From: Polytrichum commune
Taxonomy: Eukaryota; Streptophyta; Polytrichopsida; Polytrichales; Polytrichaceae
NCBI GenBank assembly: GCA_950295325.1
Contig: OX485803.1
Span: 74,911,554-74,975,553 of the forward strand
Length of the DNA stretch: 64,000 nt
Direction of reading: 5' to 3'
The notes beneath the pieces were generated by a model. That model saw only the letters and a program-made list of their open reading frames with translations, was not told the DNA's origin and made no database searches. Made by a program: the position numbers and the translations under genes. Of this stretch, positions 1-64,000 are shown one piece after another (position 1 is the stretch's first letter; each line of letters opens with the position of its first letter).

Positions 1-1181
1 ACGGAACAAACCCATGTGTCTGAGGCGGATTGGAAGTATGTGGAGGTGAAAACTAAGAATGAAAAGGTTAGGCAGATGAAGATGGATTCTAAGTTGGCGG
101 ATAGTGAAATCAAGGAGTATAGTGAATTAGTGGATGAGTTCAATGACACATTTGCATGGTCATATGACGAGCTTAGAGGCATACCTCGGGAGATGGTGGA
201 GCACCGCATTCCTTTAATTCTAGATGCTAGACCAATTAGACAAAATGATAGAAGGATGAACCCACAACTGTAGTTGTTAGTAAGGGCATAGTTAGAGAGG
301 TTGTTGAAGGTTGGGTTTATAAAGCCAGTAGAAATTACGGACTTGGTGTCTCCAATGGTGTTGGTCAAGAAGAAGAACGGGAAGTTGATAGTGTGCGTGG
401 ATTATCGGAAGTTGAATGCGTGCACACAGAATGACCATTTCCCCTTACCGTTCATCACGCTACTTTTGGAGGAGGTAGGTGGGCATGCTCATTACACTTT
501 TATGGATGGCTCTGTAAGATATAACCAGATTTCCATAGCGTTACAAGATATTTATAAGACGGCTTTCACCACGCCTTGGGGCACGTTCATATGGGTTGTT
601 ATGCCATTTGGATTGTGTAATGCTCTAGCCACGTTTCAGAGACTGGTCGTGTATATTTTCACCGACTTGTTTTACAAATCTATGACAGTGTTCGTAGATG
701 ATTTTAACACTCAGTCCAGTGGTAGTCAACATTTGGAGTGTGTGAGAAAGACTTTTATTAGATATAGGAAGATGCAGTTAGCTTTGAATCCGGACAAAAC
801 ATTCTTAGGATTGCAGAGATGAGTGTTGTTAGGATATGTGGTGAGTGAAAAAGGAAGAAAGCCGGACCCGGAAAAGATAGCAGTGATAGATGAGTTGGCT
901 ACTCCAACCAATGCTAGGGGAATAGCCAAGTTGTTGGGACATGTAGGGTGGTATAGAGAGTTGATCCCGGAGTATGCAAAGATTGCGGTACCTATCACAC
1001 AACTGTTTAAGAAGGATTGTAAGTTAAAGTGGACCGACGCATGCCAACAGACATTCGAGGAGTTGAGGTCGAAGCTTAGCACCTACCCGATGTTGAGGCC
1101 ACCAGATTGGGGGAAGCCATTTCATGTGTTTTGTGATGCTAGTACGGTGGCCGTAGGCAATGCGTTGTGTCAGTCAACGGG
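1..1181 (+). pseudogene. Ty3-gypsy pol fragment: reverse transcriptase to start of RNase H (5' partial)
   Basis: The frame is open from base 1 and reads as a chromovirus-like gypsy polymerase: the linker before RT, then RT blocks (LVSPMVLVKKKNG, VDYRKLNA, TPWGTF, MPFGLCNA) and a catalytic box reading FVDDF at 691-702 in place of the usual YxDD. The RNase H domain begins near 1120 (FHVFCDAS). In-frame stops at 271-273, 289-291 and 820-822 show the copy is dead. The frame breaks at 1181, where an LTR-type element is inserted, and resumes at 8808: codon GG(T) before the break pairs exactly with the bases after the ACGGG duplication. Gag and protease would lie left of the window. RT identity is certain from the motifs; family assignment below Ty3-gypsy is inference. 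Confidence 0.93.
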
Positions 1182-1305
1182 TGTTGAGGCCACCTTCAAC
1201 CCTCAGCCTTAGACGGTGTAATCCGTTGTTGACCAATTTACACAAACACTACACCTATCCAAATTACCATGTTTATAACTTCTAATACTTGAAGGTGGTC
1301 TAATG

Positions 1306-1465
1306 TGTTGGACCATCTGCACACAAGGAGTTACCTTAGGTGTAAAACAGTTACCTTAGGTTTACCATAGATAATTAGGGTTAGGACAACTGTATATATA
1401 CTGAACCTTGAGGCTCTTAATCGAACTGATTCGTTCCTAGACAGTGTTCTGTCTATGCTTCTTCA
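1306..1465 (+). repeat. 5' LTR of the copia element (160 bp)
   Basis: It begins TGTTGGACC and ends CTTCTTCA. It matches 6718-6879 almost base for base. It contains a TATATATA-like stretch (ACTGTATATATACTG), a plausible TATA box for element transcription. Confidence 0.96.
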
Positions 1466-1477
1466 TGGTATCAGAGC
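1466..1477 (+). other. Primer-binding site, initiator tRNA-Met type
   Basis: TGGTATCAGAGC lies immediately after the 5' LTR. This is the standard plant copia PBS, complementary to the 3' end of initiator tRNA-Met. Confidence 0.95.
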
Positions 1478-1533
1478 AGGTTAGAGTCAAGCAGTGCAGG
1501 AGTAGGAGTGCGACTTCTCTCTTTCTCTATCAG

Positions 1534-2901
1534 ATGTCAACTGTCGAAACTGATACAGCTGCTAGTCCACAGACTCGTAGGAACCACGCAGCCATGGCTG
1601 GGGATAGTGCACTTCCAGAATCGTACCACCTAGAAGGAGGAGGTAACTTTGGGGTATGGTCTTTTAGGATGAAGAGTCTTCTACAAAAAGATGGACGATT
1701 TCATTACTGTACCATGCCGCCAAGCGAAACCATGGGTGAAGAAGAAAAGACCGCACGTCAGCAAGTCATGAGCGTCATCAGTAGCAACGCGAAGAATAGC
1801 GCCCTACCTCTCCTTCGACGCTACAAAGATCCCTATGAGTGTTGGACCGGTCTCAAGGCTCGCTACGAATCGGACAGCGGCCCACGTCGCGTGATGTTAT
1901 TTGAGAAGTTTTTCGCATTACGGAAAACAGAAGGAGTATCTATGGATACTCATCTCACTGAAGTGAGAAATGTGGCAAACCTTCTAGAGGAGGTTGAGGT
2001 AAACATGCCGGAGGACGTAATAGTGTACTACACACTCAAAAACCTACCTAAAGAGTACGAAATCTTTAAGAGGATGCAGATAGCCGCACAAACTCTACCC
2101 AAGTTCGATCAGTTAGAGGCAAAACTGATCTCGGAGGAAACTGCCATCAAAATGGAAAGTCAGCAGAAGGAGGAGGGAGAAGCCTTCCTTCTGCACCGCG
2201 ATCGTAACAGGCGCCAGTACACAGGCGCAAGAAACCACTCACAGGTTTCCTCGAACTCCAGATTCGCTCCGCAGCAGAAATGGCGTCCCGACTCAGTGAG
2301 TTCTCTAGGCGCGAGATCTACATCCCAAGACGACCAACGAGGCTTTGGGTCTCCACGACAGCAAACTCACTTCACACCAAACCAGAGAAGCGGCGTTTCA
2401 AACTCATACACACCAAGGTATCGCAACAGAGGACCGAAAAGACCAAGAAACGACAAGTGCAATCTTTGCGGTCTGAGCGGACATCTTGAAAGGGAGTGCG
2501 AACTACGCTCCATACTCGACAGAATGAAGGATTTCGAGCATCGCCTGCTCGAACAGCGCAATCGCAATCTAAACGGCCAAGTTCACCATTTAGAGGAGCC
2601 AAGTGAGTCATTTATGCAAAGTCAGAATGCTAATGATCTTGAGTTAGCGGATCAAGTAGTGAATGCATGCTTGGTAGAGTTAAATCTCTTAGAGATGCCT
2701 CAGCCTACCACATCTTGGTACTTAGACTCGGGTGCAACACATCACGTTTCGGGAGAACAATCTGCATTCTCCTCAATCTCTCAGACTAGTGGATCCCAGG
2801 TGCGGTCTGCGGGAGGTCACAGTCATTCTGTAGCTGGAATCGGAAATGTCGAACTCCAGTTTTCAAACGGTGAAATAAAATCTATTGCTTCTGTACTGTA
2901 G
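1534..2901 (+). pseudogene. Copia gag and protease part of the polyprotein
   Basis: I start at the ATG at 1534 (MSTVETD), 57 bases after the PBS; the upstream ATG at 1444 lies in the LTR. Residues 25-230 form a plant copia gag (UBN2-like) domain with the signature around GNFGVWSFRM. A CCHC zinc knuckle (CNLCGLSGHLEREC, spacing C2C4H4C) lies near 2459-2500. The aspartic protease active site LDSGATHHVSG is at about 2724-2756. A TAG at 2899-2901 interrupts the protease where the family normally continues into a PGxxxNLLSVG block, which is indeed present just downstream in the same frame. The gag protein packages element RNA; the protease cuts the polyprotein. Confidence 0.93.
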
Positions 2902-3873
2902 ACCCCGGGGATCACCAAAAACCTCCTAAGTGTAGGAGCTCTCACTGATCAAAACAAGACCCTCGTATTTAGGTCAGAGGGATGTTTCATAATCAACAAT
3001 TCCAACCTTGCAGTTGAAGCTCTCGCATTGAGAGAAAACAATCACGGCCTTTATCGACTGTCCGGCTCCCATCGAAGCCGAGACCCTGAAGTCAACCTGC
3101 TTCACCATTCACAAGCGGAGCTCTGGCACAAACGCCTGGGTCACTTTCACACAAAGGGAATCCAGCGGATGGCGAACTACGAAGCAGTGAAAGGTCTACC
3201 TCAGCTACATTTTTCACGACAAACATGCACAGGTTGCCAATTAGGCAAACATGCTCGGACAAAAATGCCGAAGGAAACAAAATTTCACGAATCAAAAATT
3301 CTCCAGTTGGTTCATTCAGATGTTTGTGGTCCCTTTCGAACGAATTCCTTAGGAGGAGCGCGATACTTTGTGACGTTCATAGACGACTTCTCGAAGAAAC
3401 TCTGGATCTATTTCCTCACTAACAAGAGTCAGGTTCTCTCCAAATTTCAACATCTTGTGAACCTTCTTGAAACCTCTACAGGTCGGCGTATTCAAGCTCT
3501 CCGCACCGACAACGGAGGAGAGTACACATCCGCAAATTTCCGAGACTACTGCCTCGCCAAAGGCATTGCTCGCGAGTTCACTCCACCGTACACACCTCAG
3601 CGCAACGGCATCGCCGAACGACGCAATAGATCCCTCTTAGATATCACCAGGTGTTTACTTATGGACAGAGCTCTCCCAGGCCACCTCTGGGGAGAGGCAG
3701 TAAAAGCAGCAGGAGACATTTTAAACCTCAGATCAACAAAAAGACACCCAGACAAGACTCCTGAGGAGTTGTTTTCGGGTAAGAAACCCTCCATCTCTCA
3801 TCTAAAGGTCTTTGGATCCCCTGTTTTTGTCCACTCTACAAAGCCATCTCGCTCTAAACTGGACCCTCGCTAG
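2902..3873 (+). pseudogene. Copia integrase part of the polyprotein
   Basis: This is the same frame as gag. After the end of protease (GITKNLLSVGAL) come the HHCC zinc-binding region (LWHKRLGHFH ... CTGCQLGKH, about 3120-3255) and the integrase core with its catalytic triad: D in HSDVCGPF (about 3318), D in RTDNGGEY (about 3507) and E in NGIAERRNR (about 3615). The C-terminal part runs to FGSPVFVHS. A TAG at 3871-3873 then interrupts the frame, which continues as KCILLGFD beyond it. Integrase inserts the cDNA and makes the 5-bp target duplication seen here. Confidence 0.94.
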
Positions 3874-5890
3874 GAGAAATGTATTCTTCTCGGTTTCGAC
3901 ACAGAGGCGAAGGCTTACAAATGCTACCGGCCTTCGACGAAACGGGTCTTTATTTCTCGGGATGTTACCGTAGACGAGACCTCATCGAACGCTCCCATGC
4001 CCAACTCCGAACTCAAGGAGGATGATCCTCCGATCATCTCAGTAGCATCACCTCGGAAGGAGGAGCAAACTACATTCTCGGACCAGACATCTCTGCCAAC
4101 TCCCGACGCATCTGCACAAACTCCAGACCCAGTCTATGCACCGCTCGACACTCCTACCTCTCCTACAGGGTCTGACGCCATCGATCAACCAGAGCCTCTT
4201 CCCGACATCCCAACCCTCTCCCTCCCAGCTCCCGCTCCGGACTCTCCTCGGCGCTCCGACCGCGTTCGTCGGTTTCCCAGACATCTACAAGACTTCGCCG
4301 CACATGTGCAGCTCCAGACATCCACTCCCTCAAACTGCCTTCCCGAAGACTCTACTGACTTCCTCACATTTCAGCAGGCTCAAACAAATCCTCATTGGCA
4401 GACTGCAATGGAAGAGGAGATAGAATCTATACACAAAAATCACACCTGGTCTCTTGTCTCCCTTCCTCCAAACACTAAGGCCATCCCTTCCAAATGGGTG
4501 TACAAACTGAAGCCTGGCACCAGAGACAATCCAGCCCGGTACAAAGCCAGACTCGTCGCCAGAGGATTCGAACAACGCGATGGTGTGGAATATTTGGAAA
4601 CCTTCGCACCAGTTGTGCGGTGGGAGACCATTAGAATTTTGGTTGCCATAGCCGTCCACCTTGGGTGGTCCATCCACCAACTCGACGTCCTCACAACATT
4701 TTTGAATGGCATCCGCAAAGAGGATGTTTACATGAATCAGCCCCCGGGTTTTTGTCAAACCTGGCTATGAGCATCTGGTTTGCAAGCTACATCGATCACT
4801 GTATGGCCTTAAGCAGAGCCCTCGGGCTTGGTATGCCCGACTACACGCTGCTCTCCTAGCTTGGAAACTAACCCAGTCTACTTCAGATCCGAACCTATAC
4901 TTTGCTCATATCGGCAAAGATATCATTGCCCTCTTGGTTTATGTAGATGATATTCTACTCACAGGTAGCAATTCCCAACTCATTGCTCAATTAAAACATC
5001 ATCTTCATCGCATCTTCAATACAAAAGACCTCGGTCCAATTCGCAGGTACCTGGGCGTTCAATTTGATCGATCTCCTGAAGGTCTTCACATGCATCAAAG
5101 AGAATATGCTCTCAGCATACTCCACCATTTCAGCATGGAGGACTGTAGCCCGTCTCACACACCACTTCTTGAAGGCATCATCCTCTCCAAGGAATCTGGC
5201 ACTCCTCCCGTCGACGCTACTTTCTACCGCATGCTAGTAGGTAAACTTCTTTTCCTCACCAAAACTCGCCCTGACCTTACTCATGCAGTTAGTGTAGTTA
5301 GCAGGCTTATGCAAAACCCCCAGGAGGCTCATCTACAGGCAGCTAAACACATTCTTCGGTATGTCCGTCGGCACCCAACCTTGGGTTTGTTTTTTAAACA
5401 AGGGGAGGAGAATCGTCTGTGTGGGTATACCGACGCTGACTACGGCCAAGACATAGATGATAGGATTTCTGTGGGTGCATACATCTTCTACCTTGGAAAT
5501 TCTCCCATATCTTGGAACTCGAAGAAACAATCTAGTACATCTAGGTCATCCTGTGAATATGAGTACAGAGCACTTGCGCAATGCTCATGCGAAGCCGTTT
5601 GGATTCGAAGACTACTTGAGGAACTTAGATTTCTGGATGAAAAACCAACCCATCTTTATTGTGACAATCAGAGTAGTATAAAACTTAGCTACAATCCAGT
5701 TTTCCACGAAAGATCCAAACACTTTGAAATTGACTATCATTTCACCCGTCAGAAAGTTGAGGACAACACTATTAAAGTAGAATTCATCTCATCACATGAG
5801 CAACCTGCTGATATTCTCACTAAACCCCTTGGAAAGACTAAATTCGAAAACTTCAGGAACAAACTCCATCTTCGAAGTCAACCTAACTGA
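3874..5890 (+). pseudogene. Copia reverse transcriptase and RNase H
   Basis: A proline- and serine-rich linker (about 3997-4340) leads into RT: WQTAMEEEI, SKWVYKLK, YKARLVARGF, then ETFAPVV and QLDVLTTFLNG. After PPGF near 4750 the frame shifts by one base at a run of T. RT continues in the next frame with HLVCKLHRSLYGLKQ, then YVDDILLTG at 4940-4966 (catalytic YVDD). RNase H follows: GYTDADYG, EYRALAQ and LYCDNQSS, with the terminal HFEIDYHF and ADILTKPL blocks, ending at TGA 5888-5890. Length and order are normal for copia. The single frameshift is the only major break in this half. Confidence 0.94.
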
Positions 5891-6642
5891 CCCTTCAGTG
5901 AATGACGAGGGTAATATACCCTTAAGGAGCTTCCTGAAAACGAAGAGCAGGTTTCGATCTCTTCCTCTTCACTCCAGTCAATTCCACCTCCATCTATGCT
6001 TTGTCTACCTGTATAGCCTGTCTCTCTACAGATACGGGAACGACACCTCGCTGTTGAGTTCACTTCAGCCTCGAAGTTCATCCGGATAGAGCCAGACTCG
6101 CCAACGCCTTCGATCGGCTCCGGACTCACAACAACCGACTGAGCCTTTCCCACCTGCGAAGAAAACTCCGAAAGATTCTCTGCGAGAAGCACAGCAAGCG
6201 AATCCAACTCACTTTCAACTCGCTCTCGCAAAGAGGGGCGGCGTTCACTTCGTTTCTCAAGAAGCCGCAGGAAGCCAGGTGAATCAATTCGAACAAACTC
6301 CAGCGCAGCCCATTCCAGGGTGGTACCCACCTTCTTCTTCCAGGCTCTATTCACTTTCCTTAGTCTCCACAAGAGAGAGACATTCACTCTCTTATGCAAC
6401 AAAGGCCAAATCTGTGAGAGTACTAACTCATCACTGAGAGGAGGAAGCAACGTTGCCTCCCCAATCAATTTCTCTCGGCCACTCTCTTCTTTCGCCTGGA
6501 CATTCACATCAAAGATTCGTCTCTCGACAATATCTATCAGTTGGGTTATTCCCTGCTTCAACATCATCAACACTGTCCATAACAATAGGGACAGTAGTCG
6601 GACCCATGTAATCTCCTTCAGTCGTAAGTCCATCTCTACCAC
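5878..6642 (-). CDS. Antisense ORF in the copia element, 254 aa, F-box-like
   Basis: This ORF runs opposite to gag-pol in the 830 bp between the end of pol and the 3' LTR, and overlaps the last 13 bases of pol. The protein opens with a hydrophobic stretch (WVRLLSLLLWTVLMML). Near residues 70-100 it reads LSDELVLSQIWPLL ... LLWRLRKVNRAWKKKV, which has the spacing of an F-box helix set (L-x-D-E-L-v ... l-w-R-v-n-r-a-W). Arg- and Glu-rich segments and an acidic tail (SEEEEIE) follow. It is fully open although the sense polyprotein has three lesions. Antisense ORFs in this position are known in some plant LTR retrotransposons; here I infer capture of a host gene. The F-box call is moderate and the function is unknown. 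Confidence 0.6.
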   Translation of the reverse strand: MVEMDLRLKEITWVRLLSLLLWTVLMMLKQGITQLIDIVERRIFDVNVQAKEESGREKLIGEATLLPPLSDELVLSQIWPLLHKRVNVSLLWRLRKVNRAWKKKVGTTLEWAALEFVRIDSPGFLRLLEKRSERRPSLRERVESELDSLAVLLAENLSEFSSQVGKAQSVVVSPEPIEGVGESGSIRMNFEAEVNSTARCRSRICRETGYTGRQSIDGGGIDWSEEEEIETCSSFSGSSLRVYYPRHSLKGQLG

Positions 6643-6708
6643 CTACTCGGCAAGAGACTCAGGTGTTCCTCTCTACTGAGGAGTTGTATCTTTTAGGGAC
6701 TTGCGTGC

Positions 6709-6717
6709 AAGGGAGGG
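6709..6717 (+). other. Polypurine tract of the copia element
   Basis: AAGGGAGGG lies directly upstream of the 3' LTR and is the expected primer site for plus-strand DNA synthesis. Confidence 0.9.
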
Positions 6718-6879
6718 TGTTGGACCATCTGCACACAAGGAGTTACCTTAGGTGTAAAACAATTACCTTAGGTTTACCATAGATAATTAGGGTTAGGACA
6801 ACTGTATATATACTGAAGCCCTTGAGGCTCTTAATCGAACTGATTCGTTCCTAGACAGTGTTATGTCTACGCTTCTTCA
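6718..6879 (+). repeat. 3' LTR of the copia element (162 bp)
   Basis: It begins TGTTGGACC and ends CTTCTTCA, followed by the TSD TAATG at 6880-6884. It differs from the 5' LTR by about three substitutions and one 2-bp gap. Confidence 0.96.
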
Positions 6880-7978
6880 TAATGCATGGTGTTCCCTCTT
6901 CTTAGTGAATCTCGGAGGAGAAAGTGCCCTAAGTTTTCAAGGTTATGTTCCCCTAAATCCTAATGTCAAGGTTAAGTGTTCTCTAAGGGAAATCATTCCC
7001 ATACAATATATTTCATGGTTTGGATGATTAAAACCTTCCTTATTTTCTGAAAGTTATTCCAAGAATGTTCCATTAAGAGGGTTTATAGCTTCAAGCACAC
7101 TCTCTCACTAAATGGAACTCATGAGAGTTCTCTAGTTTCTCCAATATTCATTTGAGGATCCTTGCCTAAGTTTCTATTACAAGGTAAACATACTTCCTCA
7201 CTAATTCCAAGCTAACTAGTTTAGATAATTCCCTTGATGTCATGGAATCCCTATTCATTCCATTATTTGTAAGTGCATATTACTCCGATTGTCTTTCCAA
7301 GGTGCTTTGATTAATCACCCACGTGTCTAAGGGTTATTCCAATTCTTGGTCATTAATTGCCTAAATTCTCCAAATGTCCCCTTTGGTTGCTTTAAATTCC
7401 CAAGTATCCCCCTTGGTTGCCTTACATTCCTAAGTATGCATGTGAGGTGAGATAAGAGATGGGATGGATAGGTGGCGGCTTCACCCACTTTTGATCATCT
7501 CTTCTTGCTTGCGTAGTGCTCGGTAGCCTAGGTACCCCTCGAGTAGATTTCCCTTATCAATTACCTCAAATCCGAGGTTACCTTGAGGAAGGTAATCATA
7601 GTCTTTTCATCCTAGGTGTCATCCTCGATTGACGGCCTATCGTCTCAATCCTCCACCTATGCCTTGCCCATGGGGGTTGTTGCTAGCCACTTGGACCCTC
7701 CTCTTACCCCTACCTCAACAATTGCTTATTTTTGTATTATTTTGTGTATGTCGCATTTGTCCAAAGCTTTTATGAAAACCTCAATGTTTGCCTCTTTCAA
7801 GATTCCGATGAATGCGCATATGTACACCTCTCTCCCGTAATTCGCTTAATGGTCGAGAAGCAATTTTCACAATTCCATAAGTCGTAGGTAACCTTAAGGC
7901 CGCATGTATTTATCTTGATTTGCTTGCTTCCCGAATGCTCGATTTCCTCACGGCTCAAGCTAATTCTCTATCATTCAA

Positions 7979-8110
7979 ATTAGTTTGCACCACGGGTGCC
8001 TCACGTCTCAAATTAGTTTGCACCACGGGTGCCTCACGTCTCAAGTTAGTTTGCACCATGGGTGCCTCATGTCTCATGTTAATTTGCACCACAAGTGCCT
8101 CACGTCTCAA
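7979..8110. repeat. 33-bp minisatellite, four units
   Basis: Four tandem copies of a 33-bp unit contain GTTTGCACCACGGGTGCC and CACGTCTCAA. The last two copies are more diverged. It lies inside the LTR-type insertion 1182-8807. An ORF through it (7920-8153) simply repeats an 11-residue block and is not a gene. Confidence 0.9.
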
Positions 8111-8494
8111 CTTAGTCCGAGGCCCGGACACTCATGTAAGATATTCGGAATGAAATGAAGTGTATTATGGTCCTCAAGTTGGCCTCTTATATAGTCTTCC
8201 ACATCTATGTTTTTGTAAGATTTTAATAAATGTCAGTTGCAGCTAAATTTAGGACTGTATCTAATAATAGCCTGAATTAAGAGTTCAAGTTCTAATTTTC
8301 TAAATCTACGTTACTCTTAATGTCCTTCCTACTTACATAGCTTTTCATATCCCCTAGTTGGATTCTCATCCATCCTAACTTCATTAATCACATGCTCCTA
8401 TAAACGGGAATACGCCCGTGCCTCTTCGCTTCTCGAATTGGTCATGTTTCCACTTTCGTTCGCTTGTCTTCCTCGGCCATGTGGACTGGGTCCT

Positions 8495-8610
8495 ATTCTC
8501 ACTAGTGCCTGGCCTAACCGGTTCGTCTTCACCAATGCCCGAGACCTCACCGGTTCATTTTCACCAGTGCCCGAGACCTAACCGGTTCGTTTAGTTTCTC
8601 GGGGTCTGGG
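8495..8610. repeat. About 36-bp repeat, three units
   Basis: Three diverged copies of CAC(C/T)AGTGCC(T/C)G-type sequence each end in ACCGGTTCGT or a close variant. They lie near the right end of the LTR-type insertion. Confidence 0.75.
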
Positions 8611-8807
8611 ACCAACTCCCCCATTCTCACTTGTTGCTTGAGGCCCAGAATGGCCCCGTTCTCACCCGTTGCCTGAGGTCTCGAACCAGCCTCGTTCTCA
8701 CATGTTGTTCGGAGCTTCGACGCCGCTTGCTCCCGCCAATCTCCCTCGGCACTCTCACCTTCCTCTACGTTCTTTGCTGGTTCACTGAGATCGCTGGTGC
8801 CTCTACA

Positions 8808-9169
8808 ACGGGCGACAAGGGGAAAGATCAACCCGTGGCTTATGCGAGCCGACAGTTAACCCCCGGAGAGAGAAATTATTCAACCACCGAAAGGGAGTGC
8901 TTAGCCATGGTCTTCTCTGTTAAGAAGTTCCGCCACTACCTCATGTGCAACCCAGTGGTTTTCTTCGTTGACCACATGGCGATTAAATTCTTGGTCAACA
9001 AGGCAAAGTTGAGTGGAAGATTGGCTAGGTGGGTTTTACTGTTGGAGGAGTTTGATTACACTGTCGAGTCCAAGCCGGATCGGATGCATTTGCAAGCGGA
9101 CCACTTATCCAGGTTATCGGACGAGGTGGGATCCAGTACCATTGATGATAGCTTGATGGATGACAATCT
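8808..9169 (+). pseudogene. Ty3-gypsy RNase H, continuation of the pol gene at 1-1181
   Basis: The protein from 8813 reads DKGKDQPVAYASRQLTPGE, then TERECLAMVFSVKKFRHYL, FVDHMAIKFLVN, GRLARWVLLLEEFDY and HLQADHLSRLSDE. These are the RNase H and connection blocks that should directly follow FCDAS...LCQSTG at 1181. It stays open until 9169, where the gypsy sequence stops abruptly at the start of a CACTA-type inverted repeat. The expected integrase is not found anywhere in the window. Confidence 0.93.
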
Positions 9170-9187
9170 CACTACAAGGAGAACACG
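9170..9187 (+). repeat. Left terminal inverted repeat of the CACTA-type element
   Basis: CACTACAAGGAGAACACG starts exactly where the gypsy RNase H frame ends. CACTA termini of plants commonly begin CACTACAAG. The partner terminus is outside the window or lost. Confidence 0.65.
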
Positions 9188-10219
9188 AAAAAATATTTGG
9201 GATTTCTGACTAAATCCGGTAGTAAAGTCCACTGATGACTAACACCATTTCTAGTCCTCAACCTGGTAATGTCGGACCAGTCGCTCCAGACAAAATGATT
9301 ACGGTCATATCGGACAGTTTTTGTTCCCCATGAAGCGTTCCCCATGGGGTTTTGGGCCGCCTCTCAACGCCTTGTCCATTCTCACTATATTTAGTTATTG
9401 ATGTGTGACTATATATAGTCATGTGTAGTAATGTCATTTGATTGGAATTAGTGATCACTATAAGACTGTAAGTAATGATGTTTTGTATTTGCATGACTAC
9501 ACGGTTTTCTCTCGCACTGTTAATTTGTGAAGTACATTTGTTCATTAACAACTGTATTTAGTCATGCTGCAACTAATAATAGTCATCTGATATATGATTT
9601 CTTCCCAAAAGTAGATTCATTTTAAGCTTTACATTTTGAGAGGCTGGTGAATATTTTTGTGCAGTAGTCACTGTTTGAATTTAGGTCATTATATGTAGTC
9701 AACATGTGACTAAGCGTAGTCAAATTATTTCAATGATGCACTACAATTACACATGAATGCATATGCTCATTTTACTGATTAGATATGATCTTCGTACATG
9801 ACTACGAATAGTAACATTTTGAAACAACATTGCGTTTTGCATTCATGAATTTTCTTCTATAAGGAAACTAGGCGTAGTCATCAGTGGGGATTACATGACT
9901 ACAACGCATGACTAAACATTGAATTCCATGATGTAATATCATATAGACATTGCATTCAGACAATGTATATCATAGTACGACTGTTAATACTGAGTGCCAT
10001 CACTTGCTGCAAAAAATAATATGAATATGTTTCGTCGATATATTGATAAAGTTCACTACAACAGATGACAAAACATATTCAATGTCTTGTCGGAAATTCA
10101 GTAGGAGACATTGCACATTTACGTCTCATCCACAAAGCAAAGTCCCACAGCTCTTTGTAGATTGTTATTGCACACTCTCCACCCTATATCCAACGTATAT
10201 TTCATATACTTAACTACAG
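9188..10219. repeat. Subterminal repeat region of the CACTA-type element
   Basis: There is no gene here. The stretch is rich in short AGTCAT and GACTA motifs in both orientations, as expected for transposase-binding subterminal repeats of En/Spm elements. A block near 9276-9340 (ACCAGTCGCTCCAGAC, then ATATCGGACAG, then GTTCCCCATG) recurs in diverged form at 49928-50005, just inside the terminus of the smaller CACTA element. Confidence 0.6.
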
Positions 10220-10588
10220 TTACACACATGCACGGCGTAGAAACTCCTTCGGCCACAAGATGAAATTCCCCATAGCTTTCCCAATCTTCTGTATGGGTGG
10301 ATCGTCCATTTTCACACTTCTGAAAAGCACATACTCGTCGTCTTCGCTTTTGGCTACCTCTACAGATATACATCCTTCGTAAATTGGGACTCCATGCACC
10401 GTTCCTCCTTGCACGTTTGTCACCTTCCTGTGTGCAATCAATTTACATTCTTCACCTACCTCATACCCCATAATTTCCACAATATCCTCCACAGAGAATG
10501 TAGAGGGCGATTCCCCGATCACTATGACTTCCTGCATTGCAAACAACACATGCATTAAAAACTTATGAATGCGACATGCAAGAAACAC
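10220..10588 (-). pseudogene. CACTA TNP1-like protein, C-terminal (DUF8039-like) exon
   Basis: The frame from about 10531 carries the C-terminal module common in plant En/Spm-associated proteins: CKLIAHRKVTNVQGGTVHG, then CISVEV, and the closing GKAMGNFILWPKEFL. The pattern small-residue-rich G-x-A-x-G-x-F-I-x-W-P-K is characteristic. An AG acceptor-like site lies just upstream on the - strand, so the true exon probably starts inside this interval. It ends about 1.05 kb from the left terminus. I join it with the coding pieces at 10589-10814 and 44733-47640, which the giant MULE separated from it. The domain name comes from memory of the family pattern, not from a search. Confidence 0.7.
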
Positions 10589-10814
10589 ATGGTTGATGCC
10601 GGAAAGCTATAAATAAGGTCAATGTTTGGTTAGGATGTGAACATTTTTTGAGGCTCCTCCTTCTTGTTTTCAACGGCCGTCAACCACCTTGGCTACTTTT
10701 GCACTTCCCACATTCCCTTTCGGAGCTCTATGTTGCGCAATCTTCGTCCTTTTGCTCCTTCGCAGCTGCCCTGAGTTTAGTTGGACTCACATGTAGCGTT
10801 CCTGCAATTTGGAG
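10589..10814 (-). pseudogene. CACTA TNP1-like gene, segment adjoining the MULE insertion
   Basis: Read on the - strand from 10814, the frame continues directly from the open frame that ends at 44733 on the other side of the giant MULE: KVEK before the insertion joins LQIAGTLHVSPTKLRAAAKE after it. It stays open to a TAG near 10730. Beyond that it is degraded, or it holds an intron before the next exon. It is Lys/Glu-rich and its function is unknown. The value of this segment is that it proves the two halves were one gene. Confidence 0.6.
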
Positions 10815-10824
10815 TTTCTCCACT
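10815..10824. repeat. Left 10-bp target-site duplication of the giant MULE
   Basis: TTTCTCCACT is identical to 44723-44732 in the same orientation. Ten base pairs is within the 8-11 bp usual for Mutator-like elements. Confidence 0.88.
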
Positions 10825-10866
10825 GGACGAAGTTATTTGCGAGCGGTGAGCGGTGAGCGGTAACTT
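10825..10866 (+). repeat. Left terminal inverted repeat of the giant MULE
   Basis: It contains TTGCGAGCGGTGAGCGGT followed by GAGCGGTAACTT, that is three tandem GAGCGGT units. It pairs with 44680-44722 on the opposite strand; the two differ at five positions and one gap. Confidence 0.88.
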
Positions 10867-11271
10867 CCGAGATATTTTGATTAAAATGTTATTTTAAGCA
10901 GTAAATTTATGGTATTGTTGGACTAAATTTATTTTTAGTAATTTATTTTCTAAACAGTGTGACCTATGACCGTGGACAATTAAGGGCTCTGATACAAGAA
11001 AAAATGTTATTGTATCAGTGAAAAATATGGTTTAGGGTGTTAAATTGAACATTTGGAACTAATATCAGTAATAAATATGGGTTTGTCTCAAGTCAAACAC
11101 GTATTGTTTCAGTATAATGAGAATTAGTGGTACTCTAAAAAGGTCACGCAACTTTGGAACAACGAAATACATGTGGTGCGTCAAATGTCTTGTAGTGGCC
11201 CTTTTAGTCTCACTACATCATGATTATAACAAATCTTACATACATATGTTACTTTAAAGAAACAGAAAACT

Positions 11272-14200
11272 CTAAGAATCAAGGTACTTCAGCAAACCAC
11301 CTTCCAAAACTCGCTTCACTTCGTTGAAGCTAAAACCAGCTGCATGAATGAACGTGTCTGATTCTGAGTCCAAACCACAGACTACAGTAAACAAATTGTA
11401 CAAATGCTTATAGTTGGCCCATTGACCCCTTTTTCCAATTGCTTTAGTCGCCATGTCCTTGAAGTTAGGACAAGTGCATGCTGGCAGCTGCGAAATTGTC
11501 AAGTAGTATTGCTGAACCTTTGGGGGCGTGCCGGAATCCAACGAGACGATGCATCCTAAGGCAGGGGCTGGAAGCATGCACAATTTGTGCACTTTGGCTT
11601 TCAATGATAGGGCTGAGGCACAATTATTGGCGTGTTTTGTTGACGGGGCCTTCTTGTTGCGCCTAATCAACTTTCCTGAACGCCGAGTGGGAAACTCATC
11701 CGGATATGCAGGAGTCGTGTAGCTTGCTAAGTCCAAAGGTAATGGGTGGTCCTGAAAAATTCTGGAAGGTGTCATCTCCTTCCGCTGGGGCAGTCTAAAT
11801 CCTGCGTTTTCTAAAGAGAGGATCTCTTTGCAGGTTAAGTTGGTCCCCAACTTAACCGGCCATACCTCTGGAACGTTCGGGACTGAGACCACCCACCTCC
11901 TTTTTGTACCCTTAACGCATCTCTCAATGTCGTCATTGCAGAAAAGAAAGTCTTGAGGGTCCAATATCTTCTTCATATAGTTATCCATGAGGCATGAGTA
12001 GGTAGGTGCAGCGGTGCTCTTCCCGTCTTGTACAATCCGAGCAACGCATTTCTTCTTGGTGATTGCTTGTAGAGCAAAGCAAGCCTTCGCAGATGTCTTA
12101 GGCAGCCGTGTGATGTGCCACTGGGCAGGGTTGCATAATGTCTCCTCAATCGCGGTGACATGGTGCCGATCCACCCGCTGCGGAGCGTCGTGTGTTGGAA
12201 ATTGCGGTTGGTTTTCATCTGCAGTTGTGGGAGAATCTGGAGTTGTCACAAGAGGTGGAGAATCGTTCAGTCGGGCAGATCTGGTTTGGACGCGTGGTCG
12301 GGATATACTGATCTTGTCTGGCCTGTGAGATTCACGTTCGTCACCGAAAGCAGTATCCGGTTTACGCTTCAGAGAAACAAATACCTCTTCCCCTTCGAGG
12401 TGGGGAGTCCTGGTGCACCACTCGTCACCGCCAGGCATCTTCAAGATGGCCTCATGCAGTGGTTTCGAGATTCCTGTTTTTACGGCAGACCTCTGAGCAC
12501 GCCTCAGCTTCAATTCCTCCTTCGACGGTCCAGTTCCAGGGTTCTCTCCCTTTAGGAATTGGGAATATGCTGAGCACTGCATGAAAGCACGCACGAAGTC
12601 ATCGATTGTTGCCACATAAAGGTTGCTGCCCCGATCGCCAGATTGTTGCTTCCACTTGTTGTGGATAGATTCAGCAAGGTTACAGGATGGCATTTCCGCT
12701 AGTTCAGCTTCACTTAGATCCTGCAATGCCCATACAGTCCGAATTAGAATAATGGCGGAATCAATGTAGTTGAAGCATAAAGTGGGAACTATACAGGAAA
12801 TATAGAGGGAAGCATAGACTTACCAACTCCATAAATCCACCCCATTGGCGGTAACGGAAATGCCAGAAGGCCAGCCAGAGCTCCAGTCGAGGTAGACCTT
12901 GTTCAGTTGTTGCCCTGGATGACATCCACCATGCCCGAATTGCCAAATACTTTGTCTCGGCCTCCGCCATCGATTTTGCATTCTTGTATTGCTGGCATAG
13001 TATTCGATGTTGATGTTGTAGGTCTTGACGGATATCGGCCTTGGTATGTTTCTCCAAGGACTGCGTCCAATGGAAAAGACAAGTCCTCTCTCTATCCACC
13101 ATCTTCTCAGACACATCTCCACTTCCGTATATGATTCGAACAGCATTCCAGTTGGCTTGGGCACTGTCGGCCATGAAACCTTTAAATTTGACTTTGTCCA
13201 CTCCATGTTGAGCCATGAGAGCGTTCAGGTTCTTCCATACCACTGACTGGGCTGCAACATCTTCAGACTGCATGTCGCATACTGCGATGGTCATGACACG
13301 GCAATATGTGGAATCGTACACATGGCAAGCCATTGTCGTCCACGACCTGACACGTTTGACATGGTCAAACATTATCCAGGAGTTCTCCAAGTCACCACCG
13401 GGTTGCATTCGTTTGACAAGGTCGACTCCGCTGCCCGGTCCAACTTCAAACATCTTGAAGACAAAGACCTTGTCCATGTCCGTTCCTTGCCCTGGAAACC
13501 TATTCTGTTGCACGAACCTCCAATTACTAGCACCGCGTAACTTGGTAATACTGTCCATGACTCCAAAGCGACGCATAGTCCTGAACGTGGTGATTGCGTT
13601 ACGAATGTTGGGCGAGGTGAGGTACTTACACCGATCGAAAATAACTTGCAGCTCGTCCAGCTCCAAGATCTTTTGTGGGTCACCTTCTTTAGCAAGGAGG
13701 AGTGGGCCCAGTACTTCCTTTGCAGTTTTAAGCACAATAGCGGAGCGAGTGGCTGATGGGGTGCGTTCGACTTGATCCCCAATCAAGGTGTTTGTCAAAT
13801 CGATGAAGTCCTGATGATCACCTGACTTGACGGGATGGTCGTGAGATCCCAAGTGCACACAAGCCCTCGTCATGTGAGGTGTCGCGGTAACATAGTAGAT
13901 CTTGGCAGTGCAGACAGCAACATAGGTGGGAGGGACGTTACATGATTTGCAAACAACGGTCGAACCAGTTGGAGGCTTGGAACCCACTTCAAACAATTTC
14001 TCAGATAATCCTTCCCACTCTGTTTCATTCACTTTGGAAGTCCTATGGTCTCCCTGAAGATACTCACAGGCAGGATTGTCGCAACAGAGGTGGCCCAAAC
14101 AAGAAGATGCACGAAACAAAAGCTTCAGATCATTTTGAATATTGGATGTAATTGTGCGAGTCCAAGCATGACCATCGTACCTTCTATCCATTCCACGAAG

Positions 14201-14914
14201 CAACTTGGCCTTTGTATTATGGCCATGGTCACCTAAAGGTGGAAACTCGAAGATAACGTCCCCATCGTAACGAGGAGGAAGGTAATCAACCTGCTGGAGT
14301 CTGATCGCATCAAAGTTAATTTGAGATAACACACTTTTGGACCGCTTACGAGCTCCAAGGCGCATCAATGAATGAATGATACTGACAAGAGGACTTGCCA
14401 CAACCTTGGCCTGACCAGGATTAGGAGACGGACTAACAGGAGGAGTTGTTTCCTTGCGAACTACTTGTGGAGACAACGAAGCTTGGACTCTGCTCGCTGA
14501 TTTTAAGAATTCAACATCACCGTCGGAATCATCACTCAACTCATAAATTGTATTTAGACCGGGCTCAATTTTGACCTTAGACAGCACCGGTCTCTCAATG
14601 CTAACAGTGGAAGACTCCTTGGGTGTTAGAAGTTCAGTGGAACACTCAAATATAGACTCGGAGACTCCATATACACGATATTTTCCAGGCTTCAACAACC
14701 AGAACGTACCGACGTCATTATCTACTCTAGTCTGACGAACTGCATGTGAAACTAGACCGGTATGATCGTCAAAAACTTCTTCTTCGACAAAGATAGTGAC
14801 CTCACGATATTGAAACCTCAAACTCAATGTTGCACAAGTGACTATAGCATGACCGTCTTCACCTAATGGAAAGAGGACCGGAACAGAATGAGGTTCAGCA
14901 TGAAGCAGGGCCAT
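11272..14914 (-). CDS. MULE-type transposase with SWIM-like zinc finger, two or more exons
   Basis: Exons run 14914-12824 and 12720-11272 on the - strand, joined by a clean GTAAGT donor and TTGCAG acceptor. The start at 14914 (MALLHAEPH) is provisional; an upstream exon is possible. Order: a disordered N-terminus; a GCM/WRKY-like zinc module (SCLGHLCCDNPACEYL, about 14050-14110); the RNase H-fold transposase core with D in IMFDHVKRVRSW (about 13370), D in GFMADSAQANW (about 13165) and H in TCLFHWTQSLEKH (about 13075); the exon junction; then a SWIM-like finger, CTCPNFKD ... YKHLYNL (11391-11480). The third metal ligand, normally Cys before x-His, is Tyr. It is fully open across about 1,180 codons. 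It lies 0.4 kb from the left inverted repeat, so it probably drives this element. Confidence 0.85.
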
Positions 14915-15466
14915 AGTATACCACAGAACTCTGAACAAAACAAGTACTGTGAACATTGAAATGGCATGAATATATAAGAGGGAACAAATTACTATGCAAA
15001 CTGGTAATTTATGTACCAGCAAGCAGAATTTCAGAAGATAATAGAGAGACATGGAGAGTAAGCTGAAAAATGGCTGAAAAACCATTTTTGGATGCAAGTC
15101 CCAGATAGGTAAGAAACCGATATCTATTTCAAACATAATATTCCAATATAAATAGAGCAAAAGAGGTGGGCGTATCATATACACTCACAAGGTGTTATGT
15201 ATACCTGTTTTCAAATAGTAGAAACCAAGAACAGACATACATTCTAAACATTGTTGGTTATAATATATATTGGCAAATAAGGCCATAAGAATGACGGCCG
15301 CCACGAATAATGTGGAGAGCATGATAGTAGCTCTACAATAATAAATCCCAAACAATAGAATGCTACATTGTGATTAACGACAAAGACGCTTATGGGGCCC
15401 TTTGCCATTTTTGTCACCGTCATGTTTATGACAATGGTCAATCCCTAAACTATGAACTTCAGTGCA

Positions 15467-15802
15467 TCATGCGCAACCGAGTTTATGTCGTTTGGGAAGT
15501 GGGAAACTCCTTAATACAGATCTAGAGTACGTGCCCGGTTTAATAACCCCTGCTCTAGAATATGCATGAGTCTGTAAAGTAGACAAGTCCTCTATCAGCG
15601 TTGCAACATCCGCTTGCAAGGATGGAGTCCGTGCATGTGGACTCTGAACCACGACCGCCGGAGTAACTGAGGAGTCAGGTGGGTTGTCAATCTTCATGTT
15701 GTTGACAACTGCGAAACCATCGATGGACAACGTGGTGTGAACTTGAGATGTACTAGGAGAACCTAAAGGAGCAGGGCTTGGGAGACTTGAGTCAGTACCC
15801 AT
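15467..15802 (-). CDS. Hypothetical 111-aa ORF or upstream exon of the MULE transposase
   Basis: This is an open frame from ATG at 15802 (MGTDSSLPSP), Ser/Pro/Thr-rich, with no recognised domain. It lies on the same strand as and 0.55 kb upstream of the transposase interval that begins with a similar low-complexity N-terminus. It may be its first exon, but I cannot point to a compelling donor. The region 14915-15466 between them has only T-rich hydrophobic frames typical of intron. Function unknown. Confidence 0.35.
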   Translation of the reverse strand: MGTDSSLPSPAPLGSPSTSQVHTTLSIDGFAVVNNMKIDNPPDSSVTPAVVVQSPHARTPSLQADVATLIEDLSTLQTHAYSRAGVIKPGTYSRSVLRSFPLPKRHKLGCA

Positions 15803-16242
15803 TGGAGAAGAATATGATGAGATGACATGAAGGAATGGGTACAAGCAATCGGGTATTATATACACCTAGGGTAGACACCAATGCGCGAATATTTGATAAC
15901 ATGTTAGATCCATTAATAGTCAATGTTTATTTATATAAATGTTGGACACCCTGTTTCATGTAGGAAAAGAATGTACTACAATAATAGTCAATACTTTATC
16001 AACCACCAAATATGTGACATGGCAGGATTCTATTATGTAGAATAGGTTTTAGTGCCGCCAATTGTAGTGTATTAATGCTGTGTGGATTAACAAAGGAATA
16101 AATCAAGGAAATGCAGATTAATTATCTAAATCCAATGTGAACACAATTATCCAAAATGTGAACATAATGATGGAGAATAGATGTTAATTATGACAGAGTT
16201 GACAATGATATATAAGATCTGTTTGCTTCAATATTATTAGAG

Positions 16243-16563
16243 ATGAACACTAGGTCGAGAGCGAGAGCAGATCGAGAGATTAGGAGGACTATTGAAAAAC
16301 AGAGGCGTATTGAGAGAAGGCAAAGGTTAGAATCAAGAGGGAGCTTAGGAACGCCGTACAACTTGTGGACAACAATGGGTAGACGAGGGGTTAATTCTTC
16401 TAGGGGCACAGGTAGAGGTTCCAAAGGGGAAAAAACGTTTGATGTTTCGGAGGTAGCTCCAGTAGTATTATTTCCTGTATCGGAGGAAGACAACGAAGTT
16501 GACAAAGGGGGCAGTGAGGTGATGTTTATCTGCAATCATAATGTTAAGTTCTATCACGGATAG
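16243..16563 (+). CDS. Hypothetical basic ORF, 106 aa
   Basis: The start is very basic (MNTRSRARADREIRRTIEKQ, then RRIERRQR), with an acidic segment (SEEDNEVDKGG) near the end. This resembles a short DNA- or RNA-binding accessory protein, but I recognise no family. It sits inside the giant MULE, divergent from the transposase. It could be the first exon of a small gene continuing into the open frames at about 16690-16790 (QTQVQPEATSSASTSDQ) and 16824-17048. This is an inference from proximity only. Confidence 0.35.
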   Translation: MNTRSRARADREIRRTIEKQRRIERRQRLESRGSLGTPYNLWTTMGRRGVNSSRGTGRGSKGEKTFDVSEVAPVVLFPVSEEDNEVDKGGSEVMFICNHNVKFYHG

Positions 16564-16823
16564 TTGGAACAGATGAGACTCTCTAAATTCCCTTGTTGTG
16601 TGGGCAATGGTATCGGCTCCTTTATGTTGTGTTTTATGTTTGGTGGGGGATTGTGAATTGGGTTTGGTTTGGGTATCTGGAACAGGGAATGACGCAGACA
16701 CAGGTTCAACCTGAGGCAACCTCCAGTGCCTCAACATCAGATCAAAGTGAGGAGCAGGTTTGTAAAGATTGTAATCAATTGGTGACTTGAATGGTTTTGG
16801 GTTTAGGGTAAGGGGTCTTTCAA

Positions 16824-17048
16824 ATGCTAACACTGTATAAGGCCAAATTCATAGCTAATGAGCACCGGACATATACACTTAACAAATCCTTGGCGAATTT
16901 GATCAAGGCGCTGATAAAGGTGATCTTCGTGAAGCAAGAATGCACAATGAAGAACAGCAATTCGGGAAAGAGGTACGTTGTCCCACACAAAAACACCCTG
17001 AATTTTATTTTTTTGCATAGTGTTCGGAGATCCAAGATTGTGAACTAA
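16824..17048 (+). CDS. Hypothetical 74-aa ORF
   Basis: An open frame (MLTLYKAKFIANEHRTYTLN, then KSLANLIKALIKVIFVKQE and a basic middle) with no recognised domain. It may be an exon of the same small gene as 16243-16563. The reverse strand is also open here, so the coding strand is uncertain. Confidence 0.25.
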   Translation: MLTLYKAKFIANEHRTYTLNKSLANLIKALIKVIFVKQECTMKNSNSGKRYVVPHKNTLNFIFLHSVRRSKIVN

Positions 17049-17049
17049 A

Positions 17050-18479
17050 ATAAGGTAGACACCTATACCTGCCGAGGGAGACATTTATGGTGAGGGGGAG
17101 GGTTGACGGTTGAGGGTGAAGGTGAGGGTTTTGTGTCGTTCTTGGAGTTCTTGAAATCTGATGTGAGGTCTAGATATGGACGTATTAAGGTCAAACTGAT
17201 GTGAGGTTAGATATGTGGGTTACAAGTGTTAGGTTTTCTAAGGTTAGTTAGCTATGTTGGGTATTAGGGTAATCTGATGTAAGCGTAGAAATTTTGAAAT
17301 TCTAGGGCCGAGTTTCAGTGTCTCGGTGCCAAGCCACAATTTCTGGTTTTCAAACTGTAAACCCTACAATCATATTTGATATGGAAATCTAGATTTACTT
17401 TGTATAAGGGTACTCTGATATGAGACTACACATGTGTGTTTGAAGTGAAATATGATATGAGGTCTAGATATGCTAGTATTAAGGTCAAACTGATGTGAGG
17501 TTAGATATGTGGGTTACAAGTGCAATCTGATGTGAGGTCTAGATATGCTAGTATTAAGGTCAAACTGATGTGAGGTTAGATATGTGGGTTACAAGTGCAA
17601 TCTGATATGAGGTTAGTTTGGACTTGTGGGTATACGAGTAATGTGATTTAATTTTTGAAATTTTTGAAATTCCACGGCCGAGTTTGAGTGTCTCGGTGCC
17701 GAGACACAATTTTTGGTATTCAAACTGTAAACCCTACAATGATATTTGATATGGAAATCTAGATTTATTTGGTATAAGGGTACTCTGATTTGACACCAAA
17801 CATGTGTGTTTGAAGTGCAATCTAATGTTAGGTCTAGATATGCTAGTATTAAGGTCAAACTGATGTGAGGTTAGATATGTGGGTTACAAGTGCAATCTGA
17901 TATGAGGTAAGTTTGGACTTGTGGGTATAAGGGTGATTTGATGTAAGCTTAGAAATTTTTGAAATTCCAGGGCCGAGTTTGAGTGTCTCGGTGCCGAGAC
18001 ACAATTTTTGGTATTCAAACTGTAAACCCTACAATGATATTTGATATGGAAATCTAGATTTATTTGGTATAAGGGTACTCTGATTTGACACCAAACATGT
18101 GTGTTTGAAGTGCAATCTGATGTGAGGTCTAGATATGCTAGTATTAAGGTCAAACTGATGTGAGGTTAGATATGTGGGTTACAAGTGCAATCTGATATGA
18201 GGTAAGTTTGGACTTGTGGGTATATGAGTAATGTGATTTAATTTTTGAAATTTTTGAAATTCCAGGGCCAAGTTTGAGTGTCTCGGTGCCGAGACACAAT
18301 TTCTGGTATTCAAACTGTAAACCCTACAATCATAGTAGATATTGATATCTATATATGCTTGTTATAAGTGTACTCTGATATGATGTTAGAAATGTTTGTT
18401 AGAAGTGTAATCTAATCTAAGGTTTGAGATCTGTAAAAATAGGTAGGTTTGAAATTGAATTTTAGAGTTGATTTCTAGT
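17050..18479. repeat. Satellite-like repeat block with palindromic motif (left block)
   Basis: Diverged tandem units of roughly 290-370 bp contain phrases such as TCTGATGTGAGGT, TTAGATATGTGGGTTAC and a dyad TGTCTCGG-N2-CCGAGACA. The dyad is at 17689-17706, 17984-18001 and 18279-18296, with a degenerate copy near 17319. The same family fills two introns of the ParB-methyltransferase gene. Short ORFs here are repeat translations, not genes. Confidence 0.88.
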
Positions 18480-18484
18480 TTCTC

Positions 18485-20358
18485 TGTGAGCCCAAAAGGG
18501 TGCCCACATTTAGTCTTAGACCCTTGAAACGTTAGTTGATGCACTTTGAAGTAGCATGTTACTTCACAAAAATATAAAAAGAGTGAAATGTTAGTCTTAG
18601 AAGTACCATGTTGTAAGAGGCTAGGATGTGAGTTGTTATTGTGTTTTTACCTTCGGAAGGATTTGAGTGAATGAGGATAGGTAAGGAGAACTTGGATTGA
18701 GTAGTTAGTGAGTAGGCTAGTACAAATGGATGGAGACAACCAAAGTGACTCAAGAGGCAAGTGCATTCGAATTGGGATGAATGGAGGATCACATGGAGCG
18801 CACAAGTGGACCACCTCATCATGGCCACTTAATGGGGAAGGCCCAAGGAAGAATGCAAGGTGGAGGATAAGCAAATTCTCAAAGCACCAATCAAATCACG
18901 AGTTAAGCATCGTGGTTTGAATTAAGTGGTGAGCGACGATTTGGGAAAGTAAGGGGAGAAAGTTATGGCGGCGGAAAGCGAAGGAGGCTAAGTTTGGGTT
19001 GAAGCATCCCAAGTTTGGTAAAGTGTGGTAGGTAGAAAGCCAAGGCTAGTTAAATGTTCGAATTAGGATCTTTGTTGATCATTTGAGGGAGGAAGGCTTA
19101 GAAGATAGGATTGGCGCCTACTAAGTAGGAGGAAATCTCAAGGGCTTATCGTGAGCCTTGAGGGTGCTCACCCCCTCAAGCTTACTATATAATCCCTCAT
19201 TCTTCCCTCACTCATCCTCTCTTTCCTTTGTGCTCCAAGGCACCCCACGAGTTATAAGTGTGGGTGTGGGAAGCCATATTGGAGCACATGTGTGTGCTTA
19301 GTTTTTAGTTTGAGAGCCAAGGCTTGTTAGCCTTGAAGAGGGCTTGACCTCTTGGTAGAATTAGTGTTGACGTGAAGGATTTTAAAGTTAATTCATGATT
19401 CCAATTTGTGGTACTTAAAGTTCATGTTTTGAATACACGTGGTTGCAAGTTCCATGTTTAAGAGTTGAGCACTTGATGTTGTGATGAGTGCAAAAATATA
19501 CTTGTGTGGATTAGTTAGTCTTAGTGAAGTTAGGAAATTCTCTCTCCCCCTCTCCTCTAGGATTTTAGGATTTTAGGATTAGAGAAGAATTGTGTGATTA
19601 GAAAGGGGTTGTTAGTAGAATTAGGGAAATTAGGTAGGAAGATTAGTTAAGGGCTTGAATAATTAGTGAGGTAGTTGGGGATTACAACTACAAAGTTGTG
19701 GGTTCATGAAGGAGCTGGGTTTGTTTAGTTAGAAAGTAAAGAGCTGGGTTTATGAAGGACCTGGGTTTATGAAGGACCTGGGTTTGTTTAGTTAGAAAGT
19801 AAAGAGCTGGGTTTATGAAGGACCTGGGTTTGTTTAGTTAGAAGCTAAGGAGCTGGGTTCATGAAGGAGCTGGGTTTATGAAGGAGCTGGGTTTGTTTAG
19901 TTAGAAGCTAAGAAGCTGGGTTTATGAAGGAGCTGGGTTTATGAAGGAGCTAGGTTTATGTAATTAGAAAGTAAAGAGATGGGTTCATGAAGGAGCTTAG
20001 TAGATAGCCTACCTAATTAGCTCATAGACAAGTAGTTAGTTACATTATGCTAGTTAGTGTTATGTGTGGCTTTCACAAGTAAATGTATTTGAGATTGACT
20101 ATAGAGAATAGTGTTTTTTTTAACACTTGCATCCTCTCTTTAAAAATAAACCACGTGCACAACTTAATGGAGAATGTGGAGCACTCTCGCGATGGCAAGA
20201 CAAAGGAAGCAAAGACCAAAGTTAAATCCAAGACCACTTGAAGGGTGAACCTTGCACTATGGACTCATCCAAGTCCAAATCCAATACCGCGGAGGAATGT
20301 GAGCCCAAACCCACTACTCGGACTACGGACGCTTAAGGGTGGGGGGTTTGGCCTCACA
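18485..20358. mobile_element. Solo LTR, 1.87 kb, TGTGAGCCC family
   Basis: It starts TGTGAGCCCAAAA and ends TTTGGCCTCACA, with 5-bp duplication TTCTC (18480-18484 and 20359-20363). Removing it rejoins a satellite unit of the surrounding block (TTCTCGGTCCCGAGAG). Its body from about 18950 to 19375 is closely similar to 46200-46560 in another solo LTR. It contains a tandem array at 19700-19990 and no gene. Confidence 0.88.
19700..19990. repeat. GAGCTGGGTTTATGAAGGA tandem array
   Basis: About ten diverged copies of a short phrase (GAGCTGGGTTTATGAAGG) alternate with TTGTTTAGTTAGAAG. It is part of the solo LTR. Confidence 0.85.
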
Positions 20359-20363
20359 TTCTC

Positions 20364-20640
20364 GGTCCCGAGAGACTATTTGAGACTATTAAACTCTTCC
20401 ACCTCACTATGACTTTAGGGGCTATAAGTGTAATATGATATAAGTGTAACCTGATATGAGTGTAATCTTATATAAGTGTAACCTGATATAAGTGTAATTT
20501 GATATATTGTAAATTTGCAATGTGAGCTAAGAGGGTGATCCGATGTAAGGATCACTATTTCATGAGTTGAATATTTGTGCCTAGTACTAGTGTCTCGGTC
20601 CCGAGACATATCTTTTGATGGTCAAACAATACCACATACA
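20364..20640. repeat. Remainder of the left satellite block
   Basis: TAAGTGTAA(T/C)CTGATAT repeats and one palindrome (TGTCTCGGTCCCGAGACA, 20591-20608) follow the solo LTR. They continue the block at 17050-18479. Confidence 0.75.
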
Positions 20641-21095
20641 GATAGATAGATAGATATGAACACCTGCCCTCTGGGGGGGGGGCGTGAATAGAGTGTTTGT
20701 TCGTCCCGACAATGAGCCAGAGTCCACAGGACAAGGGATCATTGTATCGCGACTACTCTCCCCTTTCGGGAATAGACACTTTAGTGACTGGGGATAGGTA
20801 ACAACAACCTTAGTGGGGTTGATTCGTCGTATGGGTGTATATGGGGTTTGGCTTTTGTTTTAGGGCACCAAGTCATGGTTCCAAGGTTGGTTGGAATGTT
20901 TGTACTACCGTTTGAGCGGACCGGGTTCGATCCCCTTCGTGTCCGTTTGAGCGTTCTAATTGTAAACATGGCTTGGTGCTGCTAGTGATTTTTATCATAG
21001 GCAGGAAAGTTTGTTGAGAACCAGCCGGCCCTATCCCTTCTCCTGAGACGATTGGACACTTTGAGCTAAATTTGTATTATAAATAAAGTGTTTTT
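20641..21095. other. Unassigned stretch with a tRNA-type B-box
   Basis: There is no ORF of note. GGGTTCGATCCCC at 20923-20935 matches an RNA polymerase III B-box, but I find no convincing A-box at the right distance and no cloverleaf. It may be the remnant of a tRNA-derived SINE lying beside the LINE 3' end. A GATA microsatellite is at 20640-20656 and a G-run near 20675. Confidence 0.3.
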
Positions 21096-21166
21096 TTAAT
21101 TTTTTTAATTAATTAATTAATTATATATATATATTCCTTTATGTACTTGTGCATTTTTGTGTTGTT

Positions 21167-21943
21167 TTATTGGTCAGGGGGTAGAGATTGGTTGTTTTCT
21201 ATTTTTCTTTTATGTAGAATAATTGATCCAGCGTGTTGTATGGCAATGGTGTTGATTTCCTTGAATGTGTGTTTAATGGTGGCTTCTGAAATTTTGAAAT
21301 TTGTTTCGAGGAGTTTCATTGAGGGAGTGTGGGTTGTGCCTCTAGCTCCTGCTGTTATAACTATGAGTGGGTCGATTTTCCAGCCTAACTCCGCAATGTT
21401 GTTTATTAGGGGTTGATATTTTTGGATTTTATTAGTAATTGTTTCTTGTGGGAATCTGTCGTTACAATAGGTAAATTCAATGAATTGTATTGTGAGGTCG
21501 TCTGATGGGTTTGATGGTGGGTTATTATTGTACGGATGACCTTTTACGCATAGAATGACTGGTTTAAATCTTGCATTACAATGACATCTTTGTTGTACAC
21601 AGGAGCATGCTAATAGCCATGGGGGTACTGTATCTTCTTGGGAGTTATTGTTAAATGTTCCTGCGTTCATGAGGATATAGCATCTGGACTTTTTTGATGA
21701 TAGGATTAGTTTCCTCAGTTCCCATACTGCTTTGTTGTGTCTTTTCACTCTTATGGCATGGATATGATGGTGGTTACATTTCAGTGGTACGTGGAGCCAT
21801 GTGTCCGCATCTTCAGAGTTACAAATAGGGCATGTTATTGAGGGGAATCTCTCTCTACCGAAAAATAGTTGTTTTCTTGCATTACCCATATATTGGCCGG
21901 TGCGGAATTTTAATATATTAGTTTTTTGTGCATCTGTGATCAT
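21167..21943 (-). pseudogene. LINE ORF2 C-terminus with zinc-knuckle motif
   Basis: The frame continues the RNase H region with one break at about 21950. It contains CPICNSEDADTWLHVPLKC, a C-x2-C-(x)-H-(x)-C motif typical of LINE ORF2 tails and thought to bind RNA or DNA. A second Cys-rich stretch (CSCVQQRCHC) and a basic C-terminus follow, ending at 21167 about 70 bp before the A/T-rich tail. It is of normal character for the end of ORF2; no catalytic function is expected. Confidence 0.75.
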
Positions 21944-21952
21944 AGTGTTGTG

Positions 21953-22837
21953 CTAGAAAGCATTGGATAGTTCATTATTAATGTTTGGGTTCATGGTCCA
22001 TTTGCTAATATTGGGGAATTGGTTTGTCATGACTGCAATGTTATTTTCCTGGTCATGTTTGGTTAGGTATGTTTGTAGACATCTCACAGGACCCTTATCT
22101 GGTCGTTTTAAAGGACCTGGCCATATGTCTTTTTGGAAATAAAATGGTGTAGTATGTGCATGTTCGTATGGTTTTGAGGCGATGGAGTATATTTTTCTGG
22201 CTCCTATTTTTGCAAGTTTGTCTGCTTGTTCGTTTCCTGTTATATTAATATGTGCTTTGACTTTGTGGAATGTAGTGGGTTGGGTGCGGGTTTTTAGTAT
22301 TTCTACCATGTTTTTTAATATTGTTTTATCTGGGTGGTTACTGTGCGTAGTAGGATGCTTAATGTGTGTGTTTAGGTTATACAGGCAGTTGAGGCAATCT
22401 GTAAATATATGTGCGGGTTCGTTTGGGTATTTTTTGGATATTAATTTGAGTGTTTTATGGATGGCCATTAGTTCTGCTCGAAAACATGTTTGTAGTCCTG
22501 GTAATCTTTTCGCTCTTTGCATGTCTGTCTTGGTTGAGTTGTATATTCCATATCCTGCTTTTTCTTTTTTCCAGTGTCTGTCAACTTTTTGGGTGGGAGG
22601 TATGAAGGAGCCGTCAGTATAGTAGCAATGTTGTGGTTGGAATTTGAGTGTGGTGTTTGTTGCGAAGTTTGGGAGTGGTGGTGTGTTAATTGTGGTTTGG
22701 TAGGTTGCGGGGGGGTATATGAGCTTATTCCATTTTTTGCTTTTGTTGACTAGTGTGTTGAGTGGGGTGGGTGGGACGTTGTGGAGGTAGTATTGTGGGA
22801 TTTGTAGGTTTTCAAGTATTGTTCTAAGTGGGTCCAT
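21953..22837 (-). pseudogene. LINE ORF2 RNase H domain
   Basis: The four RNase HI positions are visible: D in YYTDGSF (about 22610-22625), E in FRAELMAIHKTL, D in HIFTDCLNCL and the final HI/D block KVKAHINITGNEQADKLAK. The N-terminal part (QMDPLRTILENL, then SKKWNKLIYPP) is the linker from the preceding domain. The protein would remove RNA from RNA-DNA hybrids in target-primed reverse transcription. All four catalytic residues remain, so loss of function comes from breaks elsewhere. Confidence 0.88.
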
Positions 22838-23298
22838 TTGATGAGGTGTGCCAATATTATGATTTTGATGGTGTATATATAGAATTTGTATTGCTAGTGG
22901 CTCTGTTTTCGGTTTTTGTCTCTCTTGTGAGATTGTTGGTTCTTCGTATGTGATTGTGTCTGCAGCGAAGTGGGAAATTACGTGTGTGTCTAGGAATGGT
23001 CCTATATAAGGGGATGGGTCTTGATACCAGTTTATGTTTGGTATTACTACTATAGTGATGGTGTTTGGATCATTTTTGGCAGCTAATCTTGCCCAATGGA
23101 TTGCTTGTTGGGCTGTTTCTTCATTGTGTGGGTGGGCGTAGCCTATACCTTCCCATTTATATTGGAATGCTGTTCCTAGTGCTCCAAAGACTTTGTCTCT
23201 CGCGAAAAGGGAGTAAAATTTTGAAATTTGCGTTGAGCATGTTACTGGTGAAGAAAAGTATGACTGTGATATATTGAAGGTGGTTATGAGGGAGTCTA
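22838..23298 (-). pseudogene. LINE ORF2 segment between RT and RNase H, possible methyltransferase-like fold
   Basis: The frame differs from its neighbours, so indels separate them. It reads FYSLFARDKVFGALGTAF, then KWEGIGYAHPHNEETAQQAI and WARLAAKNDPNTITIVVIP. This resembles the second half of phage-type Dam adenine methyltransferases (a Trp-Asn-Pro-Pro-Tyr-like site followed by helix, strand and VxLxP), but with AHPH where NPPY would be. It is clearly a protein domain by its hydrophobic pattern. The methyltransferase relation is a suggestion only. Confidence 0.45.
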
Positions 23299-26200
23299 TT
23301 ATATTTGTGGGCAGGGTATGAAGTGTTGTTTTACTGATCCATTATTGGGAATTCTACTTTTGTATCTCTGGTAGAGCCATACTACTTCTTTTTCAAATGT
23401 TTGTGTTTGTGGTACTAGCCCATGTGAGCTGTATTTTGCATTATTGTATTGTTGCCATAGCCAGTTTAATCTGGTTGTAGGTATGGTGATAAGATGTTTC
23501 CCTGTGTCCGTATATATGTGGGTTTGTTCATTGTGTATTTGTATAGTATCTGTATTGGTCAGGATGTCTTTTTCTGGGTTGCATTCATTTGTGAATATTT
23601 GTGTGAGTGGTATTGTTGTGGGTGGGGGGATGAATCTTGTGTCTCTGTTTTGTTCAGGGGTAAAGTGTGTATTCAATTTTTTTTTATAATGTGTGTGTTG
23701 TAATTTTGTGTAGTATTCTATAAGGAGTGTAGTGTTATGCGTGATGACTGTTGGGTGGTTGAATGGGAAGAGGTCTCTTTGTGTCATCCATTTGTTGTAT
23801 ATAGTATTGTTTTGGAGAGTCCATTGGCATAAGTATGTGTTGTATTTTTTTGTTATTTTATATTTTTCTTTTGTGATATTTGTTTTGTGGTTTAATATTG
23901 TGTTAATGTTGAATCTTATAGGGTTGTTTTTTACGTTGGGGGGTGGGTTTGGGTGAAGTTGTTGCTGCGGAGTTGTGGATTGGGGTGGGTTATTTGGTGC
24001 TCTTGGTACTAGATGTTGGTTGTTTGAGACGTATTTTGCTTTAAGTGTACGAGCGGGTGGGTGTCTTGTACAGGGGTTTGAGCAGTTTGGTGTACATCTT
24101 GGGTGACAAAACAATTGTTCGGCTATTTGGAGTGCGTTTTTTTCTAATTTGGATGGTATTTTATGGTAAGTTTTGAAGTCGTCCGGTGCCATAAGGGTTG
24201 TTCCGTTTGGAAGGGTGATCTGCTGTATTGTGTATATGTTATGGATTAGTAGTTTGTGTAGGAGTTTGAGTGATAAGTCGGTATTGAGGTGTGGGAGTTC
24301 GTTTGTGGCTTGTGTACGCCATTCTTGTTCTAATTCCGTCATATGTAGTAGGAAGTGTTCATTTGTGCTTTTAAGGTGGATTCCTCCGGCATTTTTTAAG
24401 AGAAATAGGGTGCGTATAGTCGGTGATCTGGTACAGTCGTGTTGTGTTATTCTTGGAATTTCTTCTGCACCGCCGTATTTTGCTAGTATGTGGTGTATCA
24501 GTCCTTTGTATATTGTACCTAGTCTTCCTTGGTCGTTAAGTGCGTTTCTTAGTTGTTCACTTATGCATCGTAAGTATGCGTTTTTTAGTGAGAAGGCCTC
24601 GAGGCCAAAGAGTTCATGGGGTAGTTGGGTTATTACATTCGCTGTGCATTTAGGTAGTCCGCATATTGTTTTTTGGATTCCTATAATTTTCTTGTCTAGT
24701 TTTTTGATAGTCGGGAGTGAATATGGGACCGCATAGAAACTGTATGCTATGCCTGCTCTAATGACGGTGTCTATCATACTGATTTTCTGTTTAATTGTGG
24801 CAGGGCAGTTGGCTAGTTGTTTGCATTGGTAGTTTATTTTATTTGTGGTAATGTGTGTTTGAAGTTTCCATTTTAGTGAGGGTACTAGTTGAATTCCTAG
24901 GTATACATATGGTTCGTTTTGATGTAGAACGGGAATCGGTTGGTTTCTGTAGGATATGTTATGATTTTGTATTTGGATTTTGAATTTTTCAGGGCTTAGT
25001 TTAGATTTGTTAGGGCAACCCGTGATGGCACATTTTTGTACACCTAAATCCATTCCGGCCCATGCGCAAAATTTATCTAGTTTGTTTAGTTGTGTTTGTA
25101 GTGATTGGAGATTGTTTGTTAGTGCAGCGAGGTCGTCTGCGTATGCTGCAGAGCTGATGGTTAATTTGGATGTACCAAATGTATACCCGTTGTTGCCTCT
25201 TTGTAGCCACCTGAGTAATGGTTCAAGGAATATTAGGAATAGGTATGGGCTTAGGGTATCACCTTGAATGGTGCCTCTCTGGATGGGTATAGGTTTTGTT
25301 CTGCCAAAGTGTTCGCCAGTAAATATGGTGGTGGAGTGTGCGTAGATATTTCCAATTAGTGTTACTGCATCTAATGGGTATCATAGGTCTTTCATTATAG
25401 CTAAAAGTCTAGCGTGGTCGAGAGAGCCAAATGCATTTTTGAAATCTATATATAGGAGGTATATGTTTTGGTTTGTGAATCTGGCATCTTCTAAGGCCGC
25501 TATGAGTAGTTGTAGTTGTCTAGATGTACTTCTTTCTGTTCTGAAGCCTTCTTGACTATCGTGCAATATTTGATATTTTTCACCATATGCTGATAGTATT
25601 AGTGTTAGTGTGCTGGTGAATAATTTGTAGATTGTGTTTGCAAGAGCTATAGGCCTGTGGTTTGTTAGTAGTGATGGGTCTCCTTTTTTGTATAGGAGTA
25701 TGGTTAGACTTTTTTTCCATGATGTTGGGATTTTTTTTTGTTTGTAGCAGTGTGTAAAAAATAGGATTAGCATTGTGTGGAAACTGTCCGGCATATTTTT
25801 TAGAATTGAGTTTGGGATTTTGTCTGGGCCTGGTGTTTTATTGTTGGATAGGTGTTTTAGACATAAGTCGTATGTTTCTTGGTCAAAGTATTTATATAGT
25901 GGTATTTGTGGGTCTCCTCTTGTATTTATTACAAATCCATCAAGGTCATGCCAGGGATATTGTTTAGCTCCACATGTGCAATGGTTTGTGTGTTCTGGCT
26001 GGTGATAACATGTTGGTATTGTTGGGTTATTACTAATTGATTGTTGTATATGGATTTCGTTTGCTATGTCTTCTGGGTTGGTTAGTATGTTGTTGTTTCT
26101 GTCTCTAATGCAATCTAACGGTGGTGTGTCTTGGTTTTTAAAAACTTTATTATTTATTTTTTTGGGATTTTTGTCGTATAATTGTCTGTATTTTGCGATG

Positions 26201-26385
26201 GCTTTTTTGATACATTCTTGGGTGTATTTATTTGTAATTTTTCGTGCTTGTTTGTTTGCGGTTTTGGCTAGTTCTGCTAATGTTTTGATCCATTCTTGTG
26301 GGTTTGCATCTGGATGAGGTGGTGGGGGGATGGTGATATAGTTGTGGTTTTTTAGTTCTTCCATTATTGGGTGGTTTTGCCACAA
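23299..26385 (-). pseudogene. LINE ORF2 reverse transcriptase and thumb
   Basis: RT blocks run from about 25900: SNNKTPGPDKIPNSIL, WKKSLTILLYKKGD, NHRPIALANTIYKLF, DSQEGFRTERST and LLYIDFKNAFGSLDH. A TGA at 25381-25383 follows, and the sequence continues in translation with RGTIQGDTLSPYLF and the catalytic AYADDLAAL at 25123-25146. The thumb and a long connection run to 23299. A frameshift near 26385-26530 separates RT from the endonuclease. RT motifs are intact except for the one stop. It copies the LINE RNA at the nicked target. Confidence 0.9.
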
Positions 26386-26529
26386 TGGTATGGTTTTTGT
26401 GATGTAAATTGCTTTCCTTATGAGGTGGTATGTAGACAGATGTTTTTTCCATTGTTTTTGTAGTTTTCTTGGCAGGAATCCTCCCTGTTGAGTTGTGCGG
26501 TGTGTTAGTGGAGGCAGAGGGGGGGCGCT

Positions 26530-28177
26530 GCAAGTTTCTTGGGTTTTTTTCCGATAGTTGTTGTATTAGGTTGTCTAGTTTGGTGCAAGATGTTTGCCAT
26601 TGAATGTCTGTTAAATGTTCATTCATTAGTATTGTAGTAAGTTCATTTATTTGGAGGGAGTTTTCTTTGAAGAATAATATTTTGAGTTTTTCCATGTTCT
26701 CTTGTGGGATGGGGTTTAGAATCCTTGGTGGTTTGTTTATTTTAGGTTGTGTGGGGCGGGCTAGTAGTGTGTTGGGTGGTATTTGTAGTGTGACTGGTGA
26801 GTGATCTGAGGTTAGCTTGTAGTCGTGGTTTGTGGTTGAGGTGTATAGTGTATTATTGGGTGTTTGGATATAGAATCCATCAATTAAGCTTGTTTGAGTG
26901 TAACTTTGTCCACCCTGTCTGGTGAATGTGCTATTTGTTGGGATGTAAGTTAAATTTAGGTTGTTTGTGAATGTACGCCATTCTTTGTCTTCTGTTTGTG
27001 GGGGTGTTATGTTGTTTTCATTTTGTCTTCCTATGAGGGCTATGTCTCTGTTAAAATCACCGCATAGTATGTAGGTGTGGTTTGGGTGTGCTATGATTTG
27101 TTGCGTTATTTGTTGTTGTATTGTTGCGATGTATTGGGTGTCTTCTAGATGGGAAGGCATATACATGTGTAAAATTAGCCATGACTGTAGAGGTGTATTT
27201 TGTATTTGTATAATTTGTAAATATGGTGATATCTCAGCTGGGATGGGTACTTTGGTGATATTCCCTGGGTAGGCATATTTGTTGTTTATTAGAGTGAGGA
27301 GTCCTCCTCTTGCCGGGGTGTACGGCATTCTTTGTTGTATACATCTTGTTAGCGCATGTGTATTATTAAAAATTAATTTGTATTCTGGGAATAGGTTTTG
27401 TATGTATTTTGTTGATTTTGTTGCAGTTAGTTTGGTTTCTTGTATTGTGATGATTGCTGGGCTTGTGGTGGTGTTTTCGATTAGGTTGTATAAGTTTGGT
27501 AGTGCTGTGTTTAAAGATGAGGCGTTCCATGTGATGATGTGTGTGTTATGGTTAGTTGTTTGTATTTCTTGGATTTGTGGTGGTGGTATATTAGGTAGTG
27601 GGTGTGGATGTGAATATTCCGTCATGGATTCGTTGCATTTAAGAGACTGTATTAATAAATTTTCGGGTAGGAATGGGAATTTGTTTTTTAGTAGTTGGAG
27701 GTCTGGGGGATGGTTGTTTTGTTTTATGAGGTCATAAAGTTGTTTGTGGATGGTATTGGGGGGGTTAATTAGGTTTTGGTTGTTGTTTATAAATTCTGTG
27801 TATGGGTGTGGTTTCGGGATATGTCTCTCTGGGGGGTTTTGGAGAAGTGCCATTTTTTCAAGGAGTGTTGTTGTCCAATCGGGGTTGGGTGTGTATATTA
27901 GTTGGTGGTCACATGTTGTTAGTAGTGGGCTTATTGTGGTAATGAGTGCGTATAACATGTGTTGAGGTGGGTGGTGTTGTTTTTCTTGTATGTATCTTGA
28001 GAGGTGTGGGTGTTCTATGGATGTGGTAGTATGGTTTGGGTGTGTTGTTTTTAAGCATGCAGCAAATTGTTTTGCTAAGTGTTGGTATTCTGGTTGTAGT
28101 TTTATTGTGCAAGGTATGAAGTATGTTTTGTTCCTATTTTTATGTGATGATGGGTGCGTTTTAAGTATGTTTGGCAT
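26530..28177 (-). pseudogene. LINE ORF2 N-terminus and AP-type endonuclease
   Basis: An N-terminal extension of about 215 residues precedes an exonuclease-endonuclease-phosphatase fold: ITWNASSL (Asn), IITIQETKL (catalytic Glu), HMYMPS, then ILCGDFNRD (27050-27066) and the terminal TSDHSPV (26791-26809). All signature residues of an apurinic-type LINE endonuclease are present. The frame then runs out near 26530 in a low-quality stretch before RT in another frame. The first ATG at 28177 is the likely ORF2 start. Confidence 0.9.
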
Positions 28178-30990
28178 TGGTCCCGGGTTAGTTTCGATGT
28201 CTCCGCAAAGGAGTAGCGAAAGTTTTATGGCACGGTTGTTTGAGTGGTTTGGTGTGTTGGTGGTGTTGTTTTTGTTAGTAGAGTATTTTTGTTTGTTGGT
28301 TTTTTGAGGGGGTTTTGGGGATTTGTGAGTTGTGAGTTGTGTGGTTTTGTTGTTGGGTTTTATTGTGTTTACGTGTGTGTTTTGTTCGTGTTTTAGATGG
28401 TGTGTGTGTCTTTCTGTTTTTATGGGGTGGTGTAATTGCGTATATATATATATATATATATATTTTTGGATATGGTCGGTAGATCTTGTTTTTTTATTTT
28501 AATTTTATTGGTGTCTGTTTGATGTTGGTAGAAAACATTTTTGGTGTTACTTTTGGCGTGCAATTTGTTTGTGTATAATTGGGTTCCATATGATGTGTTA
28601 TTATTGGGTTTGTTAATGTTTCTAGAGAGTCTAGTGTTTTTGTGTGTTGGTCTAGAGTGTGCAAATCTATTGCTTTTGTGACGTGGAATGATGGTATGTC
28701 TTTTTTGGCCTAGGCAAGTAGTCTGAGGCTGTTTAGGGTTTGTTATGGTGGTGAGTGCTTGGTTTTTTGTATGGGTTTTATTGTTGGTATGACTTTTATT
28801 TATGTGGTCTAAGGGCCCGTATGATGTGTTTTTGTTGTATTTGTGAATGTGGTTAGAGTTGTTATTAATCTTTTGAACGGATTTGTGTATTTTCTTAGAG
28901 TGTTTGTCCTTGTTGTTTTTTTGGGGAGGTATGTACCTGTGCATGCTATGTTTTTTGCTATGTTTGTGGATTTCTTTGTGGGTGTTGTTTAATGGTTTTA
29001 TTTTGTTTTTGTTTAAGTTTAGAGATTGTGTGTATAGGTGTGGGGTAGAGGTGTGTTTTCCGGGTGGGTTTTGTGATGTGGTCCTTTTGTGTAGAGGTGT
29101 TGTTGTCCATACCCGGGTAGGTGCTTGTGTTTTGTTGTTACATTTTCCTAGTGGGGGGTTGGACTTGGTGATGAGTGCGTGTTTTATTTGTGGGGGTGGG
29201 TAGTTTTGTTTTTTAGATAAATATAGAGAGCGGTTTGGGTATTTATGGCGTTTTGGGTGTGTGTTTTGTTTTATGGGTGGGGGTTGTGTTGTTTGTGTTG
29301 GGTGGAGTTTGGTTGTGTATGGTATAGAGTGAGATTTTTTGTTTCGTGGATGAGTCGTCAGTGTGTCTGGCATGTGTCTTAGGTTAGTTTTGATGTTTCC
29401 GCCTACTAGGAGGAGGTGCAATTGGGTTGGGTTCTTTATTAGTATTTTGTGTTTAAGTGGGAGGCGGTATTTATGTTTTTTTTTTATGTGTGTTGGTTTG
29501 TTGGTTTGTGTGGTGGTTTTGTTTTTGTAATGGGGGTTATTCTTAGTGAGAGGTTTATGGGGTTTGTGGTATGTTATATGTTGAGGTTGTTTTGTATTGG
29601 TTTTTCTGTATTTAAATTGTGTGTTTGTGTTATTTTTATGACTTTTTGTTGATGTGTTGTAGGGTTTGTTTTTTGTTTTAAGTAGTTGGCCAGTTATGGA
29701 TTTTTTGTTCTTTTTCTTTTTGTTCTTTTTCTTTCTTTATGGCGAGGCCGGTAGGCCGAGCTTGTTTAAGTGTGATATTATTTAGGTGTTGTGTTTTATT
29801 TTCATAGTTTACTTTAGTTTGTGGTGTTATTTTCGTGTTGGGTTTCTTAGAGTAGTTTATTATTATTATTATTTTTGTAGACATTAGTATGTGTGTGTTT
29901 TTTATTATCTTTGTGGAGTGTGGTCCGATTAGTTTGTTGTGTGGTTTGATTGGGTTCTTTTTTATCACTTTGTGTTTGTGTGCTTGGTAAGGTTTGTACT
30001 TAGTATGTAGGTATATTAGTCTATTGGTTTTCTTGGCTTGTTGAGTTTTTCTATTGTTATGAGGGGTGTCCGTAGTGGGAGTTTTGATTATTGTTGTGTG
30101 TTTGGGTTGTGTATTTGTATTGTATATTTGTTGTGTGCTTGGGTCTTTTCTTTTATTTAAGATGTTGTTGGGTTCGTTCGATGTGTTGAGTGGTTGGGAG
30201 GTTTTTGATTTCCTTTTCTTTTTTCTTTTTATTATTATATTGTTGGTACGGTTGTTAGGCCGAGTGTGTTTTGATGTGGTAATGTTCTTGTCTGGTTTTT
30301 GGGTATTACTTATGTGGTGTATTTCCTTTTTCTTTTTGATATGTGTATTTTTTGTTATCTTGGGTTCGGAATGCACTATATTGTTTATGGTTTTTGGTAG
30401 ATGTGAATTGTCTATTGTTACTATGTGGTGTGGCCAAGTTGGTTTGGTATGTATTTGGATTGGGTTGTTTTTTAACTTTTTGTCTTTGTGTAAGTAGAAA
30501 TGTTTGTATTTGGTTTGTAGATATATTTGTCTATTGGTGGTTTTGGGAGTGTTTTTATTATGATAGATTTTTTGTGTAGAGGTTTTGTTGGGTTTGATGT
30601 TTGATATGTGTTTGGGTTTTTTGAGTACTTTGTATGTTGTTTGTGTAGGAATGTTTATATTTTTTTGTTTTTGTTGGTTTCGAGTTGTTTGGGTGGGTGG
30701 TTTGTTTTGTTTTTGATTTTTTCCTTTGTGTTGGGCGAGGCCGGTAGGCCGAGTCCGTTTTATTTGAATCATGTTTTTGTTTAGGGGTTGTGTGTTTGCT
30801 TTGTAGTGTTGCTTAACACTTTTTATTTGGATTTTGGTTTTGTTTTGTGTTTGTGTGTTGTAGTGTTGTTTAACACTTTTTATTTGGGTTAGTGGATTTA
30901 TTTTTCTTTTGTAGTTTTCAATATATGTTAGAGTATCTATGGATACTATTAAGTGTGGATATTTTATTCCCGTAGCATTGGTTGGCCAAG
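28178..30990 (-). repeat. Repeat-rich spacer between LINE ORF1 and ORF2
   Basis: Three tandem units of about 495 bp are marked by GGCGAGGCCGGTAGGCCGAG (29741-29760 and 30733-30752, with a diverged copy near 30246). At 28900-29400 there is a decayed extra copy of the ORF2 N-terminus. A 50-bp motif (TTAACACTTTTTATTTGG) is doubled at 30806-30890. The long open - strand frames here lack T because of strand bias and look non-coding. Confidence 0.75.
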
Positions 30991-32610
30991 CTAGTTTGTT
31001 GTATCCATATTGCCTTCAATGGCCGAGGAGCTAGCCATTTCCAATGCTTGCATGGTTGTGGCGAGTTGTCGTTTAAGGAGTGTCATTTGCGTGTAAAGGG
31101 TAGATGTCGATTTCTCCACGGCTTTTTCCGCAACTTGTTGTTGCTCGCTCCGTAGTTCTTCTTTCATAGTGGTAATTTCCTCTCTTATACCTACTATTTC
31201 TTTCATTAGGTCTTTGTGTAGGTTTCCTTTGGTGGGAATGTTTTCGAGTGTCTCGATAGTGCTTGCAAGGGCATTGTTTACATCGCTAAACCCTAGCCTA
31301 GTAAGTTCAAGTGCGCTAGGAGCGTTGGCTCCGTCAAGGCTCCTAGGGTGAGGGGAAAATTCCACGTATTTACCGAGGAGTTTTACCGTTTTTTTGCCAA
31401 ATTTTTTGTAGACCATAGCATTTAGGCATTGGATGTTACAAGAGCCTAGGTGCTTACCGTTTTTTTCGTCCCGTTTGAAAAAGAAGTTGACCGCATTTTT
31501 CGCCCCCATATGCTCTTCGATGCTTTTCTCAATCTCTTCAACGCTTTTCGCTTTGTGTAGGTTTTTGGCGATGAGGATGAGCGTGTTCTTTCTTGCGATG
31601 TCGTCCTTGGATGCTAGTGACCTATCGGCGAGCTTCCCGTCCAAGATCTCGTTGTTGTAGGTGAGTTGATTTTCTTTCATCCGTTGTGCTTGCTCCGGTG
31701 AGGATGCCACCACCCATGCGAATAGGTTTTCCTTCCTTTTTTGGATATTTGTGATCTCGTATTCCGTGCCCCTTAAAAAACTCTCCTCGACGATTTTTTC
31801 GAACATTTCAAACCACTCTTTTGAGGCTAGCCCCTCGCTAGTGATTTTTACTGATAGGAGGTTGTTTAAGGCTAGGGAGTCGTAGGTCTTGCATATTTTC
31901 CCTCTTTTGTTTTTACCCTCATCTAGTTTAAGAATGAAGGGGCGGAGACCTTGGAGGAGCCCCACCCCGTCAATCTCGGGGGTCTTCAAATGAAGTTTAA
32001 TTACCCCACTCCATTTTGTGGACTTGTGGTAACACATTAGAGCTATAGGCTCTCCTATTATCTCTCCAAGCTCTATATTCATCTCTTTAAGTCTATTCTC
32101 TACCAATGGCATAACAATGTCCTTTTCCCACTCCATTTCACCCATTTCAAAGTAAATAGCAATATGATAGTCAAATGAAAATCCGAATCTATCAACCTCT
32201 ACATCCGAGGGTATTTGAGTGAGGTTAAAATGTTGGCCAATCTTGCCGTCTTCCCGGGAGTTTGGCCATTCCTCTTGAATGACGAAGGGGAAGGAGGCCA
32301 CTATGGTTTGGCATTCTCTAGCCTCTTTTTCTCTCATTCCATTTTTCACGAGAGTGGCTACCGGGGTAGGGTTATCCATAGGGAGTCCTTTCCCTCTGTT
32401 CGTCCAATTCAATGCTTGGAATCCAAGCCAAAAGGGAGGGCGTTTCAAACCGGAGTTTGATTTGCCCTTGGCCTTCTTTGTGGTAACTTGAGTGGTAGAA
32501 GAGGATCGTTTTTGCGTAACAAACATTTCTACGTCTGGGCTGTTTTCTAAGGCTAGTAGTTTTTCTTTATATCTTTGTGAGGAGCTTGAGTTTGTGGCCC
32601 GTTGAGACAT
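30991..32610 (-). CDS. LINE ORF1 protein, 539 aa
   Basis: I start at the internal ATG at 32610 (MSQRATNSSS). The open frame continues far upstream, but only as repeat-like, T-poor sequence. The protein has a structured middle (FWLGFQALNW, then EEWPNSREDGK), a nucleic-acid-binding-like core (KNTLILIAKNLHKAKSVEEI, then GAKNAVNFFFKRDEK, YVEFSPHPRSLDG) and a C-terminal coiled coil (MKEIVGIREEITTMKEELRS). It is intact. ORF1 proteins package LINE RNA and chaperone annealing; here that role is inferred from position and resemblance to ORF1 products of similar elements, since no Cys/His knuckle is evident. Confidence 0.65.
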   Translation of the reverse strand: MSQRATNSSSSQRYKEKLLALENSPDVEMFVTQKRSSSTTQVTTKKAKGKSNSGLKRPPFWLGFQALNWTNRGKGLPMDNPTPVATLVKNGMREKEARECQTIVASFPFVIQEEWPNSREDGKIGQHFNLTQIPSDVEVDRFGFSFDYHIAIYFEMGEMEWEKDIVMPLVENRLKEMNIELGEIIGEPIALMCYHKSTKWSGVIKLHLKTPEIDGVGLLQGLRPFILKLDEGKNKRGKICKTYDSLALNNLLSVKITSEGLASKEWFEMFEKIVEESFLRGTEYEITNIQKRKENLFAWVVASSPEQAQRMKENQLTYNNEILDGKLADRSLASKDDIARKNTLILIAKNLHKAKSVEEIEKSIEEHMGAKNAVNFFFKRDEKNGKHLGSCNIQCLNAMVYKKFGKKTVKLLGKYVEFSPHPRSLDGANAPSALELTRLGFSDVNNALASTIETLENIPTKGNLHKDLMKEIVGIREEITTMKEELRSEQQQVAEKAVEKSTSTLYTQMTLLKRQLATTMQALEMASSSAIEGNMDTTN

Positions 32611-34863
32611 TCTGAAAGTAAAAAGACTTTGTGTTAATAGTTTGAAGGCATTTTGTTTTATAGAGTTGCTCCTTGTAATCTCTAGGTCTTCTTCTCCCCA
32701 CAATTTAATTTGTGGGGCCGGGTGAAGCATGACTTTTGAGAAGGAGATGTGAGTTGTTTTGTTCCAACATTTATGCATATAGGAGTAATGAGTGTAAGAG
32801 AGGGTGGAGCAGTAATTCGTTTGTATGTCTACATAGTTACTTACTTTCCTAAAGGTGGGCATGCATGTTTGGGACCAGCTCTTATTCACTTCTGATCGGT
32901 GGCCATAGGTGTGTGCTTTCAGAATAAGCATGTCTATGTAGTGTACATTGGTGTAACAGACATTCCTAGGTCTAATACTAAGACGTTTATGTGAGTTGAG
33001 GATAGTATAACAGAGGCCGCTAATTGGTGGGATTTTGTGTAAAAAACCTGAGCTGTCTTCTTTGTTCACCGATGACTTGCTGAGACGATCTGATGCTGTC
33101 GTACTTTGGTTGTTCTTCGCTCCTCGGCCCCTCGCACCTCTGCACTCTGCCGGTTCGGTGTAGTGGTGTCTGTGTGCGACTCTCCTGTTGCTGGGCGGTT
33201 TCTCCCGAGTTGATTCTCCTCGCGCTCCGGTGGTAGCTGCTCCTCGCTGCTCTGCTTCCCCGCTGTGGCTTCGCTCCGGGGTCGTCTCCGTGTGGTCTGC
33301 AGGGCCCTCGCTCACTCTCTGCGGGGATCTGATACTAATTTTTTTCCTACGCTCTAGGGGCTGCTTTCTGTCTATTCTAAGGGGTGTTTCTACTAAATCA
33401 TACGCTATTCTGTTGTTTCTAGGACTACGAAGTGAGTAGTATCTTGAGCAGGGTTTTGACGAGAGGTCCGATCTTATCAAGTTCGGGAGGGGGGTGAAGA
33501 AGAGATGTAGTCGTAAGCTGTTGTGGTTGAGAGGTTGTGTGTGTATCTCTCTTTTATAATGGCCGGTTGGGGCTGTCTTTGGTCGATGTTTTCTGTCGTG
33601 TGGGTTGGACAATATTGGTACCTGCAGTGACATCTTGTTTCTTCTGTTACATTTTCGGTGGAGCCGGCTCATGCTTCTCTGTCTTCCTATTTTGGTTGTA
33701 ATTCTTGATCTTTTGGCGGTTACTACTGCCATACCTTGTTTGTCATCGGTATTTATGGTGCTCTCATCTTCAGTGTTTTTCCTGTGATGCCTTTGTGATG
33801 CCTGTGGTGTGGTTGCTATGTTTCTCCTTGTTGATTCCTCCTCTTGGTTGAGTCTGTTGTGGTGCTGGGTTGGTGATTCAGCGTTGCTCATGGTGGGTAC
33901 GTGTTTGCTGGGCTCCGATGTTGTGGGTTCGCTGTTGATTTCCTCCGTTATAGAGTCGGTGCTGTCTTTCCTCGGTGCAGGGTCGGTGTTGATTTTGTCC
34001 AATCTAGGTTTGATGGGGCTGATTGTCGGTGCAGGGTCGGTGTTGTCCGTTTCTGGTGTTGAGTTGGTGTGGCAAGGCTTCGGTGTGGGGCATGTATTGT
34101 GTGTTGGTGTTGGGGGATTGGTGCTGATGTTGCCTAATGTCTTGGAGTCGGATTTGGTTGTGGTCTTGGTGGGGCCGTTGTACTTCTGTTTGATGGGCGG
34201 CTGTCTCGTTTTCAGCAGATTTCTTATCTTCTCCTGTCTGCAGGTGGTTAGGTTCCTTACCTTTGCAGGGACGTTGTGGCTGCGTCTGTTGGGTAGTTGT
34301 TTACGTTGGGCCGGTGTCTGTTGTTCGCCTTGGCTGTCTGTACTGTTACGTTTCGTTTCCTGTGGGGCAGGATCTGCATGGTTGGGTTTTGAACGTACCT
34401 TACCCAGCAGCATTTTTCGATGTTGGGCCGGTGTTTGTTGCTCGCCTTGGCTGTCTGTACTGTTTCGCTTCGTTTCATGTGGGACAGGATCTGCATGGTT
34501 GGGTTTTGAACGTACCTTACCCAGCAACATTTTTCGATGTTGGGGTGGCGTCAAATGGGTTGAATGTTTCCTTTGTCTTGGTGGGTCGCATTGGGCTGCC
34601 TGTTGTATCTTTCCTTGCCGTGTTTGGGTTGTGGGCTGGTCGTTTTGGTGGTGAGCTCTGGCTTTTTGTGACATTTGTTGATACGGCGTCTGCTGATATT
34701 TTGATGGGTGCTGCAGGTTGGTGTGACTCGCCTGGTGTTTTTTGGCGTTGACAACCTGTGCGCCTAGGGGTTGCACATGTGCTGTACAAGGAGACATTTC
34801 TATCATGTGCATGGTTAGTGTAGACATTTTGTTAGTGTAGGTAGGGCTATTACATATTTGCAT
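32611..34863 (-). other. LINE 5' region
   Basis: It is open on the - strand for 751 codons, but with repeat-like, low-complexity translation, so I do not call it coding. It contains a 117-bp tandem duplication at about 34304-34540 and a GC-richer segment at 33120-33330. This is the likely 5' untranslated and promoter region of the LINE. Confidence 0.5.
34304..34540. repeat. 117-bp tandem duplication in the LINE 5' region
   Basis: Two near-identical units each carry GTTGGGCCGGTGT, GCCTTGGCTGTCTGTACTG and TTACCCAGCA. Translated on the - strand, each unit yields the same 39-residue block. Confidence 0.9.
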
Positions 34864-35528
34864 AGGAGATTTGTATGTGTCAACCTATGAAGTAAAAATC
34901 AATTGCAAAGGTGGTGTAAGAGTGCTCAAGCATGTATGTTGGTGTTTGAATCTCTTGGTGTGTCTTGCGTGTGTGATCTGGGGGCGAGTTGGATCTGGTG
35001 AGGAGTAGCCTAGGAGTTTGGATCTCTGCACTTGAGTCAGGAGCCTGGTAATCTAGTTTTGGACAAGCAATGGTGTGAAAGAGTAGCCCAGCCTACTCTT
35101 TCTTTTGGCGCAACACTCGCCTTTTGCCAACACTCAACTAATTATTTTCCTGGTACATCTACACATAACAATGCAGAAGTCTGACCAGAAGTTTTTAGAT
35201 CTTGATCTACAAGAGCTTCCAAACTAAAGCATACTTGTATATCCACCTTACCATTGCTTGTTTCAACGACGCCCCAGCGCATCTACTAGACTCTTCATGC
35301 TCCTTGTCAAATGCAACGCTCTTCGCTCATGAGGTAGAGAGTTTCTTGTCCAACTCTCTGTGGCTTCCTCCCAGATCCATCTGCCTTCCCCTCACCGCAC
35401 TACGCGGAGCTCCTCCATCGGCCCTTGTTTCCGGTGTATACCACATACACTTATAACTGATGGCAACTGAGCTCATGTTCTCTCCTTGATTAACTAGTAC
35501 ATATATTTTGCAAGTAGAGAACAACGCA
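34864..35528. other. Gap between the LINE and the ParB-methyltransferase gene
   Basis: I see no gene I can support. Short frames exist on both strands (for example 35202-35456), but none has a recognisable domain. The promoter of the downstream gene should lie here. Confidence 0.4.
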
Positions 35529-38500
35529 ATGGAGGATGTTCCTGCTCTTTCTCTGTTTTCTCTAGACTATTCTGAAGAGGGTCAGAATGAGGATGAAGAG
35601 GGGCTTGGAGATAGAGATTCATATGAAGGAGATGAAGATGATATCAGGACCCGACAAAAAACTTAGTTCTGTTGCCACGATTTCTCAACTGAGAGTCCAA
35701 CCCCTGAGTTCCTCAAGGTTCCCTATTCCCTTGTGCAGAATGTTGGCCATGCCCATGGTGAGGCCAACTCTCCCAAGTGATCTTGCTAAATTGGAGCAGG
35801 AGTTTGTGCATGGGTATAGAGAGGGTGCCTCGGTATTTTATGTGACAATAACAAATGAAGAAGGGAAAACACATGAGGTTACTGAGGCTGATAAAACATC
35901 GTGGGATCCTATTTGGAGTGCCAAAAATGAACAATTCAACTCCTTTCTTCTGTCCGTTCCAGAGTTAGCCGGTTTTACGAATTTGATGTTCTTTGTTTGT
36001 GACGGGAACCATAGGCGGCAGGCTTGGTTGAATCATATTGAACGACTTCACAAAACAGAAGAGTCCTGGCATTTTTTGGTGGATAGCATCCTCCTTGACA
36101 CCAAGGGAAAAATTGGTATTGTTATGCAAGTTATGCATAATATCAACAAGTAAGTTTTCTAAGTCCATTTTTTGAGGTTTTCATCTATGTACATATATTA
36201 TGTTGTTCTTGTCTTTAATATATGATTGTTACTTGTAGACATACGGAAGACTCTCACGTGAAGACAAACACAGTTCACACTCTATTTAGGATGCAGAAGT
36301 ATGGACTTATGCCGCTCGAACAATACCAAGACATTTTGACTCCCTCTGACATTAAAAGGTGCAAGAAATCTCAAACTTCAAAGAAGACATGGTATTCATT
36401 AAATCTACATGTATTCACGAGCTTCATCTTCCAGGTATGATGTGATGTTGATGCTTGATGATGTGATTACTTTTATATCTAATCCCTTTCAACATTTGGT
36501 ACTTATAATTGATGTTTGAATGTTTTTGTTTCTTTATGTGCTTTCATAACACCTTTTTGTCGCAGTTGTTTGATTACAAACTAACTATGGTAATCCCTTT
36601 CCAGCACGAACTGGCACTTGCTGCAGATGAAGGCGTTCGTCAACTTCTTGAGCAAACGGATGGAGAGGTGTCTGCTGCTGAAAAAGCAGCCGCCATGAAG
36701 GTCGCTGCTTCAAAGAGAGCCGAGGCACTTCATAAGAAAATGTCAAAACTAGTTTGTGTGGCAAACCTAGACTTGACAGATGGATGGCTTCGGGAGGTAT
36801 GTCCACTACTTTAAAACCCATTCTACATTTTTCAAGTAATTCATTAATCTCCATGATCTTAATATATTGCTCTATAGGTCACAGATTGCGCGTCACTATA
36901 CTCTTAACTCAATTGCACCCGAGCTCAACTTAGAGAAATTGCAGTTGATCGCTACTGCAAAAGCATCACCCGCTTGTAAAATCAAATGGTTGGAATATTT
37001 CAATTCCTCTTCATCAACACGTGAGGCTCGCAAACTGCCAACCAAGCCCACCAATGAGGACAAATTGCAGGCATTCCTAGCCAAGGCATGTTTTTGGGAA
37101 GGAGTGAGTACATAATCCCCTATGTACCCTTCAGTTCGGTGTTACTTGATTTGATCCCTTACATTAATTGGTCTTTCTCTTGGTTTCACGGTTATTTCAA
37201 TATATGAATCGATGTTGCTCAAATTCTTGTTCATATTCACTCTCTGTATATACAGATATCCGATCAGGCTTCCATTATATTTGAAGACACTTTGCGCCAA
37301 GACAGACTTGCTATCAACTTTGCACTACCCAGCGAGCCCTTGACCTTGGTTGCATACATCGAGGACTGTAGAATGAAATTATGGGACAACGCGTTTCCCA
37401 CATTCTTCCGAGGGCAGGAGGCCTTTAACAAAACTCACGAATTTGAGGGATTTAACGGGACAGACTTGATTGTCCGAAGAGTTATCTTCGGTGAGTTCTC
37501 TCCTTTCATACTACAGTTCTATATGTGTGTTATAAGTGTACTCTCATATGATGTTAGTATGCACTTTGAGGTATTAGGGTAATCTGATATGAGGTTAGAA
37601 ATTTGTGTTATATGTGAAATCTGGTGTGTGCTCTACATTTGGTTGTATTAAGGGTTATATGTGAAATCTGATATGAGGTTATATATGGTTGATATAAGTT
37701 TAATCTCATATAAGGTTAGTTAGCAATGTTTGATATCTACATGTACTTCTTATAAGTGTACTCTGATATGAGGCTAGATATGTGTGTTATAAGTGCATTA
37801 TGATGTGATTTCTAGATATGCTTGTATTAAGGTCAATCCGATATGAGGTTAGATTTGTGTGTTATAAGTTTAATATGATGTGAAGGTAATCTGATATAAG
37901 CTTAGTTAGTGATATCTGATATAAGCTTAGTTAGTGACATTAGTTAGGGCCTAGTTTCATATAAGCCTAGAAATCTCTGAAATTCCAGGGCCTGGTTTGA
38001 GTGTCTCGGTCCCGAGACACATTTTCTGGTCTTCAAACTCTAAACCCTACAATGATATTTGATATTGAAATCTAGATTTACTTGGTATAAGGGTACTCTG
38101 ATATGAGGGTAGAGATGTGTGTTTGCAGTGAAATATGATGTGATGTCTAGATATTCAAGTAGTAAGGTCAAACTGATGTGAGGTTAGATATGTGGGTTAC
38201 AAGTGCAATCTGATATGAGGTTAGTTTGCAATTGTGGGTATAAGGGTAATCTGATTTAAGCTTAGACATTTCTGATTTTCCAGGGCCGAGTTTGAGTCTC
38301 TCGGTCCCGAGACACATTTTCTGGTATTCAAACTCTACTACCTATAATCATAGTAGATATGTGTGTTATAAGTGCATTCTGATGTGATTTCTAGATATGT
38401 TTGTATTAAGGTCAATCCGATATGAGGTTAGATTTCTGTGTTATAAGTGTAATATGATGTGAGGGTAATCTGATATAAGCTTAGTTAGTGATATATGATA

Positions 38501-41500
38501 TAAGCTTAGTTAGTGACATCTGATATAAGCTTAGTTAGGGTAGTCTGGTTTAAGCTTGGTTAGTGCAATCTGAGATTAGCTTAGGTAATGAAATCTGATA
38601 TAATCTTAGTTAGGGGAGTATGATATAACCTTAGTTTGGGTAACCTGATATAAGCTTAGTTAGGGCCTAGTTTCATATAAGCCTAGAAATCTCTGAAATT
38701 CCAGGGCCTAGTTTGAGTGTCTCGGTCCCGAGACACATTTTCTGGTATTCAAACTCTACTACCTACAAACATGGTTGCTATTGATATCTACCTATACTTG
38801 GTATAAGTGTACTCTGATATGAGGCTAGATATGTGTGTTATAAGTGCATTCTGATGTGATTTCTAGATATGTTTGTATTAAGGTCAATCCGATATGAGGT
38901 TAGATTTCTGTGTTATAAGTGTAATATGATGTGAGGGTAATATGATATAAACTTAGTTAGTGATATCTGATATAAGCTTAGTTAGTGACATCTGATATAA
39001 GCTTAGTTAGGGTAGTCTGGTTTAAGCTTGGTTAGTGCAATCTGAGATTAGCTTAGGTAATGAAATCTGATACAATCTTAGTTAGGGGAGTCTGATATAA
39101 CCTTAGTTAGGGTAACCTGATATAAGCTTAGTTAGGGCCTAGTTTCATATAAGCCTAGAAATCTCTGAAATTCCAGGGCCTAGTTTGAGTGTCTCGGTCC
39201 CGAGACACATTTTCTGGTATTCAAACTCTACTACCTACAAACATGGTTGCTATTGATATCTACCTATACTTGGTATAAGTGTACTCTGATATGAGGCTAG
39301 ATATGTGTGTTATAAGTGCATTCTGATGTGATTTCTAGATATGCTTGTATTAAGGTCAATCCGATATGAGGTTAGATTTGTGTGTTATAAGTGGAATATG
39401 ATGCGAGGGTAATCTGATATAAGCTTAGTTAGTGTTATATGATATAAGCTTAGTTAGTGACATCTGATTTGGCATAGTGTTTTGGTTTTTAATATGGCAG
39501 CTATGTCAATTGCAAGGTATTTAATGATGAGCTGTGTCTTTCCCGCAGGTATTTCAAGTACGAGCTCCTTGCAAAAGGAACAATAACAAAAGAAGATCTC
39601 CATATATTCCTCTCAGCATGGCTTGACAGGTCTAACTCCACGTGCATGTTCTCAGCAAATCAACAGCGTACATGGTCAACCTCACATCTCACTGGAGGTG
39701 GTTGGTACCTTGACTGTGCTCCTAGTTTCACTCCTTCCTTTGAAACTGAACTTAGGAAGTCAAAGGAGGCAGTTGGAGAATCTGGTGTTGAGATGATTGA
39801 CTTACAGGGCATAGAAGACGAGCATGAGAGGGCAAAGGCCCTATCCCGACGTCTAGAAGAGGATAGGAAGAAGGCGCTTAGAGTAAAGGAAGTAGAGGAG
39901 AAAGCCGCACAGAAAGAGATGGAAAAACTTCAAAAATCATTGGAGAAGACTACCATGAAGGGGAAAAAGAAGATGAACCCCCATTCTGAGGTAGAAGGTA
40001 AGAGTCCCGTTGCTCCAAGTCCAACCTATGAATCTGGTTCTCATGCTCCAACATTTTCTAGAGGAACAAAACGCGATTCCTCCTATGAGCAGTTGAGTCA
40101 AATTCCTATTTTGACATCGGGGGAGGAGCTCGATATCCATATTCAAGAACTCATTCTCAACGCCTCAATGGAGGACGTTCTTGGCGGTGACACGGAGGAA
40201 TTCACCCCTTCCTACAACGAGTTGAAAAGATTCATGCTCAAGGTACTGCTCTTCCTTAATTTTGTCATAACATGTTTGCATTTAAATTTATGCATTTCAA
40301 TGTGGTCCACATTGAACATTCAGTAGGTACTACTTTTCATATTTCAGTAATCGGCCATAATTTTTTTCGGGACCGAATCATGGATCTGACGAGTAAGGTT
40401 GGTAGGGTATAGTTTATGCGGGACCCAAACACCATGTGGAGTGCGAGCTGAGCCCTCAATGGACTCGGCAATTTGTTTTGTGCTTGCAATCGGCCATTTG
40501 TTTTGTTGTACCATTTTGTTTGTGGAAATTAGGAGTTGAAATATGAATGGTGAGGTGTCATGTTAATTTTGAACTTTTTTAGTCGGAACACTGTTTAAGT
40601 GAAATCCCCGCCCTCACTGAATTCTACCTTCTCTGAAATATGATGTGAGGTCTAGATATGCAAGTATTAAGGTCAAACTAATGTGAGGTTAGATATGTGG
40701 GTTACAAGTGCAATTTGATATGAGGTTAGTTTGCAATTTTGGGTATTGGGGTAATATGAGGCAAGTTTAGAAATTTCTAATTTTCCAGGGCCGAGTTTGA
40801 GTGTCTCGGTCCCGAGACACATTTTCTGGTATTCAAACTGTAAACCCTACAATGATATTTGATATTGAAATCTAGATTTACTTGGTATAAGGGTACTCTG
40901 ATATGAGACTACACATGTGTGTTTGAAGTGAAATTTGATGTGAGGTCTAGATATGCTAGTATTAAGGTCAAACTGATGTGAGGTTAGTTTGCAATTGTGG
41001 GTATAAGGGTAATCTGATTTAAGCTTAGACATTTCTGATTTTCCAGGGCCGAGTTTGAGTGTCTCGGTCCCGAGACACATTTTCTGGTATTCAAACTCTA
41101 CTACCTACAATCATAGTAGATATTGATATCTAGATATGCTTGTTATAAGTGTACTCTGATATGATGTTATAAATGTTTGTTAGAAGTGTAATCTGATCTA
41201 AGGTTAGATATATGTGTTGTAAGGTCTATCTGAACTGGGGTTGAATATGGGTGATATTACTGTAATCTGATGGGAGATAAGATATCTGGGCTATATCTGT
41301 TATCTGATATCGGGTTAGATATGTGTGTGATATGAGGTTAGATATGTGTGTTATAAGTACAATTTGATGTGAGGTTATATTCGCATGTTATAAGGTCAAT
41401 CTGATATGAGGTTGAATATGGGTGTCATAAAGGTACTTTGATCTGTGGTTAGATATGTGGGTAACAAGTGTAACCTGATAAGAGGTTAGATTTGTGTATT

Positions 41501-43097
41501 ATATAAGGTTAGTAATGAGTATAGATATGTTTGATATAAGGGCTAGTACTAGGCAATGTACAAAGCAAGGAGGATTATTTTAACACCAAACCTGGTTGTC
41601 CTTTGATTGTGCAACACTCAAAAGACAAAACCCGGCACTACAAGGGTTCTCCGGATGACCATCCCTGTTTGGACTTGATTCTTGCAGATATACCGGAAGG
41701 TCTTCCTGTTCCTGGCATATCAAACCCACCGTCGTCCATTCCCGCTTGGAATCAAGAATCGAAAGAGTGGTTACAACCACTCTTTGACTTTGCCGACGAA
41801 CATCTGCATGACGACGGGGCAATTATTTTGTTTCACCCTTTTCGCATGAGTACGAAGTCCAATATTCTTGGATATTGCAAATCGTATGGTTTTGCAATTC
41901 GGAAAGAGTGGTGGGGAATGAACCGCCTTCATCTTACATCTCCAATAAATCCAGGATCAACTGTAAGATAAAGCTTAAGTCTTCTTTCTGATCACCGCAT
42001 TCAGTTTCAATTTCATCCTTGAGGTAGTTCTGAGTGTAGACCCACCTAACTATTATACTCACGCAGTTCTGTTGTTCACTTTGTAAAGTAATATTGATCT
42101 TTATGTCTGGTACATTATAGACCATGAGGTTCGGTATTTCATTGGCAGTCAGGAGCGTGCCGGGGTCACCTGCATCGAATTTTTCATTTCGCCATGTCCC
42201 TGAATTGGATCCTTATGGGGTGGATGTTGCACGGGATGATATTCTCCAGAACTTGGTCTCTCGTGAGGACCAGCTAACTAATGGATCCACACCATGGCGA
42301 GGGCCTCGTGAAAAATCCGTGCTTCTAATGCAAATGCTAATTGAAGCATGTAGCTCCCCATGGGATATTATTCTAGACTGCACGGCAGCGACCGGTATGT
42401 CTTTGTAATCTTGCATTTCAGTTGGTTAATTGTTAATATTGTTTTGTTCTACAAAATTCATAGTGGTTTTTGTACTAAGTTTTTCCAACTTCTTTATTTG
42501 CAGGATCTTCCATTCATGCATGCCGCAATGTGCACCGTCACATTGCGGCATTAGAGGCTGATGTAGATATTTTTGAGGCCGTACTTGCTCCATTGATTAT
42601 CTCTAGAGTAGCCTCTGAAGTCACTCTTGAAGACCGTGTCACCAGTGTAGAGGATCCTGAGGGTGAAGATATTCCCGTTGAGAGGATTGTGAAGAGATCT
42701 CGGTTTACTAAGTGAGTATGGTCCACAAATTCTCTTACCAGTGTTATGTTTTTTGCTGTCATTTCTTCTAAAGTTGAGTTATGAACATGGTACCATTGGC
42801 ATTTGCAGTTGCGATAAATTGAGCTATCCTATTCACCGGCCTTTTTTTTGTGACCCTAAATTCTATCCCAGCCCTCCAAAGTCTTGGCAACTTCCTACAT
42901 ATGCAAATGTTATTGCTAATCAACTAGCTGGAGGTTCTTATCAGACTTTTACATCTAAATATCATCTGGGAAGAGTTTTAGAGTTTTTGGATATAGAAGC
43001 TTTAGAATCAGATGGTCAGGCCTCCTCTGATGCATATATTAGTGATTCTAGAATGTCTTCATCATCACGTGATCACAGTGATTCGGATCTGATGTAA
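35529..43097 (+). CDS. ParB-like domain / coiled coil / DNA amino-methyltransferase-like gene, ten exons
   Basis: Exons by GT-AG sites: 35529-36149, 36239-36434, 36566-36796, 36885-37103, 37256-37490, 39549-40242, 41570-41962, 42121-42394, 42504-42711, 42809-43097. An acidic start (MEDVPALSLFSLDYSEEGQ) is followed by one frame slip near 35650. ParB/Srx-like motif: FFVCDGNHRRQAWLNH (35985-36033). Exon 6 holds a Lys/Glu coiled coil. The C-terminal half looks like a beta-class N4/N6 methyltransferase: LDLILADIPEGLP (41675-41710) at the DPPY place, then ILDCTAATG-SSIHACRN ... IAALEAD (42370-42560) at the FxGxG SAM site. The DPPY motif reads DIPE, so activity is doubtful. The 37490/39549 junction does not keep frame; a missed micro-exon or indel is likely. 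It probably methylates or binds DNA for the host transposon. Confidence 0.72.
37491..39548. repeat. Satellite-filled intron of the ParB-methyltransferase gene
   Basis: This 2.06-kb intron is made of the same repeat family as 17050-18479. It includes a near-perfect tandem duplication with a period of about 473 bp (38345-38770 repeated at 38820-39245) and palindromes at 38002-38019, 38719-38736 and 39190-39207, plus a variant near 38296. The donor is GTGAGT and the acceptor CCCGCAG. Confidence 0.88.
40243..41569. repeat. Second satellite-filled intron of the ParB-methyltransferase gene
   Basis: The intron has donor GTACTG and an acceptor near 41569. The first 370 bases are unique. From about 40620 the satellite family resumes, with palindromes at 40802-40819 and 41060-41077 and diverged TCTGATATGAGGTTAGATATG phrases to 41560. 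Confidence 0.82.
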
Positions 43098-44679
43098 TAG
43101 CTTCATGTGAATGTCTGTGTACTATCTAATATACCGGTTTTTCTTCCGTTGGTTTTTCAATTTGTGCACTCATTCCGCATGAAATTCATTGTATTTGTAT
43201 TACTTTCGGAATTTATGGGATTGCATATATAAAATTGCAGATTTAGGTTAACTTTTGACTTCGTGTTTTTTGATATTGTTCACTTAATTCCATAATCGGC
43301 CTATTAGTTCATACCCTTCTCTTTGAAATTTAAGGGTTTCCACTATTCTTCTATTATCGTTTTCATATATTTTTTCAATGCTTGCTTACGATTTTAGGCG
43401 AATGTTGGGTTGAATAATTCACCATCAACCTCACCATTAATGTCACCTCATGAAATTTGGCATTCAAGTGTCTTGACTAATATCTCAGCATTAGTATGTT
43501 CCACAATGATATGAAGTGCACACCTATATTACACAATGGTCTACAAGTTGACTAAAGTGTACACCAACAACACTTGACATTGGTATGCTCAAGAATATCT
43601 TCCCCTTGCATACTTCAACGCGGTCTAACAAACTTTTAGTACATATAGATCCATCTCTAGTTAATTCTACTAGAATAATTCAAGGTCTTTGATCTTGATT
43701 AAGGTGTTAATTGGGTTTAGACCAATCATTCACATGTTCTACATGATAATTAGTTTCTTTGCTCTCCCCTTTAGTAGGTGTCAGGAAACTTTAATCCCAA
43801 TCAAGGATCAAACATTATGGCAATACTATGAGTTGAAGGTGACAAAAAGTTTATTGTTTAATATCGCTTAGGTTTTTAATTATTAAGACATAATTTACTT
43901 TAGACTCATGATCATAGATATACTCCAAATGAGGTTAGAATATGCAATTTTAATGTCAAAAACTTCCAAGTTCACATAGAATTGTGGTCATTGGATTGGA
44001 TCATAATTTTCCCATTTGGCTAGCGACTGAGAACCAAGAAAATTTTTATTTCATGTTTCAAAATTGAAGTTGAGATGCCAAGGTTATAATAAGTCAAAGT
44101 GAAGAATTTAATTTTTTTAAATGATGACTCGAGACCTCCTAGTTGTGTTGAGTGTTAAACCAAGAAGGCTTGTGCTTAAAATATGGACATCATCCTAGGT
44201 TTTATGTTCAACACAATTGCTCTTCTTAAATAACCACCTATATTTGAGTGGTATATAGTAAGGTGTTGTTGTTAGAGGAACATGTTGTAAACACTTCCAA
44301 CATTTTCAATTTCTTTAATATTTTCTTTAAGTTTCTTTCAACATTTTAAGTTTATGCTCATATATATATATACACACACATACAAACGGATGGGTCTTCA
44401 TGGGCATTACGTGTGAGGCCTGCAGCATTGGGGTTTGGAGATTCCCTCACCACAATAGATGGAATCTTACTTGCTAAATTGCTAGAGGTTGTCATGAAAT
44501 TGTCGTGGTCAGGTAATATCCTGAACCTCCAAGAAGGTGCAAGCAAATACTATATAGGTTCCTCCACCACGGTTATAGGTTATTTTTGTCAATAAATTTG
44601 TCAATAAATATTTCAAAAGTTAGCTCTACACCACGGCCATAGGGCATGTTTCACCTGACAAAATTTCAATATTCTAGAA
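43098..44679. other. Right flank of the giant MULE, no gene seen
   Basis: AT-rich sequence between the methyltransferase stop and the right inverted repeat. There is a short TA/CA microsatellite at 44358-44392. No ORF of note and no recognisable element. Confidence 0.5.
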
Positions 44680-44722
44680 AACTTACCGCTCACCGCTCAC
44701 CGCTCGCAAAATAGCTTTTCCC
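44680..44722 (-). repeat. Right terminal inverted repeat of the giant MULE
   Basis: Read on the - strand it starts GGGAAAAGCTATTTTGCGAG and contains the triple GAGCGGT unit, matching 10825-10866. Confidence 0.88.
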
Positions 44723-44732
44723 TTTCTCCACT
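44723..44732. repeat. Right 10-bp target-site duplication of the giant MULE
   Basis: TTTCTCCACT is identical to 10815-10824. Confidence 0.88.
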
Positions 44733-47640
44733 TTTGAGATGCAGGCTCTCTTCCTTCGACCTTTTCGATGCTCCTCCTGTTGTGATACTGTTTTGGCTTC
44801 TTTTTTATCATCCTTCTCTTTTATAGTTGCTCCCTCGCTTTTCTTTTCAGGTTCGACTGTCGTTTTCTCCCCATTCTGTAATTTTTTTTCTTTGGTCATT
44901 GTTATTTCATACAATCAACCTTAATCTTTATGAAGGAAAATTAATCAATATTTTCGGCATAGTCTGCATTTAGCTCGGCCAAAATGTCTACTACTAGTCA
45001 TTACTTTTTCAAAATGACTATTACTGGTCATTATATCTCCAATATGACTACTGCCAGTCCTCGCATTTCTAGTCATGACTACAACTAGTCATTACGTTGT
45101 AAACCATCACTACTACTAGACATTATATTATCAAATTCCATTAATACTGTAAGAGTGTATGCGGAGGCACGTTCTAAGGAAGATTTTCTCACGTTACTAT
45201 CTCCTTGCACTGCTCCAATGATCTTTTCCAAGGTTTTTGAGTTGTCCAACCCTCTTGTTTTCACCTGTGGGGTATCTGTGCTCTCCATTCCTCCAGTATT
45301 CTCCTTCGCGGTGGATAAGTTTTCCACCCCTCCAATGTCCTTGTTCGCGGTGTCCAAGCTCTCTACCCCTCCAATGTCTTCCTTCGCAATGTCCAAACTC
45401 TCCATCTTTCCAATGTTGTCATTCACGGTTTGTATGGTCTTTATTCTTCCAATTTTTAAAGCAGCCATAATAAGTTTCATACTCTCCTCTAACCCTACCA
45501 TCCGCTTATGCAGGTCACGATCCTCATCCGCTTATGCAGGTCACGATCCTCATCCGCGTTCGAGACGCGACTTGAAGGAGAGCTAAGGTCCACTCTGGCT
45601 CCTCCTCGAGATCAGGAGGACATGTGGCTCGTGCTTGCCCTCCGTTTTGCCTCTTCCATCCGCGATTGAAGCTCTGCTTCGATCTTCGACCGGGTTGGCA
45701 TCCTCTCCAAGTCTGAACTCTGTGGTCATACATTTTTTTCCACCCTTGCATTAGTGACTCCTACATATTGATACAATGCACATAAAAAAACCTATTCATA
45801 TAGAAACTTCATAGTTCAGATGTTACTAAGTTGGTTGTAAAATCTTTTTCACTTTGGCCCACCATCGACGGCCTCTTTACTTGCGCACGATTTGTCTTCA
45901 ACCGCTCGGCCTCCTTCAACTTGCGGTCCTCCGATATTAACCGAGACAAATTTACCCAGTGATCCTGCCGAATATGTTTCGGCTTAGCTTTCCCTGCTTG
46001 CAATGCCTTCTTTAGTTGGTACCTGTGAGCCCAAAATTGATGCCCACATTGGTTGTTAACACTTGTAAAACATTACAAGTGGTGTTTTGGTGATTTATGA
46101 TTATTCACAAAAATATAAAAAGAGTGAAGCTTGAAGAAAGCTTAGTTTGAATCATTAGGCTTTTGTGAAGTGGATTTAAGTAGGAGAAGGACAAACCTTG
46201 GTAAAGTGTGGTAGGTAGAAAGCCAAGGTTAGTTAAATGTTTGAATTAAGATCCTTGTTGATCATTTGAAGGAGGAAGGCTTAGGAGATAGGATAAGAGC
46301 CTACAAAGTAGGAGGAAATTTCGAGGGCTTATCGTGAGCATTGAGGGTGCTCACCCCCTCAAACTCACTATATAATTCCTCATTCTTTCCTCACTCATCC
46401 TCTCTTTCCTTCGTGCTCCTTGGCACTCCACGTGTTATAAGTGTGGGTGCATGGGAAGCAAGATAGGAGCACGTGTGTGTGCATGGATGCAAGGTTAGGA
46501 GCCAAGGCTAGTTGGCCTTGAAGAGGGCTTGACCTCTTGTTAGTAATAGTTGGGCGTGAATGATTTACAGTTCAATTTATGGCTTTGTTTGAATACTTGG
46601 ATTTACATTGATTAGCCTTATACTTATGCGGATGTGCAAAGTCTCTTATTGGAGCATTTAGTTTTGTTGGACTTCATATGAATTTTTGAGAGCCAAAAAA
46701 CCGAGACTATGTCCAAACTTCCAAAAACTAGTGAAAAAATGTAGATTCAAAGGGAACAGCGTAGAATTGCGACCATATACTTTGTGGCAGTAGAAATATT
46801 ATTGCATATTCATGTAGAGGACTTCATTACCTATCCATGGATACCAAGAACTCATTTTTTGGACTTCATATGAATTTTTGAGAGCCAAAAAACCGAGACT
46901 ATATCCAAACTTCCAAACTTCCAAATTAAGGAGTGTAAGAAAACATAGTATAGACTTGGCTAAGTTGCGTATATTCCAACGATAGATTGGAATCATACAT
47001 TGTGTTACAAAGAGAGAAATCTCTACATGTCATTATAAACTTCTCCATTCGGGCTAGGACAAAATTAAAGGGTGGAGGCTTTTTGGTGACAGTACCGCTT
47101 GATTTTTAGCTGCCTTTTCAAAGTTACATGAAAGGCTTCTTCTCTGACTCTCCCCAGACCTCCCTCGTATTCAAACGTGTTGTCCACATGTTGCTTTATG
47201 TTTAATAACATGGAGGTCTTATGTGCGTTGTAATTGTCCTCACTAAAATCCACATCTTGTGAATGCCTCCTTAAACAACTCAACCACAACGACCGGTTTT
47301 GGCCACAGGGATTACTTTTCATGTCTACCTCTACGGTGTACTTTTTCATCCTGCGCTGCTCCCTCACAAATACCTCGTCTTGTTGTTGTTTTGATATCTT
47401 ACGCCTCCGACTCCGTTGTTCGGATGCGTAGCTCCGTAGTGTCGGATCCCTCTCAGCAATTGCGCCTTCGGATGATTGGGCATGTTGTGCACTCTGAGTT
47501 CGCAACAGTACACGCTTCGCGGTTAATATCTCCACCTCCAACTCCGCTATTTGCACTTGCAAAGGCTTTGCAGTTCCTTTGCCACCATCGCTATCGTTGT
47601 CGCCTGCAAGGTTGTCGACGTTCGAGGACCGAATGACCAA
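44733..47640 (-). pseudogene. CACTA TNP1-like (Ptta/En/Spm) gene, N-terminal part
   Basis: Pieces in - strand order: 47640-47097 (basic N-terminus, then NPCGQNRSLWLSCLRRHS and LLNIKQHVDNTFEYEG); a solo LTR at 47091-46024; 46003-45809 (KPKHIRQDHWVNLSRLISED, then NRAQVKRPSMVG, the plant transposase Ptta/En/Spm signature W-x-x-L ... N-R-x-x-x-x-x-P-x-x-x-G); 45501-45085 with a degenerate 10-11-residue repeat (DIGGVESLDTA-like); and 44914-44733 (Lys/Glu-rich, ending KVEK at the MULE target site). Excising the LTR joins QLKIKRY to QLKKALQAGKAKP in frame. The C-terminus lies at 10220-10814. TNP1-type proteins bind subterminal repeats. Introns are likely between pieces. Confidence 0.72.
46024..47091. 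mobile_element. Solo LTR, 1.07 kb, TGTGAGCCC family, inside the TNP1-like gene
   Basis: It starts TGTGAGCCCAAAATTGATGC and ends TTTTTGGTGACA, with 5-bp duplication GTACC (46019-46023 and 47092-47096). Excision restores the TNP1-like reading frame. Its 46195-46560 part is closely similar to 19015-19375 of the 1.87-kb solo LTR. A TTGGACTTCATATGAATTTT block occurs twice (46669 and 46859). Confidence 0.9.
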
Positions 47641-48345
47641 ATCATCGATGATGCGGATCGACTTGGAAACATTAGGATCTCAGTCAGCTGTGCCCAAAAT
47701 CCCAAAACAAAGCAAGTTTTAGGTGTTTCTCACGTCGTAGCAGGGCTTCCGCCACCGTCCTCGTCCTCCCAGTGCACGCCGCCGCATTGAGTTTCTCCCC
47801 TCCACACCTTCGACACCCCTGCAGAGTATTCTTAATTTTACGGGCTGCCCAGTGAGCATCGGGTACAATGAACAACCCCAGGGAAAAAAAGTTCCTCTTG
47901 ACCTCTTCATGTCTTCCTTGGTTTTTTTTGTCTTTTGATGGCGCTGCCCGAAGGCAGTCCGAAGTGGTAGGGGCAGCCCATCTCCAAAAAAAAAAAAAAA
48001 AAATTCCCCCATTTTTTCCTTCTTCTCTTCTTCTTCATTCTTCTTTGCTATTTTCACCTTGGACAACTCCGACATTGCAAGGGTGAATGAAGTTTGTAAG
48101 TGCATTCTCACCCCCTCCTTTGTCTTTATTCTTTGTGAAGCATGCATGGCCACTTGAAATTTGAGGCACACACTAGGGTTTCAACTGCTTGTAGGTGGTC
48201 CGCCTTGCATGCAACTGTGAGCGCGCAAGGTAGAGCAACGTGCATGGTTTCTCTTCAATGCAAGGTTATAGGTTGCTAGTTCTGAATGACTACATGCAAT
48301 CATCCTTCGAGTAGTACAATGGTTGATTCTAGTCATACTTGTTGC
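47641..48345. other. Upstream region of the TNP1-like gene
   Basis: There is no gene I can support. A poly-A run (about 47987-48002) and CT-rich tracts produce low-complexity frames on the - strand. This is the expected promoter side of TNP1 and lies between the divergent TNP1- and TNP2-like genes. Confidence 0.4.
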
Positions 48346-48654
48346 ACACACTAGTAGAAAATTTTGCGTCCGGATCAACAGAAAGGTGTTGGTCGCGGTT
48401 GTTACTTAGGACGCGTTGACCTGGACATGATGTAACACAATTTTGTTGATTTTTTCTGTTGATATGGTCACAAAAATATTTTTTAAAAAAAACTTATTAT
48501 ATATATATATATATATAACATTAAAAAATAAAAAATGAATAAATGTCAGATCTCCAATTCCTAACCCCTCCCAAGTAACCCTCAACATATACCTCACCTA
48601 CAAGTATAGACTACCTACCACTCACATAGGTAGCAAGGCCAAGGCCGAAGATGT

Positions 48655-48725
48655 CGGCCACGGGAATCGAACCTTGCACCTAGTGATACCCACACATGTG
48701 CCTTAACCACTAGGTCATCACATCA
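48655..48725 (-). repeat. tRNA-derived SINE-like head
   Basis: On the - strand, TGACCTAGTGGTTAAGGCAC matches a polymerase III A-box, followed after about 30 bases by GGTTCGATTCCCG, a perfect B-box. The acceptor and anticodon arms do not fold convincingly, so this is a SINE or tRNA relic rather than a working tRNA gene. Confidence 0.55.
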
Positions 48726-48804
48726 CACATGATATAAATGGAGTGTTTTAAACCTTTCTAGAATAAGGCCACTAATTTCTCTTTACTACCTACTTGATGT
48801 ATAT

Positions 48805-49490
48805 AATTACAGTATATAATTACAGTAAATATATACAGTATATAATTACATTAAATATATACAGTATATAATTACAGTAAATATATACAGTATATAATTA
48901 CAGTAAATATACAGTATATAATTACAGTAAATATATACAGTATATAATTACAGTTAATATATACAGTAAATAATTACAGTATATATACAGTATATATACA
49001 GTATATATACAGTATATAATTACAGTAAATATATACAGTATATAATTACAGTAAATATATACTGTATATAATTACAGTAAATATATACTATATATAATTA
49101 CAGTAAATATATACTGTATATAATTACAGTAAATATATACTATATATAATTACAGTAAATATATACTGTATATAATTACAGTAAATATATACTGTATATA
49201 ATTACAGTAAATATATACTGTATATATTTACTGTAAATGTATACATATTTATATATTATATATTATATACATACATGTTACATATATTATATACATATAT
49301 GTTACATATATTATATGCATATATGTTACATATATTATATATGTTACATATATTATATATATACATATATTATATATATACATATATACATACATATACA
49401 TACATACATACAGACGTATATACAGACGTATATATACATATATACATACATACATATATTATATACATATTATACATATTAATATATATA
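48805..49490. repeat. AT-rich minisatellite and TA/TACA microsatellite
   Basis: About 15 units of TATATAATTACAGTAAATA (26-30 bp period) run from 48805 to 49235. TACATATATTATA-type simple repeats then run to 49490. ORFs across it are low complexity. Confidence 0.93.
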
Positions 49491-49843
49491 TATTATTAAC
49501 TATCAACTATTATAATATTTATAATATTTAAACACCTTTGAATTCGTAATTATTTCCATACCCATACACTTACAAGTCCATAAATTGCAAAAAATTAAAA
49601 AGATTTTACAATATTCCAATAGATCCTAGAATATTCAAAAAAAGATTCAAAAAAGATTTCACATTTACTAAAATTTTGTTGATTTGGTCATTGTACTATT
49701 CTAATCAACAAAAATGTAGGCAGTAAACTGTTGATTTTTACAAAAATTCAAAAATCAGTGAAATCGGTCATTGCAGTGCCCGGATCGACAAAGATCTGTT
49801 GATTTTTTGTTGATTTGGTCATGATTTTCTAGTAGTGACATTG

Positions 49844-52800
49844 CACTACTACAAAACACGTCTTTTACAACTGGTTTTTTTAATTCCTACAAGTGAAAAA
49901 ATCCAGACTTTACTAACGTGGAAAACGACCAGTCACTCCGGACAAGCAGTAAAGGAATATCGGACAGGATGTTCCCAATGGATACGTTCCCAATGGCAGT
50001 GAAGTTGGACTAGCTCCGCGTGCTTTACTTCATAGAGTCATGTCCTATTTCACTATGTTTTGGCAATATAAGTAAGATACGACACACGTCAATATAACTC
50101 ATCGAAGAGATATAATGTCACTGCCACTAGTCATGGTCGGGTTTTTTTACTTCACTACACAGAGTAATACAAAGTAAAATACGTATACATACATTCCAAA
50201 TTACTAGTGAACCATAACAACGTGGTTGAAACAAATATGTAGCCACGTGGCTAAGATTAATTGAATTAATTTTCACACATTACTGTTTCCCGTAATCGCG
50301 GACAACAAAGCGGGAAGTCAATAACGTTGCGTAGTAAGCGTCTCTGACTGCTAATAGTAAATAAATACAACAAATGCATATTTTTTTTACTATATGTCGT
50401 GATATCTACTTCACTGAGTGGAGTAATGTTTACATCAACCAGTGATTTCTGGCCTACGTTGTGAGGTCATGTGGTTGTTGTATGTCTTTGTTATGTATTA
50501 CTAGTAGTGAAGTGTATATGACTTTGCCAAGTCATATGTTTTTAATGCAAATGATTGCGTTTACTGTATCGAGTGACATGGGGTTCACTTGACATAGTGA
50601 TATGTTCCTGGCATACACATTATATTGCCACTGGTCATACTAGACAATAACTTTGCGTAGTAAGCGTCTGTGACTAGTAGGAGTGAATAAATATGGAAAT
50701 GACATATATTTCTTACTTGACGAAGTGATATCTATTTTACTATGCAAAGTAATGTTGACAACAAACTTTGGTGTTTTCCCTACGTTGTGAGGTCATATGG
50801 TCTTCATATATCTTTAGGATTTATTACTAGTAGTTAACTTCATGTTCATTTTGCTAAGTACCATGTGTATGATGCAAATGATTGCGTTTACTACAACTAG
50901 TAATATGAGGATGACTCAACAAGGTCATATGTTTGTGGCATGCACCATATATTTCCACTTATCATATAAAATACAGTCACCTACGAAATGCAGTCACACA
51001 AACATGGTAATGATGTTAAAAAACCAAATCATATTTATACAATAGTATGTCATGAATGTTTCACAAATCGCTACTAACAATGGTAAGCACTAAACTCCAA
51101 AGGGGTCAATATCTAAAAATCAACATAGGTCTACAAATCCACTCCACACTCACGTATCCGCACACAACCTTACCCAGTCACCTGCCCAAAGAATGAAATG
51201 GCCCTTTGTTTGGCCAATTGTAACCTCCCCTTCGTGGCAAGGGGAGGTTTATCACCCCGACGCTTATCCATCAATTTTTTGTCTCCTTCTTTCTCCATTT
51301 TCTTCGAGCCCTTTTTTGATGGGCTAGACCTCAATTTCTCTGCAATGTTTATTCAACCATTTTAGCCTTACATTGATTAATGCATTGTAAACTAATATAG
51401 AGAAGGACATTAATGTTAGTTCTACCGAACATGGCCGAAAATTTTAGAATTTCCTACAGCTGGTTCTTGGTATGCACCACTTCCTACATAAATGTATATC
51501 TTTTGAAATCCATCTCTAATGTCTAAACACTCCACGGCTTTATGGCAATCACATTACTGCTTCTAGTAATATAGAACAACTATGTTACAGGCCAATAACT
51601 ATACGTAGTAAGCGTCAGTGACTACGGGTAGTAAAAAAATACGACAATGGCCATTATTGCATACTGGCTACAGTGATACTTCACCATGTGGAGTTATGTT
51701 TATATAAAAATATAACTTAGCATAAACACTTAGAATAATGCAACCCCCCTTCTTGAGAACGTAACCTTTCTGCAGCATTGCACTGGCCTCCAAAGTTAAT
51801 TTCTCGTTTTCACTCAGACGTATACGCTTTGGTTTAGGTCCCCTCTTTCACACACACACACACACACATTTTCATTCATACAAATATACACATACCTTTG
51901 TCAATGCATTTGGTGAAGGCATTAGATTATACATTCCAAACCCTAACCTTTGGATTATTTCTCATATCCACACTAACAATCTTATCATTACACTCACATA
52001 TATATTCACACACACACACACATTTTCATTCATTCAAATATACACATACCTTTGCATTTGGTGAAGACATTAGGTTACACATTTCAAACCCTAACCTTTG
52101 GATTATTTCTCATATCCACACTAACAATCTTATCATTACACTCACATATATATTCACACACACACACACACACACACATTTTCATTCATACAAATATACA
52201 CATACCTTTGTCAATGCATTTGGTGAAGACATTAGGTTACACATTCCAAACCCTAACCTTTGGATTATTTCTCATATCCACACTAACAATCTTATCATTA
52301 TACTCACATATATATTTACACACACACACACACATATTTTCATTCATACAAATATACACATATTTTTGTCAATGCATTTGGTGAAGACATTAGGTTACAC
52401 ATTCCAAACCCTAACCTTTGGATTATTTCTCATATCCATATTAACACTCTTATCATTATACTCGCACATATATTTACACACACACACACATTTCCATTCA
52501 TACAAATATATAAACATACCTTTGTCATTGGATTTGGTGAAGACATGGGATTGCATACTCCAAGTTCCTTGCTTTTGATTTATCTCTTATATCCACACTA
52601 GCACTCTCATACTCATACACACATTCTCATTTATTTCCTCACACATTTATGATAAACCCTAATATTGCAAATATTGGGTTCCACACTCTAAGTTCCTCAC
52701 TTTTGGCTTGTCTCTCATATCCATACTTACACTTGTTGAGTAACAACATTATAAGAGAGAAAAAGGTACAATGGAGAAGCCAACGACAACATACATCACC

Positions 52801-54493
52801 AAGAGGAAAAATGAATCACCACCGAAATGAAGAATGAGCACCGAAGACAAGAGGAACTCGGAGAGCCCTCAGCCACGGTTTTAGGCCCCCTTTCCACGGA
52901 TATACAAGGAAGTCGCGCAGTTATAGGGCCCCTTACCCACGGCAATGGGTCCCCAGCGGCCTAGTAAAGGAAACTTAGAACTTAGAGATAAAAGATCACT
53001 ATGTAAGTATGAAAGGTCTTATATGAGGAATATATAGGAGTATATAGGGATATTAGAAAGTATATAGGACTAGGATTACATTCCATTAGTATGAGTATAC
53101 GATATTTTGTTCAAGGACAATTATGAAAGAAGAATATTTAAGCAATTACGAGGAGTATATAAGTATTCAGGAGTATATAAGAATATGATACATTATACTA
53201 GTATGATCATTGGAATTTAAATCAATCAATATGAAGATTTGATGGATTCTCAAAAAGGATTTGGAATGTAGCCACGACAAAGATATAGTGGAATCTTAGA
53301 AAGACGAACATTAGAGTGCTAAAACGGTTATAACCGTTTATAATAGATATCATCTACCTATGTCGGAGATAGGTAATTATCTAGGAAAGTGGAGTTCACA
53401 ACTATTTTAAATATAGATTTTGGGTTAGGAAGAAAATACTATATAAAGGGAACACTTTTAGGAGACTACACCTCATTTTCAATACGACGAAGCTATCTTA
53501 AATTTGAGTGTCAAAAACACTTGAGTTCCTTTTGTATCTCTCCTCTCGGAGTACTTTTGCAATATACTATCTTTTCCACAAATATGTGTGATTTATTTCT
53601 CTCTCTCAATTGGACTTACAAGTTGTTAAGCGGTACTTGGAACTTAAGTGATTAAGCAACCGAGAGAAGAATAGACTCTTTTGAGTAAGAACTCAAAAGA
53701 TTAGTGTGTGAGGGTGAGAACAAAACGCTCAAGGATATTCGGAGAATCAATGGAACTTTGAGAGATGTTGTTATGATGAAGCAAACGTCAATTCATACAA
53801 CGTGAATGAAGGAAACAAGATTGTCTCTTAAAAGTGGAAGTTATCATTGAACTCCTCAAAAATGAATTATCCAAATATAAAATGATAGAGTGATTAAGAT
53901 TGAGTTGATAAGACTTGCATGCATATTTCAATTAAATTGAGAATAAAACTTCTTAAATATTACTAAGAAAGAGATACAATTAATTGAGAGAAACTTCTCA
54001 ATATAAACTACATATATATATTATGTGACTTATGGATGATAGTTGAACTTACTCATATTCAATTCTTTAAGTAAATTGTAAGGATAGTAACAAAGATTTT
54101 ATTGATACTAACAAAGATTGATTGATTAACTACTCACAACAATTGTTATTGAAACTTCTTACCTTTAAGATTCTTGTGAGTTGTTGGATGTTATTTTTTG
54201 TGAGTATTCTGTCTAAAACCCTGAAACACATGACAATTGGACTTAACATTCTCTCCAAGTGGACCACTTCACTACCCACAGTCATGCACGTTCTACTGGA
54301 CGTTCCCAAACACGTTTACAAGAGCGTTCCCAACTGAATTGTTGTCCCACTTCACTACTATGACTCCGCAAAGTTAATTCGGACATCAAATGAGCCCATG
54401 TGGATTTCTATAATTCCTCCAATCACTGTTTATAGTAGTAAAAGACATGTAGTGAAGTAGGTGTTGGAATAAAAGACGTGTTTTGTAGTAGTA
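49844..54493. mobile_element. Non-autonomous CACTA element, 4.65 kb
   Basis: The left end CACTACTACAAAACACGTC is mirrored by GACGTGTTTTGTAGTAGTA at the right end. The 3-bp duplication is TTG (49841-49843 and 54494-54496). Subterminal blocks resemble those of the larger element at 9170. Inside are many short GTCAT/GACTA motifs (49.9-51.7 kb), a minisatellite (51.86-52.51 kb) and AT-rich filler (52.6-54.2 kb). I see no transposase, so it depends on another element. Confidence 0.88.
51863..52510. repeat. About 155-bp minisatellite, five units
   Basis: Each unit holds a CA microsatellite, TTTTCATTCATACAAATA, GCATTTGGTGAAGACATTAG and CCAAACCCTAACCTTTGG. The array creates repetitive ORFs (51898-52578 and 52052-52384) that are not genes. 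Confidence 0.92.
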
Positions 54494-54766
54494 TTGTGTG
54501 TGATTAATCCTAGTCAGAGACTGCTTTTGTTTCCACCTGGACTCATTTTTTTGGTGACTACATTGAAGAGTTTCATAGTCGCATATGCTCTATTCAACAC
54601 CAAGACATGTCACGAGTGCAGTTGCTTTACAACCTGTGAAATGCAGCCATGATGAAACCATAGAGAATCCACAAGGAGTTTATGGGTTTGTGTGTGTTTT
54701 TCATAGGGTGAACGGGGGGAAGAAAAGCATCCAACGCCCCACACTATTGCACAAAGGAGGCTGACA

Positions 54767-55205
54767 ATGGATCCGGAATCACGACAAGCTTTATTGCAGC
54801 TGCATCTATGGGACATGGAGGAGAAGGAGGCAGATAGGCAATATCTCACAAGTTATGCATGCCCTTGCAAGAAATGCATGGGAGCAAAAGTGTTGTTACA
54901 GAAAACCATCCAGAAACATATGCGATAATATGGGCGAGATCCAAAATTCAAGAATATCAATCTTGGTATGTATGGTGGACGCCACTGATAGTTTTGTCCT
55001 TTTTAATCAATGTGTTCATGGGATGCTACTTAGTAGCTTACGATATTGCATTCCAACATGTAGGAAACGAGGAGACCCTATGTGCATGCCGCAACACATG
55101 TTGCTTTGCACTCCCTAATGTGCAGTACTCTTCCATTCAAAGAAAAAGGAAAGTCCATTACAAAGGAGGACCAACGCATGCAGATGCAAGTTATTGGAAC
55201 AGATA
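54767..55205 (+). pseudogene. CACTA TNP2-like transposase, N-terminal fragment
   Basis: The ATG at 54767 opens MDPESRQALLQLHLWDMEEK, followed by YACPCKKCMGAKVLLQKTIQ and KHMR, then a stop at 54926-54928 and YGRDPKFKNINLG beyond it. CPCxKC followed by a helix and a late His is the transposase-associated zinc motif at the start of plant TNP2 proteins. Further downstream the reading is riddled with stops. Transcribed divergently from the TNP1-like gene, it supports a single CACTA element. It is cut off by the LTR at about 55.37 kb. Confidence 0.65.
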
Positions 55206-55375
55206 GCGTCCATGGGCAATGGGGCCCATGACCAATTCCAAAGCTCACTCCCTTTAGATATTGGAATAGGAAGTGGGAGGTCAAAGTATCAACACATGCA
55301 TTCATGGGATGGGGCCTATTTGCATTGGAAGTAGCAAAGGTTGGGGATGAATTGTTGCCATTTGTGGGGCAATGG

Positions 55376-56956
55376 TATTAGCCACAAACCCCCACCCTTA
55401 TGCGTCGTAATCCGGGTGAGAGCATGCAACTCACATTCAACACTTAATACCTCCCCATCTTTTAGACTTGCTCAAGCCATTCCAACAGTACCCATAACGC
55501 ACTAGTTTATTCCATAACAACCGGTACAAACATTGAGAAAAGCCTTTTACATTCTTGGCATTCCTTTTCCACACCCCCCCATGTTAACCTCACACACAAT
55601 TTCATCTCCCTTAACCCTAAGAGCCTAATCATCACACTTTGTGGCCTAATAACCCACTAACCCCCTACACTCACCTATCTAGCTCACTATTGTTCACCTA
55701 ATAAATCACCCATCATGCACTAAGGTCTTAGCCGCTCCCAACTAACCCCCTCCTCCGACCTCAGTCTTGGAACTTGGGCTGTGAAACGACAATGTTTGTC
55801 GATCACCCAAGCCCGTCAAAGCCCGTCAATTGACCTCTCTCATTTCTCCGCTCGGCCATACCGAACTACCCTTCCCATCACAGTGGCTTCGGCCTTTCAG
55901 CCGCCTCCTTGGCCGCAGATCCTTCCTCCGCTCCTCTCAGTCTGTCGGAGTTCTCAACTCCCAGCCCCTTCCCCGAACAATTGTTCTACCTCCCCCTGCG
56001 AATGTAATCCTTAACTACCCTGGCCATCCTTTAAGGCTGAACCTGTGAGTTTATAAGCAATGTCGGCTTCCAAAGATGAGCCCAGACTCAATCCGAGGAG
56101 CTGGGATCTGAAGATTCAGTCCTCATTCGGGATTCCTTTCGGACCAGCATGAGCAACCTGCCTGATTTCCCTCCACCTAATGCTCATAGCAGCCCAAGCA
56201 ACCCCAAACAAACCACCACATCCGGGATAGCATAATTTAATTTCTTAGTTCTGCTTGGCCACTAAATCTCATGTTTTTCGTGCGGCATTCGGCATGTCTC
56301 CTCTTGGTCCATTCTGGATCCTTTAGTGGTTTCTTTTTCTTGCTCTGAACCCCGACTTCATCTGTGTAGCCAGCCGCCGAAGTGCGGCAGCCTGTCTCCG
56401 CTTTTCTCCACTTCTGACCCTATGCGGCAGTCTAAGCCTTCATCCTCGATTTGATTCCAGTTGCTAGCCAACACACCCCCACTTGCCGGCCCCCCTTTGA
56501 TTCACACCCCACTCTGCCCTTCGCCCTGTATCAGTACCCCCCCTTCTAGATACAGTTCCATCGCCATAGCTACTTTGCCGTTGTGTTGAGAGAGCCAGCG
56601 CCTCCCGAAGCTGCCTCCTCCTAATTGCTTCAAAATCTCTAGGCCCGGAAAACTCTAAGGCCGACAGTGGCCCATCTCTCAAAATGGTTACTTGCCCGTC
56701 TTAACTAAGCTAATTAAAACCCGGCTCATAAGGTTTGAACCTTACCCTTTCCGGTTCCTTTCCTTTTAACTAACTCCTCAATTTACCACATCATTTCCAA
56801 CCATCAACCTGTACTAGTCCTTAGTTCACTCTTAATCTAATTCAAACCAAACATTCACTCTTTTTATGTTTTTGTTAAATCAACTTAAATTCAAGTCCTA
56901 AGTCTTAATGACTTCTAATCCTAACACACATGTGGGCACACCAATTTGGGCTCACA
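55376..56956 (-). mobile_element. LTR of the TGTSAGCCC family abutting gypsy RT, no matching duplication
   Basis: Read on the - strand it starts TGTGAGCCCAAATTGGTG at 56956 and runs to about 55376. It is homologous along its length to 62308-63753: for example the CCCCCACCCTTATGCGTCG region near its lower end matches CCCCACCTCTATACGTCG at 62322. The right flank is gypsy RT (GTGTC...), while the left flank is CACTA TNP2 remains. The flanks share no TSD, so this is not a simple solo LTR. The lower boundary is approximate. No gene inside. Confidence 0.72.
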
Positions 56957-57391
56957 GTGTCATGCTGAAGATGTTCACGCCATCAATATAACACCGAGCA
57001 AATGGCAAGCCAGAGAGGACTTGGTCCATCACTCTTTGAAGCTCAGCAGGTGCATTTTTTAGGCCAAATGAAGAAAACTTCCAATGGTACAGTTGATCCT
57101 TCCCATCCTGATCAACTCCCCAGAATGCAATCTTCACTTGGTCTCCCACAAGTAATGGGAGCTGGTGATAGCCGGATCTCAAGTCCAAGGTGCTAAAGAC
57201 TCGAGCAAATCCGAGGGCATTGAACAATTCCTACGGGATTGGCATGGGATACTGGTCTGACTTGGTATTCCGGTTAACTGAACGGTAATCTCCGCACATC
57301 CACTTCTCCGTCCAATTGCCAAAGATATCATTTTTTGATGGCATAACTATAACACAAGCATACTCCCCATTGGAAAGTTCGATAAGCCTTG
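56957..57391 (-). pseudogene. Gypsy reverse transcriptase core
   Basis: From 57386 the - strand reads RLIELSNGEYACVIVMPSK, then DIFGNWTEKWMCGDYRSVN, FSTLDLRSGYHQLPLL, KFSSFGLKNAPAE, and the catalytic region RCYIDGVNIFS at about 56985. The second Asp of YxDD is Gly, which would kill the enzyme. There is a stop in the PIP-ELFNALG stretch near 57228. The coding ends at the LTR at 56956. The N-terminal part of RT is at 60230-60490, beyond the inserted LTR. Confidence 0.9.
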
Positions 57392-60229
57392 TGTGAACCC
57401 TTTGAGTGGTCCACCACTCTGCGGGATCACTTTTAGTTAGAATGTTAGCATTAAAAGTTAGAATTGATAGGGAATTTAGGGAAAATTAGTTCATTTAGCA
57501 TTTAGCCTAGAAGAAGGAAGGTCAAAATGAAACTAAGTAGTGCTAGAAGATAGCAAAGTAGAAAAAATATGCTAGCTAGTAAAAACAACTAGCTAAGCAA
57601 ATATTAGTAGATGCTAGCTATTAAGCAAATGTTAGTAAATGCTAGCTAAGCAAGTGTTAGTTTATTAGTTAGTGTGAGGCACACAAGACTATTAGAGGTG
57701 GTTTAGGTAAGAAGATAAAATCGGCTTGAAGACTTTTGAAGACAAAAAAGAAAGAGAGCAAGGGGGATACTTGCCCACTTGCCCCCTTGCCAACTCGATG
57801 GCGGAAAAATTAGAAAGATTTCTAAAGGTTTTTTGTCGGAGCCACCTCGGCGAGAGGGTGGCAACCTCAACCGGGAAAACCCCCGAGCCAAAATTTCGGG
57901 AAAGGGTTTGAAAAATGGATCCGGTGGAGGAGGGGTCCAACCCTTTTGTGAGAGGGTTTAAAAACCCCTCCTTCCACCTTGTAGCTCTCGCTCTTTCTCT
58001 AGTTTTTGGGCGAAGCCCTGCTTCAATGTAGTTAGGAAAAAATCCTTTAGCATGTATTCTCAATGGTCTAGAAGAAAGGCTTGAGAACCTCCTCTACTCT
58101 CTCTCTCCTAGTTAGGTTGTGTGTTTATTAACACACCAACAAAATTATTCCTTCTTTTGTAGAGGTAGGTTGGATGGTAGAGTTTTGAGTAGAGGCATTA
58201 TAGACCTCATCTGCCAATGCCCTGAAGGCTTAGTTCAAAAGCTAGAACAAGATACTTATCATTTTTCTCTTAGAGAGATTTCATATAGCTATCCATAGCC
58301 GTTTCCCATTTGTGATTTGGTTGAGATGACAATTAGTTATGGATTTTCAAAGATGGAGTAGAAAAACTGGGTGGTCTTGTGGGTAGCGGCTGCTGGATCA
58401 GACCTGCGAGCCCAATAGGAATTTTAATTCCAAGAAATTATATTTTTCCCAAGTAGAACTTTTGTGTAGCTTTCCAAAATGGCTTAGAACATTTGATTTG
58501 AGCATGATTTGAATTAGATATGAATTGTGCAAGATGGGACACATAGTTTGAGAACTTTTGGTTGACTGCTGCATTACAGAGGACCTGCTGGGTTCACTTC
58601 GGCTTACCTTTCTAATCACATATTTTTATCAAATACATATTTTTAATATCTCTCCAGGGTCATATAGAACGTTTGATTTGACTAAGATTTGAATTAGATA
58701 TGAATTGTTGAAGGCGAGATACATAGTTTAAGCCTTCTTGATTGACTGCTGTGTTACAAGGAGTCCGCTGAATTTCTATTAGCTTAACCTGCTGATGTCA
58801 TAATTTTTCTAGTTAGAGCTTGTTCATAGCTTTCCAATGGTATAAGGAAAGCCTAGATCCAAGTAGTAAGGAATGTGCTATGAATTTTTGAAGTTAGAAG
58901 GTAGATAGGTGGGTTGGAAGGGTCGGTTGAATCGACCTCACACTTCCAACCCTCATAACTTTTGCATTTCTTATCCGATTAGAGTGATTTTTAGATCATT
59001 GGAAAAATAATTTGGTGCACTAAGTATAAATATTATGCTTAGGATTAAATTACAGGGCAGAATAACACTTTATATTTTAATTGTTAACTAAGATACGCTT
59101 ACTACCAAACTAGTTACAAAGAAGGAGGCAAGGTCGACGCTCGGAAAGTGGAGCAAGGAAGGAGGTAGCGGCTCGGCCTACATCAAGCCCAAATCAACCG
59201 AGGAAAATTGAGGTAAATTAACTAACCTTAAGCCTTCCATTTAGGATTGGAGGGAGCACGGCTAAGGTACGCATTTCTAAACCCACTCACCTATCTCGTA
59301 AGGTCAAGTGGCTTGACCACTTGACCGCCAAGGGAGTACCCAATTCCATTGTTTTCGGGGCCCTTGGTATGTTTTGTGGTAGTAGCTTCATTTATTAGCA
59401 AGTTTCGTGTGTGGTAAGTCGGATTAATCACCGACACGACCACTCTGAATGTTGTTGGTGGAAAGGTGGGGTTAATGACCCGCGAATCCACTATTATGTT
59501 GTTGTCCCCATAGATTGGGAGTAATGGCCCCAATTTATGAAGATTGCGCAACAGGTTGAACCTACAGGTCGCCCGTCACCCTGGTCCCATTGAGTTGCAT
59601 TTCGTGGTCTATCCAGTGTAAACACATTTAACAATCAAAACATACAAAATAAATCGTAAACCCTTGTTGGCAAGAGACCCGAGGTAAGGGGTGATGCCTA
59701 ATATGTTAATGTAGTGAGTTAGGACGTGCAAACAAAAGTAAGTAATTAAGAAGGAATTTGTGTGAAGGGTGGGACTTAGGCCAAGTTCCCCCGCTTAGAA
59801 AACTAAATAGAACTAAATAAAGAAATAGGAAGAATTGAATGGTCCATCAAATTGTCGTTATTCCGTTCGTTGAGTTAGGGTGGTATGAGTCACACCCGGT
59901 TGGGTGTATCAGAACCATCCCAATTCACAAATTAGGATTGCCTTGGTTTCAAGGCTGGTGCGTCTGCGCGTAGAATAGGTTGTAGGTTAAGGTTAGAACT
60001 AGATATGAAATTGGTTAGTGGAGTTTAAAGCCACACTAATAAAAAACTAAGGCCTAACCTCCGGAGGTACTACGACGCATATTTAATCTCCCTTAAAAAT
60101 CTAACTACTCACGTTATACACCTATCATCCGGGTTCGGCTTGGGCGCCTGCAAATGCAGGCCACCTTCACCGAAGGGCTTGTGTGATACTTTTAGGCTCC
60201 CTCGAAAGGGGGTGGCCCAAAAGTACCAC
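57392..60229. mobile_element. LTR-type insertion in gypsy RT, 2.84 kb (probable solo LTR)
   Basis: On the + strand it starts TGTGAACCCTTTGAG and ends AAAAGTACCACA, with 5-bp duplication CCTTG (57387-57391 and 60230-60234). Excision joins CREFLAA to RLIELSNGEYAC, a normal gypsy RT junction. A roughly 185-bp segment containing TTTGAATTAGATATGAATTG is doubled (58460-58620 and 58650-58800). The rest, including 58.8-60.1 kb, shows no gene. It could be a non-autonomous element rather than a solo LTR. Confidence 0.8.
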
Positions 60230-60760
60230 ACCTTGCTGCCAAGAACTCCCGGCAATAAGCCTGAACACCAATCCGCTCGGAAACACTGAGCCTATAAGGT
60301 CTTCAAAAAATGGGATGGTCGTCCTCCAACTGAATGTGGATGGATTTTCCTTTGTAGCCTTCAAGGTCTTGAAGACTAAAAGCAAAACACCTACGGTACG
60401 AGTGAATAAATGCTCATATTTTTTGTGCCTCAGCACTAGTGAGATGAGGGCCCAATTCCAATGATCCATCATCAAACTTTATGGTCTCCCTTTCCACCAA
60501 AAGAGAGCCACCTAGTGCTGGCACATACTCTAACTGCTAATAAGAAGGAGGGGCATTAACCATGCCTCCAACCTCCATGCTAGCAATTGAGTCCATCCCC
60601 TCTTCATCACCACCAATATGTGATGATGAAGCCACCACCGGAGGTGAAGAAACCAAAGCAGTATAAGCCCATCGAGCTCGGAGCTCCTCTATTACCTGCT
60701 GCTCGAATCGAAAGATTCGTTCGGCTTCTCCAACCATGACCTCACTTCCTTTCTTCATGG
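60230..60760 (-). pseudogene. Gypsy linker and N-terminal RT segment
   Basis: On the - strand: a Glu-rich helix (EAERIFRFEQQVIEELRARW), an acidic and Ser-rich stretch, then GSLELGPHLTSAEAQKI, AFIHSYRRCFAFSLQDLEGY, KGKSIHIQLEDDHPIF, RPYRLSVSERIGVQAYCREF and LAA. This is the typical sequence leading into gypsy RT. In-frame stops lie after AQKI and after PIF, and both are TGA where the family has CGA, consistent with C-to-T change at CG sites. It links the methyltransferase directly to the RT. Confidence 0.85.
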
Positions 60761-60829
60761 ATGTGGACCGCTGTACCCCCTGACCAGAATCCTCTGCCCC
60801 CAGAGACAACAACTGGTTACCATGATGCC

Positions 60830-61810
60830 GTTGCAATGCAAGGCATAAACCAACAGTCCACACCATGGTATGAAGATATCCATATCCATGGCTTGCCCCA
60901 ACACAAAGCGTCGTTGGCCCTCAGAAAGGCCAGGAGCTGCAGTGGTGCCAGTGCGGAATCCCATGGCTCGTTCCCGTTCGTCATCCAATAGTTCAGTGAG
61001 GGTTTTGGTATGAGCATCCCACACCATACCCGGCCTCTGGTCGCAGAATGCGAATGATTGTGGACACATCATAAAGGTGGAATAGGCCTGCCGTGGTGCC
61101 CCCACTTTGTTGACCAATGCCAACGGGGGTAAATCATCTCGAACAACCGGCAAAGAGGTCCGGTTTGGATCCAAGATGTCATCCACCTTCTGATTAAAAG
61201 GTGGAGGCACTGCAGAAATGCTGCAGCTAAAGTAGATGACGGTGCGAGGTTGGTCCAAATCCACCGAGGCCGGTGGGCATAAGAACCAATGTTCGCAGCA
61301 TCCACAAAAATGGGATCTCGAAGGTGTTGACGAACATAATGTTCGCCTTCCAACACCTTGTCCTGAGAGTCTCTCAACAAAGGTACATTCTCGAAGATAT
61401 ACCTTGGAGGGGAAGGTTGGTGGGAAAACCACCACTGCATGAGACGAATGAGGTCCCAAAATAGACTAAACCTGGGATCCTCGAGACCTCGGCGTGCTCC
61501 AGCACGTGAATGGCCCTAGCATGGCCATCCCGCAATCACCATATCCACCGGACCCAAATGTTGTAAGTCGGCCTCACTGATGAGTGTGACATCACGAGGA
61601 AGACGTGAAAAACACCCACGAATGGTAGTCGGGTGTAACTGCTGGGGGTATATACCATCAACTGGTGAAGATGATGACGAGCCATATGGGTGGACACTGG
61701 AGAGTAATCCACATAGACATACCGTCTAACCGTGAGGCCAGCCTCCAATACAGCTGCTAAGCCTGTGCCGATGCCCCCAAACAGTTCCACCAAAATGATC
61801 CCCGCGTCTG
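60830..61810 (-). pseudogene. Cytosine-5 DNA methyltransferase domain within the gypsy polyprotein
   Basis: C5-methyltransferase motifs appear in canonical order on the - strand: I, IILVELFGGIGTGLAAVLEA (61796-61740); IV, PVDMVIAGWPC at about 61519-61550, with the catalytic PC followed by a stop where Q is expected (CAG to TAG), then GHSRAG; VI, YIFENVPLL (61375-61400); VIII, AHRPRWIWTNL (61248-61280); IX/X, LTELLDDERERAMGF and LGQAMDMDIFIPW (60840-61005). A frameshift near 61600 separates motifs I-III from IV-VIII, and another precedes IX. The enzyme would add methyl groups to cytosine in DNA. The protein between protease and RT has no other domain. Subfamily (DNMT1, DRM/DNMT3 or other) cannot be fixed by eye. 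Confidence 0.85.
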
Positions 61811-62307
61811 GCGGGCGCCATAAAATGGGGTGTGCCAACGCCGATGGGATATCAAGTATGACCGCTGTCGTAGAGGCGAGAGAGAGGAAAATGCCCTCAC
61901 ATCGCCGAAATAGCTCAGCCGAATCGCACCAGGGAGGAAGGGGATCCTTGGGATGGCGCACCAATGCACCCTTAGGTGCCATATCCCGTTGATCATCTGT
62001 ACTTCCCATAAATGCCAATGATTCCTCCAACAATGCGGAACCATAAGGCAATGTGTCCACAATAGCACCACATCCAAAACCATGGATAATTGTACTATGG
62101 TCGCGGCCGCCGCAAATGCCAACATGAATAAGTTCCCTACGGCCATCCCCAACCGACCAACCTGGTCGGATCCACGCCTCCTCAGTCCAATTGTCCAAAC
62201 CAAAGCCAAGAGGGTAAAGTGCTTGTTGACCAACTAAAATGTCATAGTTGGTCGCATCCGTCACCGCACACCTAAGAAGAAGAGGTACGGGTGGATTTTC
62301 AGGCTTC
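61811..62307 (-). pseudogene. Gypsy protease C-terminal part and linker to the methyltransferase
   Basis: Immediately after the inserted LTR the - strand reads KPENPPVPLLLRCAVTDATN, then YDILVGQQALYPLGF and DNWTEEAWIRPGW, a known gypsy protease ending (D-x-L-x-G-x-x-x-L). A linker of about 110 residues then leads to motif I of the methyltransferase in the same open frame (62264-61536). This single frame spanning protease end and methyltransferase start is the best evidence for a fused polyprotein. Confidence 0.85.
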
Positions 62308-63753
62308 TGTCAGCCTAAAATCCCCACCTCTATACGTCGTAGTCCAGGTGAGAGTTCGAGGCTAACACGATCTTGAGTGACAAGCTTGCACCCTTGAACC
62401 CCGCCCTTTGCATCCAATAATAAATCGTAACACACCACTATTTTTATTATTATTTTATATGTCCACAAGATCCAAGAGTATTCACAAATACGCTTGTGTT
62501 CACTGATCCTTATCACAAGGCTAATCCCTGGCCTCAACCCCTAAGATAATACCCACTACTATAAGTGCTAATCCCACTAATTTATCCTTGAGTCTTTCTA
62601 CCCTTCACTAGTCCACCCTCCACCAAGCACCAAGCTTCTGTCCTTTCACCTATTCTTTCTGTACCACTCTCCCCAGCTGCCCCTTGCCATTACCCTTCAC
62701 AGCCGCACCCCAACTCCACTTCAGTCTTCCCAGCCAAGCCGTAATTATGCGTTGTTCCATGCTGTCCCGGGCCCGTCAATTGTCCGTCAACGGCCATCAT
62801 AGGCCGTCAACGCTGTGAGCTTGCCTCCTCGAAGGCATGGACCTGCTGCCCTCTTTGAGTCTGATCAACCGCTTCCTTGGCCTCACCTCAGCTCAACGAC
62901 TTCAACCTTGCATTCATGTTACATCCATTGAATACACAACCCATCCCAACAATCCTTCACATTCCAATTTTCCGCCTTTCAAACCAGAATTCAGGCATCC
63001 CGACCTTGGCTCTAGAATTCTCTGAGATCACCTATCAACTGATTTTGAGTTCTTGACAATGTGGCTGCCAATCCTTCAAACCCCAGCGCCCCTTCGGTAA
63101 TCCCATTCCGCACAATTGTGATTCCAGCCTGATGCGGCACAAAAATGTATTGCTATGCAATGCAGCTACCCCTGTCCCAACTGCCGCATTCCTCCATTTC
63201 GGTTCGGCCCCCCAGTCTTCCTCCTCTCTGCACTCTGTCTCACAGCTCTCCCCTCTTCGCCATCTAGCTCGGTATCTTCTTTAGTCTCCCTTTCTCTTTG
63301 CCTGACGCCGCTCCCCGCACAGTTCCCCGAATCCCACACCGAACTCCTAACTCCCCCAGCCATTCACAGATCCGAGAATCTCTAGGGCTTTGTGGCCCCG
63401 TCCCAAAAAGGGTGCCGTCAAGCCCCAATTCGGTTAATTTCTCAAGCAAGGCCTCCACCTTTGGTTCCAGGGCCCTGCACCCTTGTAAACTCGAATTTGT
63501 TTCCTTTTCGGCTGCCTTGAGTCGACTGTCTCCTCCTCATTCTTGTTTTTCCCAACCATTTGACCAAATTCTAATTAAACCCTGTCCCTAAATTAAACCA
63601 TCTCACCTACGTATTAGCCTATTGTTTTAAGAATCACACTCCAACCCACACTGCACTATGTTTACGCTTTTGTAAAATTAACGATAAATCAACTAGAATT
63701 TCCCTGGTCAAATTAATAGTAAGAATACATGTGGGCACCGTTTCGGGCTGACA
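62308..63753 (-). mobile_element. Solo LTR, 1.45 kb, in the gypsy protease
   Basis: On the + strand it starts TGTCAGCCTAAAAT and ends TTTCGGGCTGACA, a good inverted pair. The flanking duplication is GCTTC at 62303-62307 and ACTTC at 63754-63758, one mismatch. Excision joins LSFRVK to PENPPVPLLLRC in frame. It is homologous to 55376-56956. No gene inside; frames such as 63298-63591 are not conserved domains. Confidence 0.87.
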
Positions 63754-64000
63754 ACTTCACTCGGAAGCTAAGTTGTAATGGCTTCCGCGTATAACTTGTG
63801 GCCCGCTCCACGTAACCAATGGATGTGACAATGGTGAATGGGCAAGAAGACAAATCCTCGGCCGTCAACCCCAACTTCTAGGCAGACCTCTTGCCAATCA
63901 TAACCGATTGTGCCCTTGAATCCATCATCACACAACGGGGAGCAACCCAAGTGGCATTGCCTCAAGTCCGACTGACCACCAAAATGCCGGTATCATTCAC
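63754..64000 (-). pseudogene. Gypsy aspartic protease, N-terminal part (5' partial in element)
   Basis: The - strand reads APRCVMMDSRAQSVMIGKRS, then KLGLTAEDLSSCPFTIVTSI and GYVERATSYTRKPLQLSF. The active-site triplet is DSRA instead of DSGA (GGG to AGG) and there is a TAG after KRSA, so it is inactive. It continues past the inserted LTR at 62307. Upstream coding, presumably gag, leaves the window at 64000. Confidence 0.82.

Follow-up and report, generated by a model that had tools for sequence, protein, structure and literature searches.

Boundaries of the insertion and its nested LINE

The window, by which we mean the whole 64-kb stretch of DNA analysed, contains an insertion with inverted repeats at its ends that carries two spliced genes, arrays of tandem repeats and a nested LINE (Table 1). 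As the preliminary description had stated, a transposase gene, here resolved into two exons, adjoins the left end; next to the right end is a spliced methyltransferase-like gene, here called the cargo. The two genes run outwards from the centre of the element. In a search for a third gene in the 15.2-20.6 kb region, the longest ORF had 132 codons.

The insertion is flanked by a perfect 10-bp target-site duplication, TTTCTCCACT, within the 8-11 bp expected of a MULE. The same 10-mer occurs once more in the 64-kb window, at 56403, and the core of the inverted repeat is absent from that site. The inverted repeats span about 50 bp and align locally with a score of 60, whereas the best of 500 shuffles scored 27. 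They include a perfect stretch of 28 bp, TTTGCGAGCGGTGAGCGGTGAGCGGTAA, in keeping with the terminal repeats of most MULE families, and its 23-bp core was found at the two element ends only (64-kb window). The outermost five bases of the two ends match partly (GGACG vs GGGAA). Both the duplication and the inverted repeats had been claimed earlier, and together with the transposase fold they support the original reading of the locus as a Mutator-like transposon.

The size of 33.9 kb given in that description is correct for the span of the insertion, but "this large" overstates the element, as 14.8 kb of the span is a LINE. Since the LINE lies inside the insertion with a 12-bp duplication of its own, 19,089 bp belong to the MULE itself. 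The LINE contains an upstream ORF (for which we found no Pfam match), a 2A-like GDIETNPGP, an endonuclease, a reverse transcriptase, a PCIF1-like stretch and an RNase H. The window is rich in retroelement pieces. Removing the whole insertion does close the minus-strand frame KVEK-LQIAG (92 codons), as had been noted before; because a minus-strand frame at least as long was obtained at 29.6% of 20,000 sites drawn at random from the DNA outside the element, we rejected the closing frame as evidence.

Table 1. Features of the insertion, with positions in the window.
Feature	Position	Strand	Remarks
Target-site duplication, left copy	10815-10824		TTTCTCCACT
MULE insertion	10825-44722		Defined by ends and target-site duplication; span includes nested LINE
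Left terminal inverted repeat	10825-10880	+	About 50 bp; three GAGCGGT units
Transposase exon 2	11272-12720	-	Region of catalytic E; C-terminal SWIM-like zinc motif
Transposase intron	12721-12823	-	103 bp, GT-AG
Transposase exon 1	12824-14914	-	53 relatives; fold matches
Intergenic tandem repeats	17155-20640		Intact palindromes at 17691, 17986, 18281, 20360, 20593; degraded at 17321
LINE duplication, left copy	20629-20640		12 bp, ATACCACATACA
Nested LINE	20641-35437	-	14,797 bp; not part of MULE
LINE duplication, right copy	35438-35449		12 bp
Cargo exon 1	35529-36149	+	Acidic N terminus, then conserved domain with FFVCDGNHRRQAW; 249 relatives
Cargo exon 2	36239-36434	+	
Cargo exon 3	36605-36796	+	
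Cargo exon 4	36885-37103	+	
Cargo exon 5	37256-37490	+	
Cargo intron 5	37491-39500	+	2,010 bp in model; tandem repeats; 4 palindrome sites
Palindrome sites, cargo intron 5	38004, 38299, 38720, 39192		
Cargo exon 6	39501-40242	+	
Cargo intron 6	40243-41569	+	1,327 bp; tandem repeats; 2 palindrome sites
Palindrome sites, cargo intron 6	40804, 41062		
Cargo exon 7	41570-41962	+	Exons 7-10: beta-class amino-methyltransferase-like domain
Cargo exon 8	42121-42394	+	
Cargo exon 9	42504-42711	+	
Cargo exon 10	42809-43096	+	
Right terminal inverted repeat	44670-44722	-	
Target-site duplication, right copy	44723-44732		TTTCTCCACT

The transposase and the methyltransferase-like cargo

The transposase has 53 relatives in the protein database; the row set used for it (A3) held 52 of them, with P0001 left out. 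In the structure model of the relative P0002, exon 1 comprises a ubiquitin-like N terminus, a GCM-like zinc domain and an RNase H-like DDE core, and the fold matches were to the ISCth4 transposase and a GCM domain. The residues D, D, C-x2-H and E of the Mutator/IS256 DDE signature are all present, and the transposase has a fold of that type. No Pfam model matched at E ≤ 10, which counts against the Mutator assignment. In the window copy, two conserved cysteines are replaced by tyrosines, and the third cysteine of the SWIM-like motif is a tyrosine. Prokaryote genomes yielded one relative (L001), on a 4.1-kb contig that is assigned to a cyanobacterial MAG and that we infer to be eukaryotic contamination. 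Its intron position is identical to that of the window transposase; the 562 bases 3' of the gene showed no inverted repeat, and the end motif and the palindrome described below went unrecognised. Four scans of viral contigs found no relatives.

The cargo gene was modelled with ten exons and faces the right end of the element. Its exon 5-exon 6 join is off by one base, which might reflect a small exon lying within intron 5, another break in the frame, or the presence of two separate genes. Compared with its relatives, the frame breaks near 35652-35666. This break and the two cysteine-to-tyrosine replacements in the transposase make the window copy look damaged, and it is probably no longer active.

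The C-terminal half of the cargo is related over the whole domain to beta-class bacterial amino-methyltransferases (N6_N4_Mtase), and motif IV (DIPE) precedes motif I (DCTAATGSS), which is the beta-class order. In this one copy, DIPE aligns to DLPY of a phage relative and departs from the pattern [DNS]-x-P-[YFW]. Given that glutamate stands in place of the aromatic residue, methyltransferase activity appears doubtful, and we call the protein methyltransferase-like rather than filing it as an active member. The earlier phrase "own DNA-modification gene" may or may not apply: the domain is a real relative of these enzymes, but its motif IV has a glutamate for the aromatic residue. In Pfam, the cargo matched N6_N4_Mtase and DUF2379 only (E ≤ 10), with no VANC-like domain among the matches, and a comparison of the methyltransferase domain with plasmids found nothing at E 0.01.

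Cargo exon 1 belongs to a conserved, many-membered family, with 249 database relatives. From the 120 of these that were listed, we drew row set A1 (21 relatives plus the window) and row set A2 (118, leaving out P0097 and P0098). DGNHR was found in 116 of the 118 rows of A2 and fits the DGxxR motif, presumably a mark of ParB/Srx-like domains. ParB was rejected as a firm assignment, since no significant match emerged from Pfam, PHROGs, NCBIfam, PDB sequence, fold, phage or plasmid comparisons: a PHROG ParB match to the relative P0054 was weak (E 0.42), with none for P0170; DUF1015 matched 8 of 118 relatives weakly (best 0.061); and the structure model of the domain was of low confidence (pLDDT 64), with no convincing fold match. 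With the full spliced cargo as query, 7,995 candidates were scored and none reached E ≤ 0.001; we suspect that the ORFs in the database, being single exons, fall outside the length limits. Prokaryote genomes held no relatives of the cargo. By eye, no common source was recognised between the 53 transposase relatives and the 120 listed of the 249 cargo relatives.

Palindrome arrays and a possible self-recognition role

The palindrome TCTCGGNNCCGAGA is present in 11 copies in the window, where 0.02 would be expected, though some are recent tandem duplicates of each other and the 11 sites are not 11 independent events. All lie in non-coding MULE DNA; the degraded site at 17321 is outside this count and inside our 12-row alignment. 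A 15-bp word of the surrounding repeat has 22 matches at up to 2 mismatches, one of them within the LINE (30596). The repeat family and the palindrome are common to the transposase side and the cargo introns, and the left repeat unit runs up to the LINE duplication. The earlier claim of a "dedicated multi-exon enzyme gene" is supported, within one copy, by these shared repeats and the conserved family of exon 1. Arrays are found both upstream of the transposase and in introns of the second gene, as in VANDAL elements; this is a likeness of layout, not proof of VANDAL membership.

Together, these observations lead us to favour, at a probability of about one half, a once-autonomous 19.1-kb MULE, later hit by a 14.8-kb LINE, that is convergent on VANDAL and has an accessory protein able to recognise the element itself. 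The second gene would encode this accessory protein, a candidate binder of the palindrome arrays, which may act only on copies of its own family through palindrome recognition. It might relieve silencing by the host, the part that VANC plays for Arabidopsis VANDAL elements, or write an amino-methyl mark (4mC or 6mA) on own-family copies; with the aromatic residue of motif IV lost, binding without catalysis seems at least as likely as marking. The many palindromes in non-coding element DNA suggest that the element recognises itself, perhaps to evade host silencing. Several points speak against this explanation: the transposase-cargo link rests on one locus, the palindrome may be part of the repeat's own structure, the sites are partly tandem duplicates, motif IV lacks its aromatic residue and the Pfam matches include no VANC-like domain. 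More tentatively, the locus could represent a complete self-directed epigenetic module, independent of VANC, in which the palindrome arrays in the element's introns and intergenic DNA would be read or marked by an amino-methyltransferase-like protein of bacterial type with a fused DGNHR (possibly ParB-like) domain.

If the cargo were instead an active amino-methyltransferase marking the element's own DNA, with the palindrome as target or anchor, its whole-domain similarity to beta-class DNA methyltransferases would be in keeping; we find this rather doubtful, as motif IV is DIPE, in contrast to DLPY in the phage enzyme aligned to it, and a change of SPPY to APPA abolished activity in N4CMT, according to the consulted part of PMC8885841. 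We attach a similarly small weight to the idea that it is the transposase or the transcripts, and not the cargo protein, that make use of the palindromes (as hairpins, promoter-like or replication elements). RNA of 38690-38770 does fold to a hairpin (z -2.2, a fold matched by 4 of 200 shuffles), but the centre bases of the palindrome vary (TG or TC) with both core arms kept, and sites occur in introns and between genes alike, both of which suit a dyad-binding protein and neither of which is decisive.

Passive capture, in which a host gene was trapped between MULE ends as in Pack-MULEs and has no role for the element, is unlikely: the cargo is a ten-exon gene facing the right end rather than a set of fragments, its introns share repeats and palindromes with the transposase side, and exon 1 falls in a conserved, many-membered family. 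Its appeal lies in the transposase-cargo linkage having been seen once and in the frequent capture of gene fragments by MULEs, as described in the part of PMC6431247 available to us. That two unrelated elements met by nesting, with the inverted repeats and duplication belonging to one of them, might be supposed from the retroelement pieces in the window; with the LINE discounted, however, the same repeats and palindrome are present in both halves, and the left repeat unit extends as far as the LINE duplication, making such an origin very improbable.

Comparison with known systems

To our knowledge, VANDAL elements are the only ones with sequence-specific anti-silencing directed via their own motif arrays. 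If the favoured reading adds a second system with that layout but a methyltransferase-like protein, motif-array self-recognition would seem to be a general MULE strategy. Such a system would also be a concrete candidate for asking whether 4mC or 6mA plays any part in plant transposon biology, and, should the epigenetic-module reading be true, it might illustrate one route of bacterial amino-methyltransferases into plant genomes. The palindrome TCTCGGNNCCGAGA offers a direct binding assay.

MuDR of maize, of the Mutator superfamily, likewise has two genes, terminal inverted repeats and duplications of 9-10 bp. Its genes mudrA and mudrB start at the ends and point inwards, whereas the genes here run outwards from the centre and the second protein has an enzyme-like half.

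Among the matches listed in the literature searched (titles and starts of abstracts), no MULE with a DNA methyltransferase-like gene was found, and neither the MULE survey PMC6446971 nor the 2026 review PMC13317346 uses the term "methyltransferase" in its main text. In the consulted parts of the same two sources, MULE-Phytophthora_1 (SET domain, PMC6446971) and Kaonashi MULEs (ULP1, PMC13317346) likewise carry enzyme-type accessory domains; these are of histone-methyltransferase type and a peptidase, respectively, and not DNA amino-methyltransferase-like. Retrotransposons with captured C5 DNA methyltransferases, as outlined in part of PMC5890265, also combine a transposon with a DNA-methyltransferase gene, while the element here is a DNA transposon with an amino-methyltransferase-like fold. 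N4CMT of bdelloid rotifers and MpDN4MT1a/b of Marchantia are likewise bacterial-type amino-methyltransferases in eukaryotes; the excerpts seen describe them as host genes, and their likeness to the cargo is by description only.

VANC is the anti-silencing protein of Arabidopsis VANDAL elements and binds motif arrays, according to the consulted parts of PMC5735166 and PMC10398659. As presented there, VANDAL21 and VANDAL6 have in common with the element here that they are MULEs with an accessory gene and that tandem arrays of a short motif lie in the accessory introns and upstream of the transposase. In contrast to these accounts of VANDAL, where the motif is a nine-base word, the motif here is a palindrome of 14-20 bp, and the accessory protein combines an amino-methyltransferase-like half with a DGNHR domain.

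Ends and true size of the element

The ends reported in the preliminary description for a Mutator-like transposon were borne out. The first ~50 bases of each MULE end are inverted copies of each other, except for the outermost five (GGACG versus GGGAA), and the two ends gave a local alignment score of 60, compared to a maximum of 27 among 500 shuffled pairs. The alignment contains 28 consecutive identical bases and three GAGCGGT units. Inverted-repeat ends of this sort, combined with a 10-bp duplication, here TTTCTCCACT, characterise Mutator-like elements. The frame that closes over the empty site, also offered as evidence, spans 92 codons; when 20,000 random positions were drawn from outside the element, 29.6% had a minus-strand frame of this length or longer, and the closing frame therefore carries no weight.

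Features of the window
Feature	Position	Strand	Details
RT-like retroelement ORF	292-822		by eye
Copia-like polyprotein	1441-5890	+	several ORF pieces, by eye
RNase H-like ORF	8595-9209		Pfam
Insertion (MULE)	10825-44722		flanked on both sides by TTTCTCCACT
LINE duplication, left copy	20629-20640		ATACCACATACA, abuts LINE
LINE	20641-35437	-	endonuclease, reverse transcriptase, RNase H by Pfam
LINE ORF ahead of RNase H	21953-23341	-	PCIF1-like stretch; PCIF1_WW match 2.6e-8, above Pfam cut-off
2A-like GDIETNPGP	about 28.1-29.5 kb	-	ahead of LINE endonuclease; degenerate second copy (GGNIKTNLRH) in next LINE ORF upstream
LINE duplication, right copy	35438-35449		ATACCACATACA, abuts LINE
Cargo gene	35529-43096	+	ten-exon model, GT-AG introns; exon 1 start (35529) by comparison with relatives
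CACA-rich 158-bp tandem repeats	51850-52607		with open frame
C5-methyltransferase-like fragmentary ORFs	60755-62309	-	ELFGGIGTGL; possibly a retroelement with captured C5 enzyme
Part of the same	61536-62309		six PDB matches, all DNMT3A, weak (E 1.3-1.5); none in Pfam

The size of 33.9 kb did not hold, as it included a nested LINE with a GATA-type tail at its 3' end. Because 12-base matches also arise by chance in the LINE-end comparison (another was found, with one copy inside the LINE), the position of the LINE duplication matters: its copies directly abut both LINE ends, the MULE repeat unit extends up to the left copy, and the 5' sequence common to cargo relatives starts about a dozen bases past the right one. 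After removal of the LINE and the spare duplication, the element proper measures 19,089 bp. The contig CADCWO010000080.1, filed under a cyanobacterial MAG, encodes a relative of the MULE transposase whose intron lies at the same place, indicating that the contig is probably eukaryotic contamination. Judging by how the elements look, and by an environmental origin assumed for this contig, the host may be a land plant, perhaps a bryophyte.

A methyltransferase-like cargo gene

Exon 1 of the cargo gene was matched by 249 of 305 candidates (E <= 0.01), and the best 120 of these showed identities from 96 down to 70% within the aligned region. In the window copy the frame is broken near 35652-35666, where all 21 aligned relatives read on. 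Column conservation, computed on 118 of the best 120 of the 249 relatives, indicated that the acidic N terminus drifts (mean identity 0.49) and that residues 58-230 are conserved (0.85), the stretch around FFVCDGNHRRQAW being the best-kept part (0.96). The DGNHR domain recalls ParB/sulfiredoxin-like domains in its sequence, and no search, including PHROG, Pfam and fold, returned a significant match for this assignment.

Exons 6-10 encode the C-terminal half, with the reading frame open through all joins. Judged by sequence, this half is related to beta-class amino-methyltransferases: it matched a PHROG DNA methyltransferase (8.5e-7), DpnA (3.6e-5) and N6_N4_Mtase (4.3e-5, yet under the Pfam cut-off), as well as Brochothrix phage methylases (5e-6 and 8e-6), whose match extends over 86-87% of the domain. 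Motif IV comes before motif I, the order that characterises the beta class. In pairwise alignment to the phage enzyme, DCTAATGSS (motif I) faced DNCMGSGTT and DIPE (motif IV) faced DLPY. As the aromatic residue of motif IV is lost, we call the protein methyltransferase-like; the element may carry its own DNA-modification gene, as proposed earlier.

Palindrome arrays and a putative accessory protein

Tandem repeats of a single family occur between the genes (17.1-20.6 kb) as well as in introns 5 and 6 of the cargo gene, and amid the repeats lies a dyad, GTGTCTCGG-NN-CCGAGACAC, with variable centre bases (TG or TC). Its core, TCTCGGNNCCGAGA, has 11 perfect sites in the 64 kb, five between the genes and six in the two introns, though some are recent duplicates and independent events are thus fewer than 11; none occurred elsewhere in the window, even when a single mismatch was tolerated. 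The shuffle expectation was 0.02, computed after the palindrome had been spotted. With 12 sites aligned, including a degraded one, the core scored highest of all 14-base windows for conservation (0.964, or 0.981 when the degraded site is dropped), and windows one or two bases off were nearly as conserved (0.958; 0.974). The core is identical in all 14 bases between sites 20360 and 20593, whose flanks are only 33% alike; with the flanks of the other intact sites, theirs agree at 45-59%.

In the simplest reading, the element would encode a self-recognising accessory protein, with the cargo protein recognising the palindrome arrays of its own element; the transposase-cargo linkage is known from one locus. 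Such a protein might remove host marks, write its own marks or act by binding alone. The descent of the domain points to writing, whereas DIPE points to binding, and we infer that the cargo protein itself may bind the palindromes.

Comparison with known elements

A survey of MULE families describes accessory SET, OTU, PMD and FAR1 domains, and the word "methyltransferase" is absent from its main text (PMC6446971); a 2026 review of plant gene capture names ULP1 and VANC (PMC13317346). Retrotransposons have acquired C5-methyltransferases (PMC5890265), and bacterial-type amino-methyltransferases are carried by rotifers (PMC8885841) and Marchantia (PMC8566409). No MULE with an amino-methyltransferase-like gene was reported among the literature matches listed. 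According to Hosaka and colleagues, the nine-base motif bound by VANC21 forms tandem arrays within VANC21 and VANB21 introns as well as upstream of VANA21, which renders anti-silencing element-specific (PMC5735166, PMC10398659). The layout here is the same as in VANDAL, its own palindromic motif being arrayed both ahead of the transposase gene and within introns of the accessory gene.
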